Part shown: one piece after another, positions 1 to 64,000 of the stretch | How positions within the stretch are numbered: the stretch's first letter is position 1 | How the letters are laid out: each line of letters starts with the position of its first letter | Assembly (NCBI GenBank): GCA_026770025.1 | Contig: JAMXDE010000009.1 | Coordinates: 2,331,001 to 2,395,000, forward strand | Length of the DNA stretch: 64,000 bases | DNA from: Craspedostauros australis | Lineage: Eukaryota; Bacillariophyta; Bacillariophyceae; Mastogloiales; Achnanthaceae | Direction: 5' to 3' | Program-made: the position numbers and the translations under genes | Notes under the pieces: model-generated | Databases searched by the model: none | Seen by the model: only the letters and a program-made list of their open reading frames with translations | Told to the model about the DNA's origin: nothing

Positions 1-1205
1 ATCCTGTTATGCTTTATTGGGTGTGCATGAAGTTATAGACTCCTCAGCCTTATAGTTACAAAGTTATATTTTTCGCATTAGCCTTTGCCTATTAGCGTCA
101 AGCGTGCGGACGGTGCACGGCAAATGGGGTTCGGAATCGTCAGTCGTGTTTCGACATGCTGTCCAGTCGTGTCTATCATCGACACACTCACATTTCACGT
201 GGGTGAGGCGGTTACTTGTGACGAAAGGTTGAGGATTGCGTGGTGGCGGTGGGCATGCCGAGGCTGCTGCTTTGTCTGGGCTTTGGATAAATGAAACCCA
301 TGTGGAGAAGAATACATATGGTGGTGAGCGGGTTGCAGGCTCCATGCTACCCAAGGATGGTACACCCCAATTCAACCTTTGCCCTCACCCTTAACTTGAC
401 CTGCATCATGCCTTGTTCTTGGTCTGCTGCTGTTCATGGTCCAGGACGTTCAGCTTCGTCCACATCTCAATCAGCACATGCTGCCTTCCCTCCATATACC
501 TACTCTATAGTACAGCCTCGTCCTTGCTTCAGGTCTATTCTCTGCCTGTGTGTTTGGACCTCCTCTCTGCTTGTCGTCGCCAATGGCCATCATTGGCTTC
601 GAACCGTTGCTCATCTGCTCCACCTCTTTACTTCTTGTTTCAGTGGTATTGAATCCACGAGCACTTGAATCATGATGCAAGAAACAACAAGGATAACAAC
701 ACTACTGTCACCAGTCTCTTTCTGCACCATGTCAACAGCTCAGCAGATGATCATGGTGTCCCATGTCCAAGGGGAACAAAGCAGGTTGTGCAAGACTTTG
801 TAGAACATTCACAAACTAAGCCAAGTATTATTTAGTATTGTATGTTGTTGTGCATAACAAAGGATAAGTCACTGCCCTCCATTACATTACATAATATTAT
901 GTTGTGTAGCATTCACACGTGTGGCTGGTGTGGCCGACATGTAGGGATGACACCACCAATGCTTTGCTGCTTGACACAACACCGGCAGGAGGAAACACCC
1001 AAAGGAGCCAAATCACCAACAGCGTGAGCAACCGACATGGCACTGGACCTGTCACAACATCACCGTCCACACCATTGAATACAATTTCGGTCTGTCATCG
1101 ACCGTCAATGACGTCATGTTTTGTTTCCTCGTTGAGGACAAGCCAGCCAGTATTTGTGTCGTAGAAGCTAGCTAAATATGTCTAAACCTAGTTGACAACA
1201 TGGTG
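1..1205 (+). repeat. Dispersed repeat copy 'a' (GACCCC-ended family), cut by the window start
   Basis: Bases 1 to about 845 match the reverse complement of about 45475-46250 over most of their length, for example around the shared block 'tatatttttcgcatta' and the block 'caacagctcagcagatga'. Bases about 850-1205 match, inverted, the DNA at about 9990-10299 and 11210-11290 ('catgtagggatg', 'taaatatgtctaaaccta'). The three copies therefore belong to one family. The open frames inside (up to about 125 codons) are not conserved convincingly, so I do not call a gene. The left terminus lies outside the window. Confidence 0.65.
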
Positions 1206-1249
1206 CATCGCCATCTAAGAAAGAAGTGTTTTCCTATTATTCACCTTCA

Positions 1250-1315
1250 GGAAAACATGATGGTACCCAGCAAGGGGCTTACAGAAAACATGATGGTACC
1301 CGGCATGGGGCTTAC
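1250..1315. repeat. Tandem duplication of about 33 bp
   Basis: The block 'gaaaacatgatggtaccc' followed by 'ggggcttac' occurs twice in a row with few differences. It lies in otherwise gene-poor DNA. Confidence 0.7.
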
Positions 1316-1480
1316 GATCACCACTGAATTGGCAGCAGGAGAATTGTTCTTGCTCACCATGACCACCTTCCGTTCGCAAACAGTACGTCTGGCTCATGCA
1401 ACCACCAGTTTTGCGCCCAGCGGTTGGATGTGTCGAGTTAACGCCAGGAGGATCCATTCACGAATTGTGGACAGCAAAAC

Positions 1481-1640
1481 CGATGAAGTGCATTAAATGC
1501 ACTTCAAATGCATTTTTTGCACTCCAAATGCATTTAATGCACTTCATTTGCATTTAATGCACTCCAATTGCATTTAATGCACTTCAAATGCATTTAATGC
1601 ACTTCAAATGCATTTTTTGAACCCCAAATGCATTAAATGC
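1481..1640. repeat. 20-bp tandem repeat array, eight units, ATGCAT-rich
   Basis: The stretch divides exactly into eight 20-base units with consensus acttcaaatgcatttaatgc. The first unit and one other are the most diverged. Every unit carries the core TGCATT, usually within palindromic ATGCAT or AATGCATT. The rest of 1206-2289 shows no supportable gene: the longest open frame, on the minus strand at 1787-2128, has no recognisable product. Confidence 0.9.
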
Positions 1641-2289
1641 AAAAGGAAGCAGGTTCGACGGGACTCGATGACACTTCAACCAAACGGAAGCAATGACTAA
1701 ATTTGTCCGAGTAGCACCGGTTGATAAAGTAGTAATATCAATGAATCAAACGAAGACGTCGCTGCGACATTTGCTTTGTCAACATCTCACAAACAACGAA
1801 GAAACACAACAAATGACAAAAAGCACTTTTGAGTCGTACTAGTCGTAAACCGAAGTATTTGATGCACTTGCCGGGTGTCCCAGTACATGTTTACAACGCA
1901 CAACATCCGCGCACAAAATGTGATGTGTGATTTTGAGAGCAAAGCAGTTTTGGCGATCCCCACCAACCAGGATCGATCGGAGGGAGGTGGAAAAAACCGA
2001 AGTCTGGACACCCACCAGTCAAAATCCCCGTGAATGCGAAACACGAACCAAGCACACAACGCGCAAAACTGCGAGAGGGGAAGGCTAGGGGCATCAAAAT
2101 AAGTTATATCATATCTCTTGAACCACATCTTCTATGAAGCTCAAAGTCTCCAGGTATAGGTTTTAGAAGATTATGAAGACGTCTATGTGGTTTATATTGT
2201 GTTTAGAGACAACAAACCTCGAGCTCCTCACGAGGTCTCTCGATGGGGCATATGTGGTTTATCTGCAACGGGGTCATAAGAGCCAACTT

Positions 2290-2433
2290 GGTGAGTCGAC
2301 CTGCACTTTGTTACGGGACTCAAGAACATTTATTCAGTAGATCCAAACCAAGCATATAATCGTATTCTCCCACCTCTTCTTATAAATAATTAACCATTAC
2401 ATTTTTGAGATAGATCCTATTTTAAGTTTTATG
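2290..2433 (+). repeat. T1 left terminal inverted repeat
   Basis: Arm of about 144 bp that pairs with 8169-8312. It starts near 'ggtgagtcgacc' and ends at 'aagttttatg'. Confidence 0.85.
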
Positions 2434-2922
2434 CATATTCAAAGGTTTTCTGAAGTCGTATGGGTCGATCCCTGTGAAATTCCTAGTTGTTTCGCAGAAA
2501 GTTAGATCATGTTCTCATGCATTTATCGTATGGTATCCAGTCACGGAATAGACGCCGGGATTGTCGTTCGTTTGGTACGCGTTAAATACACGTTAGCATC
2601 TGCGACATGATCTCACATTTTGCTCGTCACAAAACACATCACACAAAACACATCACACATCATCGGCATCTGTTCACAAATTCAGGCATCATCGCCACAC
2701 TTTCGCTCCATTTCGCAACTTTCTTCGCCAATGTCATGTGTACTCTTTGTTGTGTTCCATGCTTGTGCTCGCCCTAGTAGTGTAGTAGTAGTAATAGTTG
2801 CTGTGCCTGTCAATGAATGGTGGCCTTTCATCGTATCCTCTCCTTCCTCACTTCGTCTCAGACCTGTGCAGATCATCACATCCGACCAAATAGCAACTAC
2901 ACTATCCACCAACAATTCCACC

Positions 2923-5900
2923 ATGTTTCCCTCTGCTGCTGCCAAGGCCCTCTCCAAGGATGGCAACCCCTCCCCCAGTAAGAAACCGCGTTCTCCTTAC
3001 CCTGTATCTCCTCCCTTCGATTCGAAGGGGTTCCTGCTGCCAACTGCGGAGCAACTGTTGCCTGACAAGCCCTCTGCTACATTGAGGAAGCCGAGCATCA
3101 TCACGCAAGTGATCGATGTGAAGCCGATGCTCGCAGCAGATGGCAGCCTCGTCCCGAACAGTACGCATGCGCACGCTCGCGAGCTGCATGTGTACGTTCA
3201 CATCCTCGACAACAACGGAGGCGTCTTCGACGACTCCAATGTCAGGGTGCGTTCGGAGGGACGAGGTGTTGGCGATGGTACGTTGGTGAGCGTTATCGTG
3301 AACGCGCCACCCCCGCCTGCTGCAGCTGATGTTGCACCACCTGCCGAGCCTGCCCCACCGGCGAGGCTCCCTCGTCGCTGCAATGCTGTTGTTGCTGGTG
3401 TCTACGCAGACACCTCCAATGACAGCGACACCACCTACGACGACAACGACAGGGGTGAACGAACGCGTGCCAGCAGGAACAGGAGAGGAGGTCAGTTCGG
3501 GTTTGATCCGGAAGAGGCGGGAAACTGGAGGCGCGATGCCATTGTTCGTGTCATGGCAGTGCTTGGATCTAACCTAGATCCTGAACTGTTGTACCACATG
3601 CCCAAAACAGGATTCGTTCTTGACAGCAACGGTGATAGGACAACATGGTGGAACTTGACACGCGTGTGGGTCACTGTGGCTACTGCGCTCTGGGGTGTCT
3701 TGCTCCCTCAGGAGGAGTTGCCAACTCGTCAGATTAAACAGGTGGTGGAGTTTGTCCGCGCTCGCGTGGACCTGCCGCCGCCTGCACTCGGTTCAAATCT
3801 GTACACCCTGTGTGTGAGGGGGGAAAAGACAATTGCTAACGTGGCGAAAGCCGTTCTCGCTGCATCTACTTCATGCAACAACGTCACTGCAATCCTGTCT
3901 CGTCATGTGGAAATCATGCCGGAGGAACAAGGTATTCGTGTCGCACCAGCACGCGCCACTAACACTAGGAGTCAACCAACAACGTTGCGACGCGCCTTCG
4001 ACATATTCAGCCGTGGCGGAATCATTCCGCCCAAGGTTCTACAGTATCGTGTGCGTGCTTGCAACCTGTCTGGTGTGACGTCGTTTCTCATGACCACCAC
4101 TACGTACAAGGCAGGGTTGAGTCACACGGTACAGTTTGGAGGTGTCAAATTTGAAAATGTCCCCGTGTTCGATCGCGGAAGCACGACCATCGAACAACTA
4201 TTCGGCATGTACTCATCCACGACCAACAACCCAGTGGGAATGCCCGCTTTCACCCTCATCACTAACCTACTCACACGCAAAAGGAAGATCAAGATGGGCC
4301 TCTCTTCCTTCGAGAGTTACTTCTGGATGGCGACGGAGAAACTCAAACAGGCAATTTCGCGCCTAGTAGACCTACTGAAGGCTAAGTATGAAACTGATGG
4401 GGAGGAACAAAACGATGCCAATGACAAGAGTGACAACCACAACGACGAGCCAGATGACGTCATCGCGCCACATGTGCGCACAGCCGATTCCCTCTTGCAT
4501 GCACTCGAACTGCTTGTTGTGTTCCTCAAATGGGAATTCACCGCCTCCCACATGCAGCTTCAGTGTGATGATCCCATGCATTCGGCTGCGTTCGCACTCA
4601 CCACCAACAAGGAGAAGAAGAAGGCAACAACCACATCAACCAATCAACGCAAACCACGCACCAACAAGCACAAGCGCAAGAAGACCACCTCTGTCACCAA
4701 CGACACTCCAAACGTCACAAATAACAATTCTCCCACCACTACAAATGACCAACCCTGTAAAGTATGCAACCGTTGTGGATCAGCAATGCGATTTGTGAAT
4801 GATCCTTTTGTCCCTTTTGTCAAAATGCTTAAGGACAACGAACTCGCAGAACACAAGGACGAATTGCAATCCATGCTTGCGGCGGCGCCAGGATTCGCCA
4901 ACGAAATTGTTAACTACATGGCTCACAAAGTGCGCGCAAAAGTTCAATTCGGACAAATCGCCTTTTATCAATCCGAACTCAATGATAAGCCTGAAAGAGC
5001 CTATGTGGTACTTGACCATAAGCAAAAAATTCTACCGACAGGCCAAGGCGAAGCCCAACAAGAATATTGGGGGAAGAAGGGAATGTCACTGCTTGGGGCA
5101 ATGGTCATCACATGTCGCAATGACATTTTTACTTATCGGTTCATCGACATTGTGGTCGATGGAAGACCGACACAAGACACTCTTCAAGTTGGTGGACTGC
5201 TTGACATCGTGCAACAAAAGGTCAAAGACATTCTCCCATCCGTGACTGAAATCATCCTACAGAGCGATAACACGTGTTGTTTCACCAGTCACGAGCACAT
5301 CGCGCTCATCACGTCCAAACTCAACAAGAACCTTGTGACACGAAATGCGGCCAAAATCATTGCGTGGATCTACACGGAGGCCCAAACCGGTAAGAGCATG
5401 CTGGACACCCACTTCGCGTACATCACCCGTGTGCTGCGAAAATACGTGCAAAGTGGCAAGGACATCAAGACCCCTTTCCAACTCTTCCTTGCACTGAAAG
5501 CCGGTGACATCGCGGGTACCACCACGGTACTGGTCAACGCGTCGTCCCTCCAAGGCAACATCACGACGCTTCCTGGCGCACCAAAAAGACGATTCCGCGC
5601 GAATGGGCAACAGGTACGTCAAACTCACGAGGTGAAGTATGATGATGACCAGGCGCGGTTGGTGGCTGCATCTGGTATCACGGAAGACGTCGTGGTCAAG
5701 AGCGCTGAATGGGAAGGGTGGATCATCAACGAGTTGGGTGTCGTCCCTGCCAATTCGCACACGTCCGACAAGCTGCCGATCACGTCCGAATCGTCCAGGA
5801 AAACGGACAAGACGCGCAAAATGGGGCGCACAGCAACAGAGAGCAAGGCGTTCGCGATTGGCAAAGCCCTCCAAGACGGACAACAACATCTACCATCCGA

Positions 5901-6471
5901 TCACACCACAGCGCTACAAGACCAGACCGCAGAAACAGAACATCCACCACTTGCAGTGCCCGGCTGGGCAAGCAAAACAACACGGACCAACGCCAAACTA
6001 CCAGACTACATCGCGGACAAGTTGAAGGACATCTGTGAAGCGTCCGCGAAGGACCCCAAAAACAGGCCATCGGAGCACGAAGCACATGAGAAACTGATGA
6101 ACAACGCAAGAACCAAAACTGACTGGTACGTGCAACTGCACGCAAATCCCATGCGTGTCAAATCGTCGCTGTTTGCGGCGTACAGTGCCAAACAACGCAA
6201 AGAAAAGAAGCAGGCTGCCCTCAGCAAGACGGAAACCACCACAACACTGACCACCACCACCACCAACACAACAAGCAAAGCAACAGTAACAGCATCTGCA
6301 ATCGTGGCCATCAATAATGTGCCAGATGGAACAGAGGAGGAACGAATCGAAGAGGAGTTGCAGAGAGAGGAAGAGGAATTGGAGAATCAGAGGTGGTGTG
6401 ATGCTCACACAGTGAAGGCGAATGCAGAAAGTGAGGCTGTGTTGGATGATGATGGCACGAAAATTTTGTGA
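2923..6471 (+). CDS. T1 large DDE-type transposase-like protein (1182 aa)
   Basis: This is probably the enzyme that moves T1; no function has been shown. The frame stays open upstream to 2620, but the ATG at 2923 ('accatg') matches the start position and context of its T2 homologue, and similarity begins just after it ('NPSP.KKPRS'). Visible parts: a basic N-terminus; 'MPKTGFVL' near residue 225; a Cys-x4-His ('CDDPMH') and a later CxxC ('CNRC') that could bind zinc, separated by a Lys/Thr-rich nuclear-localisation-like stretch; then a block nearly identical between copies, containing 'LDHKQKILPTGQGEAQQEYW'. Candidate catalytic residues are D698 (VLDHK), D782 (QSDN) and E819 (TEAQTGK), with D828 close by. 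The C-terminus is Glu-rich and probably coiled-coil. Roughly 60% identical by eye to the T2 protein. The TIRs make a transposase the best reading; the superfamily is not recognised. Confidence 0.8.
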   Translation: MFPSAAAKALSKDGNPSPSKKPRSPYPVSPPFDSKGFLLPTAEQLLPDKPSATLRKPSIITQVIDVKPMLAADGSLVPNSTHAHARELHVYVHILDNNGGVFDDSNVRVRSEGRGVGDGTLVSVIVNAPPPPAAADVAPPAEPAPPARLPRRCNAVVAGVYADTSNDSDTTYDDNDRGERTRASRNRRGGQFGFDPEEAGNWRRDAIVRVMAVLGSNLDPELLYHMPKTGFVLDSNGDRTTWWNLTRVWVTVATALWGVLLPQEELPTRQIKQVVEFVRARVDLPPPALGSNLYTLCVRGEKTIANVAKAVLAASTSCNNVTAILSRHVEIMPEEQGIRVAPARATNTRSQPTTLRRAFDIFSRGGIIPPKVLQYRVRACNLSGVTSFLMTTTTYKAGLSHTVQFGGVKFENVPVFDRGSTTIEQLFGMYSSTTNNPVGMPAFTLITNLLTRKRKIKMGLSSFESYFWMATEKLKQAISRLVDLLKAKYETDGEEQNDANDKSDNHNDEPDDVIAPHVRTADSLLHALELLVVFLKWEFTASHMQLQCDDPMHSAAFALTTNKEKKKATTTSTNQRKPRTNKHKRKKTTSVTNDTPNVTNNNSPTTTNDQPCKVCNRCGSAMRFVNDPFVPFVKMLKDNELAEHKDELQSMLAAAPGFANEIVNYMAHKVRAKVQFGQIAFYQSELNDKPERAYVVLDHKQKILPTGQGEAQQEYWGKKGMSLLGAMVITCRNDIFTYRFIDIVVDGRPTQDTLQVGGLLDIVQQKVKDILPSVTEIILQSDNTCCFTSHEHIALITSKLNKNLVTRNAAKIIAWIYTEAQTGKSMLDTHFAYITRVLRKYVQSGKDIKTPFQLFLALKAGDIAGTTTVLVNASSLQGNITTLPGAPKRRFRANGQQVRQTHEVKYDDDQARLVAASGITEDVVVKSAEWEGWIINELGVVPANSHTSDKLPITSESSRKTDKTRKMGRTATESKAFAIGKALQDGQQHLPSDHTTALQDQTAETEHPPLAVPGWASKTTRTNAKLPDYIADKLKDICEASAKDPKNRPSEHEAHEKLMNNARTKTDWYVQLHANPMRVKSSLFAAYSAKQRKEKKQAALSKTETTTTLTTTTTNTTSKATVTASAIVAINNVPDGTEEERIEEELQREEEELENQRWCDAHTVKANAESEAVLDDDGTKIL

Positions 6472-8168
6472 GGGGTGTGCATCGCCCCGATAACACGAGT
6501 TGTGGAGTTTTGTGGGTGGCAGACCATGCTACTACAACGAGTCTAGAGGCCATCCAAAAACACATCCAAATATCGGCTTATCATGCTATATCTCAACAAC
6601 ACATTGCTTAAAATTAAATCTAAACATTGCATTCAGACGGCTGGCTATCTGTTAATCAGAATATTGAAGTTAAATGAGTATAGAACATATTTTGGAAGTC
6701 ATGTTGGTTTGCTGTGTGTTGTGTGGTGGATTCGAGAAAAAATTGTTGATGCCACAATGTTGCCTTCCAACGAGCGCACATGATCATCATCATCATCCTT
6801 GTATTTCAGAAAAATGTGCATACCATTTGCTCTGCATACCTCCCAGCTATCCGCTCCATGAAGCATGGCCACAGATATTGGCTCTGCATGCAGCAATGCA
6901 TCCACACACTGAAACAGAGCATTTTCGAAAATTCATTTTCGATGTGGATGCAGTTCAGATACGGATCCGTATCTCGTCCATACGATCCTTTCACCCCCTC
7001 CAAGCGCTCCTCGTGCATTACCACACTCCATGGCGACACGCGGATGCATCCAGACTGGGCTGGGAGTGCATGGCCGACGTGGTGCACCTCCATATGATGA
7101 TGTGGTGGTGCATTTATTGCTCCCACCAAACATGACCATTCCGCAGATATGGTTGGCTGCAGCGTCTTCCAGACAACTTGAGAAGAGCATGCTTCACGAC
7201 GTGCATCTTCAATTGATGCCGCACGCATCTTGTATGGGTGGCTTGACGATTGAGGGGCGTCGTCCCATCGCCCCTCACCACCAAAGCCACGCGACCGGTG
7301 CTGCGCGAGCCCCAACCAAAACTCCTCAAAACCACCTTTGCCTCTGCGCGGACACCTTCCCGGTGCTCCGCGACCCTCAAACTTCGAGGGTGCCTTCATA
7401 TTGGCCTTCTCGAGGCATCCTGCGCATCCATAGGCGCTGATATGGCCTGTGTGTGTCACACATTGGCCAAAACCAACCAGCCGATTTGGGGCCAAATTGT
7501 GATCGTATTTCTGGGGCCTACAACGGCCCCAAATCAACCCCTCTCCCCACCTCCGTTCGTCCACCCATCAAACGTTGCGTGGAGATGACGGCGATGTGCT
7601 TGGATCTTGAATTGGCCGGCTGGTTGTTGCGGCGCCAAGCATACCGTTCGATGGCCATTGTGGTGTTTTTTTGGTGTTGCTCCACTTCCATGTTGGTGTG
7701 TCGAGTTTGCCACTCTCAACCGGCCTCACATGTTGGGGGATGTGGAGATTTGCCTCCAATTGTACCGACTGTCCAAAAAGACCATGACACAAAACACTCG
7801 AGGAGTACCAACCCCACTCAACCACTTCGCCACGACGAAGCAGACCTGATGATGTTGCGCATCGTGATATCATTGGTGTTTGATGACGAAGTATCCAGTT
7901 TCGTGACGTCGATGACGGATTGGACAAGCACATGATGGAATGAATGTAAACGCGTGTTCACCGCTTCCCCCAACATTCTACAACTAGTGCTATCGTGGAT
8001 GGACTGTTGGATGGTCTCATCCGAACACCTGAAAAAGAGACTAAACAATTCAAAATCGGAACAACCTTGCTGAAACGAAGAACAGCAAAGGGTTAAATTG
8101 GATCGATGTAGTCGGTAGGAGACGGCCGAGTCCCTAAAGCAGTCTAAAAATGCGCACATTGACGGGTC
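6472..8168. other. T1 downstream region, 1.7 kb, no recognised gene
   Basis: T2 has only about 120 bp between its gene and its right TIR, so about 1.6 kb here is extra. I see several short inverted repeats, for example 7251-7259 with 7269-7277 (tgaggggcg / cgcccctca), 'gtgtgtcacac' near 7449, and 'cggatccg' near 6962. The longest frame, minus 6806-7564, has no recognisable motif. The region may be inserted non-coding DNA or decayed cargo. Confidence 0.5.
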
Positions 8169-8312
8169 CATAAAACTTAAAATAGGATCTATCTCAAAAA
8201 TGTAATGGTTAATTATGTATAAAGAGAGGTAGGAGAATACGAATATGTACGTTGTTTGGATATCTGAGACAAAAGTTCTGGAGTCTCGTAACAAAGTGCA
8301 GGTCGACTCACT
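8169..8312 (-). repeat. T1 right terminal inverted repeat
   Basis: Reverse complement partner of 2290-2433. It begins 'cataaaacttaaaatagg' and ends 'ggtcgactcac'. Confidence 0.85.
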
Positions 8313-8474
8313 AAGTGGGGTCATAAAGAACAAGAGCTCCGACCAGGGCACGCAACAACGGATCAATACTGTGCAGATTTAGTGCCAATTCCCGAATCTG
8401 GCCGAATCAGAACGAAGAGTGTCGATGGACAGACGATACGGCACAAACAACGAGTAGGATCCTTGTTGAGCAAA

Positions 8475-8506
8475 TGGAGGTGGTTGTAAGGGTCATAATT
8501 TCATAA
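8475..8506 (+). repeat. Left arm of a perfect 32-bp inverted repeat
   Basis: Starts 'tggaggtggttgtaagggtc' and is perfectly repeated, inverted, at 11515-11546, about 3 kb away. A shorter related block ('gttcataatttcataatctc') occurs near 8656 in the same orientation. The arms may be the ends of a composite or decayed DNA transposon. No target duplication is evident. Between 8313 and 8781 I see no gene. Confidence 0.8.
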
Positions 8507-8901
8507 TCTGGGCCTCTCGACCAATCATCTCGCTCCATTTAGGGCACAAGATACCTTTCGGCTCCTCGTTGAATTGGGGGTCAACGTCGACATAACGTCA
8601 ATCGAGATAATTATGAACTCATTGTCCGCGAATATGAACGCTCCTCGGAGACCGTTCATAATTTCATAATCTCTCTGATGAGTCGTGGTAGTCCAAAATT
8701 CGTTCTCAACGGCTGCATCAGAGCAAAACTTTGTGCTCACACCAGATTGATCCGATGTGCTCTACTGCAAATTGATTATTCGTGCCCACCCATTGCATCG
8801 CAACTCTCTGTTGCAGTTCAACTCCTTCTTTACATGCACCTAGTGTAACTCTGTATTTATCATCTGGTGAACCCCAGCGGATCATATCTTCCCCCTCCAT
8901 C

Positions 8902-9189
8902 ATGACTTCCACCCCCCAGTATCATCGCCGGCACCATGCTGCCTTGATTTCTGTCATCCTTGTCATTCTCAAGCATCTTGCTGCACAGCAGCGCCTCCTC
9001 ATGTGTGCTGCGGCACACTGCATCCTCAACACCATGCCAACAAGTGTGCGAAGGGGTCGGTACCTCAGCTCAAGCATCTTCCATCATCAAGCATTATCTT
9101 CCAGGTCTTTGATTTCAGAGTATAGTGACTCCATGGAGTTCTACGACTTCATCGGGCTTACCAGGTCATTGTTCGATCGATTGGCATAA
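8902..9189 (+). pseudogene. Possible N-terminal fragment of a PIF/Harbinger-like transposase
   Basis: A short open frame whose end reads 'YDFIGLTRSLFDRLA', which resembles the N-terminal region of PIF/Harbinger transposases where an Arg-Met-Ser-x3-Phe-like motif occurs. The first ATG is at 8902. The frame stops directly after the motif and no catalytic DDE region follows, so if this is a transposase it is a relic. It sits between the arms of the 32-bp inverted repeat. The motif match is from memory and weak; chance similarity is possible. Confidence 0.25.
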
Positions 9190-9363
9190 CTGCTATAGAC
9201 CAGCATTGAAGCGTTGCCCGTCGATCTGTGAGACATGGCACCACCACGACCATCATATATTCGCTGTTGTAAATTCGACTACATCGATGTCACTGCCATT
9301 GCAATGAAGTATCTGACTTCCAAGTCAGAATTGAAGAACCATTTCTGGTAGGATCTGCCTTCG

Positions 9364-9633
9364 TTGGAAGGTCGAAAGAGATCTTGGAGGACGAAGGGAG
9401 CAATGGACATGGTGAAGGCTGAAGTTGAGGCAACGGAAGAGCACTCTCGCGAAACAGGGACTGTGGATGACAATTGTAACCTGACATACGAAGCAATGGC
9501 TCTTGAGAAGAAAGCAAAGGAAGATGTGGAATGCATCAATGATACCCAGAAGCAAAGAAGGTGCGAGTGGGAAGCTACAATGGCCATTTGTATCATCAAA
9601 GCATTAACAATGAGACGATTGGTGAGCAAATGA
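9364..9633 (+). pseudogene. Short charged coiled-coil frame, possible tail of a SANT-type element protein
   Basis: A frame of about 90 codons rich in Glu, Lys and Arg, with 'YEAMALEKKAKEDVECIND' and 'QRRCEWEATMA', which looks like a coiled coil. Similar charged tails follow SANT/DUF6818 domains in algal and oomycete mobile-element proteins, as far as I recall. The strand just upstream (about 9330-9380) resembles, inverted, the sequence near 14190-14235 at the N-terminal side of the SANT-domain fragment. Nothing marks a true start. I consider it debris. Between 9634 and 9931 I see no gene. Confidence 0.25.
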
Positions 9634-10299
9634 TTGCACTGAATGCTGCGATGGTTGGGATAGGTAAGTTGAGTGTTCAATGAATGAAGGAGTGGACACC
9701 AGCAGCACAGCCAATGGAGAAAGGAAGACAGAGAGAAGCAGGAAAGCGACGACGCTTGGAGAGTAGTATGGAGATGAACTGCGGATGGCACGGAGCGACA
9801 CATATGTACATACAAACACATTCATCTGGTTTATGGCAGTTGAAAACTGCACTTAGGCAAGACACATGTATTTGTGAATGTGTGAAGCAGCAAGAGATGT
9901 GCGACACTGAAGCTGTGAATGTGTCAACATACGACCCCATTCAGCGAGGTCGAGCATAATCCTGTCAATGTTGAATTGGACAACATGACATTTTAGCAAG
10001 CTATGTAGCATGTTGTCCACTAGGGTTAGATATATTTAGATAGCTCTTACAACACTAATACATGGCTTGTCCTCACTGTGGACGAGAATGATGCTGTCAT
10101 TGTTGGTCGATATGAGACTGCGATGGTATCCAACAGAGTGGGTAGGGATGCTGTGACAGCTTCAGTGTCGTGTTGATTCCTCATGTTGTGGACGATTGGG
10201 CTCTGTTGTGCGTTTCCTCCCTTGTGCGTGTTGTGTCAAGTAGCACAGGGTTATTTTTGGCATCCCTACATGTTCACGTCTACATTCACGGCAACAGCA

Positions 10300-11193
10300 G
10301 CAGCAGCTTCGCCAGATCGACTGGCGTACATACAAGACGGCGCGACAATCCAAGATGAACCGTGGGTCCACGTGTTTCATCTCCAAGTGGGCCTCGGGCT
10401 TTGTGGGCGTCAACCACAAACTTCATCAGACAGGCCAGCTGCAGTCGCCGAAATGCAAGTTCTGTGCCAGCGATGAGACCACTCAACACGTTCTCCGTTG
10501 CCCGGAGCATCAGGAAGCATGGGATGGGGCCACTTCTGGCCTAATCGATCGCATGGTTCAGATTGGGACCGCCCCAAGGCTGGTCCAGCGCATGCGGGTC
10601 GGTCTTGTGAGATGGAGAAGGAATGCACGATCCAACGACGCGCAAAGCAACATCGGGTGGTACCCCCTCAGAATGGGGTTTATCCACGAGGACTGGGCTC
10701 TCCATCAGGCCCACTGGATGATGATGCATGAGTGTCATTACCCAGACGCCAATGCTTGGGCCTGAGATATTGTACGATGGATTTGGAGAATCCCGTGGGA
10801 AGTATGGCTGGCGCGGAATGCCAAAGTGCATGACGAAGAGATGCACCCCTCGGTCCAGGACCAGCGACGCAAGGTCCGCTGAATGATCCAGGGTGCGAGT
10901 CAGGATATGACCGAAGCGGAGATGCGTTTGTTCCGTGAGGGCCGACATATCGAACATGGCACCAAGGTTCAAATGCAACAGTGGGTGAACTCTATGATCG
11001 CCGTTCACGCGGCGGTGAGAGCGCGGCGACGATCGCGGTCGATGCACGCCGAGAGGCGGGCGTTGGCGGCTTGGTTGGGGCTTTCATAGCAGACGACACA
11101 CGACAGCTCGCTCAAAGCACGGCCCTACGGGGCTTGCGGCAGCGAGGGTAAAGCCTTATGGCACATTTCTAATGTAATCCTTGAGTTATTATT
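10300..11193 (+). mobile_element. 5'-truncated LINE (non-LTR retrotransposon) fragment
   Basis: A perfect 16-bp target-site duplication, attcacggcaacagca, brackets it at 10284-10299 and 11194-11209. The 3' end is AT-rich (gttattatt). One frame runs through it. It starts upstream of 10355 with 'DWRTYKTARQSK', then 'STCFISKWASGFVGVNHKL', then a Cys-x2-Cys-x7-His-x4-Cys finger ('CKFCASDETTQHVLRC') of the kind that follows the reverse transcriptase in many LINEs, then 'WEVWLARNAKVHDEE' and a basic tail ending at about 11087. Two in-frame TGA codons, at 10763 and 10880, interrupt it, and the reverse transcriptase itself is missing. It is a dead-on-arrival copy, recent enough to keep a perfect duplication. 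Confidence 0.85.
10355..11089 (+). pseudogene. LINE ORF2 C-terminal remnant with zinc finger
   Basis: This is the part of the LINE frame that follows its first Met. The finger C-x2-C-x7-H-x4-C lies about 35-50 residues in. The aromatic-Arg-Asn segment ('WEVWLARNAKVH') follows the first of two in-frame TGA codons, and reading continues in the same frame through the second. Such C-terminal regions are typical of LINE proteins that also carry a reverse transcriptase; here everything upstream was lost at insertion. Confidence 0.8.
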
Positions 11194-11514
11194 ATTCACG
11201 GCAACAGCAACACTGCAAATACTTCGGAGCATAATATTATATAATACAATGGAGCACAGTGACTCATCCTATGGTATAAAAATATCCTATACTCCCCACA
11301 ACATAATAGGATGAACTTGATGCTTATCTTAGCAATCCGCAAGTGATGACAAGATAACCCTGAATGGGGTCACACAAGGAAAGTGGTCATGGAGAGAAAT
11401 GCTGATGCATGGAAGGAATCAATGGATTGACGAGCACTGATTTAGTCTTGGGGGCAGATTTGGATACGGGACTGATGGTCGTGACTTGAAATCGGGGTGA
11501 ACGAGGCTGACGGG

Positions 11515-11546
11515 TTATGAAATTATGACCCTTACAACCACCTCCA
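11515..11546 (-). repeat. Right arm of the perfect 32-bp inverted repeat
   Basis: Inverse partner of 8475-8506. It lies about 280 bp upstream of the fucosyltransferase start, so it could influence that gene's promoter; this is only a positional observation. Confidence 0.8.
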
Positions 11547-11825
11547 ATGACCGATCCGCACAGTCATAATTTTCAGAACAGACAGGTTTCACCCCCCAAC
11601 ACCTCCGGTCACGTGAAAAACCTGCACAAATACGTCTACTGTAGTTACTTGTGCACTTTGACACAACCGATCAATTACATCAAGTTACGTACCACTCACT
11701 ATACATACCTACGTTGCAATACTCCTCCTTCTGCCCTTCCTCTTCCTCTTGTTCCCACACACACTTCCATACTTACATTCGCCGAATCGTCTCCATACAG
11801 AGATCCTGCTGGTTTGCGACATGGC

Positions 11826-13115
11826 ATGATGGGAAAAACAAACCCAACAGACGCAGATGAAGGAAGGACACGGCGAGCATCCCGAAGGACACGGCGAGCA
11901 TCCCGAAAGACGAAGAGCAACTCGCGGTGGAGAAGATCATCCTTTGCCATGCTCATCGTCATCGTCATCGTCATCATCATCATCAACTTGGTGCTTGGGA
12001 ACGCGCGCACCAGGATGATCTTCTCCACCGCGACCATGCAGAAGTACGTTGGTCCAGCGTGTGCCATGAACTCGACGGCCGATCATGCGGAAGCCGTCGA
12101 ATCATCCGAGCACACACCCAGGATGCTGATGGAACCGGGTCGGGTCTACGTGACCGGGGCCTGGAGCAAGCCCATCACGTTGTGCCTGTTCCCCGACTTT
12201 AATTTCAGCGGCGATTGGAAGGAGGAGACGCCGCTGACTCCCAACGACATTGTGGTGAGCGATATGCACAGCCCAGTGCCTGGAGGTGGCAAAATGCTGT
12301 GGGGCAAGAAAGCCAAGCAGAAGCCTGACAGCCAGCGTCCCGGCAAGATCCTGTTCTACAACGCCGAGTCGCACGGCGATATTTGGGAAAAGTTCTCGCC
12401 GCAGGACATCGGCGACCGCTTCTATCAAATCGGTCCCATCTCGCATCTGCAGCGAGACAACTCGTACCAGATGTATTACATGACGAAAGCGGCGCTGGGC
12501 AAACCCTCGCCCGACTTGGATCCGATCTTGCATCCGGAGATTGGCGTGCGCCGAAACTCCACGCGTCAAATCAATGGCGTGTTGTACAAGAACACCAACT
12601 GCGTCGCCTTTCGCGACGAGGCCGCACGACGGTTGTCGGAATTCCTCGATGTCTATCACGGCCAGTGCAAGCCCAGTGTGCCGATGCGCAACAACAGCCT
12701 ATTTCCCGACACCGTGATGGGAAGCAGGGGGAGCCTCGGCAACAACTTCCAGACGATGGGTCAATACAAATACTGCTTGGTCATGGAGAATGTGGTTGGT
12801 CATTCGGGATACATCACCGAGAAGTTGATGACCGGCTTCCGCGGCGGATGCCTGCCGATCTACACAGGTTCCCGCGTCGTTCACGACATCTTCAATCCAA
12901 AGTCGTTCGTCTACTACGACGTCACCAGACCAGACGAAGCGCTCGATCTGATCCGGCGCATGGAGGCCAATGAGTCGCTGTACAATGAGTACAACAACGC
13001 CCCGCTCTTCCTTGATCCCGAACGCATCGTGAACCAATACTTCTCCGCTTGCGACGGCGTGGGAGATGGATCTATGAAGCGCAAGATCCGTCAAATGATG
13101 AAGATCGAAGAGTAG
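11826..13115 (+). CDS. GT10-family alpha-(1,3)-fucosyltransferase-like type II membrane protein (429 aa)
   Basis: Members of this family move L-fucose from GDP-fucose onto N-acetylglucosamine-containing glycans in the Golgi lumen. The signature is in 'YKYCLVMENVVGHSGYITEK' followed by 'GFRGGCLPIYTGS', which matches the GT10 donor-binding region (Tyr-x4-Phe/Met-Glu-Asn ... Tyr-x-Thr-Glu-Lys ... Gly-x-Pro-x-Tyr). The architecture is that of a type II Golgi enzyme: a short very basic N-terminus, one hydrophobic helix at about residues 38-58 made almost only of Ile and Val, then the lumenal catalytic part. The frame extends upstream to 11547, but the tandem ATGs at 11826 and 11829 precede the basic anchor and are preferred. 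A direct duplication codes for 'RRASR' twice. The acceptor glycan cannot be read from sequence. Confidence 0.85.
   Translation: MMGKTNPTDADEGRTRRASRRTRRASRKTKSNSRWRRSSFAMLIVIVIVIIIINLVLGNARTRMIFSTATMQKYVGPACAMNSTADHAEAVESSEHTPRMLMEPGRVYVTGAWSKPITLCLFPDFNFSGDWKEETPLTPNDIVVSDMHSPVPGGGKMLWGKKAKQKPDSQRPGKILFYNAESHGDIWEKFSPQDIGDRFYQIGPISHLQRDNSYQMYYMTKAALGKPSPDLDPILHPEIGVRRNSTRQINGVLYKNTNCVAFRDEAARRLSEFLDVYHGQCKPSVPMRNNSLFPDTVMGSRGSLGNNFQTMGQYKYCLVMENVVGHSGYITEKLMTGFRGGCLPIYTGSRVVHDIFNPKSFVYYDVTRPDEALDLIRRMEANESLYNEYNNAPLFLDPERIVNQYFSACDGVGDGSMKRKIRQMMKIEE
11923..12032. repeat. 21-bp perfect inverted repeat around the membrane-anchor codons
   Basis: Bases 11923-11943 are the exact inverse of 12012-12032. 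The 68 bases between them are largely an ATC/GTC triplet repeat coding for the Ile/Val anchor. In mRNA this could fold as a 21-bp stem. Confidence 0.85.
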
Positions 13116-13130
13116 GCAGTACGAGCGACG

Positions 13131-13136
13131 AATAAA
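13131..13136 (+). terminator. Candidate poly(A) signal AATAAA of the fucosyltransferase gene
   Basis: An exact AATAAA lies 16 bases after the stop codon. The stretch 13137-14168 holds no gene that I can support. Confidence 0.35.
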
Positions 13137-14168
13137 GGTCGATTGCAGTGGGTCCGTACTCTAGTGTGGCATGCATGTACCGGGGCGAGAGTTTAGCATC
13201 GTCCATGTTACAGTGCCTCCGTAGATCGTATAGTACACTTTGAGACAGTTATTGTGTGGCAGACATAAAGGTATTTCCAATGACGTATTGTGTCAGAGTC
13301 AAACATTATGCCAAGGTGGTGTGGAAAATGACGATTATTTGACTTAATCAGAGCACAACAGGACGACGATACCTGTATCGTCTCCCGATCATCGCAGTAT
13401 CACTTTCTCCCAAACATCGTTTTTCTGTTCGTCACGACTGGCAAGTTACGCGGAAACAGGCTCTATAGAGCGCCCCCTTAGTGGAGGTTTTTGCGTGGCT
13501 CCTAATTTCAAAACTGGCAAGGCTGGCGCGCCCCTATCCCGAGTCACGATCTTAGTCCCGTTAAGGACATCGACTCGATATATCGTTTTGAGTCGTGTAT
13601 AATATCCACGTTTCGATCTGGATTTACTGGTTGGCGCCATGGTGCTCTTCATGGCTTTCTTGCCTCCGATTGCTGAGGTGTTTCCCTAACTACTTCAGAT
13701 GTTCTTCATGTGCTTCCAACTTGCTGGCGTTCCATACGCGCCAGGGTGTCTTTCGATCGTCTATGTATTGCATCTTTCATGTATTGTTGGTCTTAATTCT
13801 GAATATACTTAGCGCGGATGCGTTGGATTTGAAATGCGGTACTGTTGACCCAATTGTCGACAACCGTCCTGTGTTGCCTCCATGAAGTCCACATCCATGC
13901 TTTTCGTGGAATCAGTCTGGTCCTTTCTTCCTCTGTCCATCGCCGTCCCCTTCATGTGGTGGTTAATTCGCATCGTCGTTGCATGTCTGCTTTCCTTCAT
14001 CCTCCAATTTGCTTTCCCTGTATCTGCTCCACCATCCACGGAGCACAGCAATGCATCGATCGGTCCATACATCCGGAAAATTGACACATACTTCGCGTTC
14101 ACCCTCGATTGATCCATCCATCCACCCATTCTTACAATCCATCCACCTGCCGTCTCATTGTCATCACC

Positions 14169-14893
14169 ATGACACCGACACCATACTCCTGTGAAGATCT
14201 CTTCCGTCCTTCCTCCGAAGGTCGATCCTACCATGACGATGTCGCTTGGTTTTACCGAGTCTTCGTCACTGGCATCGCTCCACCGAAGGAGGTACCACCA
14301 CTTGAGCGAGTCATCGCTGGTATCAATCACTGCGAAGGCGTGGAAGACGAACGTGGCAGCAACATCCTCGCCTCCCTTTGCATGACACCACAGAAGAAGC
14401 TCTGGCCTGGATGCTCTCCACTACCATTGATCCTTGCAGCCCAACTCTGGCGAGGGGCCAACCAAACAGGATCCATCACATCTGAATCTTCTTGGTGCTC
14501 CGCGCCCAGTGAATCTGGTAATACGGATGTGCCCATTGTCATCACAGCGCCTGTGGCTAGCGCAGATCTCTCCAGACCCAAAGGTCGAAAGATCGGATCC
14601 ACCAAGTGGACCGACAAAGAAATCCACCTCTTGCTCGCGACGGTGGGTCGCATCCTCCCTGTGGGACGCGACATGTGGGATGCAGTTGTTGCAGAGTGTG
14701 TTGGGATTGAACCAACTTGGCGACGCAACGCCACAGGATGCAAGCGCAAGTTCCAGCTGCTTGCGCTTCGCACCAAGCCAACTGGATCGTCGCACATCCC
14801 TGGTGATGTGCAATGGGCACAACAGATTCATGAGAACATCAGGACAAAGGAATCGATTGGATTCTCTGGCCTCAATGATGATGAGTTTGAGCG
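14169..14893 (+). pseudogene. SANT/Myb-like (DUF6818-type) domain gene, cut off by an LTR
   Basis: Residues about 142-225 (nt about 14595-14845) form a trihelix/SANT-like DNA-binding domain: 'STKWTDKEIHLLLATVGRIL' with spaced Trp residues (W, W, W), 'CKRKFQLLALRTKPTGSS' and 'DVQWAQQIHENI'. This pattern fits the DUF6818 family found in diatoms and oomycetes, often in mobile-element proteins. The first ATG is at 14169; the frame is open from 14109. The frame runs into the 5' LTR of Copia element B at 14894 and stops a few codons later, so the C-terminal coiled coil usual for the family is lost. No continuation is found on the far side of the element after 30199. Confidence 0.6.
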
Positions 14894-15483
14894 TGTCGAG
14901 ATGTACATGTGAGTATATGTCGAGATGTACGTGTATATGTGCATCGTTCACCCGTTATTCTCTCATACGCACTTGGACGGTATAACTACATTCGTGTCGA
15001 TAGTATACTGTGATTCGTCAGAATTACAGCGGAAATGGAACACACGAAAAGAAGCAAGATTTCTGGAGGAAATTTGCAAATAACGATTTCTGAGAGAATT
15101 GGAAGATCGTCCGTCCATCCATCAAAGGTACCAAGAGAATCTCGAGGTACTTCCCAACTAAGCCTCAGATGACGATATCATCTGACAGACTCATGCATCA
15201 CCAATGGAACATGACATCTGGAGAACAGAAGGACGCCTACTGACGTCGACAGGATGTCATCGTGTCACCACGTCGACATCTGTCTCCAAGTCAGAGCAGG
15301 AGGCGAAGATCCGATGACCGAAGGGCATCAGGATCATGGATACAGAAGGTGAACTTCAAATGGTAAGTACTCATGGAGTAGGAGCCAGTACTGAATGAAC
15401 GGAGTGTTGAATGCGGAGCACGCATCGAACACGGAGTATCGTGTAGCACGAGCACACGATGTTGAGAGAGAGAGAGAGAATAC

Positions 15484-16094
15484 TATTAGCTCAAACTAGT
15501 ATTCCTATTAGTCGTGTTAAGATTTAGTCTAGTTAGTCAAATGACCGACTGCTCAGAGTTTGAGCGGGATTGAAGCGTGACTCGATGTCGGTGGGATGGG
15601 GTCCCACCCTCGAATCGTGCTCTACTTAAGACGATGTCGCGTGTCCGCTGAATTTGGGTTTGGGCGATCGGGCCATCCCACGCCACTTATGGGCGTGACA
15701 TGACCTGTCCTGAACGGACAATCGGGTCAAACCGTTGGATGAACCTTGTTCCCCCAAATTGATCGGAAGAGAGTGAACAACAAAACTCTCTCTCCGACCG
15801 TCACGAAATTGATGTCTCCTCTTGGAAATGGCAACATCGACACCGCGATGATTGCACGTACGGAGACTCAACGCTCCACTATGTTACTACTAATAGAGAT
15901 GTTGCAGATCCAACTATAATGGATGCTGCACATCACATGCTCACAATCCTTTTGAAAGTCTCATTTGGATTTGTTACAGCTCTAAAGACTAAGACACACA
16001 CTCAACAACAACCTCGTTCACCTACTGTACTACCACCGATTGATCACCCTTCGGCGTTCAGTAAGTTCACCTCGTTTTCATTATCGTTTTATCA
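15484..16094 (+). repeat. 5' LTR of Copia A
   Basis: 611 bp, with about three differences from 22255-22865. Confidence 0.93.
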
Positions 16095-16575
16095 GATTAA
16101 CAGTCGCACTCGCTCCACACCTGTGTTGATCGAGTGAATATCCACTTCATCTGCTTCCAGCATCCTCAGCTACCTCACGTGACGACGTGACACTCTCTGC
16201 CCAGTCCTCTGCGCAGACACACTCCTCTGTTCGGATTCCACCGTTCAGCCCCACTCGGCTTCGGCCCTCGCGCGCTCACCACACTCCAGACATCACAGTC
16301 CAAGTGTGTAAACTCCTTCTTTCCAAACTGCTTCACACGCCAATCCTCTCTTGAATCGAAAACAACTCGTCACAGACGATTGATCAAGTGTGCTTTCCTG
16401 CTCTATTTCTTGAATCGTACAACAACATCGCCCACGGCGATCTACACGAGAAACCAGAAATATCAAGACAAACAAACACTCCGCCAACTACAACAAAACA
16501 AACACAAAACAAACAATTTCCATCACATCAATCACATCAACTTTCACCCATCACCCATCTCCGAACGCTTTCAAC

Positions 16576-19500
16576 ATGGCTACCAACACCAACGTCACCG
16601 ACATCAACGAGTACACCATACTCAACCACGTCTTGTCTACCATCGGCATTCAGGCCCATTCTTGGCAACGTCGCGCTCTCAACGAGGCTGGCATCGCTAA
16701 TGCAATGGACCTGATTCACCTCGATAAGCCTGCCCTCTTGGCAATCGAGGTGACCGACGACGACGATAACACATTCCGTCCCATGAATGTGCTTGTTGTC
16801 AACAAGATCCTCGCTTTGGTACGCTGGATCAATCTCCAACCCCGATTGACTCCCGATGAATGGATGAGTGTCGGCATGTACGACATCTCGCACCTATCTG
16901 TCATCGGGGCCACGGGTCCTTGAACCCCGGCCAGCTACCATCCACGAGGAGGTGTCGGCATCATTCCTCCCAGTACTCGCACTCGCCGTACTGTGGACGA
17001 TGATGAGGATATCGAATCTGTGTCCCCGCCTGATCGGGCCAGATTTGCTACTCCGGTGACCAACCCTTCGGCATGCGTTGCAACAGCGGATACTCCAATC
17101 GCTGCTGCTCCTGTGCCAAGTGTTGCATTCGCTCCGTTGAGCGCTCTCCCAGAGTTGTTCACCAAGGAGTTCAGCCGTGGTGTTAAGCGTGAGGCCCTCG
17201 CATTCCCCACCCTGAAGGATGACAAGCGTTTCCTTTCGTTCCGGCGCCAATTCGAAGCGATCGCGTATACTCATGGACTTGAGTATCACATCGATCCTTC
17301 GTGGGAGCCGGGTCCATCGGACATGTTGTTCTACAACATGCAGAACAGGTACTTGTACTCTGTTCTGAGCCTCCATGTCAAGACTTCGCGTGGCGACCAA
17401 CTCCTTCGCAAGCATCAAGCGAGCAAGGACGGTCGAGCTGTCTATCAGAGTCTCATTGAGATTTACACCAATGGTGTCAACGGTGAGAGCGCGACAATGG
17501 CACTTCGTGCTCGCATCGCCTCCTTCACCTTGGATAATGGCTGGAAGAAGAACCGCGAGAACTTCGTGGACACCTGGCAGGGAATCATCTCCGATATCGA
17601 AGATATGGAAGATGACGCTCTGCCGGACAACACGAAGAAGACGTGGCTGCACAACTCGATTGCTCTGGACAAGGATCTACTCAATGCTCTCACGAGCACT
17701 TCCTACGTCCGCAACGAGATGCTCGCGGCCATGCCCTCCGGTTTCGAGATCAAGGCGGCTGGATTCGAGCACCATCTCAACTCGGTTCGGATCCATGCGC
17801 AACGCCTCGATTCTTCCCACCCTCGTCAGACTCAAAAGCGAAACGTCAACAACGCTGCGACAGGGAAAGGAAAGGGTGGTTCTTCGGACAAGTCTCCTGC
17901 CAAAGGCAACGGCAAGACTTACACCAACGACAAGCGCGGCCGCATTCCAAATGAGGAATGGGCCACCATGTCTTGGGCCCAGAAGAAGGACTACATGCAC
18001 AACAACCCCTCCTGTAGTGCTGGCAAGGGCGACGCCTCGCGTGCCGCTAATAAAGCCAAGTCCTCGGGTAACTCTTTGTCCACTCCGGCGACCAACGCTC
18101 CCGCTTCCTCCGACGCTGGCGGCAATGCGGATTCAAAGGGCGGTCCTCCGGGATCTGCTATCAACCGCATGCTCGCGCAGGCTCGTCAGTCTGGTCAATC
18201 GACCGCTGATTTCGTCGATTCTGATGGCGGGGCGTGGCGACGGGTGAATTCTACCGTGGTCCGATACAACTTCGAGACCTCGGTGGATACGAAGACGGGT
18301 GCGCTCGTCGACAGTGGCGCCAATGGCGGCCTCGCTGGCGACGACGTGCTAGTTCTGTGCAAGACGGGCACCATGGCGGACGTGAGCGGCATTGGTGATT
18401 CCACCATTGCGAGTTTGGACATTGGCACGGTCGCGGCCCTGCTTCACACGAGCAGCGGCCCGATCATCGCCAAGTTCCATCAATACGCTCTGTACGGGAA
18501 GGGCAAGTCCATCCATTCTACCAACCAACTCTCTGCGTTCGGTATGGATGTGAATGAACGCCCTCGTGGACTCCCTGGTGGTCGGCAAACTGTCGTCACA
18601 CCTGAGGGGCACGTCATCCCGCTGTCCATTCGTGCTGGCCTGTCCTACATGGATATGCCCCCGCCAACCCCTGCCGAGATGGATCGGTACCCTCATGTGG
18701 ACTTCACGTCCGATGATGTATGGGACCCTTCCATTCTCGATCAGGAGTTCGGTCTTGATGATGTCCGCGCTCTCGCGGACGATGATGATGATGGTTCCGC
18801 GTTCGCCGACCTCGATCGCCTGCATGTATATGCGGCATCGACGGATGAGACGCGCGGCAACGTACCGCATTCCGGGTCCGCTGGCAACTCCGGTTCCGTT
18901 CGTGTTCGCAGCTCGCCCATCGACTATGAGGCACTGCGTCCGCACTTCGGCTGGATCCCTGCTCGTCGGATCAAGGACACTCTCGGTTGCACTTCCCAGT
19001 GGTACCGCACTTCGGAACGATTCGCGATGCGCAAGCATTTCCGCACTCGTTTTCCGGCGGCCAACGTTGATCGTCTTCACGAGACGGTCGCGATGGACAC
19101 TTTCTTCTCTGATACACCCGCTCATGATGACGGTGTCCCTGGCCATGGTGGCTGCACCATGATCCAGGTGTTCGTTGCGCTCGACTCTCGGTACACATCG
19201 GGATTCCCGATGGCGTCCGAGCGGCAGGTCGCGGACTCCTTGCTCGACTTCATTCGTCGACATGGAGCGCCCGACTTGCTAATGTCGGACAACGCGAAAT
19301 CAGAGGTGGGATTCAAAGTGCAAGACATCCTGCGTCAATACGCAATCAGGGATCACCAGAGTGAACCAGAGCACCAACACCAGAACGGAGCCGAGCGCCG
19401 CATACAGGACATCAAACGTACTGTGAACGGCGTCATGGATCGCACGGGTACCCCGTCGCGGTTCTGGCTCATCTGCACGATGTACGTCATTGACTTGTTC

Positions 19501-22221
19501 AATCACATCGCGCAGCGCACGTGTGGTAATGTGACCCCGTCACAGGCTGCCTTCGGGCAGCGTCCGGATGTCAGCAAGTACCTTGCGTACTACTGGTGGC
19601 AACCGGTCTACTACCGTGTGGAACGTCCTGGCTTCCCGAGTGAGTCCAAGGAGCGCCGCGGCCACTGGGCTGGTCCGTGCCTCCACAAGGGCGACGACCT
19701 CACGTTCTGGGTGCTCGACGATGCGACACAACAACTCCTGCCTCGGTCTGCTATCCGCGCCGCCGATGATGCCTCTACTCGCAACTTGAGAGCCGACTAT
19801 CCTTTTCCACTCGTGGGGGAGGATGCCGATTCTGCGACTACTGTATCAGACAGCAATGACGGTGACTACACAGACAACACCATTCCCTCCAATGTTGAAC
19901 CCATCGTTCACGCATTATCGGATGCTGTTTTGTTCTCACATCAAGAGACAGAATCACGCACAAGTGGAAAGGGCGTCGTTTCCGTTCCAAAGTTCACACC
20001 CGAAGAACTTTTGGGCAAAACCATTTTGTTCCACCACAATGGACAAAACGTCCGTGCCGAAGTGATCCAAAAGATCAACGATTCAGACGCTGAGAACCAT
20101 CAGCGTATCAAGATGCTCCTATCACTTAACGATGGGGAGCTTCACGAACTGATTTCGTATGTCGAACTTTCTGACGTCTTCGAGCAACAAACCACGGATG
20201 GTGCAACGAATAACCCGCAGGCAGGGAGCACATGGTCTTTCCAAGACATCGTGGACCACGAAGGTCCCCTTGCTCAGACATCCCCATCCTACAAGGGATC
20301 AAAGTACAATGTCACTGTACTATGGGATGACGGTTCCAAAACATCCGAACTGTTATCTGTCATTGCGAAGGACGACCCGGTCTCTTGCGCTACTTATGCG
20401 CGAAAACACGATTTGCTTGGTGTTCCTGGGTGGAAGCGTTTCCGACACATCGGTATTCGCCAAACCTCGATCGCTCGTGCAATCGCCACCAACAAGGCGA
20501 ACCGCAGCAACACACCCGTATTCCAATTCGGCGTTCAGGTACCGCGCAACCACAAGGAAGCGCTGATGCTTGACGCCAAGAATGGCAACACGCTGTGGGC
20601 TGACGCCGAGCGCAAGGAAATGGACCAGCTCACGAGCTACGAAACCTTCAAGACCCTTGGATACCACGCCAAGGTACCCGACGGGTTCCAGAAGATCCGT
20701 TTGCAATGGGTATACGCCGTGAAGCACGATCTGCGCCACAAGGCCAGATGCGTCGCTGGCGGCCACTTGACCGCACCATGTAAGGACACAGCATACGCGG
20801 GAGTCGTCAGTCTCCGTTCTCTCCGCCTCGCACTACTCGCTGGGGAGATGAACGGACTACAGACCATGGTTGGGGACATCGGCAATGCGTACTTGGAAGC
20901 CTACACCAAGGAACGCATCTGCTTCGTCGCTGGAGACGAGTTCGGAGACAAGGCCGGTCACACGATGCAAATCGTCAAGGCGTTCTACGGCCTCCGCACT
21001 TCCGGCGCACGCTTCCACGAAGCGCTCGCAGACACACTCAGGGACCTGCAATTCTTCCAATGCAGATCCGACCCTGATGTGTGGATGCGCGACGGTGGTG
21101 ACCACTGGGAATACGTCTGCGTCTACGTGGACGATCTCATGGCCACCATGAAGGACCCGCAAGCCTTCTTCGACACCCTCACTTCGGTCTACGGATACAA
21201 GCTGAAGGGCGTCGGACCCGTCTCCTACCATCTCGGCGCAGACTTCGGTCGCGATAGCGATGGCACCATGAAAATGAGCCCGCAATCGTACATCAAGCGC
21301 ATGCTCGGCAACTACGAGCGCATGTTCGGCTGTGCCCCCACGAAGGCCAGCTGCCCACTCGACCATTCCGACAGCCCGGAACTCGACAAGTCGCCTGAGC
21401 TCTCCGAGATCGACAAACGCAAGTTCATGTCACTGATCGGCGCGCTACAATGGTGCATCACCCTCGGACGGTTCGACATCTCTGTCGCCGTCATGACCCT
21501 CGCACGCTTCCGTGCCGCCCCTCGCAAAGGTCACCTCGAGCGCGCACAACGCGTCTACGGGTACCTGCGCAAGCATCCCGATGCCGCCATCCGGTTCCGC
21601 ACGGGCGTCCCAAACCACGAAGAGAGTTTTGTTGTTCCCAAACACGACTGGCTCTATTCCGTGTACGGGCACACACAGGAGGAAACTGACCCAGACGTGC
21701 CCACTCCGAAAGGCGCGATCGTCCGCACCACCACCTTTGTGGATGCAAACCTCCTCCACTGCAAGGTCACCGGCAGGTCGGCCACTGGCATCCTACACCT
21801 TGTTAACCAAACTCCCATCGAGTGGTTCAGCAAGCGCCAAGCCACTGTCGAGACTGCGACCTACGGGTCCGAGTTCGTTGCCGCCCGACAGGCCACCGAA
21901 CAGATCATCTCTCTCCGCCTCGCTCTTCGCGAGATGGGCATTCCCATCGACGGTCCCAGCTGGATGTTCGGTGATAACCAAAGTGTCATCACCTCATCTA
22001 CTGTGCCCATGAGCATGTTGTCCAAGCGGCACAATGCTCTCGCCTACCACAGAGTCCGCTCCGCCATCGCAGCCGGGGTCCTCTACTTCGTCAAAATACA
22101 CGGCTCACAAAATGTGGCCGACATCATGACCAAGTTCCTGCCATGGGCATCCTTCTGGCCCCTCGTCAAGCCTCTGCTCTTCTGGAAGGGTAACAGCCCC
22201 TCTCCGGGTCGCGTCACCTGA
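16576..22221 (+). other. gag-pol coding region of Copia A
   Basis: The Copia order is seen: gag-like N-terminal part, aspartic-protease-like 'VDSGANGG', integrase core ('VAMDTFF', 'LMSDNAKSE'), reverse transcriptase with 'YVDDLMATMKD', and an RNase H region ending 'KIHGSQNVADIMTK'. It belongs to the diatom Copia lineages in general character; the exact lineage is not determined. It is treated as a fossil with about one break. Confidence 0.85.
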
Positions 22222-22254
22222 ACTGCTACCTACATCGAGACACACTTTGGGGAG

Positions 22255-22865
22255 TATTAGCTCAAACTAGTATTCCTATTAGTCGTGTTAAGATTTAGTC
22301 TAGTTAGTCAAATGAACGACTGCTCAGAGTTTGAGCGGGACTGAAGCGTGACTCGATGTCGGTGGGATGGGGTCCCACCCTCGAATCGTGCTCTACTTAA
22401 GACGATGTCGCGTGTCCGCTGAATTTGGGTTTGGGCGATCGGGCCATCCCACGCCACTTATGGGCGTGACATGACCTGTCCTGAACGGACAATCGGGTCA
22501 AACCGTTGGATGAACCTTGTTCCCCCAAATTGATCGGAAGAGAGTGAACAACAAAACTCTCTCTCCGACCGTCACGAAATTGATGTCTCCTCTTGGAAAT
22601 GGCAACATCGACACCGCGATGATTGCACGTACGGAGACTCAACGCTCCACTATGTTACTACTAATAGAGATGTTGCAGATCCAACTATAATGGATGCTGC
22701 ACATCACATGCTCACAATCCTTTTGAAAGTCTCATTTGGATTTGTTACAGCTCTAAAGACTAAGACACACACTCAACAACAACCTCGTTCACCTACTGTA
22801 CTACCACCGATTGATCACCCTTCGGCGTTCAGTAAGTTCACCTCGTTTTCATTATCGTTCTATCA
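22255..22865 (+). repeat. 3' LTR of Copia A
   Basis: 611 bp, preceded by a short purine tract 'ggggag' that fits a polypurine primer. Confidence 0.93.
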
Positions 22866-23159
22866 AATACAGAGAGGAGCGAGAGAGCATCTCGCGTACC
22901 GACTCATAGTCGGAGACTGAATCTACGAAACAGATTGAAGCACCGAGAGCATCGGGTAAGAGAACGGGCATACACCAAGAGGATCGGAGTAGCCAAGTAA
23001 TGAAATAGCAAACAGACGACTATCAACCAACACCATCTTCCACGATCGTAGGTTACCGTGAGCGGAACTTGTCAACACGTTTATAAACGATAGATCAGGG
23101 CGAGCCCGCGGATCGGATCGTGCGAGGAAGACGAACATCATTCAAGAGCAGCAGATTGA

Positions 23160-26100
23160 ATGAGCGAGGAAGAGGAATTGAGAGACATCCCTCTGTCCAA
23201 CCCGACTATCAAGAGAGAAGAAGGTGCGAGTGAGACTCCACCACGACAAGAGAAGGAAGCAGCCGCGGCTACTGTCCTATCAGGCGCAGACGCAAGCGCG
23301 ATCGACGAGACCGAAGAAGAACGGTCTGCAAGACTACATCGCAAGGAGAAGAGCATTCTCAAGGCGATCAAGCAAGAGGAGACTGGTGTGACGAAGAGCA
23401 TTCGCACAGCCAAACAGAGTGGGAAAAGTGAGACACCACCAGGAGGAGAATTTGTGACGAAAACAATCTCCGCGCAACTACGAGCGAAAATCGAAGAATC
23501 GATAACACAGAAACAGACGGAAATCAAGGGCGCGAGCGCACCAACGACAAAACAACGAATCAACATGGCAACATCAGCCAACATGAACAAGCGACGCATC
23601 AAGGCGCCAATGTTCAGTGGTGAACAGGAAGACTATAGCGCATGGGAGTCCCAAGCGAAGGCATACGCTCGTGCACAGAAGACGAGAGACGTGATGTTGG
23701 GCAAGACCAAGGTCCCAACAGTGAGTGAAATCGCGGCAGCCACCGACGATGCCAAGGAAGCGATGGAGGAAACCTACGAACTGGGATGCGACTGCTTCAG
23801 CGATCTGATCCTCATGATGGATGCAGAGAAAGGAAAAGGCAAGCAGGCCATCCAATACATCAACCAATGCATCTCTGACGATTATCCCGAAGGAGATGCA
23901 CATGCAGCGTGGAACGTTCTCGAGGAGAAGTTCCGTCCATCCGATGCGGTGACGAAGATCAAACTCAAGCGCCAATTCAACAACGAAAAGATGAAGAGAG
24001 ACACGGACCCCGACATCTACATCACACAACTCGAAGGTCTACGATCGCGTCTCCACGATGTCAAGTACGAGATCACGGACGAGGAAATGATCATGCAAAT
24101 CCTCAGCACGGTGAGCAGCGAGTACAGAATCCACATCGTGAACTTCCAACATCAACTCACGTTTAATCCGGAACTAGTTACCATCAACACAGTGAGAGGA
24201 GTACTCTGCACAGCATACGCCACCCATCAAGGAGGCAAGGCGTACGTCGACGACTTCCAAGACAGCAACACGAAGAGCAACGACACCGGCTTCACAAGCA
24301 CCAGTAACTTCAAGGGCACCTGTCACAACTGTGGTGTGTATGGTCACAGATCCGCCGATTGCCCAGAACGCAAGAAATCAAACAACAAGAAAAACAACAA
24401 CAACAACAACAAGATGAACGGAAAGCGCAACAACAACTGCAACAAAGGAAGCGGCTTCAACGGGAAGTGCAACTACTGTGGCATCTTCGGACACCGCGAG
24501 GCGGAGTGCCGAAAGAAGAAGTTCAACGAGAACAAGAAGGCCAACGAACAAGCCAACACAGCAACGGAAGGACACGACAAGAGCGGGCACGAGATGGTAC
24601 TCTTGGCAAAGGACATGCCGCTCTGCATGTTGGTGTCCGACGACTACATCGAAGACTCCTTCTTCGATAACTTCGAGTGCGTCAGGAGTGACGACGAAGT
24701 ACAGGACGATGAGATCGTCCCGGAGTGGCTCAGCGAAGAGCCGATCATCCACGAGGTGGATCCAAGACGCGAAGTAAGCTACGAATGCTGCTTCAACGCA
24801 AACGATCTGATCGGTCCATACGGCGACGGAGCCGAGATGGACAGCGAGGCCATCGATAGCGACATCGAAGAGGCAATGAGCGAAGACAACGAAGACGCCG
24901 ACGAGAACGGCTCAGACGAAGACGCCGACGAGGACGGCGCAGATGGAGACGACGACGACACCACCAGAGACGGGACGAACCGCGCCGAGGCGCCGCTTCC
25001 TCCAGCAATGCGAAATGAGAGAACGGGCATCTTCGATGAAGAGGACGACGATGAAGCTGAGGACCATCCAAACGACGCGTTCAATCCCTACGAAGCTGTC
25101 GTCTATCCAATTCGAATCCAATTCCCACCGGAACCGAATCCCAGAAGAGTCGAAGACATCTACCGACTACAAACCTTCCCAGAACCAACGGTCACTGCAA
25201 AACGAATGCAGAAGCAGCTCATCTACGACGCGGTTCTAACAGCTGCATTACCGATGTTCCCAGGGTTCGTGAACGAACCATTGCGATACATTTGGGTGAA
25301 CATGGTAAGCACCATCCTATCCGATAACTTCAAATCGATTGAAGAGATCCTCGCAAACGCAGCCATCCTCAACCGACTACTGCAAGCAAACGAAGTGGAG
25401 GAACTCTCCAAACTGGACTTGCACTACGTGCTCGGAGGATGCATGCAGGTGCTCCTGCGCGAGCGACCACGCGTCACACCGTATGACACGGTCACCGGAG
25501 TTCATCGTAACAGCACAGTTCCAGCGCACTTCGCAGAGCTACCAAGCGATGACGAAGCGGATGAGCATCAAAATCCATACAACGAAGATGGAGTGCATGA
25601 AGATGAAGAGGCAGACGGCCTCATGGATGAAATGGCCACAGCAGCCGTGGAGCAGCTCCACGAACTCAGCACCAAGTACAAGGACAAGGTCAACAAGGAC
25701 ACCTGGCTTGCCGACAGCGGAGCTTCGTGTCACATCGTCAATTCAGATACCGCTCTCTTCAACGTGCGGCACATCAAGTCCTTCGTCCAAGTGGGAGACA
25801 GCACGAAGCTGGAATCTCCCAAAATGGGATCCATTCGCTTGAAGGTCAAGCAACGAGACAACACTGGCCACATCATCCGGCTCGATGACGTGAAGTACAC
25901 ACCGAAATTGGCGGTGAACCTTTTCTCTACGAACAAGGCTCTGTACAACGGTTACCAGCTTGGTAACAACGGCATTCTGATGGACATCATCAACAGATCC
26001 GGAACAAAGATCGTGTTCGATCGAGTCTTCCCCACATCCAACAGATTCATCACGGGAGTGCAGATGCATCCCATCATGCCAACGAACAACGACAAGGTTT

Positions 26101-29100
26101 GCACAGCCATCGTCAAGAATTCATCCAAGGAGATCAGCGCGGTGAACTTGCACCGAATGTTCGGCCACGCGCCACTCGAGACCATGAAGCGGACAGCCGC
26201 TCAATACGGATGGAAGATCATTGGCGAGATGCTGGTGTGTCGCGTCTGCGCGGTCACGAACGCAAGAGTGAAGAACATTCCGAAGGCGACGATTCCAAGA
26301 GCAACTCGCTGTGGCGAACGGCTCTTCATTGACATTAGTTACACTAAACACACAAGCTTCGGAGATAAACGCTACTGGACCTTGATCGTGGACGACTGCA
26401 CGGATCACTGCTGGAGTTTCTTTCTCAAGAACAAAGGTGATCAACCAGGGTACATCAAACGATTCGTCCAGACGATCAAATCACAGACTGGTGATCAACA
26501 AATCATCTTCCGAGGAGACAACAGCGGAGAGAATAAATCCACGCAGGATACTCTCATCGATGCAGGACTCAACGTGAAATTCGAATTCACAGCATCGAAC
26601 ACGCCGCAACAGAACGGTAGAGTGGAACGCAAGTTCGCGTACCTCTACACCAAGATCCGCTCCATGCTCAATGGAGCACAACTCGACGAAGAATATAGGC
26701 ATGGCCTGTGGGTAGCAGCTGCGAGCACTGTCACCGCCATCGCCAACATCACTGTAGCGAAGAACCAAAAGGAGTCACCTCATCGACAATTCTTCGGCAG
26801 CGATCCACCATACGCGGATGCACTCCGCACGTTTGGAGAGGTGGGTGTTGTGAAGACTACCTACGGCGGGATAACCGCCAAGCTCAAGAATAGAGGAGAG
26901 GAAATGGTGTTCATCGGATATGCACACCAACACGCATCAGGGGTCTACAACATGTACAGACCATCAACCAAGTCACTGATCTGCTCACGTGATATCAAGT
27001 GGCTCAATAAATCATACGGACAGTTCCGTGGCTGGGCACCAGCACCGAACATATCCAGCGAAGCAGGAACAACAGATGCAGACGGCTTCACAACCATCGG
27101 ACGGAAGGGAGCGACACCGAAGACGGCAACGCATCGAACATCAGAAGCAAAGAGAGTATCTTTCGCTGACAGCAACAGCTACTACATCCTATCGGATAGC
27201 GACGATGAGGATGATGAGGACGATGGAGCAGTAACCCAACTAATCCATAACGACGAGGAAGATCGGAGCGAATCCAATCATGAGGATGACGAGACCACAG
27301 CATCCGGCAACGAAGCCGACAAGGACGCAGGCATCACTCCTCCAAACACACCAGCGAGATCTACACATGACACACCATCCAGACCTCCACCAAGCAAACC
27401 AAGCAAGCATGACGTGGCTAGAAAGGAGAGAATCCGACGCCATGAAGCACGAGGCAGGAAGGGAGAAGTTAATCCTAAGTCCACTACAGGGAAGAATATT
27501 CCCAGAGCTCCGCGTGAGCTCGCAGACTTCAACGAACAAGGTCGAAAGGAAGAGGGCTATGAGAGCGAGTCATCATCCAATGAAGCGAGTGATGAACTCA
27601 GCGATGAGGTGGTCGACGAATCCAACAACGAATCTACAGATGACGAAGAAATCGTAGATGAAGGAGAGATCGAGATCACTCACCATAGCACAACAGGACT
27701 ATACGGGATGAACGCAATCATTACCGAGGCACCAACGATCGACATCGGATTGTCGATGCAGGACCAGAACAAGGAACAAGAGAAGCACATCGAACCAACA
27801 ACATTCGATGGAGCCTTCAATCACCCAGATCCCATCCATCGAAAGGGATATCGAGCAGCCATCAAGAAGGAGTTCGACTCCATGGACACACAAAAGGTGT
27901 ACAGCAAGATCAAACAAGACGCCATCCCACGCGGCCGCAGATGCTGCAAATGCAAATGGGTCTTCAAGCTGAAACGCGACGGCACACATCGAGCACGGCT
28001 CGTTGCATGTGGCTATTCACAAGTCGCAGGAATAGACTTTCAAGAGCATTACTCACCCGTCATCCATGACGTGACCTATCGGGTCATGATGGTGATCATG
28101 CTGATCAAGAAGATGGACTGCGCACTCGTCGATGTCGTGACGGCATTCCTACATGGAGACCTCGACGAGGAGATCTACATGAACTGTCCCAACAGGATGG
28201 ATCATCAACCAGACGAAGCCCTGACCCTACACAAACCAATCTACGGACTTGTGCAGAGCGCCAGGCAATGGTTCAAGATGTTGGTATCGACCCTCAAGAA
28301 TATCAACTTCGAACAGAGCGCGGCAGACCCGTGCCTGTTCCACAGGAAGACGAACGAAGGAAGCATGATCGTGGCCATCTACGTGGACGATTGCTTCTGC
28401 TGCGGAGACTCCAAGGCACTGGAGACATTCCTGAAGGACATCCAAGGCAGCAAGTTCAAGGTGACAATCGAGCGCGGACTCGGAGACTACCTCAGCTGCA
28501 ACATCGAACTGAACCATGACAAGACCAAAGCAACATTACGTCAACCACACCTCATCCGACATCTCATCGAAGAGTTCGGAACCAAGGTTGAGAAGATGCA
28601 ACGCTATGGGACACCGGGAACCCTGGGTCAAATCATCGTACGACCATCCGAAGATAACGGACTGCAGAAGGTCGGACCGGAAGAACATGCCGAATATCGC
28701 CGAGGCGTCGGTATGCTACTCTTCCTCATCAAGCACTCGCGACCAGATATCGCGAACCCTGTGAGGGAACTCTCCAAGGTATTGATCGGGCCCACCAAGG
28801 CCGCAATGAAGGAGATGTATCGGATCATCAAGTATGTGATCGATACAAAGGACTATGGATTGAAGATCCATCCAGCGCGTCCAGACAATGACGGCTGGGA
28901 CATGGAGCTCTTCTGCGATAGCGAATATGCAGGAGACAAGAACACGAGAATCAGCGTAGGAGGGCTCATCCTATACCTGTGCAAGGTACCAATCCTTTGG
29001 CGATCCAAAGCACAGAAGGCCGTCACACTCAGCTCATCCGAAGCAGAATACGTTGCCCTTTCCGAAGCGGCAAAGGAGATCTTCTTCGTCGTGCAGCTAC

Positions 29101-29378
29101 TCAAAAGTGTGGGCGTCCCAGTGAAGACACCGATCAAGGTCCGCGTGGACAACATCAGAGCGATCTTCATCGCCAAGAACCCATCAACATCCCAACGATC
29201 GCGGCACATCGACGTGCGCCATCACTACGTGAGGAACATGGTAATCAACAAAACCATCGAAATCATTTTCGTCAAATCCGAACAGAACACAAGCGACGGA
29301 TTCACCAAGAACATCAAGGCCGACTTACAACGTGAACATGAGAAGTCGTACCTTGACACATCGAGAACATTCGAATGA
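23160..29378 (+). CDS. gag-pol polyprotein of Copia B, one open frame
   Basis: Parts in order: gag; two CCHC zinc knuckles ('CHNCGVYGHRSADC', 'CNYCGIFGHREAEC'); a long acidic stretch not usual for Copia; aspartic protease ('WLADSGASCHIV'); GAG-pre-integrase zinc region; integrase ('FIDISYTKH', 'TPQQNGRVERKF'); an acidic linker; reverse transcriptase ('IYVDDCFCC'); and RNase H ('SSSEAEYVALSEAAKE'). It starts at the ATG at 23160, 82 bases after the 5' LTR. The frame is open throughout. Confidence 0.9.
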   Translation: MSEEEELRDIPLSNPTIKREEGASETPPRQEKEAAAATVLSGADASAIDETEEERSARLHRKEKSILKAIKQEETGVTKSIRTAKQSGKSETPPGGEFVTKTISAQLRAKIEESITQKQTEIKGASAPTTKQRINMATSANMNKRRIKAPMFSGEQEDYSAWESQAKAYARAQKTRDVMLGKTKVPTVSEIAAATDDAKEAMEETYELGCDCFSDLILMMDAEKGKGKQAIQYINQCISDDYPEGDAHAAWNVLEEKFRPSDAVTKIKLKRQFNNEKMKRDTDPDIYITQLEGLRSRLHDVKYEITDEEMIMQILSTVSSEYRIHIVNFQHQLTFNPELVTINTVRGVLCTAYATHQGGKAYVDDFQDSNTKSNDTGFTSTSNFKGTCHNCGVYGHRSADCPERKKSNNKKNNNNNNKMNGKRNNNCNKGSGFNGKCNYCGIFGHREAECRKKKFNENKKANEQANTATEGHDKSGHEMVLLAKDMPLCMLVSDDYIEDSFFDNFECVRSDDEVQDDEIVPEWLSEEPIIHEVDPRREVSYECCFNANDLIGPYGDGAEMDSEAIDSDIEEAMSEDNEDADENGSDEDADEDGADGDDDDTTRDGTNRAEAPLPPAMRNERTGIFDEEDDDEAEDHPNDAFNPYEAVVYPIRIQFPPEPNPRRVEDIYRLQTFPEPTVTAKRMQKQLIYDAVLTAALPMFPGFVNEPLRYIWVNMVSTILSDNFKSIEEILANAAILNRLLQANEVEELSKLDLHYVLGGCMQVLLRERPRVTPYDTVTGVHRNSTVPAHFAELPSDDEADEHQNPYNEDGVHEDEEADGLMDEMATAAVEQLHELSTKYKDKVNKDTWLADSGASCHIVNSDTALFNVRHIKSFVQVGDSTKLESPKMGSIRLKVKQRDNTGHIIRLDDVKYTPKLAVNLFSTNKALYNGYQLGNNGILMDIINRSGTKIVFDRVFPTSNRFITGVQMHPIMPTNNDKVCTAIVKNSSKEISAVNLHRMFGHAPLETMKRTAAQYGWKIIGEMLVCRVCAVTNARVKNIPKATIPRATRCGERLFIDISYTKHTSFGDKRYWTLIVDDCTDHCWSFFLKNKGDQPGYIKRFVQTIKSQTGDQQIIFRGDNSGENKSTQDTLIDAGLNVKFEFTASNTPQQNGRVERKFAYLYTKIRSMLNGAQLDEEYRHGLWVAAASTVTAIANITVAKNQKESPHRQFFGSDPPYADALRTFGEVGVVKTTYGGITAKLKNRGEEMVFIGYAHQHASGVYNMYRPSTKSLICSRDIKWLNKSYGQFRGWAPAPNISSEAGTTDADGFTTIGRKGATPKTATHRTSEAKRVSFADSNSYYILSDSDDEDDEDDGAVTQLIHNDEEDRSESNHEDDETTASGNEADKDAGITPPNTPARSTHDTPSRPPPSKPSKHDVARKERIRRHEARGRKGEVNPKSTTGKNIPRAPRELADFNEQGRKEEGYESESSSNEASDELSDEVVDESNNESTDDEEIVDEGEIEITHHSTTGLYGMNAIITEAPTIDIGLSMQDQNKEQEKHIEPTTFDGAFNHPDPIHRKGYRAAIKKEFDSMDTQKVYSKIKQDAIPRGRRCCKCKWVFKLKRDGTHRARLVACGYSQVAGIDFQEHYSPVIHDVTYRVMMVIMLIKKMDCALVDVVTAFLHGDLDEEIYMNCPNRMDHQPDEALTLHKPIYGLVQSARQWFKMLVSTLKNINFEQSAADPCLFHRKTNEGSMIVAIYVDDCFCCGDSKALETFLKDIQGSKFKVTIERGLGDYLSCNIELNHDKTKATLRQPHLIRHLIEEFGTKVEKMQRYGTPGTLGQIIVRPSEDNGLQKVGPEEHAEYRRGVGMLLFLIKHSRPDIANPVRELSKVLIGPTKAAMKEMYRIIKYVIDTKDYGLKIHPARPDNDGWDMELFCDSEYAGDKNTRISVGGLILYLCKVPILWRSKAQKAVTLSSSEAEYVALSEAAKEIFFVVQLLKSVGVPVKTPIKVRVDNIRAIFIAKNPSTSQRSRHIDVRHHYVRNMVINKTIEIIFVKSEQNTSDGFTKNIKADLQREHEKSYLDTSRTFE

Positions 29379-29398
29379 CCGAATGCACACAGGAAGGG

Positions 29399-30199
29399 TG
29401 TCGAGATGTACATGTGAGTATACGTCAAGATGTACGTGTATATGTGCATCGTTCACCCGCTATTCTCTCATACGCACTTGGACGGTATAACTACACTCGT
29501 GTCGATAGTATGCTGTGATTCGTCAGAATTACAGAGGAAATGGAACACACAAAAAGGGGCAAGATTTCTGGAGGAAATTTGCAAACAACGATTTCTGGGA
29601 GAATCAGAAGATCGTCCGTCCATGCATCAATGGTACCAAGAGAATCTCGAGGTACTTCCCAACTAAACCTCAGATGACGATATCATCTGACAGACTGCTG
29701 CATCACCAATGGAACATGACATCTGGAGAGCAGAAGGACGCCTACTGACGTCGACAGGATGTCATCGTGTCACCACGTCGACATCTGTCTCCAAGTCAGA
29801 GCAGGAGGCGAAGATCCGATGACCCATGAAGATCATGGATACTGAAGGTGAACTTCAAATGGTAAGTACTCATGGAGTAGGAACCAGTACTGAACAAACG
29901 GAGTGTCGAATGCGGAATACGCATCGAACACGGAGTATCGTGTAGCATGAGTACACGATGTTGAGAGAGAGAGAGAGAGAGAGAGAGAATACAGAGAGGA
30001 GCGAGAGAGGATCTCGCGTACCGACTCATAGTCGGAGACTGAATCTACGAAACAGATTGAAGCGCCGAGAGCATCGGGCAAGACAACTGGTGTACACCGA
30101 GAGGATCGGAGTAACCAAGTAATGAAATAGCAAGCAGACGACTATCAACCAACACCATCTTCCACGATCGTAGGTTACCGTGAGCGGAACTTGCCAACA
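29399..30199 (+). repeat. 3' LTR of Copia B
   Basis: 801 bp. It contains a GA microsatellite near 29963-29988 that is longer than in the 5' copy. The flank 30200-30899 holds no supportable gene; near 30450-30525 it has short 'tctccgatca'-like repeats. Confidence 0.9.
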
Positions 30200-30899
30200 A
30201 TCACCATAGGTCCCTCTGTTGGCCTAGCATGCATCCGTCTTGCATTCATCGCAAATTCACCATGGACATGCATGCACCACCGGGTGCCCCATATCCGTGC
30301 ACACAAGCACGTTGTCCTCCGCTGATAGTTTCGTTGCCTTAGACATCGCCGAGTCGCAAGCATCATACAGATCGGTTCATTCAATCAGATCACGATTGCC
30401 CATTCGTCACGGGAACACATTGGTTGGGAGCTCATTCAGCTCCTCATCGTCACACATCTCCGATCATCTCCGATGCTTCTCCGATCGTTTCTCCGATCAC
30501 TTCACCGATCACTTCACCGGCTTCCTGCAGGTTCGTCATCACTGATTGGTTCACAGGCCATCTCACTCTTCGTGGCATCGGCCTTCCTCCAGTACTCTTT
30601 TCTCATTGGGTGCGACATGAGGGCCGTAGTCGCGTGTATCGTGATGTTGGTCACGATTCCAACATCCCTGCCCCCTGCGACATTCACGTGTGATTGGCAT
30701 TCCTGCATTGAGGTCACGAACATCAAGGTATGGTTCGCATTCGGCACGTGTCGTTCTCCATCGCGAAACACGTGCAGCTCACATTTTCCTGTCACAAAGA
30801 TCCAAGGGTGGTATTTGCGGTAAATTATCATATCACGACGTTCGGCTCCTTACTCCTGGGAGGTGCGGCAATTCGGTGTTTCAGAACACCCGATCCCTG

Positions 30900-31090
30900 A
30901 CAGATACTCTCAGAAATCGTTGTTGACGAATTTCTCCTGAAATTCTGATCGGTTTCGTGTGCCCGAATCTGTGATGTGATTTTGACAAATCACAGCTCAA
31001 TGTCCAACACGAGTGTAGTTGTACCGTCTGGACATGAGTATTAGAGAATAACGGGTGAACGATGCACATACACATATGCACATCTCAACA
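30900..31090 (-). repeat. Old LTR fragment related to Copia B
   Basis: On the minus strand it matches the first about 190 bases of the B-family LTR ('gtgcatcgttcacccgttat', 'aacgatttctgagag') with many differences. It is an older fragment than the other copies. It abuts the truncated phosphodiesterase gene, so an LTR junction may mark where that gene was cut. Confidence 0.75.
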
Positions 31091-33202
31091 CACGTCTGCA
31101 ACAGCGTCAATGATCTGCTTGCCTTGGTGGAACTGCCGGATCCGGAGGACACGGATCCCAACGACATTCGTCTCGTCACGACCGATCCATGGACGCAGTT
31201 CGCCCTCGTCTTCGCCGCCCTTGTTCATGGCATTGATCATTCCGGCGTCCCCAATGCCCAGCTCATCAAGGAGAAGACGCACGTTGCCAACGCCTACCAG
31301 AACAAGAGCGTCGCAGAACAGAACTCGGTGGAGCTGGCGTGGAATCTGCTGCTGGAGCCGTGATACAGAGATCTGCGCAATTGCATCTTCCGCACGTCGC
31401 AAGAAGTCAGCAGATTTCGTGGATTGGTCGTCACGGCCGTCATGGCCACGGATATTGCTGACAAAGAGCTGGCGGCATTACGCAAGGGTCGTGCTGCTGG
31501 CGTCATGAACGCTGCTGCGAATGGCGATGCTGCGTTACCGGCGTCATCGTCCGTGGCGGCATCATCATCGTCCCCGTGCATTGATGCAGTCAGCCGCAGG
31601 GCAACCTTCGTGCTCGAAACCTTGATCCAGGCCGCCGATGTCTCGCACACGATGCAAAGCTTTTCGATTTACAAACGATGGAACCGCAAACTGTACAGCG
31701 AGATGTACGCTGCCTTCAAATACGGACGCGCCGAGAAGGACCCCACCGACGGCTGGTACAAGGGCGACATCGGCTTTTTCGATTTCTACATCATCACGCT
31801 GGCGCAAAAGCTCAAGCTGTGCGGCGTCGTCTCGTGCGAGCAGTACATCGAAGGTGCCAGATCCAATCGCAGCGAATGGGAACGCATCGGAGAGAGTCTC
31901 GTCAGAGACTACAACAGCACACGCAACGACGCCATTCCACGGGCTTCCACGAGCGGCCTGATGACAGCCAAGATCGCCAAACCACCCAGCCAGGATGTTC
32001 GCAGTCCCAAGATGTCTTCCAACAACACAGGCGCGTCGAAACCTGGACTTCGCAAGCAATCCTCCAAGATCAAACGTGCGACGCCACCATCAGCGACACC
32101 GAAAATGAAGAATACCAAGAAGACAAGCAACAACAAGAGCAAGACGAAGAAGAAGAAGATCACCGCCACGTCGAAACGCAACGGCAAAATCACACCAGCA
32201 GCAGCACCGCAGGTTGTGTTGAACATGTCCAACGTCATTCCAAGGAATTCTTACTCCCACTGGCACTCCGATTCCTCGTCGTCATCTTCATCATCGTGCT
32301 CGTCGTCCTCATCATCGTCTTGTTCGGTGTCCTCTGTGGATTTGGATGTTTCCGTTTCATCTGATGAAGAATCGTCGGATTCATCATCATCTTCATCTTC
32401 ATCTTGCGGATCATCGTCATCCTCATCGTCGTCATCTTGCTCTGTGTCGTGCTCTTCGTCATCCGATGACAATGAGCAGGAGGAAAAGAAGGTGGAGCAA
32501 CTTGCGATGGCAGCCAGACGCCGCAATATGTTCAAAAAGACAAAGGCAACCTGTGACAAGCACCAGCATCAGCAGAAGAAGAGCAAGGGTCGGAAGCAAC
32601 CCAGAAAGCAATCCAGGAAAATGAAGGAAGTGGAAAAGACGAAGCAGAGGGTTGGACGATCCAGGAAGCTGGCAGTGTCTCCCAAGAGGACGCCCGAAAA
32701 GCCACCAAAGAAAGCAAACAAACCAGTCAGCAAACCAAAGCAGAAGACGAAGAAACCTCCAAAGAAGAGCCAAGGCACCCCCGTGTCATATGCAGGCGAT
32801 AATAGCATGAGCGACAGCAATGTCAGCAGCTCAGCAAGATCGGTGGAATCGGACGGGCGCAAAGTGATGCATGGCACCACTTCGAAATCGACCAGCAGAC
32901 GCATTTCGCGTTCCGGCAAGCGCCCAACCTCCAAGGACCCCAGCCGTCGCAAGCGTTCCGTGTCCGGCGAATCTATGCGACGCCCCCCATCGTTGCAATC
33001 CGTCTCCTCCCGAGATCCGTCCATCACGCTGGATCAAGCATGCCTGCCCAAGAGTGGCGTCGCCAAGAAACGATCCAGCGGCTCTAAATCGACAACATCC
33101 TCCACCTCCGCCACATCGTCCAAATCATCCAACCAGCGACCCACCACACCCCCTCCGCGTGCCGGTACCAAGATCCGGTACTTCAACGACAATCCCATCT
33201 GA
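31091..33202 (+). pseudogene. 5'-truncated cyclic-nucleotide phosphodiesterase relic with Ser- and Lys-rich tail
   Basis: One frame (through 31055-31363 and 31424-33202) aligns with the phosphodiesterase half of the bifunctional enzyme encoded at 52037-56024: 'QFALVFAALVHGIDHSGVPN' against 'QFAAVFSALVHDVDHLGVPN', then 'VAEQNSVELAWNLLLEP', 'LIQAADVSHTMQ', and 'WYKGDIGFFDFYIITLA'. The metal-binding His-Asp pair is His-Gly here, the upstream H-x3-H motif is missing, and an in-frame TGA at 31361-31363 interrupts the domain. It therefore cannot encode a normal phosphodiesterase. After the domain comes a long tail: about 75 residues almost all Ser with Cys and Asp (nt about 32250-32460), then a Lys/Arg/Pro/Ser-rich stretch to the stop. 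The cyclase half is absent; an LTR fragment lies at the cut. The tail frame remains open. Confidence 0.75.
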
Positions 33203-33747
33203 TCCATGTCGTTGGAGGACCCCGTCACGCGCCAGAGCGAACGCCATGCACGTACTTCCGTCCCATTGCGCCAGGGTACGATGTCGGAGCGCAAGCATCG
33301 TACCAGCGTCGGCTTTTAGGTGACAGAGACTAGAATGGTGCATGCTGGTACTGCAGCAGCAGGGGAGGGAAGGGTCCCTGCGAGCTTTGATACAACTCTC
33401 TAGAAATAGCATAAGTGAACCATAGTACTATGTAATACTTGGGAACATGAGCACTACGCACATTCTCTATCTTGAGAGTACTAATCGTAGTATGAAGGAT
33501 TTCAGTTTGCGCAACACCTACTGGCGTGTCAGAAAGCAACATGGTCGAATTGTGTCATGCCGTTTCACGACAGACAAAGGTGTCCACGAAGAAAGAAGAA
33601 CAATCAATACGTTCCGTTCTGTGGTTGGTTGTAGCAAGGTGGACGATTAGTCATGATCAGGATGACATGACCAGAAATACTGCACACAGCATAGACGTAG
33701 ACAGCAGACTGAATGGTTGTGTGTTAACTTTGGACTTGCGTCTTTCC
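33203..33747. other. Intergenic, 545 bp
   Basis: It lies between the convergent phosphodiesterase relic and the Cys-rich protein gene. I see no gene, repeat or clear signal. Confidence 0.5.
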
Positions 33748-36423
33748 TTAGACCACTTCACAGGCGGATTGGACTGTTCCCGGACATTGCGTACTTGCGT
33801 CGTCGATGACATACGTCTCTGCAGCTAAGTCGCACAGTTCTCCCTGGGCACAATTTTCACAATCGGAAGCAGCTGCGGAACATTCTCCTGCCCTGACGAT
33901 GATATCATTGACTGCATCATCAGAGGCGCCGAGACCAAAACACGCTTCCGCATCGGCACATGCACCATCTTCAATGACCAAACTTCCTGGAAGTTTGCCA
34001 TCGCTGGATGAAAAAGTATGCACATTACCACAGGCGAGCTCCCCAACGCATGCGTTCTTTCCGATGAAGATATTCGCCACGACCGGTGCCGTGGTAGTCC
34101 CTTGGTTGGTTCTGCGACCACCACTGGCGCATGCATTATCCCCTCCAGTGCACCCTCCCTTTTCGACTCGTACATTGCCAAACATGTTCTGTGCAAGGCC
34201 CATGCACACTCGGAAACCGAGACAAGCTCCCGGTCCAATCACCCTGTATCCAACCTCAGCATCAGCACTAGGCTGCGTTGGGGTAAACCAAGCAAGCGCC
34301 TCGCAAGGTCGCTCTGATCCTCTGCAACTGTCAAGTATGATGGTGTCAGGGTACACAGCGTTGCAATTTCTTTCGGAAGTGCAGGAATTGTCAGTCACCG
34401 TCATCACACCAGCTGAAGGCTGGGTGGTGCAAGCCTTATAACCAACGCAGCACGAACCATCGCAAGCTGAAGCGAGCGCAGATCCTGTCCCAGTGTAGAG
34501 CTTCATAGACGCCACTGCGTCCAACAGTGCCTGCGTCACGCTCGCGTCATCCTTCATGGTGTCAAAACGTTTCTGCGCCACCTGTTGTGTCACGACATTG
34601 GGTGTTCCTTCATGACTGCATCCAAAGATGCTCTTGATCATCTTGCCCTTGTCACCGAGGGCGTTGACCGCAGCGACAAAGTTTGCACATGTGTCTGTTG
34701 CATCACCACAAAAGACGCCGCCAGTGACCGCATGAAACGTCGATGAGTCATCTCCCGGTGTTGCGAGACATCCGGCGGCGAATGCTGGGGGTGAAGTTGG
34801 GGCCGATGTAGGGGCTGAAGTTGGAGCCGATGTAGGGGCCGAAGTGGGAGCTTGTGTTGGAGCTGCTGTCGGACCTGTCGGGGATGACGTGGGAGCTGAT
34901 GTGACAGGTGTTGGGAAAGGAGTGGGAGAAAAAGTCGGACAGTCTGTGGGCAATGTGTCCTTGCCAATACAGTACTCCTCCACTTTGTCGCCAGTAGGAT
35001 TGCCCCCGGAGCTGCTGTCTCCCTTTGGACAGGCCCCATTGATATCGCTGATGAAGTAGAATTCATCAGGGCTGCACTCCGTCTTCGTCATGCATCCCCT
35101 GCAGCCTTCGGCATCGCCGCATCCACCAGGAGGAACGATGATGTCCGTCTTCATTAGGTCATTGAAGCCCATCTTCTCGCATGACCCATCGGCGGCGCAA
35201 CCACCAGCACCAATGATCAGGCTGCCTGCACACTTGCCAGCAGTACCATAGTTGATAGTGGAATGGGCATCCTCGCAGGCATTGCTGCCAACGCACGCAT
35301 TCGCCCCGATGTCGATGTGGCTTCGGAAACGATATGATGGTGCCTTCTGCACGACGCGGCGTCCAGCTGAGTTGCATGCCTCTGACCCAATGCATGCACC
35401 GGTCTGGATGGTGACATCACCATGGGAGCGGCGTCCCACTCCCTCACAAGATTGAGGGGTGGTGCATGCCATCTCACCGACGAAGGTGACTCCTGTGATG
35501 AAGGGATTGATCTCATTCTCATTCATTAACTCACATGCACTTGCGCCAGTGCAGGAGGAATCGAGGATGAGGGGATTGGGACCCATATCCTTGCAGGCGC
35601 TGTCGCCGGTGCATGCAGTGATCGCAACGGTCATGAATGGAGGAGAGTTGGAGGCGGAACCAGTGACTGAGGTGCATCCCGAGGGTCCTTGGCAGCATGG
35701 GTCTGCGACGGGAGGTGACTGGGCCATTCCGATTTTCATGCACGCCTCCTCCATTGCATCCGCTCGCTCGGTGACGAGGATTGCGTTGGTTGCAGCGGCC
35801 AACGTCAACTGCCCAGCAAGCACGTCATGCGACGCGTACTGGTTGAAGAGCTTGCGTGCAGCTCCTTCACCGAGGTCTCCTGCACATCCGAAGAAGTTCT
35901 GCAGCTGCTGGGATTCCTTGACGGCGCTGATGGCTTCGCGGCAGGATGGCTTGTTAGCATCGCAGATGATGGTCTTGGCACTTCTCTCTTCTGTTGTGAG
36001 GGCGGTTTTGCCATCCGGCTTGCAAATGACCTCGATGGTGGAATCAAAGCCGGATGGAGGCGCTGTTGGCTTGGATGTTGGCAGGAGAGTTGGTTGAGAG
36101 GTCGGCGAAGCAGTTGGCGGAGTGACAGGCGTCATCGAGGGCATCTCCGAAATCAACCCTGTCGGCGGCCCAGTAGGCAACGCGGTTGGCGCGGTTGTTT
36201 CTGCGACAGCTGGGTTTTCGATGGGTGGCAGTCGGTTGTTATTGTTGCCCTTGTTGGTCTTCGTATCTGTGCCGGCGCCCTTGAGGATGCGGGTCTTCAT
36301 CATCATCCTGTGGAGCTCCTCGGTTGGATCCACGGGAGTCCTGTTGCCGCGGAGAGCAGCGTGGGTCATTGCCGTGTTGGCGAGAGCGATAAAAGCCACG
36401 AAGGCTGCCTTGGTGTAGATCAT
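33748..36423 (-). CDS. Secreted Cys-rich protein with duplicated modules and Pro-Thr linkers (891 aa)
   Basis: The family is not recognised. Starting at the ATG at 36423, the protein opens with a clear signal peptide ('MIYTKAAFVAFIALANTAMT', cleavage near 'THA-AL'). The frame is open 24 codons further, but that start would spoil the signal. Two similar modules follow. Each has an N-terminal helical part with paired Cys ('FFGCAGDLGEGAARKLFNQY'; 'IFGCSHEGTPNVVTQQVAQK'). Each then has a series of short repeats of the form Cys-x-Gly-x2-Ala-Cys ('CIGSEAC', 'CVGSNAC', 'CTGDSAC', 'CTGASAC') spaced by beta-prone 'V/I-x-I' segments, which suggests a small beta-helix held by disulphides. Pro-Thr-rich linkers ('PTSAPTSAPTSAPTS') precede and separate the modules. 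It is probably secreted or a cell-wall protein. Its promoter would lie near 36450-36700. Confidence 0.75.
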   Translation of the reverse strand: MIYTKAAFVAFIALANTAMTHAALRGNRTPVDPTEELHRMMMKTRILKGAGTDTKTNKGNNNNRLPPIENPAVAETTAPTALPTGPPTGLISEMPSMTPVTPPTASPTSQPTLLPTSKPTAPPSGFDSTIEVICKPDGKTALTTEERSAKTIICDANKPSCREAISAVKESQQLQNFFGCAGDLGEGAARKLFNQYASHDVLAGQLTLAAATNAILVTERADAMEEACMKIGMAQSPPVADPCCQGPSGCTSVTGSASNSPPFMTVAITACTGDSACKDMGPNPLILDSSCTGASACELMNENEINPFITGVTFVGEMACTTPQSCEGVGRRSHGDVTIQTGACIGSEACNSAGRRVVQKAPSYRFRSHIDIGANACVGSNACEDAHSTINYGTAGKCAGSLIIGAGGCAADGSCEKMGFNDLMKTDIIVPPGGCGDAEGCRGCMTKTECSPDEFYFISDINGACPKGDSSSGGNPTGDKVEEYCIGKDTLPTDCPTFSPTPFPTPVTSAPTSSPTGPTAAPTQAPTSAPTSAPTSAPTSAPTSPPAFAAGCLATPGDDSSTFHAVTGGVFCGDATDTCANFVAAVNALGDKGKMIKSIFGCSHEGTPNVVTQQVAQKRFDTMKDDASVTQALLDAVASMKLYTGTGSALASACDGSCCVGYKACTTQPSAGVMTVTDNSCTSERNCNAVYPDTIILDSCRGSERPCEALAWFTPTQPSADAEVGYRVIGPGACLGFRVCMGLAQNMFGNVRVEKGGCTGGDNACASGGRRTNQGTTTAPVVANIFIGKNACVGELACGNVHTFSSSDGKLPGSLVIEDGACADAEACFGLGASDDAVNDIIVRAGECSAAASDCENCAQGELCDLAAETYVIDDASTQCPGTVQSACEVV

Positions 36424-38621
36424 GGTTGTCTTTGTCTTCGTCGCCGTCGTGAGACTGTTTGGTTCTGCAAGGCGGGCGCATTTGTAGATGTGCATGTATG
36501 CGTACGTGCCACAAGAATGGGTTGGTACGGATCACGTATGGGTTGAGATTGGCAATGCGAGCACCATGTGTAAGTTCGGCGGCGAGTTTCGTCCCACGAA
36601 GAACGGCAACGATTGTGAGTGTTGCAGTGATGTGTTCGTTTGTGTGTGCGCAGAATTGTTGGTGTGTGGAACGACGCGAGACGTGGTGACGAGCATCGAC
36701 AACGACGGCAATCAATGAAGATCAACGATATCCATCAATCGACACAACATCATGAAGATTCGATCACGTCAAGGTTGCGCACACAAGAGGCATCAGGTGC
36801 GCGTGCGAAGGGAAGGGGAGAGAAGGAACCATGGTTATGGCAAAGAGCAGCATGAGTTAATTCGGCTTGGACGAGGTGTGGGATTTGAATACCGGAATGT
36901 GAAGCAGCGCGCGTCTAGCATCGGCATGACACGAGGCATCCTGAACGAGATTGTGGTCACCGACAAGGGCCGCAGCATCGCTGCATAACGATCTGCGAAG
37001 ATTGACTGGAATGCATGCATGTTGCTCGTACTCGCAGGTATCTTGCATCTCAACCGCTGGTGCGTGCTGCCGTTTCATCAGTGTTGCTGCATCATCTGCG
37101 ACACTATCCGCGGTTCGTGTGCGTCTTGACGTCGGTTTTGCAAAATTACTGCATTCTCCGTTGTGCAGGTACGAGTCTGTGCATGTGCGTTGTCGATTCT
37201 TCCTCTTGCATTAGCCAGGCTTCCATCCCCCTTTCTTCATGATGTGCACGTACCTTTCGAGTTGTTTTGCTTCGTTGCGGCCTCAAAGGGGTTTGTCGTC
37301 TCCTTCCAACGCCTGCTGGTTGTTAGTTGATTGCTGATTGCTGGCGTTTCCAATCTGATGATTGAATTGTTTTGTGAGACTTTGGTGTCGATTTCGGAGA
37401 CAACGAAGTGATTCCTGCGAGTATCGCAAGCGTGTTGTGTGTTCGATGCGCCATGAATGTGCGAGATGCAATGAGCCCGGTGGCGTGGAATGAGACTGCA
37501 GCTACCGACACCACCACCAATGGCAGAGCCTGTCGACTGCACTGGTGCATCACACTGCATCACACTGCATCACACTACATCACACGCACATGTCAACATG
37601 AGCGATGCTTGTCTCCACTCCTCGGACGGGGAGCTGTCCACACACGAGGTTACGGTAATGCCTGCTGGTACTAAAACAGTCCACGATTTGCTCGGTGGTC
37701 GGTTGGCATTTGTTTGGAGGTTCGTCGTTTGTTTGGGGATTTTGGACAGTGCCTGGCGTTGCTGAACCTGCCGACGTCATGGTTGGTTCCGGTCCTCGGC
37801 GCAGATCTTCGACCTGGAAGGTTGGTGCGAAAGCCGGCAGTGCGTTGTGGTGAATCGGCGCTGCGGGCTGGCACAGCATGCACCCGCGCCCATACCTGTC
37901 ATACAAAGAGGCGATCCTACCTGGCGATCCCCCCTGGCGATCCGCACAACACATCCCATGAAGAATCCATGAATAACCAGAATGCAGTGGACAAGAACGA
38001 GAAACGATGAAGGGGATGAGCGATGGGTGATAGGAGACCGTCGTCAATCGCCTATTCTTTTCCTCGCTGTGGGCATGTCTGAATGTTGCCAGCCTCATGG
38101 TCAGCGCCTTTTATGTTTGAGAAAACGCCCAAGAGTTCTGTTCTTCTCTTGCGGGCGGGTCCTTCCAACACTCAGACGGATTTCAAGTTCGCCTCAAGGC
38201 GTCCAAAAGGAAGTCCTTGCAACCAGCAGCAGGGCGATGCTGTTGCGACAAACCAAAGACAGAAGGCTTCCGCTTCTTCAATTTGACGCCAATGTTCGCT
38301 CACCACACGTCCAACAGAATGGAGTCCTCGTGGAGACTTCGTTGATGCAGAAGCTCTGGGTGTTGCCGAAACAGAGTGAAGCGGAGCATTGGCCACCTGG
38401 TTGGTGCTTGTTGGTATCCAGAGATTGCACGCTTCCTTTCGGATGTGTGCGATCTCTTGTGCAGAGTCATAATTCGCTACGCGTCGACGCCGAAACGTGC
38501 TTCTCGTTAAATCTCCCCCAATAGAGACTTCCTGAAGCCCAAAAGCAGTTTCCCAAAATGACACGCACTGTGACTATCAATAACGTCTAGCACGAACGTC
38601 CTGAAAAAGAACCAATAGGAC
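36424..38621. other. Intergenic, 2.2 kb
   Basis: It separates the Cys-rich gene from transposon T2. Several open frames of up to about 180 codons exist on both strands, but none has recognisable motifs or a repeat pattern. Small repeats occur: 'tgcatcacac' about four times at 37546-37585, and 'ctggcgatcc' twice near 37920-37945. I cannot exclude a small lineage-specific gene at 37982-38524 (+). Confidence 0.4.
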
Positions 38622-38773
38622 CCATGTGAGTGAGTCGACCAACCGTTTGTAAAGTAGAGTGGCACTTTTTCTTCGATTACAATCAAACTAAGCATACCAA
38701 TCAACTCATTATAGTGTCCATAGCAACAGGAAAATTACCCAGAAACTTAAAGTTTATGGTTTAAGTTTTATGG
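38622..38773 (+). repeat. T2 left terminal inverted repeat
   Basis: About 152 bp, about 96% identical to the inverse of 43020-43172. Confidence 0.9.
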
Positions 38774-39283
38774 ACCAGCAAATATTTAGAGTCGTATGGG
38801 TCAAACGGAGCATTCCACAATGTAGTTATGTCGAAGGTTCTTTGGTGTTCCGAGTTAATAACAATTGGTGTCCATTCACGTTGGTGTCTCCAGCTTTTTC
38901 CTTCCTCCTCGTTCGTTTGGAACACGTTATACACCGTTAGCTGCTCCGGAATCGATTGACATTTTCCGCTTGAGGACAACACACACATCATCACATGCGC
39001 ACGCACACATCGTCGCCACGCCGACACAAAAACCGTCACATTTTTTGCTTCATTCCAAAGGTGCCTCCACCGATGCGATGCTCATTGTATCTGTTGTGCT
39101 GCGGTTGTAGTATGAGTAGTGAGAGCACTAGTGACATTGGCGGTTGTTGTTCTCGCTGCTGCATCCAACACCTCTATCGGCATCACCTCCTCCACCCGCT
39201 TTCATTCAGCGTTCTACAGTGTCATTCATCGATCAATCAATCAATCAATCAATCAATCAACCTCCTTTGCTACCATCAACACC

Positions 39284-42200
39284 ATGTCCTCCATCCCCGC
39301 CAAAGCAACAATCAAGGGCGAAAACCCATCTCCTCGTAAGAAGCCTCGTTCCTGTGCTGCCCCTCTCTATTCTCCTTTTGATTCGGAGGGCAACTTGGCA
39401 CCTACTCGTGAGCAGCTGTTGCCTGACAAGCTGTCTACTGGATTGCGGAAGCCCACTGACATCACTCACGCGATTGAGGTGAAGCCAATGCTTCCGGTGG
39501 ACAGCAACCTTGTTCCAACTTTGGCGCATGTCGATGCCGCTAACCTGCGCGTTGACGTGCGCCTGTCCAGTGCGGCTGGTGTCATCTTTGATACACCAAC
39601 GGTCACACTGCGTACGGTTGGACAAGGTGTCAGTGCTATCACAGTGGTAGACATCAGTGTGAACGTGCCACCTCCTGTTGAGTCTCCTGCCAAACCAACT
39701 ACCCGCGCAAGCACTGCACGACACGCAAACGCTGTCGCTGGAGGCGCTTCCGAGCAAGTTGATGTTGACAGCGACGACGACTACGTGGATGGCCGTGATC
39801 GCAGGAAGAAGCGAACAGGCCGCAACAGAATCATCAAGAAAACGGTGAGAGGATGGCGTCGCGATGCGTTGGCCGGCGTCGCGGGGTTGGTCAAGTCGGG
39901 CCTATCTCCAAAAGTGTTCGACTCTATGCCGAAGACGGGCTTCGTACTCGGCGGAAAACACGATCGGCAAGTCTGGAGCAACATCAAACGGCTGTGGGCA
40001 CCAATTGCTTCTGCGCTCTGGGATGTGTTGCTCCCAAAGCAACCAACACCGACTTGCCAGATGCATGAGGTGGTGCAATTTGTCCGAGCTGGTCAACCAC
40101 TGCCACCAACGACACTTGCACCAAATCTGTACCGCATATGTGTTGGAGGGAGCAAGCTCATGCATCTCTGCGCGAGAGCTGTTCTCGCGCAGTCTGCGTC
40201 TCCAACAACATGCACAGACATTCTCACTGGATATGTCAATGGATTGCCGGAGGAAGAACGCGTGCGTGTACATCGTAATCGATTAACAGTCACTAAAAGC
40301 CAACATAACACATTGCATCGTTACCATGACATGTTGAGCGATGGGGAAACCATTCCTCCCAAAGTTGTTCAATACCGTGTGACTGCATGTGCTTTGTCTG
40401 GTGTGGTGTCGTTTCTCTGCACTACGACCACGTACAAGGCTGGCTTGTGCCACGCAGTGGAGTGGGAAGGAGTCGTATTTGACAACGTTCCTGTCTTCGA
40501 TCGTGGAGGCAAAAGCATCATGGCGCTATTTGACATGTACAAGACGACGACTACCAACCCAGTGGGCGAACCAGCATTCAAAGAGATGACGCAGCTACTA
40601 ACACGACGTGGCAAAGTGAACACAGGGCTGTCTTCCTTCGAAAGCCACTTCTTGCTGGCGATGCTCACTCTCAAACGCACGATCTCGCGCCTTGTCACAC
40701 TTTTGAAGGCTAAGTATCCCACAACAAACGGCGCTGAGGACGAGAATGACGTGATTTCCCGGCATCTGCGCACAGCCAAGTCTCTTTTGTACTCATTGGA
40801 ACTTCTTGTTGTCTTCGTCAAATGGGAATTCACAGCATCACACATGCAGATGGAGTGTGATGACCCACTGCACTCAGCTCAATTCGCGCTCACGCCCAAC
40901 CAGAAGAAGAAGACAACGACGAAACAATCCCAACCAACCAGAACACGTACCAACAAGCACAAGCTCCGTAAGAAGAGCACTCGAACCAACAACATCCCTT
41001 CAGTCACCAACAACACTCCAAGCATCACAATTGATATTCCAGAAATCACTTTTGTGACAGATACTGCTGCCAATGACACCACCACTGCCAACAACGAACA
41101 GCCTTGCGCCCCCACAGACAAACAGCACACTGGAGTATGTAACCGTTGTGCAGGGGTGATGCGTTTTGTGGATGACCGATATGTCCCTTTCGTCACGTTG
41201 CTTATGGAGGATCATCTTGCAGAACACGCGACAGAATTGGAGTCAATGATCAATGCCGCACCGGGGTTCAACAACGAAATACTGTGGTACATGGCACACA
41301 AAGTGCGCAGCAAGGTTCAATTCGGACAAATTGAGCAGTACCTCAAAAATATCAACAACAGAGAGGATCGTGCGCATGTGGTGCTTGACCACAAGCAGAA
41401 AATTCTTCCAACTGGCCAGGGCGAAGCTCAACAAGAATACTGGGGCAAGAAGGGCATGTCTCTGTTGGGTGCGATGGTGATCACATGTCACAATGGCACA
41501 TTCACTTATCGCTTCATCGATATCATTGTGAAGGGGAGGCCAACTCAAGACACCCTCCAAGTTGGCGGGCTTCTCGAAATTGTGCAACAACAGGTGAGAA
41601 AAATTCTTCCATCGGTCACTGAAATTGTCATCCAATCCGATAACGCGTCTTGTTTCGCGAGCCATGAGCACATCCCACTGATCACATCAGTGCTGAACAA
41701 GAACCTTGGAATGCGAAATGTCCCCAAGATCGCGGCCTGGATCTACACCGAAGCCCAAACCGGAAAAGGCCGCCTTGACACGCACTTTGCGTACATCACT
41801 GTTGTACTGCGATCCTACGTGCTGGAGGACAACGACATCAAGACGGAACACCAACTTTTTGACGCATTGGAAGCTGGCAACATTGCAGGAACAACCACGG
41901 TTTTGGTGGATGCAGAATGCCTCGAGGGGCGCGTTGTGAGTTTCCCTGGCATGCCGAAGAAGCGTTTCTGCGCGAAAGGCCAAAAGGTACGCCAAACGCA
42001 CGAGGTGAAGTTCGGAAACGACGAGGCCAATTTGGTGGCGGCATCCGGTGTCACAGACGACGTTCTTGTCCCGTGTGCCGAATGGGAAGACTGGGAAATT
42101 AACCCGCTGGGCTTCCGCACCATCGCAACGCACACGTCAGGAACGGAACCGTTCACCGCCGAATCGCCAAAGAAGAAGAAAAAGACGCGAAAGTGGGGTG

Positions 42201-42898
42201 CTACCGCGGTGGAGAGCAAAGCGCTCGTCTTTCGCGACGCACTGAACATGGGGCAAGGAGAGCTACCACACGACCACACCGCAGAATTGAAAGACCAGAC
42301 CACGGAAGCCGAAATCCCCCAACTCGCGGTGAAGGGCTGGGCAGTGAAAACAACGCGCAGCAACGCGGAGTTACCACGGTACGTACTGCAGAAATTGGAT
42401 GAAATGAGCACCGCCGCCAAAAAGGACCCGAAAAATCGACCAACAGAACACGAAGCGCACCGCCGATTGATGGAGCTGGAGGGAACAGAGACTGATTGGT
42501 TCACGCAATTGCACGGAAGTCCAATGCGCGTGAAATCGTACCTGACTGCGGCGTACTACAGCTCACAACGCGACGCCAAGAAAACAGCCGCGGCATCAGG
42601 TACGACCGACAACAACACCAAAATGGCATCAGCATCATCACCATCACCAACAGCAACAGCAACTGCTATGGAACGTACAGGTACGAAACCATCCGAAAAG
42701 CAGAAGAGCGAAGAAGAGATGGAGGAAGAGGAAGAGATGGAAGAAGAGGATAGAGAGAATAGGATGTGGTGCGAGGCCAACACCACGAGGAGACACGCGG
42801 AGAATGAAGAGATGGTCCCCGAAGACGTGAGGGAAGCGATTCGGACGAGGATGAGAAGGAGACTGAAGGCGAAAATGGATCAACAAAATAAGGACTAA
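39284..42898 (+). CDS. T2 large DDE-type transposase-like protein (1204 aa)
   Basis: This is a homologue of the T1 protein along its length. The frame is open from 39119, but the first ATG in this frame is 39284 ('accatgtcc'), directly after an atca-repeat leader; conserved sequence ('NPSPRKKPRS', 'EQLLPDK') starts soon after. Candidate catalytic residues are D702 (VLDHK), D786 (QSDN) and E823 (TEAQTGK), exactly the D-84-D-37-E spacing of T1. Possible zinc ligands are 'CDDPLH' and, after a Lys/Thr-rich linker, 'CNRC'. The block around 'LPTGQGEAQQEYWGKKGMSL' is identical in the two proteins. The C-terminal about 100 residues are Glu/Arg-rich and probably coiled-coil. It probably cuts and joins the T2 ends in the nucleus. 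The superfamily is not recognised from sequence. Confidence 0.82.
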   Translation: MSSIPAKATIKGENPSPRKKPRSCAAPLYSPFDSEGNLAPTREQLLPDKLSTGLRKPTDITHAIEVKPMLPVDSNLVPTLAHVDAANLRVDVRLSSAAGVIFDTPTVTLRTVGQGVSAITVVDISVNVPPPVESPAKPTTRASTARHANAVAGGASEQVDVDSDDDYVDGRDRRKKRTGRNRIIKKTVRGWRRDALAGVAGLVKSGLSPKVFDSMPKTGFVLGGKHDRQVWSNIKRLWAPIASALWDVLLPKQPTPTCQMHEVVQFVRAGQPLPPTTLAPNLYRICVGGSKLMHLCARAVLAQSASPTTCTDILTGYVNGLPEEERVRVHRNRLTVTKSQHNTLHRYHDMLSDGETIPPKVVQYRVTACALSGVVSFLCTTTTYKAGLCHAVEWEGVVFDNVPVFDRGGKSIMALFDMYKTTTTNPVGEPAFKEMTQLLTRRGKVNTGLSSFESHFLLAMLTLKRTISRLVTLLKAKYPTTNGAEDENDVISRHLRTAKSLLYSLELLVVFVKWEFTASHMQMECDDPLHSAQFALTPNQKKKTTTKQSQPTRTRTNKHKLRKKSTRTNNIPSVTNNTPSITIDIPEITFVTDTAANDTTTANNEQPCAPTDKQHTGVCNRCAGVMRFVDDRYVPFVTLLMEDHLAEHATELESMINAAPGFNNEILWYMAHKVRSKVQFGQIEQYLKNINNREDRAHVVLDHKQKILPTGQGEAQQEYWGKKGMSLLGAMVITCHNGTFTYRFIDIIVKGRPTQDTLQVGGLLEIVQQQVRKILPSVTEIVIQSDNASCFASHEHIPLITSVLNKNLGMRNVPKIAAWIYTEAQTGKGRLDTHFAYITVVLRSYVLEDNDIKTEHQLFDALEAGNIAGTTTVLVDAECLEGRVVSFPGMPKKRFCAKGQKVRQTHEVKFGNDEANLVAASGVTDDVLVPCAEWEDWEINPLGFRTIATHTSGTEPFTAESPKKKKKTRKWGATAVESKALVFRDALNMGQGELPHDHTAELKDQTTEAEIPQLAVKGWAVKTTRSNAELPRYVLQKLDEMSTAAKKDPKNRPTEHEAHRRLMELEGTETDWFTQLHGSPMRVKSYLTAAYYSSQRDAKKTAAASGTTDNNTKMASASSPSPTATATAMERTGTKPSEKQKSEEEMEEEEEMEEEDRENRMWCEANTTRRHAENEEMVPEDVREAIRTRMRRRLKAKMDQQNKD

Positions 42899-43019
42899 TT
42901 AATTCAAAATGTGAACAAATTCGCCAAAACCAAGAACACGAACACGTTATTTTGGATCGAACTTGTCGTATGTCTATCGCCCAGTTTAGGAGTAGTCAAA
43001 AAATGCGCACATTGACGGG

Positions 43020-43172
43020 TCCATAAAACCTAAACTATGGACTTTAAGATTCTGGGTAATTTTCCTGTTGCTATGGACACTATAATGAGTTGATTGGTAT
43101 GCTTAGTTTGGTTGTAATCGAAGAAAAAGTGCCACTCTACTTTACAAACGGTTGGTCGACTCACTCACATGG
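43020..43172 (-). repeat. T2 right terminal inverted repeat
   Basis: Inverse partner of 38622-38773. It lies only 121 bp after the stop codon of the T2 gene. Confidence 0.9.
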
Positions 43173-43851
43173 CTCATAGAGGATTGTCGGTGGCCTGCAA
43201 TGTGAATCAAGGTGGCAGTCGAAGTTCCTCTAAAGAACAGACTACTTCCACTTAGTGTGTCCAGTGTCGCACCATGAAATTGTTTTTGGCGTGTCAATTA
43301 TGGCGCGAAACCCTCCACCTACAAATACGGAAATACCTCTTTTCCCTCAACCTTCCACTCTCATTCATGAATTATTGCGGACTCAAATCCCACTTAATTC
43401 ACTGAATTCAATGCACTCCAGGAACTATATGCTCCTCTGAACCCTTGTGTTACAGCTAATCTCGATTCCATTGTCAGCCATACCAGCTAACAACTCCACA
43501 CGACAACAACAAGGAGATCCACCCTGCTTCAACACAAGCAGGGAATCCAACTACAATTCCCGTCCCTTGACAACCTGTGTTCTCAACTACAACCTTAATC
43601 AAGATGTCAAGACTTTGTACTTGAACGTAGAACAACTATGACAGATAGTGGAGAAAGAGAGAGAGGGCTTGTCCGTTCTCAGCACTAAACCTCAGATGGT
43701 CAGTGCAGGGCCACACTATCCAATTGAACATCGTTTCTTCATCCTACATCTCAGACTGATTGACTCACAATGCAGACTATTCAATATAACAAATAGCACA
43801 ACTCAAGATCAGCACAACCATTCTAATCTACTCATTGTCACCTACAACTAT
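43173..43851. other. Intergenic, about 680 bp
   Basis: No gene is supportable. A short perfect hairpin, ccctgctt / aagcaggg with a 6-base loop, occurs near 43521-43542. Confidence 0.4.
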
Positions 43852-44054
43852 TGTTGGCAAGTTCCGTGATTGGAAGCCTACGATCGTGGAAGACAGTATT
43901 GGTTGATAGTCGTTCGTTTGCTATTTCATTACGTTGGCACTCCGATCCTCTTGGTGTCCGTTCTCTTGCCCAATGCTCTCGGCACGTTTGTCTGTTTCGT
44001 AGATTGGGTCTCCAACTATGAGTCAGTACACAAGGTGCTCTCTCACTGCTATCA

Positions 44055-44092
<38 letters not shown>

Positions 44093-44659
44093 ATTTTGTG
44101 TTCGTGTTCCATGATACTCCGTGTTCGATGCGTACTCTGCACTCGACACTCCGTTTGTTCACTGCTGGTCCCTACTCCACGATTACTCACCACTTGAACT
44201 CCTCTTCGTGTAGCCATGATCTCGATGCCCTTCGGTCATCGAATCTTCACCTTCTGCTTCTGACATGGAGACAAATGTTGACATGGTGACATGATGACAT
44301 CCTGTCCACACCAGTAGGCGTCTTTCTGCTCCCCAGATGTCACGTTCCATTGGTGATGCAGCAGTCTGTCAGATGATATCGTCATCTGGGTTTAGCTGGG
44401 AGGTAGCTCGAGATTCTCTTGGTACCATTGATGGATGGACGGACGATGTTCTAATTCTCTCAGAAATCGTTGTTTGAAAATTTCCTCCAGACATTCTGCT
44501 CATTTTCATGTGTTCCATTTCCACTGTAATTCTGACGAATCACAGCATACTATCGACACGAATGTAGTTGTACCGTCCAAGCGCGTATGAGAGAATAACG
44601 GGTGAACGATGCACATATACACGTACATCTCGACATATACTCACATGTACATCTCGACA
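43852..44659 (-). repeat. Solo LTR of the Copia B family
   Basis: About 808 bp on the minus strand, from TGTCGAG to CAACA, matching the B LTRs end to end, including the GA/CT microsatellite (44058-44091). No internal region is attached, as expected after recombination between LTRs. The bases directly outside do not form a matching 5-bp duplication. Confidence 0.88.
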
Positions 44660-44856
44660 ATCATTGATGCTCACCAGTTCTCAAGCTTGTGGGTTCTTCC
44701 TTGGGTACGCCAATACTTTGTTTTTCTGGCTTGCACAACTTCTTTTTGGATGTGGGGTTTGGAGAGTTGGCCTGTGGAGCTTCTTCATCTTCGTTTTGTC
44801 GAGATGGATGACCTTGACCTCCATGAATACCGTCCTTGCTGCAATCCACGCAGCTG

Positions 44857-45282
44857 TCACATGTGTGGATAGGATCTGTCCAATTTCCACATCGAAGAGG
44901 AGAAGATGTTGGATGTTGCCAACAGTCGCACCATGATTTGCAACATCAGCAGGTTGGATTCTGTGGTTAGTTTGTTGTCGTACGCGTCGCTGAACAGCTG
45001 CTTCCACTGTTCGAAGGATACCCCGTCCGCCAGATCGTCCTTCATCTCCTTTACAAAGTCAATGGGCTCGTCAAGCGCGCCCTCTTTCCCAGATGCATCT
45101 TGGAAAGGTTCCAAGCCCCATGTCATCAGGTTCCTCTTGCGGAGGTTGTTACCCCAACTTCTCTCGTGCTGATGACTCCAAGCGCAATGGTTCTCGTTTT
45201 CAGTGGGTTGCTTTTTGGCGTCTTGTTGCCTGGAGAGTCCCTGGACTGTCGCTTGCCACCTTGGCCTCCTTGTCCTGGACAT
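44857..45282 (-). CDS. Small unrecognised protein, possibly with a further exon downstream
   Basis: An ATG-started frame of 141 codons. The basic, Gln-rich N-terminus is followed by an acidic helical part ('DEPIDFVKEMKDDLADGVSF', 'LFSDAYDNKLTTESNLLML'), which looks more protein-like than its neighbours. Another frame on the same strand, 44661-44849, is rich in Lys, Pro and Cys and could be a second exon, but no clear splice pair was settled. The solo LTR begins just past it. No family is recognised. It may be a fragment of a mobile-element gene. Confidence 0.35.
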   Translation of the reverse strand: MSRTRRPRWQATVQGLSRQQDAKKQPTENENHCAWSHQHERSWGNNLRKRNLMTWGLEPFQDASGKEGALDEPIDFVKEMKDDLADGVSFEQWKQLFSDAYDNKLTTESNLLMLQIMVRLLATSNIFSSSMWKLDRSYPHM

Positions 45283-45474
45283 CCTTGTGCCATGGTCGGC
45301 ATCGATCGAGCGCTCTGGTTGACTTTGCCAGAGCCGTTTTGTGCGCCTGTGCGCACCAATGTCAAATATTTTGTTCTAGTACTGATTCTACAGGTTCTAC
45401 GTGAGAATTTTCATACTGGTCCTACGTACGTCATCAACTGTGGAAGAGCCACGGGACATTCTTTAGTATGTAAA

Positions 45475-46318
45475 ATATAGCATTATTTCGCACTAAGCTT
45501 AGTGTGTTAATACAAAGTCCTGCGCAACCTGCTTTGCTCCCATTGGACAGGGGATGCCGAGGTCATCTGCTGAGCTGTTGGCATGGTGCGGAAAGAGACT
45601 GGTGGCAGTGGTGTTGTTTTCCATGTTTTCGTGTTGTGATTCGTGTGCTTCCAGATTCATTGACTCCAAAATAGCAAGCCGAGAGGAGAGCAGATGAACA
45701 ACAGCCAGCAGCCAGAGATGGCTGTTGGCGACAACGAGCAGAGAGGAGGTCCAAAGGAACAGAGAATAGATCTGAAACGAGGACAAGGCCGCAATAAGAG
45801 TACGCATATGGAGGGAAGGCAGTGTGTGCTGATTGGGACATGGACAAAGATCGACTTCCTGGGACATAAACGGCAGCAGAACCGAGAACAAGACAGTGTG
45901 AAAGTCAAGCTGGTGGTCAAGATCTGGATTACCCACTAACCCACAACTCTGAATTTTGACAACTGATCCATGGCTCAGATGAATCAGCATCCTCGGCATG
46001 CCTACCGCTGCCACGCAATCCTCAACATTTCTTCGAAACCAACCGCCCCACCAACGCATAATGTGAGTGTGTCGATGATGGGCACGACTGGACATCTAAT
46101 TGAAGCACGACTGGCGTTTCCAAACCCAAATGCACGTCTACGTCCGCATGTCCAACGTGTCTAGAAATAGACTAATGCGAAAAATATAAACTTTTTAACT
46201 ACAAGGATCAGGAGCTTTTAACTTAACCCATATACTATCTACAACATAATAGGATGATTTAAGTAAGAATATTAAAAATCCGCATTTGTATACGATCGTA
46301 TCCTGAATGGGGTCGTAT
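45475..46318 (-). repeat. Dispersed repeat copy 'c' (GACCCC-ended family)
   Basis: On the minus strand it matches window bases 1-845 ('ttatatttttcgcatta', 'caacagctcagcagatga', 'gcaggttg.gcaggactttgta'). Its right edge in plus coordinates carries the terminus 'cctgaatggggtcgta' shared with element 'b' at 9932-11387. A 198-codon minus-strand frame inside is not conserved in copy 'a' and is not called. Between 46319 and 46670 there is a TATTAG/TACTGG-type microsatellite (about 46502-46540) and no other feature. Confidence 0.7.
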
Positions 46319-46670
46319 GTGGAGAAGCCGTATCCGTGATTCATTTCTTGAACTTGGCATGTCAATCCTTTGGCGAACTGAGCATCAAGACCAACAGAAA
46401 GTATCACCAATGGCTTTTCCGCTCCCCTTCATCGGCCTTTGTGAAGGCAAGACCCCATGTTGTTCCGCCCTCTCTGGCGCCTTTGTCACCTCTGGTGCTG
46501 GTATTAGTATTAGTATTGGTGTTGGTACTGGTACTGGTGGCGAGACGCCCACAAAAGTGTCGTGGGCAACAACACCATCACTACCAGCGGCGTGCAAAAG
46601 ATGCCCATCACATCTCCGTCCTCAGAAGAAAGGCGCCACAAAAATACGAGATCCGCTTTCTTCCCGAAAC

Positions 46671-48524
46671 ATGGAGACATCAAACGTGAGCAAAGATGGA
46701 AGCGCAGAGGAGGGCGCTCATGTTGCCGAATCAGCCCCACCGAGTCATGGAGGTTGTAGGAGGGTGGACACTGATGACGTCGATGTGCCGCAAGGACCCC
46801 CTCTCAGGGCGGGGGCATCTGCAACATTGACAGCCTCAGCGCCTCGGCCGTCGAGTGACGCTGTTGGCAATGTGCGAATAGGGCCGTCCAGTATAGACCA
46901 CTCTGGCCACATATCGAGCCACAATACTGCGTATCCAGAGCTTCACATCAAGCACGAACAATCCAGCGGGACATTTGATCCTGCAGGCAACCGACTGCCA
47001 GACTCTTCTCGCGATGCATCAATGCTCCACATGGTGGCAACACTGAAAGGACAAAATCATGACAACTCGTGCAACGCCGCGAGAACAAAGGGTCGGCGGT
47101 CCGACAAGCAGAGGAAAGCAAGTGGATCGAAAGCTGAAGCAGCAGCACAGGTTGATGCGGAAGGCACCAATCCAATGCAGCAACGCCCAGGAGCTGTCTC
47201 CATTTCTGGCAGGCAGCCGAACACACACGATAGAAATGATGAAGAATTTCCATCAGCGGCAGGTAACGCGGAGGCACAGACCTCGGTTGACGACAACGTC
47301 AATTCGCTGAACGTAATCGAAGCAACGATGGTCCCGGAAAGTCTCGCGGAGACTCAGTCATCCGACATCGAGGCGTTGGAGGAAGAGTTGAGACATTATC
47401 GCAATCAGCAGACTGTGTTTGCCACGGTCTTGGCAAAGGACCTAGCCCTGGAGCCCGTGTCAGATGGGGCGGAGCCTGAGGCCGACCCAGAATCGGAACC
47501 AGCATCAAAGCAGAAGAGCCGATATCTCTGGCCTCTGCTCTGCGTGGCGATTGTGATCATCATAGTTGCGGCTGTTGTCGTCCCATTCTTTGTGACGAGC
47601 GGAGGCAGCGACAACAGCGGTAGCAACAACAACAACAACAACAGCAACAACAACAACAACAACAACGAGGAAGAGGGAAGCATCGACATGCCCACTTTGT
47701 CCCCTGCCTCCCAACCCATGGCTGGATCAACTGAAGCGCCAGCACCAACGCCGACAGCTGGCCCGACAAATGCACAAGGAAAGCACATGCCAACCGTGGA
47801 ACCATCTCCAGACTTCTCATCTGCTCCATTGTCGTTCCCCCCTGCATTCACAAGCCCGCACGGCGACTGGACTTTCCATCAATCAGCCGAATCAGCATTC
47901 ATTGGCTCGATTGGTCTCTCAGCTCGGGCAGAATCGATGATGTTGTGCCAGCAACTTTGCGATACATCCGACTACACGGCAATGGCATACGACGAGGACT
48001 TGTATGTCTATGAATCAACCCAAGTCGATTCCAACTGCCACTGCTTCACGAACGTGGAGTGTCTTGTGGAGTACAATGGCTTCATCGACTATCACGAGCG
48101 ATCATCCACCGTAATGTACACACGAGAGGAACACTCGATCTGCGTTGGTATCCAATTCTGTGATGTCTACCCGGACAGCTTCATGTGCTACGTCGATGCA
48201 GGATACGAAGCCTCAGAGTTCACCATCGAAGGCGAAAGTCTCCGGTGGATAAACTCCGCCTCTGCGACATGGGAGAGTGAATGCATTCATTTCTGTGCCA
48301 GCCCGGAGGTCGACGTCATCGATTTTGAGACATACCAAGGCGGCTTGCAGGGAGACAATTGCAACTGCTATGGCAGTTTAGACTGCTTCCTACCTTGGGG
48401 TGATCGGGCGGATGCAGGATTTATTACCTTCAGAAGCTTCTTCACCAAACTCAACAGCACCTTTGGAACCTGCGACTCCGAATTCTGCGATCTCTATCCC
48501 CAAGAGGACATCTGCGCCATCTAG
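46671..48524 (+). CDS. Single-pass membrane protein with Cys-rich ectodomain (617 aa)
   Basis: The family is not recognised. The frame is open from 46317, but that stretch includes repeat 'c' and a microsatellite, so I start at the ATG at 46671 ('METSNVSKDG'). Residues 1 to about 285 are hydrophilic and disordered, with a short coiled coil ('IEALEEELRHYRNQQ'). A strong membrane helix follows ('WPLLCVAIVIIIVAAVVVPF'), then a Ser/Asn repeat (codon runs of AAC), then a Pro/Thr-rich linker. The C-terminal about 220 residues are acidic and Cys-rich with repeated 'FCDVYPDSFMC' / 'FCDLYPQEDIC' endings and paired Cys ('CQQLCDTSDYTAMAYD', 'CHCFTNVEC', 'CNCYGSLDC'), like two PAN/Apple-like modules. The ectodomain probably binds carbohydrate or protein at the cell surface; this is inference. 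It converges on the next gene. Confidence 0.7.
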   Translation: METSNVSKDGSAEEGAHVAESAPPSHGGCRRVDTDDVDVPQGPPLRAGASATLTASAPRPSSDAVGNVRIGPSSIDHSGHISSHNTAYPELHIKHEQSSGTFDPAGNRLPDSSRDASMLHMVATLKGQNHDNSCNAARTKGRRSDKQRKASGSKAEAAAQVDAEGTNPMQQRPGAVSISGRQPNTHDRNDEEFPSAAGNAEAQTSVDDNVNSLNVIEATMVPESLAETQSSDIEALEEELRHYRNQQTVFATVLAKDLALEPVSDGAEPEADPESEPASKQKSRYLWPLLCVAIVIIIVAAVVVPFFVTSGGSDNSGSNNNNNNSNNNNNNNEEEGSIDMPTLSPASQPMAGSTEAPAPTPTAGPTNAQGKHMPTVEPSPDFSSAPLSFPPAFTSPHGDWTFHQSAESAFIGSIGLSARAESMMLCQQLCDTSDYTAMAYDEDLYVYESTQVDSNCHCFTNVECLVEYNGFIDYHERSSTVMYTREEHSICVGIQFCDVYPDSFMCYVDAGYEASEFTIEGESLRWINSASATWESECIHFCASPEVDVIDFETYQGGLQGDNCNCYGSLDCFLPWGDRADAGFITFRSFFTKLNSTFGTCDSEFCDLYPQEDICAI

Positions 48525-49029
48525 GAAACGACCTCCAGTACTGGCACCGCAGGTGTTGGCGACTTCAACGCCTGAACTGGCCTCGCATCGTGGACTCAAT
48601 CATCATCTTTGCATGCAGAATGGACTATTTGTATTTTCATTAGCTGAGTACCATAGTCGTACATATTTTCGTCATGTACGAGTAGACAGTCTCATCATTG
48701 TGCATGCACGAGCATGGTATAATAGTTACATGGAAGTGTCGTCACGCTTAGCTTTGCTTCGCTCCACTCGCTTGGCCCTCGTCACGTTACTGAGCCTTTC
48801 GCCATTACCGCATGCGTACGATCTATTCGTTCCTACGCAGCAGACCACGCAGAGAGCAGCTGCTTCCTGGTGTGTGCGAGGAAGAGTCTCGTACTACTGC
48901 ATCAATGCACTCGTCACATTCTTCGACAGGGCCAAGACAGAACGGACGAACACTAACCTTCCAGCAATTGTGGAGTAAGTATGGTACGAATACGATATGT
49001 TACCACGCTACACCCATGGTCATATTATA
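48525..49029. other. Intergenic, 505 bp, between convergent genes
   Basis: No gene or repeat is seen. It probably holds both 3' ends. Confidence 0.5.
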
Positions 49030-50964
49030 CTAAATTTCATTTGGAAAATCCACCACAACACCAATGGGTCTTGCGCTGCTGTCAAATGATGTCCCCGTTT
49101 CCGCCGCTCCTGCTTCCCCAGCTGGCGTGGCTGATCCCAAATCGAACGGATCTGTGTAGTAGCATGGATGTGAACTTTCCAAGCTAGACTCGTTGGTGGC
49201 GAACGTCGCGGCATCATCCCTGCGGCTCGTCCCGCATGCAATCGCGGCGAACGATGAAGATGCTTGCCTCCCCTTGCCTTGACGTTGGTATTCATCCCGC
49301 TTCCGTTGATCTTGCACCACGCGCCGTTGCGACGAACACAGAAGGCGATTCAGCTTCCACCCACGGCGTGCATTCGTTGGCGTACCTATCTGCTCTCGCA
49401 GTACGGGAGCCGTGGTATCGTCGACACTTGATTGCACGCTGGAAGCCGCGTCATCCAGCAAACTCAGCTGTGTCGCTCGAAAGAAGGCAATGTCGCGATC
49501 CTTACTGCGCGTCGGGCTGGGTGCGGCCGCCTGCGTCGCAGAGGCGTACCCGAAGGAATCGCGATTTGCCTCTTCAGCTGGCGACGCGCGAGCAGCGGAG
49601 TGTTCGGACCGCGACAGCACGGACGCCACCAATCTGGATGGCTTTCGATTCGGTGACGTTCGCAGCGACGTGTTGACAAGGTTGTCAAGCTGTTCGCATT
49701 CCTTGTCGAAGTAAGCGTCCATGTTCTCGAGACGCTGTTCCCGGTTCCTTCGAATCTGCGCGAGACGTTGCTTGTAGCTGCTGAGATTGTGGCTCAGGTT
49801 CCGCAGCGATAGGTTCTGATCGAATGGAATTGCGACGGCCGATGTTGCAGTTGGTATTCCCTGTTCGACCTGAGATGCGGGTTGCATTGGCTGGAATGAA
49901 TCCGGTGGCGCTGCGGCTTGAAGACTGTGGGATTGAGACGGAGATGGCGCCTGGATCTGCACCGGTTGGTGAGGTCGCTGCTGATGTTGGCTGACGTATC
50001 CGCATGGCGAAGGCTCAGCCGTGATGTCGAGATGGGACGCCATGTGCTTCCTGTTGATGCGAGAACCAAAGCTCCCACCCTCGTCGTCCTCCTCCGACGA
50101 TGAGAAGATCAGCCGTGGCGGCGAGAGAGACGGGCATGGAGACGGCGACGGTTCTGCTGCTGCGTTGCAGGACGCAGTCGATCTGACTCTTGCGCTGGCA
50201 AAGCTGTCGCTCCGAGTCGGTTCCAACGGGACCTCGCTGCTCTGGGTTGTCCGGTATTCCTCCATCCCTTCACCGCTGTCCCGCGGTTGGTGGGAGGATG
50301 GGTTGGACAGTATCTCCTGCTGAAGCATCTGCGCACCACGGATGATCGAGTTGTCTGACTGCCTGTTGCTTCGACTGCGCGAGCGCCGCCTGCTCCTCGA
50401 TCGCGAAGCAGAGGATGACGACCTGCGCAGTTCGTAAGATACCCCTTCTTCGACTGTCATGGTGCGCCCCCTTCCTATGGCCACAGCCGCGCTTCTGCTT
50501 GCAGCACTGCCCGCAGCACTGATCGTTCCACGTTCGACAATCGATGGAGAGGAATGAGAGGAGTGCATTCGCGTGGACGACTGGATGGAGAGAGCGCGAA
50601 GGTCGTCGAGGGCCAGCTTGGTTGCGGCGCCACCACCATTGTCACTAACTTCGTCAATGTCACCGACGTCGCCAACGTCACCAATGTCACCAATGTCACC
50701 AATGTCACCAATGTCACCATTGTCACCAACACCATCGCCAAAAGCACCTGTAACATCTGGAACAGCAACAACAGCAGGATCGTCGAGATGGAGAATGCCG
50801 CTGGTTGCACCAATGCCATCACCAAAAACATCGAAGCCTCTCTGTTGTTGCCGTTGCTGCCGCTCCGGATGCTGCTCGGCCTCCTCCCTTTCTTCCAACT
50901 CCATTCCAGAGTACTGCTCCCTTTCGTCCATCATCGCCACCATCGCCAGATTTTCGGCTTTCAT
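49030..50964 (-). CDS. Large disordered protein with a coiled coil (644 aa), function unknown
   Basis: It starts at the ATG at 50964. The composition is Ser, Arg, Gln and Pro-rich, with no catalytic motif. Features in order: an acidic Gln-rich start; a (Gly-Asp-Ile/Val)n run coded by 9-base tandem repeats near 50676-50735; an Arg-Ser tract ('SASRSRSRRRSRSRSNRQS') like those of splicing or RNA-binding proteins; an acidic Ser-Glu-Asp cluster; and a probable coiled coil ('NLSSYKQRLAQIRRNREQRL', then 'MDAYFDKECEQLDNLV'). The frame is open for nearly 2 kb, against the chance expectation, which supports a real gene. Its upstream region is shared with the 3' side of the cyclase gene (same strand). 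Confidence 0.6.
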   Translation of the reverse strand: MKAENLAMVAMMDEREQYSGMELEEREEAEQHPERQQRQQQRGFDVFGDGIGATSGILHLDDPAVVAVPDVTGAFGDGVGDNGDIGDIGDIGDIGDVGDVGDIDEVSDNGGGAATKLALDDLRALSIQSSTRMHSSHSSPSIVERGTISAAGSAASRSAAVAIGRGRTMTVEEGVSYELRRSSSSASRSRSRRRSRSRSNRQSDNSIIRGAQMLQQEILSNPSSHQPRDSGEGMEEYRTTQSSEVPLEPTRSDSFASARVRSTASCNAAAEPSPSPCPSLSPPRLIFSSSEEDDEGGSFGSRINRKHMASHLDITAEPSPCGYVSQHQQRPHQPVQIQAPSPSQSHSLQAAAPPDSFQPMQPASQVEQGIPTATSAVAIPFDQNLSLRNLSHNLSSYKQRLAQIRRNREQRLENMDAYFDKECEQLDNLVNTSLRTSPNRKPSRLVASVLSRSEHSAARASPAEEANRDSFGYASATQAAAPSPTRSKDRDIAFFRATQLSLLDDAASSVQSSVDDTTAPVLREQIGTPTNARRGWKLNRLLCSSQRRVVQDQRKRDEYQRQGKGRQASSSFAAIACGTSRRDDAATFATNESSLESSHPCYYTDPFDLGSATPAGEAGAAETGTSFDSSARPIGVVVDFPNEI

Positions 50965-52036
50965 CTTTTATGCCAGGAAGGCTGTTGCTGTTGCCAAATC
51001 GAAGGCCATTGCACAGATGGCCACCGTTTTCGTCCAGTCTCCTTCACTTTATTGGCAATGCCGCTCTCACGTCAGTGAACGGAGGTCTCGTTCCTGTTTG
51101 GAATGTGGTCGGAAAAATGAGGCACATGTTGTTATGCATGATTAAATTTTGGCGCGTGTTTCACGTTTATCCGTTCTGGTGATGGACATACGAATCTCGT
51201 GTACTCGTTCATCCATCTGTTCTGCCGGTGATTGTCGCAGCGACTGTCGCGGACGTTGAAGAGAGGTTGTTCGAAAAGGACTTGTGCTTTCGCGAAACTT
51301 GTCGCGGGCAGTTGTGTGGAGCAACATCACAAAACAAGTGATGTGCCGCCCTTTTGTCATGATGGCAACACCATTGAACAACATCTCGCGCCCATGGAGT
51401 CCGCGTGAGGTGGTGCACAATCTCTCTCCTCGAGATCTCTTGGGTCGGCATTGGAGTGAAGCGTCACGCGATGGGCATGAAGCACGAGTATGAGCTGCGA
51501 GCGAGAGCACCGCTCATCGTCGTCTTCGGTGGGCACTTGTTCCTCTCTCTCTCTCTCTCTCTCTCTGGAGGTGTATCTCGATCGTAGGAATCCAGCACTA
51601 TCCTCGTTGCAGCCACAGCGCTCGTGTCAGCATGATACCATACCAGCACGCGCACGAAGTCTGATGAACCATCTGACATCGGCACAGAACAATGACAACG
51701 AATCCCAGCCTTTCGTGTCTCTCATTGTTGCAGGCAGCCAGCCGAGTTGCTCTCTCCGGAGATGGCTGGGGAGAGCACCATACGTACGTACAATGGCCCA
51801 TCGAGCACAATACTTGCACATGTGGACAGCACGCCAGAACAAATCGGTCACCACAGACCCCCCATTCATTTCTTCATTTCCTGTTGTGGCATACCATACG
51901 TGCGTCTTCCAAAATCATGTGCTGTGCTAAAATTGTGTTATGGATACTTACTCCAAATATTCTTCCTCCCCCCAGTTTCTTTCAAATCTTCTTCTTCTGT
52001 GCTTGTGCGATCGATCTGTCACCCTTGTCGTTGCTC
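50965..52036. other. Intergenic, about 1.1 kb
   Basis: It contains a (CT)n microsatellite at 51541-51566 and short frames only. It is the promoter side of the 49030-50964 gene and the 3' side of the cyclase gene. Confidence 0.5.
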
Positions 52037-55000
52037 TCAAGCGGCATGGCCGGCTGTTGTGTTGCGACCGGCGACTCTGCCCCCGTGCATTGATGTCGCC
52101 ATTTGCTGCCAGGATGGCGAGACATTGTGCAAACTCTCAGTCGATTTCAGCGGATCTGCGTCGTCCCAATTCACCCCGTCACCTTCTCTTTCGTCCGCAG
52201 CTGCCGCCTCCAAGGATTCCATCTTCACGTACTTATCCCAGTAGTCCTTCAGGATCTCCTCCCCGCGTTGTTCCCATTCGATGCGGTTGGCCTCCGCGTG
52301 GGTCAGGTACTCGTTCGATGTCACGCCAAGGACGTTGCAGGTCTTCAACCGCCTCGCCAGAGGGATGACGTAGAAGTCGAAGAACTTCATTTCACCTTCG
52401 TACCAATCCTTCGATGGATCCTTCGTGATGTGTCCATCCCGGAAGGCCTTGTACATTTCTTGGAACAACCGTTCGTTCCATTTGATGTACGTGTGCCAAT
52501 GCTGCATGGTGTGTGCAACATCCGCCGCCTGCAGGAAGTGCTCGTACACTACCGTGGCCTGGAGGTCGGTGTGGTTGTCAGGATGAGAGATGGATGTCCT
52601 TGATCGGATGGATGTCCTCGATGCGGTGGATGCTTGTGATGAAGCTGATGCTCTGCCTGTATTAGGCGCGGGCATCGCATCTGGTGGATTCTCACCACCG
52701 TCCTCCATCACGCCATCAGCCTCCCCAGCAGCTTCAGTTGCAACTGCGGCGGCTGCGGCCGCGGCGTCTGCGGACACCGAGGAACGAACGGATTCGTTGT
52801 TGAATGCGGTCTCCCACCGTTTCTTTCTGTGCAGGTTCAGTTTCTTGTCCATGATGTCCGTGGCCATGACAGCTTGGACGACGAGCTGGCGGAATCGACC
52901 CAGCTCTGCTTGATCGGTGTAGATACATGCTCTGAGCTTGGTGAACTGTGGTTCCATCAGCAGGTTCCATGCCAAGTCAACGGAATGCTGTTCGGCGATG
53001 GACTTGTTGTTGTAGAGCTTGGCGATGGTGTGCTGATGCTCCGTCAGCGTGGAGTTGGGAACACCGAGATGATCGACGTCGTGCACCAATGCGGAGAAGA
53101 CGGCCGCGAATTGGACCAACGGATCGGAACTGAGACCTTCGATGACGGGAAGGTTGGGCTCTTCGAGATCGCCGCTCGAGATGCGCGAGAACAGGATCCG
53201 GAGACCCTGCACCACATGGCTGGCGTGCGCGAAGGAATGGAAGTCGTTCTGACGGTAGAGGCCGGCGACTGTTCTGACGAAGTCGGTCAGCTGCACCAGG
53301 ACGTCATGGGAGAGATCGAAGGCTTCCATATCGCGACGACGGGTGGAAGAGATTGCATCGTTTTTGAATGGCAAGAAGTTGCGAACTTCATTGATGGTCA
53401 TTGCCCCGAACGGCTGCTTGATGTCCATGTTCTCGATCATGGCAACGTAACCACTTCGTCCATCGCGCGAAGCTACGAGCTTCTTGAGGAGCTGCTCCAG
53501 GACCTTCACGTTCCACTCGATGTGGTGCTCCAGTTCCAATCCGCGCGTGGATTCGGCATTGTCGACAGCTGGATGGACGGCAGCCTCGTTGGGGCTGTCC
53601 TCGGAGTTTGCATCGGAGAGGCGATCGTTGGGACTAGAAGCGGAGGACGGTTCGCCCTTCAAGACGCCCCAGTACGTCTTCATCTCGCCCTTCCCCTTTG
53701 CGGTCACCACATCCTCACGAGGACGGACCCAGGCGCTCTTGCCGTGCTTCACAATCTCATCTGCTGTATCCTGTGACATGTGGATACGATTGGGAGCTCC
53801 GGAGCTTTCGACTCGAGCGGCCGTGTTGACGGTGTCGCCGAAGAGCTGGAATCGTGACTTCTGTCCTCTCAGCACCCCGGCTGTGACAGAACCGGAGTGC
53901 ATGCCGAATCGCATGGACAGCTCCGCCGTGTCGGGACCGAGTGAACCGGCGAGATGATGCACGATGTCGTTCATCTTGGTGAGGCAGTGACGACAGAAGC
54001 GGAACATGACGATGGCATGATCCTCCCTGGGCTCCGGCAGACCGCATGCGGCGACGTAGCAGTCGCCGATGGTCTCAACCTTGAAGACCCCCATGCGGAC
54101 CGCAATCTTGTCGAATGCGTTGTAGATTGACTCGAGGAGGGTGAAGACTTCGACTGGTTCCCGTGTGCTGGACCATGCCGTGAAACCGACGATGTCGGCG
54201 AACAGCACGGTGGCGCTCTCGAAGAAGTCCGCAATTGGGCTTGAGTGAGAGTTGCCTCCATTTGCAAGTTGCGCCTCGTGGTCGTCGGGATGGCGATGGC
54301 CGTTGCCGATGCGGAATGCATCCAGCCGCTTGCCTTGATTGGGCTTGGTGGTGTCCGGCCCTTCGTTGTCGAGCAGACGGTCGCGGACATTCTCAGGGAA
54401 GAGGCTGCTGACGATGGCGTGGGACTTGGTGGCCGTGGTCAGCACCTTGTTTTGACGCTTCTCCACCACCTGATCGTACAAGATGAAGAACATTGCTGTC
54501 ATGAAGAAGATGAGCACCACGACGACCGTGTTGATGATGGCTTCGCTGTCCCTGTAGGTGTCGCGGAATTCCGTGGATGGGTAAAGATGGAAGGAGTACG
54601 TGCACTCCTCTGTGCTTCGGAAAGCAGTGAACTTGGTGGAGACCTCCAAGTAGTTGTAGGTCGTCTCATGAAGGTCGCCTGTTCCCAGGTATTCAACCCT
54701 GGGTCCATCGATGAGGTAGGTGAGGGATTGATCGCAGGTATTGCGGACGACCATGTAGATGCCGTCGATGTCTTCAGGGACGAGGTTGAGGAAGTAGTTG
54801 TGCCAAGGCATTTGGGCTGTCAGCTGGCCCACCAATTTCCTCTTGTTCTTTCGGGTCGAGTTGAAGATCGGAGAGGACATGAAGCTGCGAGGCCAGTCAA
54901 GCTCTGACTTGATCTCAAAGCCGTAGTTGCGCACCTCTGAAAGGGCTGGCTTGTGTGTCCTGTTGACTTCGTTGAACACACCGTTGAAATGAGGGAGTTT

Positions 55001-56024
55001 GAAAGCATCATAATTTATATAACGACTGTAGAGATCCACCGGAGACATGTAGATTGCTGGGATGTACGTGCCTTGGTTTTCGGGGTACGTGTTGTTGATC
55101 CCGGGCGCTGGTTGCCAGATCTTGGGGACGACTTCGAATTCCGTTGTCGAGTTCACGAAGTCGAGCTCTCCCTGGATCCATCCTTGGTTCTCGACTTGGA
55201 AGGCTTCGAAGTCCTCTTTCTCTTCATCTGTCACGGTGGCAAGAACTCCCAGCAAGATGGCGCCGGTGGCTGTGAGGGCCTGCTCACACTGGGCCTCTAA
55301 TCCTGGCATCACGACGAACGGCCATTTTTGCCCACTTGCCTCGGTATGGATGGTCATGTGCAGGCTCAGTCTTTCGAAAATACCGAAGATGTCTCTCGCA
55401 TTGATCTGGGACACCTCGACGATTTGATTGGCAAAGTCTTTGAACTGATCAGTCGTTGGTGGCGATCGTGATCGCGATGAGGGGAATGGACATTGAAATG
55501 GAATGGGATGGCAGATGCGAACAGTGGGTGACACAACAGATAGAATGGCGAAGTGTGAGGGTATCAAGTATCGAGGGCATTGGACGACGCAGTAAGCATG
55601 ATGGCTGTGCGACGTCCTGGATGTGGCCATCTCTCTATGGTCCACCAAAAGCAACGACAACAACCGCTGCTGCTTGCGTCTTCATTTACTCTGCGTAACT
55701 CACCCGAACCTCGAAGCTGTTGCGGTCGTCGTTGCTGGAGATGATGTATACTCCCACCGCACTACCCGCGGCCGCAAAGAGGAGGACTATGAGAAAGATC
55801 AGGCGAGATCTGCCAACTTGGCGATTCTCGCTGCCAGCCAACCGCGACGCAAGGTCCTCCTCCGTGCGGTTCTCGACCTGCTTGGAACTCTGTCCGCTGT
55901 TCATCGATGAAGATCCTCCAGTTCCGGTCCCATGCGATGATTGAACTTCCCCAAATGAAGCTGCGCCTGACGACGCCCCGCTGAGCGCATCGCTCTCGTC
56001 GTATGTCTCTGCTGATGCCAACAT
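52037..56024 (-). CDS. Membrane guanylate cyclase fused to cyclic-nucleotide phosphodiesterase (two exons, 1242 aa)
   Basis: The enzyme should both make and break cGMP at a membrane. Exon 1 is 56024-55704 and exon 2 is 55444-52037. The 259-bp intron starts GTGAGT and ends CAG, phase 0, joining 'NSFEVR' to 'FKDFANQ'. The first ATG is at 56024. Residues about 75-95 are a first membrane helix. An extracytoplasmic sensor-like region follows, then a second helix ('TVVVVLIFFMTAMFFILY'). The class III cyclase domain follows: metal Asp524 ('LFADIVGFTAW') and Asp568 ('KVETIGDCYVA', whose Glu and Cys favour GTP), and 'FGDTVNTAARVES'. The phosphodiesterase domain has H-x3-H ('FHSFAHASH'), His895-Asp896 ('LVHDVDHLGVPN') and Asp1082 ('QAADVAHTM'), so the metal site is complete. 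Bifunctional cyclase-phosphodiesterase proteins are known in diatoms; from memory, some respond to sex pheromone in Seminavis. The ligand here is unknown. Confidence 0.9.
55445..55703 (-). other. Intron of the cyclase-phosphodiesterase gene
   Basis: The donor gtgagt is at 55703-55698 and the acceptor cag ends at 55445. The flanking exons join in phase 0, and removal restores a helix-sensor junction expected in this family. Both flanking frames are open into the intron only briefly upstream of it. Confidence 0.75.
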
Positions 56025-58521
56025 GGTTGCGGCTGGATTCCAGACCAAACGATGGTACTCAAAGAGGTGATGGTTCTTTGCGAATGTTTGTGGATCAGTT
56101 TGCTTTTGCGTTTGGGTCGGTTTATGGTCACGAGGTGTGTCGAGAGCAACTCGTCTCGACTTGCTGTCGCCAAGGCACAGGCAAGAGCGCCAGCTTCATC
56201 GATGTTGTCGTGGTTGTTGTCGTTGCGGCGGTGCGAGCGATGACACGCGAGTGCCTCCAGTGTGCGTACGCGTATGTACGCGTATGTACGCGTGTGTTGC
56301 GTGGACTTATCAGTTGTGAACCTTGGGCCTTTGTGATTTTGGTTGTTTGGCGATGTGGGATGAAATGACCAATGGGCACGGTCACGATGACCAAGTTTCT
56401 GGCCTGTGGGGTTGTCAAGTGACGTTCTAAACGAAATACTTAAGCACTGCTCCTGAATTGTGAGCAAGCTGAATATCACTTGAATGCTCACTTCAATGAC
56501 GAATTTCTGCGCACGGAAGGCTAATCCACACGCCCATAAAGAACCCAACGTGAAGCCAAGATCACAACAAATCACGCCTTCTTTGTCCTTTTCCTGAGAG
56601 TACTATCATGATGAAAGGATGTCGGAAGAACATCCGTTTCTTGCAGTATGGTACGTCTATCCTTCTCGTGTGATACGGGGCAAGTCTCTGTCGTGTTGCT
56701 GCTGGTGCCTGGTGCGGCGTAGGCTGGAGATGAGCACTTGCCGCTCGCCACAAGACTTTCCATGGTGTGGCAAGGCATGACATGACATGAGCGGGTGAAA
56801 CGATTTCGAAACGGAAGATGCGCTTTGGAGGATGAAGGGGCTAATCGTGATCTGCTACGGGTGCGTTACCTCGCAGCGGGAGGAGCACAGGTTGCACCAA
56901 TGTTTTGCTCCAAGACCATTTCTGTTTTCCGCTGTCTCTTTGGCACCATGGAATGTTCGGGTCTCGTGGCCCCCGGCATCCTTCGTGGCAGGTCAAGAAA
57001 GTTGCGTACTTGCACAAGAAAAAGGAAGACTTTTTGTTCTCCTCCTGTTCTGCAGGTCCAAGTAGGAGCGTCATACTCGCACTTGCCTCTTGCGTTGTTG
57101 GGCCGCACTTTCCTGCTCATGGTATGGCATGCAGACAGATCGGTTGGTTTGCCTGTCAGCATTGTCGTGCCAGAGGGTACTGTTGGACACTCAGAGGAGG
57201 TTGTTCTGCCGAAGAATCGTGGCCACAGAGTGGCCGTTTCTGGGGGAGAAGCAAAGGAAGAGGGGCTGCGGGAAGGGCACTACACTGCCGATCATGTGTG
57301 AAGGGAATTTCTTGCATCAGGTGGTACGTGTTTTGTTGTCTCATGATGGCATCAGCGCATAGTGGTATCCGGATCCCTTGGCTCGAGGCCATTCTTTCAA
57401 GACCTTGGGTGGGATGCAGGGATCTACTGGTGTGAGCAACGTACAATATGCTATTACGCCTACCATCCCATAGGTCGTACTCAAGTATACATCCGTGTAC
57501 CTACGAGTATCCACAGCTCCATCGAGAAACCCAGCCAGGAGCCTCGCTCTTCGGTGATCCGTGCAACCGCGAGATGAATAAGTCTCCGGCACGAGCGGCA
57601 AACCACAAGCACGAGTATCGGCATTCTGCCGACATCCATTTGGTAGTGAAAACCTACGTACACATACATTTGTACGTAGGGTACGAGTACCAAACTCTAC
57701 CACGAACGGAGCCATTCCCGTAGTCGTAGATAGCAGCACGTCTCGCTTCATTCTATTGGGACATCCACGAACTTGATTGTTGCACGAGGGCTCCTCTCCT
57801 TCGTAAGAGGCGTTTCGTGATCTACCGGACCCAAGTTAGCCGCAACGTCATTTTGTCTGTCTCTTCGCTGTCTGTCAATATCCCTAATGATTTTGGCCTG
57901 GTACTGGCCTACGTACCTTGCGTCCGGACGCAAATTGGACGCTCAGTTTGCGTCCCCACGCAAATTGGGCCAATTTGCGTCCGGACGCAAGCGGCGACTC
58001 AACGGACTCGCCCAAATACGCTTTATGAGAAGCCGTTTTTTTTTTCAAATCCTCTTGCACTGGCCAGCTCGACTCACGACATGCCTCATGTCTTAAATTT
58101 ATAATAATCGTTGCAGTTGTGGGAATTGAACAAACAATGATCATGCGTCGTGCGTCACCCCCCCCCTGGCCGTGTCACACCGTTGCCGTGCTTTTGCATT
58201 TGCTGTCATCGTGGGTTGATGTTTTCCATGCACTCGCACACACCTGTTCCGCAATTTCGGTTGCGTTCACCGTTGCCCGTTGCCACTCGCCAACGAAATC
58301 CACAACCTCGTCGTTTCTCCATCGCACACATCACTGATCTTCCCATCGCACACATCACTTCCCCATCTTCCTCCACATCAACACATGTTCAACATGCAGT
58401 TGCAATCTGTCCATCCCACACTTCGACATGCCAACATTGCAATGACACCTACTACTTCTGCTCTGGCAAAACACAATTGAAGCATGCCTTCTTTCCAGTT
58501 CTCACAAAAATCAACAGCTGC
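56025..58521. other. Intergenic, about 2.5 kb
   Basis: It contains the promoter side of the cyclase gene, a 'cgcgtatgta' direct repeat near 56268-56290, inverted 'tacgtac'-type palindromes near 57651-57690, and the palindrome cluster at 57917-57991. The open frames here (for example 56795-57301 +) have no recognisable motif and are not called. Confidence 0.5.
57917..57991. repeat. Cluster of three related palindromes in a larger inverted repeat
   Basis: TTGCGTCCGGACGCAA occurs at 57919-57934 and again at 57974-57989, with TTGCGTCCCCACGCAA between them at about 57948-57963. The outer two sit inside arms (57917-57938 and 57970-57991) that are perfect 22-base inverses of each other. The structure could extrude a cruciform or bind a dimeric protein at three sites. 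Confidence 0.85.
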
Positions 58522-60645
58522 ACACTCGATCAACTTCCACCCCAGCGATGGAGAGCATCAGCAATACAAACAACTCACCAAACCAACAGCAGCACACTCG
58601 ATCAACATCCACCCCGGCGATGGAGAGCAGCATCAACGTGAACAACTCACCAAACAAACAGCAGCGCACTCGATCAACTTCCACTCCAGTGATGGAGAGC
58701 AGCATCAACGCGAACAACTCACCAAACCAACAGCACTGTGCTCGATCAACTTCCACCCCAGCAATGGAGAGCATCGGCAATGTGAACAACTCACCAAACC
58801 AACAGCAGCACACTCGATCAACTTCCACTCCAGTGATGGAGAGCAGCATCAACGCGAACAACTCACCAAACCAACAGTACCGTGCTCAATCAACTTCCAC
58901 CCCAGCGATGGAGAGCAGCACCAACGCAAACAACTCACCAAACCAACCGCAGCACATTCGATCAACTTCCACCCCAGTGATGGACAGCATCATCAATGCG
59001 CGCAACCCACCAAACCAACCGCAGCACACTCGATCAACTTCCACCCCAGCGATGGAGAGCGGCATCAACGCAAACAAGTCACAAAACCCACAGCACCGTG
59101 CTCGATCAACTTCCACTCCAGTGATGGAGAGCATCATCAATGCGCGCAACTCACCAAACCAACAGCAGCGTCCTCGATCAACTTCCACTCCAGTGATGGA
59201 GAGCATCAGCAATGCACGCAACTTACCAAACCAACAGCACCGTGCTCGATCAACTTTCACCCCAGCGATGGACAACATCATCAATGTGCGCAACTTACCA
59301 AACCAACGGCAGCGCACTCGATCAACTTCCACTCCAGTGATGGACAACATCATCAATGCGCGCAACTCACCAAACCAACGGCACCGTGCTCGATCAACGT
59401 CCACCCCAGTGGACAGCATCATCAACGCGAACAACTCACCAAACCAACAGCAGCGCACTCGATCAACTTCCACCCCAGTGGACAGCATCATCAACGCGCG
59501 CAACTCACCAAACCAACAGCAGCGTGCTCAATCAACTTCCACCCCAGTGAACAGCATCATCAATGCAAACAACTCACCAAACCAACAGCACCGTGCTCGG
59601 TCAACTTCCACTCCAGTGATGGACAACATCATCAATGCGCGCAACTCACCAAACCAACAGCAGCACACTCGATCAGCTTCCACCCCAGTGACAGACAGCA
59701 TTCTCAATGCAAACAAGTCACCAAACCAACGGCAGCACATTCGATCAACTTCCACCCCAGTGGACAGCATCATCGATGCGCGCAACTCACCAAACCAACA
59801 GCAGCGCACTCGATCAACTTCCACCCCAGTGAACAGCATCATCAATGCAAACAACTCACAAAACCAACAGCAGCACACTCGATCAACTTCCACCCCAGTG
59901 ACGGAGAGCATCATCAATGCGCGCAACTCACCAAACCAACAGCAGCGCACTCGATCAACTTCCACTCCAATGACGGACAGCATCATCAATGCGCGCAACT
60001 CACCAAACCAACAGCAGCGCACTCAATCAACTTCCACCCCAGTGTACAGCATCATCAATGCAAACAAGTCACAAAACCCACAGCACCGTGCTCGATCAAC
60101 TTCCACCCCAGCGATGGAGAGCATCATCAATGCGCGCAACTCACCAAACCAACAGCAGCGCACTCGATCAACTTCCACTCCAATGACGGACAGCATCATC
60201 AATGCGCGCAACTCACCAAACCAACAGCAGCGCACTCGATCAACTTCCACCCCAGTGAACAGCATCATCAATGCAAACAACTCACAAAACCAACAGCAGC
60301 ACACTCGATCAACTTCCACCCCAGTGACGGAGAGCATCATCAATGCGCGCAACTCACCAAACCAACAGCAGCGCACTCGATCAACTTCCACCCCAGTGGA
60401 CAGCATCATCAACGCGCGCAACTTACCAAACCAACAGCACCGTGCCCGATCAACTTCCACCCCAGCGATGGAGAGCATCAGCAATGCGCGCAACATACCA
60501 AACCAACGGCAGCGCACTCGATCAACTTCCACTCCAGTGATGGACAGCATCATCAATGCAAACAAGTCACCAAACCAACAGCAGCGCACTCGATCAACTT
60601 CCACCCCAGCGATGGAGAGCAGCATCAATGCGAGCAACAATGGGC
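58522..60645 (+). repeat. 72-bp tandem repeat array, about 30 units, coding
   Basis: Units begin near 'cactcgatcaacttccacc' and repeat every 72 bases, sometimes 69. All are multiples of three, so frame is kept. In the frame used by the gene below, the unit reads about 'RSTSTPVMESIINARNSPNQ' plus four residues. The units differ by scattered substitutions and small in-frame deletions, with some higher-order blocks repeated (for example 59820-60060 and 60170-60300 look alike). Confidence 0.95.
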
Positions 60646-63600
60646 AGGGCGTCAGCACTGGCACATTCAGCATGCATATTGCAACACAGGACCCAAATCC
60701 ACAGCCAGCCACAGAACCTGTGGATGGTGACATCCATCAAGTGTCCCAGAGTCCACCTCGACATATTTCAGTTGCGCCAAACCAATCCTTGATTGGTGTT
60801 GCCACTGGCCTCGGTGTACGCCTCAACAGTGGTGACGACAACACCAGCAACAACAATGTTGACCACAACAATGCCAACACCAACGCCGACAATGATAACA
60901 ATGGCAATGTTGGCTGCAATATTGACAGCATAAGCAATGGAGATGACAACGGTCATGGAGATGAAAATGGCAATGATGGCTACCTTGTCACTTTGCCTTC
61001 GCAGACTCTCCATGACAACAACGCCTCTGGAATCAAGACTATGCCGATGAAGTGGGACCTTCTGCCTTGGCGTACATGCAAATTCTCTGTCTCCGTCAGC
61101 GCTGCACAGCGGCTTTGCCACAAGCTCATGGTGGCTGAGGTTCTTCAGATTCGTGCTCGTGCAGTACTCAACACCAAGAAACACAACCCAACCACAGACG
61201 ACTTCACAAAGTTTGTGTTCGGAGAACACTCCGTCCTCTTTTCATCAGCTTTCGGTCCAGCAGGGTTGGGCATGGGGTTCAAGAACTTCCTGCAGTTCAT
61301 GGTTGGTTTCACAACTCAGGCATGCTTCAATCTGTCGGTGAAGGAGATGTACTCCACCAAAATTCTGCAAACTGGCAGTGGATTTCCAACCAGGGAGGAG
61401 TACATGCAGGCATGGGACCTCATTTCATTTGACGGTGAAGTACCAGAAAGTGACCGACCCACTTACCTATGGTTCACTCTGGAGAAGTGCTGCAACGAAG
61501 TCCTCGATCACATGGTGCTACGAAATATGACATCCGAGAGGTACATCACCCTTGACGATGACAAGGTCCAATGCGGAAGTCGTGGCAGCAAGAGCAACCT
61601 TCGCAGAGTACGACACATCCAAAAAAATCGGTTTGGGTACGTGTGCGATGATCATCACAATGGTTGAGTTGGCCGTGTGATTTTGTTTCTCTGTGAAGTT
61701 CCAGTCAAATGCTTCCACACTCTCAACCTATTTTCTTTTCTTGCATTCCACTCTCCTTCTATTCTTTCTCAGCCTTGTTGCCAACACAATGGCGTTCACC
61801 TGTTCAGGTATGCCATGTGGTCTGTTCTGGCTCAGGAAATCTCAAGGTGGAGACACGAAGTTGACGCTGGACGCCATCAAGCAGCAGCTCGGGAAGGGAA
61901 TGCTGTGGCTGGAGGATGTAACTGTCCTATTTGATCGAGGCTACAGCTGCGAAGAGATAGTCAAGAACCTCATCGAAGTTGGAGCTGATATCCTCAGCAC
62001 CCACAAGCGTGACGGATACCTCCCATTTGATTTTGGTCAACGTGAACGGAGACCAAAAGGTCAAATGGATCTTCGGATGAAAGGGATACCGTACGTTTGG
62101 ATTGCTTCCACTGACAAGATACCAAACAAGGTATTGACATGCCATGCCATGAGGGACAACGGCAAGATGGTGTTTGGGGTTGACACCAAGAGGGGTGGCT
62201 TTGAGTGGGACCTGACTCTTGTCAACTTTGCGGACGAGAAGCTGTATGACAACCTCATCAATGCTCCTCCTGATGCAGACTTGAGGACGTCTTCCTTTCC
62301 CCAATACTTTGTGCCATTCGCATACAACTATGGTGCATCCCATGCAGTGCAACAAGGAGAGAGGAATTTGGCGCATGCTGATCATCTCTTCCTTGCAGCT
62401 GAAGGTGGAGACGAAAGACGAGATGCCATGACCCAGGTCCACATTGCCACCGAGGAATTAAGGCGCCGACGGGAAGCGGCCAAGGCAAGATGGTCTTCAC
62501 ACATCCACGACCTTCAGGTTGAGGGACTGACATGTGCCCAACGTGACCCACTCTGGTTCATGCTACGGAAGTTCGCACTCACAAGCTCATCAACATACAA
62601 GCTCATTTCGACTGTTCTTCAATCAGAGGAGTGGGTTGACAGAGCCAACGTGAGCACCTTCGATATTGCAGCATGGAAGACAGTTGCAGAGTATCTTGGG
62701 ATCGACCATGACAAAAAATTGGGAGACCTTGATCGAACAAGGAAAATGCGGAGGATCAATGACAGGGCCCATTCGGTGTACAAGGCGCTGACAGAGAACA
62801 GCATTGACTCGTCTGCTTTGGAAGAGAAGATGCTCGACGCATTGAGCAAACGTGCAGAATCGGTTCCTGACTCGGACAGTGCCACCAGTGCCTCTCATGA
62901 GGATGATTCTGCTACAGGCAACACACTGTCGGATGAGCAGATACTGCTACATGCATTACTCTGTGACCACAGTGTGTTGTCTCAAGCAGCAGCTGAGGAA
63001 GAAATCCGAGCATTGGTTGGACTCTTCTATGGTGACAACAACTCTCGTGGTCTGGGCACGTTGCTGTCAAAACTGAAGAAGATCCTACAAATGAAGTGCA
63101 AGTTTCATCGACGATACTGCCTCATGACTACAACAATGCTGAAATCAATGTACACCAAAAGATATCCAGCATCCAGGAGGGACAAGATCGCTGCTGGAGA
63201 CCTTCGGAGAATGCTGGTCAAAAATGACCAAGCACAGCCATCCGCACCTGCGAACACTTCTCAGCCACGCAACAACAGGGAGGGGTCAGAGGATGCAGGT
63301 ACCAACAAATACCTGCAGGACCTGCAGATGCGCCTCATGCAACAGGTGCTGTCCTGCTGGTATATGAAGCCTCGAAAGGGTGAAGAGGGAGAACCAATCC
63401 AGCTCGGGTTGGACAACGAAGACCCTTTGATGGAAGAGGTGATGACACATGCCAACATTTGTGGGCCCAACACTCGACTGAAAGCTGCATTCAGTGCTGG
63501 GCTGGTGAGGCATCCCGACCAACCTTATGCTCGAGCATCAGTGGACTTTCTTGCAGTTGTGGGAGAATATGCCAATGAATCACAAGAAAAGGTGTTCGTG

Positions 63601-63834
63601 GTCGAAATGAAAACTCGAGCATCACCAAAGACAGAACTGAACGAAAAGGAGTGGCATGCAAAGGCAAAACAACGGCCTGGTCACCCCAACAACCACAATG
63701 CGTTCTTCCCACTGCAGGATGATGAGTTCAGAGCGGCTTTTTCGAGACCAGAGGAAATGATACAGTTGTTGCATCATTCCTTTGTGTTTGGTGTTCCGAA
63801 CGCCCTCCTTTGCATTGGTACGTATCTGAAGTGA
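58548..63834 (+). CDS. Repeat-DDE transposase-PD-(D/E)xK nuclease-like fusion (two exons, about 1716 aa)
   Basis: Probably a transposase or a domesticated one. Exon 1 is 58548-61636 and exon 2 is 61773-63834, joined in phase 2; the total is exactly divisible by three. Parts: residues 1 to about 700, tandem 24-residue Ser/Thr/Asn/Gln repeats; a linker rich in Asn and Asp; then a globular domain ('KWDLLPWRTCKFSVSVSAAQ', 'EHSVLFSSAFG'); 'YITLDDDKVQCGSR' with candidate catalytic D1003/D1005; across the intron 'VTVLFDRGYSCEEIV' with D1084. This resembles the PiggyBac/IS4-like DDE proteins of oomycetes and diatoms, as far as I recall. A long helical region follows. Near the end, 'ASVDFLAVVGEYAN' and 'VFVVEMKTRA' supply D1621, E1641 and K1643 in a PD-(D/E)xK arrangement. 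The start is the first Met in this frame after a stop at 58443 and lies inside the repeats; an upstream exon is possible. TIRs were not found, and the right flank is outside the window. Confidence 0.7.
61637..61772 (+). other. Intron of the transposase-nuclease gene
   Basis: 136 bp, with donor GTACGT at 61637 and acceptor 'ctttctcag' ending at 61772 after a long pyrimidine tract. It links 'NRFG' to 'LVANTMAFTC' in the frame of the downstream open region. Without splicing, the upstream frame stops at 61665-61667. Confidence 0.7.
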
Positions 63835-64000
63835 TATCATCATTTTCCGTCTTTGCATGACAATCCACATCACTAACCTCCATCCTCTATCTTCACTTGT
63901 CATGAAAATCACCTCACAACATTGGATTGCAACGGGACGAACTGTGTCACCACATCACAGGCGACATGGCAGCAAAACCAATTCGCACCATCGCAACCAG
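63835..64000. other. 3' flank of the transposase-nuclease gene, at the window end
   Basis: No further gene is visible before the edge. The last about 100 bases are open in some frames but too short to judge. Confidence 0.4.

Follow-up and report, generated by a model that had tools for sequence, protein, structure and literature searches.

Eukaryotic DDE transposons comprise about twenty named superfamilies (PMC9587614), and many algal DNA transposons are unassigned, with 51 families entered as DNA/Unknown in the Ectocarpus table (PMC12477816). By length of the target-site duplication (TSD), the closest named match to the elements described here is Sola, a superfamily that was missing from the list of those rejected in the first-pass annotation of this locus. 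According to one description, most Sola elements measure 2-9 kb, and they have 4-bp TSDs, terminal inverted repeats (TIRs) of 11-1124 bp and transposases of the DDD type (PMC10741241); they have been reported from a diatom (PMC7466962) and from Ectocarpus (PMC12477816). Sola2-type elements of two amoebozoan species are described with 4-bp AT-rich TSDs such as AWWT, TIRs of just 12-21 bp and, in one family, a putative 888-residue transposase (PMC3627910). TSDs of 4 bp are also known from Ginger and from some families of IS481EU, groups to which TG...CA termini and an integrase-like transposase are ascribed (partly PMC10741241). PIF/Harbinger elements are given a 3-bp TSD, either TAA or TTA, and a second ORF, which is Myb-like (PMC10741241), Kolobok and piggyBac a TTAA duplication (PMC9587614), and a C/DxxH motif is described as the common signature of hAT, P, MuDR, Kolobok and Dada (PMC9587614, PMC3706591).

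Here we describe two elements, T1 and T2, found in a window of 64,000 nucleotides (the whole stretch of DNA analysed) from the diatom Craspedostauros australis. With a probability of roughly 0.85, we read them as two related autonomous cut-and-paste families, each with a gene for a DDE transposase of about 1200 residues and each generating 4-bp target duplications.

Two bounded elements with 4-bp flanking repeats

T1 occupies positions 2280-8322 of the forward strand (6043 bp; ends GAGCC...GGGTC) and is flanked by the direct repeat ATAA at 2276-2279 and 8323-8326. T2 occupies positions 38619-43175, also of the forward strand (4557 bp; ends GACCC...GGCTC), and is flanked by ATAG at 38615-38618 and 43176-43179. 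These ends were assigned from the 4-bp repeats, whose offset is the same in T1 and T2, and they correct the outer limits of 2290-43172 given originally. All four termini read GASCC. Of 200,000 random flank draws from the window, 0.069% gave both elements a repeat of 4 bp or more at a common offset and, outside a shared TA, none of the 26 flank columns shown is identical across all four ends. This TA forms the centre of both repeats, and the base on either side of it also matches in T1 and in T2. T1 also has a 10-bp direct repeat, GGGGTCATAA, at unequal offsets, which would fit another end assignment for T1 alone; at T2 the longest direct repeat is 4 bp, with 30 bp tested on each side. The 4-bp repeats are newly supported as target-site-like duplications, their fixed length being judged from two insertions only.

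The left and right TIRs of T1 (2280-2433, forward; 8169-8322, reverse) are 87.7% identical by BLAST over about 154 bp, and those of T2 (38619-38776, forward; 43018-43175, reverse) are 95.6% identical over 158 bp. Inverted-repeat detection gave 2277-2433/8169-8325 (157 nt) for T1 and 38616-38783/43011-43178 (168 nt) for T2. In each element the matched TIRs bound one gene. Between the elements, the TIRs are conserved at their outer end and in one inner block and have diverged in the middle, so that the long TIRs that T1 and T2 were said to share are common to them in those two parts only. The sequence GTGAGTCGACC has four exact matches in the window, one per end of T1 and T2, and one further site that carries a mismatch; if a single mismatch is permitted, the chance expectation is 1.64 matches and 4 of 100 shuffles reach five, and its significance therefore lies in its positions rather than in its count. 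The conserved subterminal blocks noted previously were borne out. The 3' subterminal block of T1 (8047-8184, forward) is 74% identical to that of T2 (42901-43037, forward), and within them a 25-bp core, at 8152-8176 and 43005-43029 respectively, is identical in the two elements (2 matches; chance expectation 0.00). The stretch of about 1.5 kb that follows the gene in T1 (6472-8046) holds short ORFs with no Pfam match, and no counterpart to it was found in T2.

As the proteins are 56% identical and the DNA 66-74% identical where it can be aligned, T1 and T2 are two related families and not two copies of the single family first suggested. A tblastn search at E 0.1 found no third copy in the window.

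A single conserved gene with a candidate DDE triad

The putative transposase gene of T1 (2923-6471, forward; 1182 residues from its ATG) lies in the ORF 2620-6471 (P0001), and that of T2 (39284-42898, forward; 1204 residues from its ATG) lies in the ORF 39119-42898 (P0002). The first conserved ATG is the codon at 2923 (P0001 residue 102) in T1 and at 39284 (P0002 residue 56) in T2. The putative transposase gene is the only one found common to the two elements, in agreement with the single homologous gene initially described: each element carries one large intact copy. The coding strand of T2 has no other ORF of at least 150 residues, and the three ORFs of 158-229 residues on its opposite strand lie inside the gene. 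Comparison of T1 with T2 gives a dN/dS of 0.255 overall from the ATG on and of 0.116 across the DDE region; purifying selection between the two begins at the ATG and peaks across that region.

Counting from the ATG codons confirmed the placement of D, D and E at residues 698/782/819 in T1 (codons starting at 5014, 5266 and 5377, forward) and 702/786/823 in T2 (codons starting at 41387, 41639 and 41750, forward), with spacings of 84 and 37 residues in both proteins. In P0001 numbering the candidate triad is D799, D883 and E920, and the longest run identical between the proteins, of 37 residues (P0001 796-832), lies at the first D. The three residues form a plausible triad, located in the most conserved part of the protein; since P0001 716-1010 contains 17 D/E residues invariant between T1 and T2, the catalytic three may include others among these, and the conserved D929 is an alternative candidate for the third. 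The zinc-like ligands C-x4-H and C-x2-C that had been pointed out are present in both proteins (at 4564 and 4765 in T1 and at 40856 and 41138 in T2, all forward).

Database searches returned no match of either protein above the curated cut-offs of Pfam and NCBIfam, none at a significant E-value in PHROGs and none in a PDB sequence search. None of the Pfam transposase models was hit. Viral, phage, plasmid and prokaryote collections yielded no relatives, and a search with a loosened DNA pattern was likewise empty in the viral and prokaryote ones. As a sensitivity control, the Pfam rve model was run on the two Copia elements of the window; it matched the genuine polyprotein of one at only E 0.012 and missed the other, and these library negatives are consequently weak. 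The proposed profile check yielded no Pfam match, and T1 and T2 correspond to no named transposase family in Pfam, NCBIfam or PHROGs, but with negatives this weak they are no more than candidates for a new superfamily. As none of these searches linked the proteins to a known transposase, their function is assigned from context.

Predicted fold of the conserved region

AlphaFold2 was run twice, the second time on a stretch nested within the first. Confidence is very low in both models, with a mean pLDDT of 34.3 in one and 39.1 in the other and every residue below 70. Both predict the same order of elements, namely a strand that ends at the first D or immediately ahead of it, then a helix, a pair of long strands, a helix and a strand just before the second D, with the E within a later helix. 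They depart from the RNase H core in that strand 5 is not predicted and an extra helix stands between strands 1 and 2. A published rule allows an RNase H-like fold to be inferred from secondary-structure predictions in which the two D residues lie at or close to strands 1 and 4 and the E at or close to a helix further downstream (PMC5718144); in these low-confidence models the predicted order fits this rule and largely fits the RNase H core. A fold search of the PDB with the low-confidence 241-residue model gave 706 matches, none at E <= 0.001, the best being a coactosin at E 0.017; NurA, RNase HI and a Cas12 account for 14 of the best 50 of the 706, none of them significant. NurA and Cas12 have RNase H-like domains. 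Given the poor model, this search is a weak test. The structure prediction called for by the first-pass annotation gives, at a mean pLDDT below 40 in both models, an order of strands and helices that largely fits an RNase H core, the clustering of the three residues being a prediction. The protein would resemble the DDE megafamily of RNase H-like polynucleotidyl transferases in the D, D and E of its conserved core and in its predicted element order, and differs from it in having no significant sequence match and no significant fold match from these low-confidence models. The earlier interpretation is supported as regards mobile elements with TIRs, a protein under purifying selection and a plausible triad in the most conserved part of that protein; the RNase H active site is predicted.

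Proposed mechanism of transposition

We propose that the transposase, made from the single gene, would bind each TIR at an outer block, GTGAGTCGACC, which lies 11 bp in from the end, and probably at an inner one, TTTARGTTTTATG, some 140-155 bp in, and that the bound protein would bring the two ends together. Excision at the GASCC termini would depend on metal ions coordinated by D, D and E within an RNase H-like domain. The element would then be joined, with a stagger of 4 bp, to its new target, and gap repair by the host would produce the observed duplications ATAA and ATAG. The possible zinc site (C-x4-H ... C-x2-C), ahead of the catalytic core, probably aids DNA binding or stability of the fold. 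This route is inferred, as are the protein's role as transposase, the choice of catalytic residues, the fold, the zinc site and the binding sites, whereas the elements with their TIRs and 4-bp repeats, the sequence blocks common to them, the conserved gene and its D/D/E spacing are observed.

Comparison with named superfamilies and other readings

Sola, compared here by description only, resembles T1 and T2 in its 4-bp TSDs, its large transposase, its very variable TIR length and its algal reports; the sizes and TIRs of both elements lie within the ranges published for it. Together with the poor performance of Pfam on the Copia elements, this likeness would suit a diverged branch of a named superfamily absent from the searched libraries, most likely Sola. 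We consider such a branch rather unlikely. The third candidate residue is E in both proteins, in contrast to the DDD described for Sola, although the conserved D929 may offer an alternative, and the short TIRs and AWWT-type TSDs of the amoebozoan Sola2 examples differ from TIRs of about 155 bp and from the ATAG of T2. Sola-like proteins carry motif strings of the GHTHxDID type and DNCxGxN, and these are absent from the T1 and T2 proteins.

The D-84-D-37-E arrangement falls in the range of the Tc1/mariner-like and Zator-like group, and the central TA of ATAA and ATAG could be taken as a true 2-bp duplication, which would make T1 and T2 distant members of that group. In T1 as in T2, however, the match takes in the neighbouring base on either side of TA, which makes the repeat 4 bp long; no Pfam transposase model recognises the proteins, which are about three times the usual size of a Tc1/mariner transposase. 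DD37E families of Tc1/mariner have been published (PMC10379824), and we nevertheless regard this assignment as quite improbable. Membership of the C/DxxH-signature group (hAT, P, MuDR, Kolobok, Dada), with which the long TIRs and the possible 10-bp repeat at T1 would agree as Mutator-like traits, is disfavoured and in our estimate very improbable: [CD]xxH is absent between the second D and the E, and from the 60 residues starting at the second D, in both proteins, T2 has no long direct repeat, and the triad given for Dada-U6_DR (D567, D635 and E811; PMC3706591) contrasts with the spacings of 84 and 37 here. The TTAA duplication also sets Kolobok, and likewise piggyBac, apart from ATAA and ATAG. 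PIF/Harbinger was rejected on repeats of 4 bp in both elements, with TAA inside that of T1 and not that of T2, and on the lack of a second common gene. The second D-to-E spacing of integrases is about 35, and T1 and T2, with a spacing of 37, resemble IS3EU, Ginger, IS481EU and the LTR-retrotransposon integrases in this short interval and in the 4-bp TSDs of some of these groups. Their ends are GASCC and not TG...CA, and a profile comparison with the window's two Copia integrases found no similarity (60 of 100 shuffles reach the score); Ginger and IS481EU were rejected on these grounds. Finally, the protein is not identified as a transposase by any match, whether biochemical or in sequence, and the conserved gene might be a passenger in elements moved in trans by an unrelated transposase. 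We give this little credence, as the large gene is the only one found common to both elements, its DDE region is the most constrained part of the protein, and the strand and helix order of the low-confidence models largely fits an RNase H core.

Significance

Beyond the reading of T1 and T2 as two related cut-and-paste families, we tentatively raise the possibility that they belong to an unnamed DDE superfamily and are the first of its members to have their ends defined. The proposed marks of such a group are D-84-D-37-E, the motifs DHKQK.LP, QSDN and TEAQTGK, GASCC termini and 4-bp duplications. Uncharacterised animal proteins carry the pattern D...K.LP....E.Q...GK(K/R)G together with QDN/SDN and (E/D)PQ.GK; presumably their spacing from the first D through GK(K/R)G equals that in T1 and T2, and a cysteine/histidine site precedes it. 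This large set of proteins might form an animal branch of the group and would thereby acquire a function. Should the group prove to be Sola or another named superfamily, T1 and T2 would represent an ordinary, well-bounded algal family. In supplying termini, a target duplication, a gene and candidate catalytic residues, they provide material with which a new group can be tested, and if the animal proteins that share these motifs prove to be related, a likely role would emerge for a widespread set of proteins that lacks annotation.

A pair of related DNA transposons

Among the 67 open reading frames (ORFs) of at least 150 aa in the window, those at 2620-6471 (+) and 39119-42898 (+) rank with the longest, and each lies inside matched inverted repeats. 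Their products, P0001 and P0002, are 56% identical to each other. We conclude that the two elements, T1 (2280-8322, 6043 bp) and T2 (38619-43175, 4557 bp), are genuine, related DNA transposons that look autonomous and encode a putative DDE transposase. Conservation between the genes begins at an ATG, at 2923 in T1 and 39284 in T2: the 48 aligned codons 5' of it look unconstrained (pN 0.49, pS 0.78). Downstream, starting with the ATG, dN/dS is 0.255; strong divergence at synonymous sites (pS 0.63) makes this value approximate. Counted from the ATG, the proteins are 1182 aa (T1) and 1204 aa (T2) long. We found no counterpart in T2 of the roughly 1.5 kb that lie 3' of the T1 gene. A second gene in this T1-only segment was considered and rejected; none of its four ORFs matches a Pfam family at E up to 1, and one of them extends beyond the right end of T1.

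Element ends and target site duplications

The sequence GTGAGTCGACC has exactly four exact matches in the window, one at each end of T1 and T2. With all four ends aligned on it and read outward, a 4-bp direct repeat flanks both elements at the identical offset, 11 bp outside GTGAGTCGACC: ATAA at 2276-2279 and 8323-8326 for T1, and ATAG at 38615-38618 and 43176-43179 for T2. When flanks were drawn at random from the window, a repeat of at least 4 bp at a common offset in both elements arose in 0.069% of 200,000 draws. Once these repeats set the ends, all four termini read GAGCC or GACCC, and the element boundaries are now better defined than the first-pass annotation could see. In principle the duplication might be TA only, since TA forms the centre of both ATAA and ATAG, but the base flanking TA on either side also matches, in T1 and T2 alike.

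T1 additionally carries a 10-bp repeat, GGGGTCATAA, at 2270-2279 and 8317-8326. Its left copy is host flank and its right copy spans the right end of the element, such that the last six bases of T1, together with the target duplication, recur in the left host flank. Chance, or the footprint of an older excision or insertion, is the only explanation we can offer for the left copy. T2 has no counterpart of this repeat. A Mutator element with a 10-bp duplication was rejected, given that the repeat occurs in T1 only, at unequal offsets, and that the protein lacks the C/DxxH motif as defined in excerpts of PMC9587614 and PMC3706591.

In an alignment of the four terminal inverted repeats (TIRs), two conserved blocks bracket a middle part that has diverged. 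The outer block is TA.GA.CC followed by GTGAGTCGACC; the inner one, TTTARGTTTTATG, is present in all four, and in three of them GGACC comes directly after it. Such conservation on either side of a freely varying middle would be expected if the transposase bound two sites at each end. A 3' subterminal region of about 140 bp is also common to both elements, 74% identical overall with an uninterrupted identity of 25 bases. Within T1 the left TIR matches the right at 87.7% identity, within T2 at 95.6%, and T2 therefore looks like the younger insertion.

Other repeats and genes in the window

The interval 14890-30199 holds a nested pair of Copia elements, the inner sitting within the left LTR of the outer. 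The inner element (15484 to about 22868; ORF 16993-22221) has LTRs that are 99.3% identical; the LTRs of the outer lie at 14890 to about 15483 plus 22866-23077, and at 29395-30199, and its ORF at 23160-29378. Related to the outer Copia is an LTR copy in inverted orientation (43850-44659, 82-88% identical by piece), which begins 0.7 kb past the right end of T2 and looks like a solo LTR. Another dispersed repeat forms an inverted pair of about 0.8 kb at 30-821 and 45497-46224 (72% identical), and a further inverted pair lies at 937-1211 and 10000-10273 (73% identity across 277 bp).

At 58508-60638 lies a tandem array whose period is mostly 72 bp (24 codons) and in which a 300-nt reference is matched in register at 26 places; two long ORFs, each in a frame of its own (58484-60730 and 58548-61667), overlap it. 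A 20-bp-period array rich in ATGCAT palindromes occupies 1466-1661, where a 76-nt reference is matched in register at 7 places. The ORF at 52037-55663 (-) encodes an adenylate/guanylate cyclase plus phosphodiesterase, and a separate ORF at 31424-33202 (+) has a partial phosphodiesterase match; the two share 45 similar nucleotides in inverted orientation. Together, the Copia elements and the cyclase-phosphodiesterase gene suggest that the host is a stramenopile alga, perhaps a diatom. The product of the ORF at 11547-13115 (+) matches glycosyltransferase family 10 (fucosyltransferase) at its C-terminus.

Candidate catalytic residues and predicted fold

The first-pass annotation had proposed three catalytic residues, D, D and E, at 698/782/819 in T1 and 702/786/823 in T2; counted from the ATGs, these positions are confirmed. 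In P0001, numbered from the ORF start, they are D799, D883 and E920. Over the most conserved stretch of the protein, residues 800-899, identity to P0002 is 80-90% per 50 residues; the first D lies inside the longest run of identity, which covers 37 residues (796-832). Across residues 796-1030 dN/dS is 0.116, versus 0.20-0.33 in the remaining blocks from the ATG on. Seventeen D/E residues are invariant at 716-1010, so D799, D883 and E920 are the best candidates for the catalytic triad rather than a proven set, with D929 a possible alternative third residue. The putative zinc ligands likewise noted earlier, C-x4-H and C-x2-C, proved to be conserved (649 and 716 in P0001; 580 and 674 in P0002) across a linker that is variable and gapped.

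AlphaFold2 was run twice with two sequences per run, on a 521-aa stretch and then on a 241-aa stretch nested within it, yielding mean pLDDT values of 34.3 and 39.1 and no residue at 70 or above. In both low-confidence models the first D lies at the end of a strand or just after it. A helix comes next, then a pair of long strands and another helix; the second D directly follows a strand end, and the E lies within a later helix. In these models, which are too poor to measure clustering of the three residues, the predicted placement agrees with the rule in an excerpt of PMC5718144 by which predicted secondary structure can point to an RNase H-like fold. Strand 5 of the RNase H core is not predicted, and an extra helix intervenes between strands 1 and 2 that does not belong to the core as that excerpt describes it. 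Foldseek searches with the low-confidence 241-aa model returned no match at E <=0.001 among 706 in the PDB (best 0.017, coactosin) or among 828 in BFVD (best 0.018). NurA, RNase HI or a Cas12 make up 14 among the 50 PDB matches listed of 706, all non-significant and not counted as support.

Searches for relatives

Sequence searches of Pfam, PHROGs, NCBIfam and the PDB with P0001 and P0002 gave nothing above cut-off. The weak family matches, to Pfam Med16_C (E 0.075-0.3), DUF6062 (0.091), Glyco_tran_WecG (0.11), CD99L2 (0.16-1.5) and Prothymosin (0.58), to phrog_9219 (0.1), and to NCBIfam ribo_P1_arch (9.8) and others, were put down to chance because they lie below cut-off and the families differ between the two proteins. 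PDB profile matches to 2oze and 8q4k (E 0.082-1.3) were treated likewise. As a sensitivity control, the window's two Copia polyproteins were searched against the Pfam integrase family rve, which found one of these true polyproteins at E 0.012, below cut-off, and missed the other. For diverged DDE domains in this window the absence of a Pfam match is thus hardly informative, and the library negatives are not counted as evidence for a new superfamily.

No relative was detected in viral contigs (single-protein, alignment and DNA-pattern searches), in prokaryote genome contigs (alignment and pattern searches) or in phage and plasmid records (tblastn, P0002, E up to 1). The protein searches begin with short exact peptide patterns, so distant relatives might be missed. 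In a control, DNA patterns, including the one used on viral and genome contigs, recovered both window genes; one variant recovers neither, because both genes spell its two codons GATAAC. Three of the four spellings of these codons (GACAAC, GATAAT and GATAAC) were run against viral contigs. We found no description of the T1/T2 group among the open-licence papers listed. Around the first D, the spacing of motifs is presumably the same in uncharacterised animal proteins, which have similar motifs at the other two residues; we take this as a lead only.

Comparison with named superfamilies

Several named superfamilies were set aside: hAT, P, MuDR, Kolobok and Dada, as neither protein has their common C/DxxH motif between the second D and the E; Kolobok and piggyBac, as TTAA is lacking; Harbinger, as the repeats are 4 bp and T1 and T2 have no second gene in common; and Ginger/IS481EU, for want of TG...CA ends and also because profile comparison with the window's Copia integrases gave no signal, 60 of 100 column shuffles scoring as high.

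Sola remains the main named rival, compared by description only. Elements of this superfamily are described in part of PMC10741241 as having 4-bp target duplications, TIRs of 11-1124 bp, a size of mostly 2-9 kb and a DDD triad, and all but the last of these would accommodate T1 and T2. Membership in Sola would also suit the AT-rich 4-bp duplications of the Sola2 elements described in an excerpt of PMC3627910, and excerpts of PMC7466962 and PMC12477816 report Sola in a diatom and in Ectocarpus, respectively. The DDD triad, in contrast, differs from the candidate DDE triad of T1 and T2, and the TIRs of those Sola2 elements are short (12-21 bp). That T1 and T2 constitute a superfamily of their own seems to us rather unlikely; that they are new at the family level is likely.
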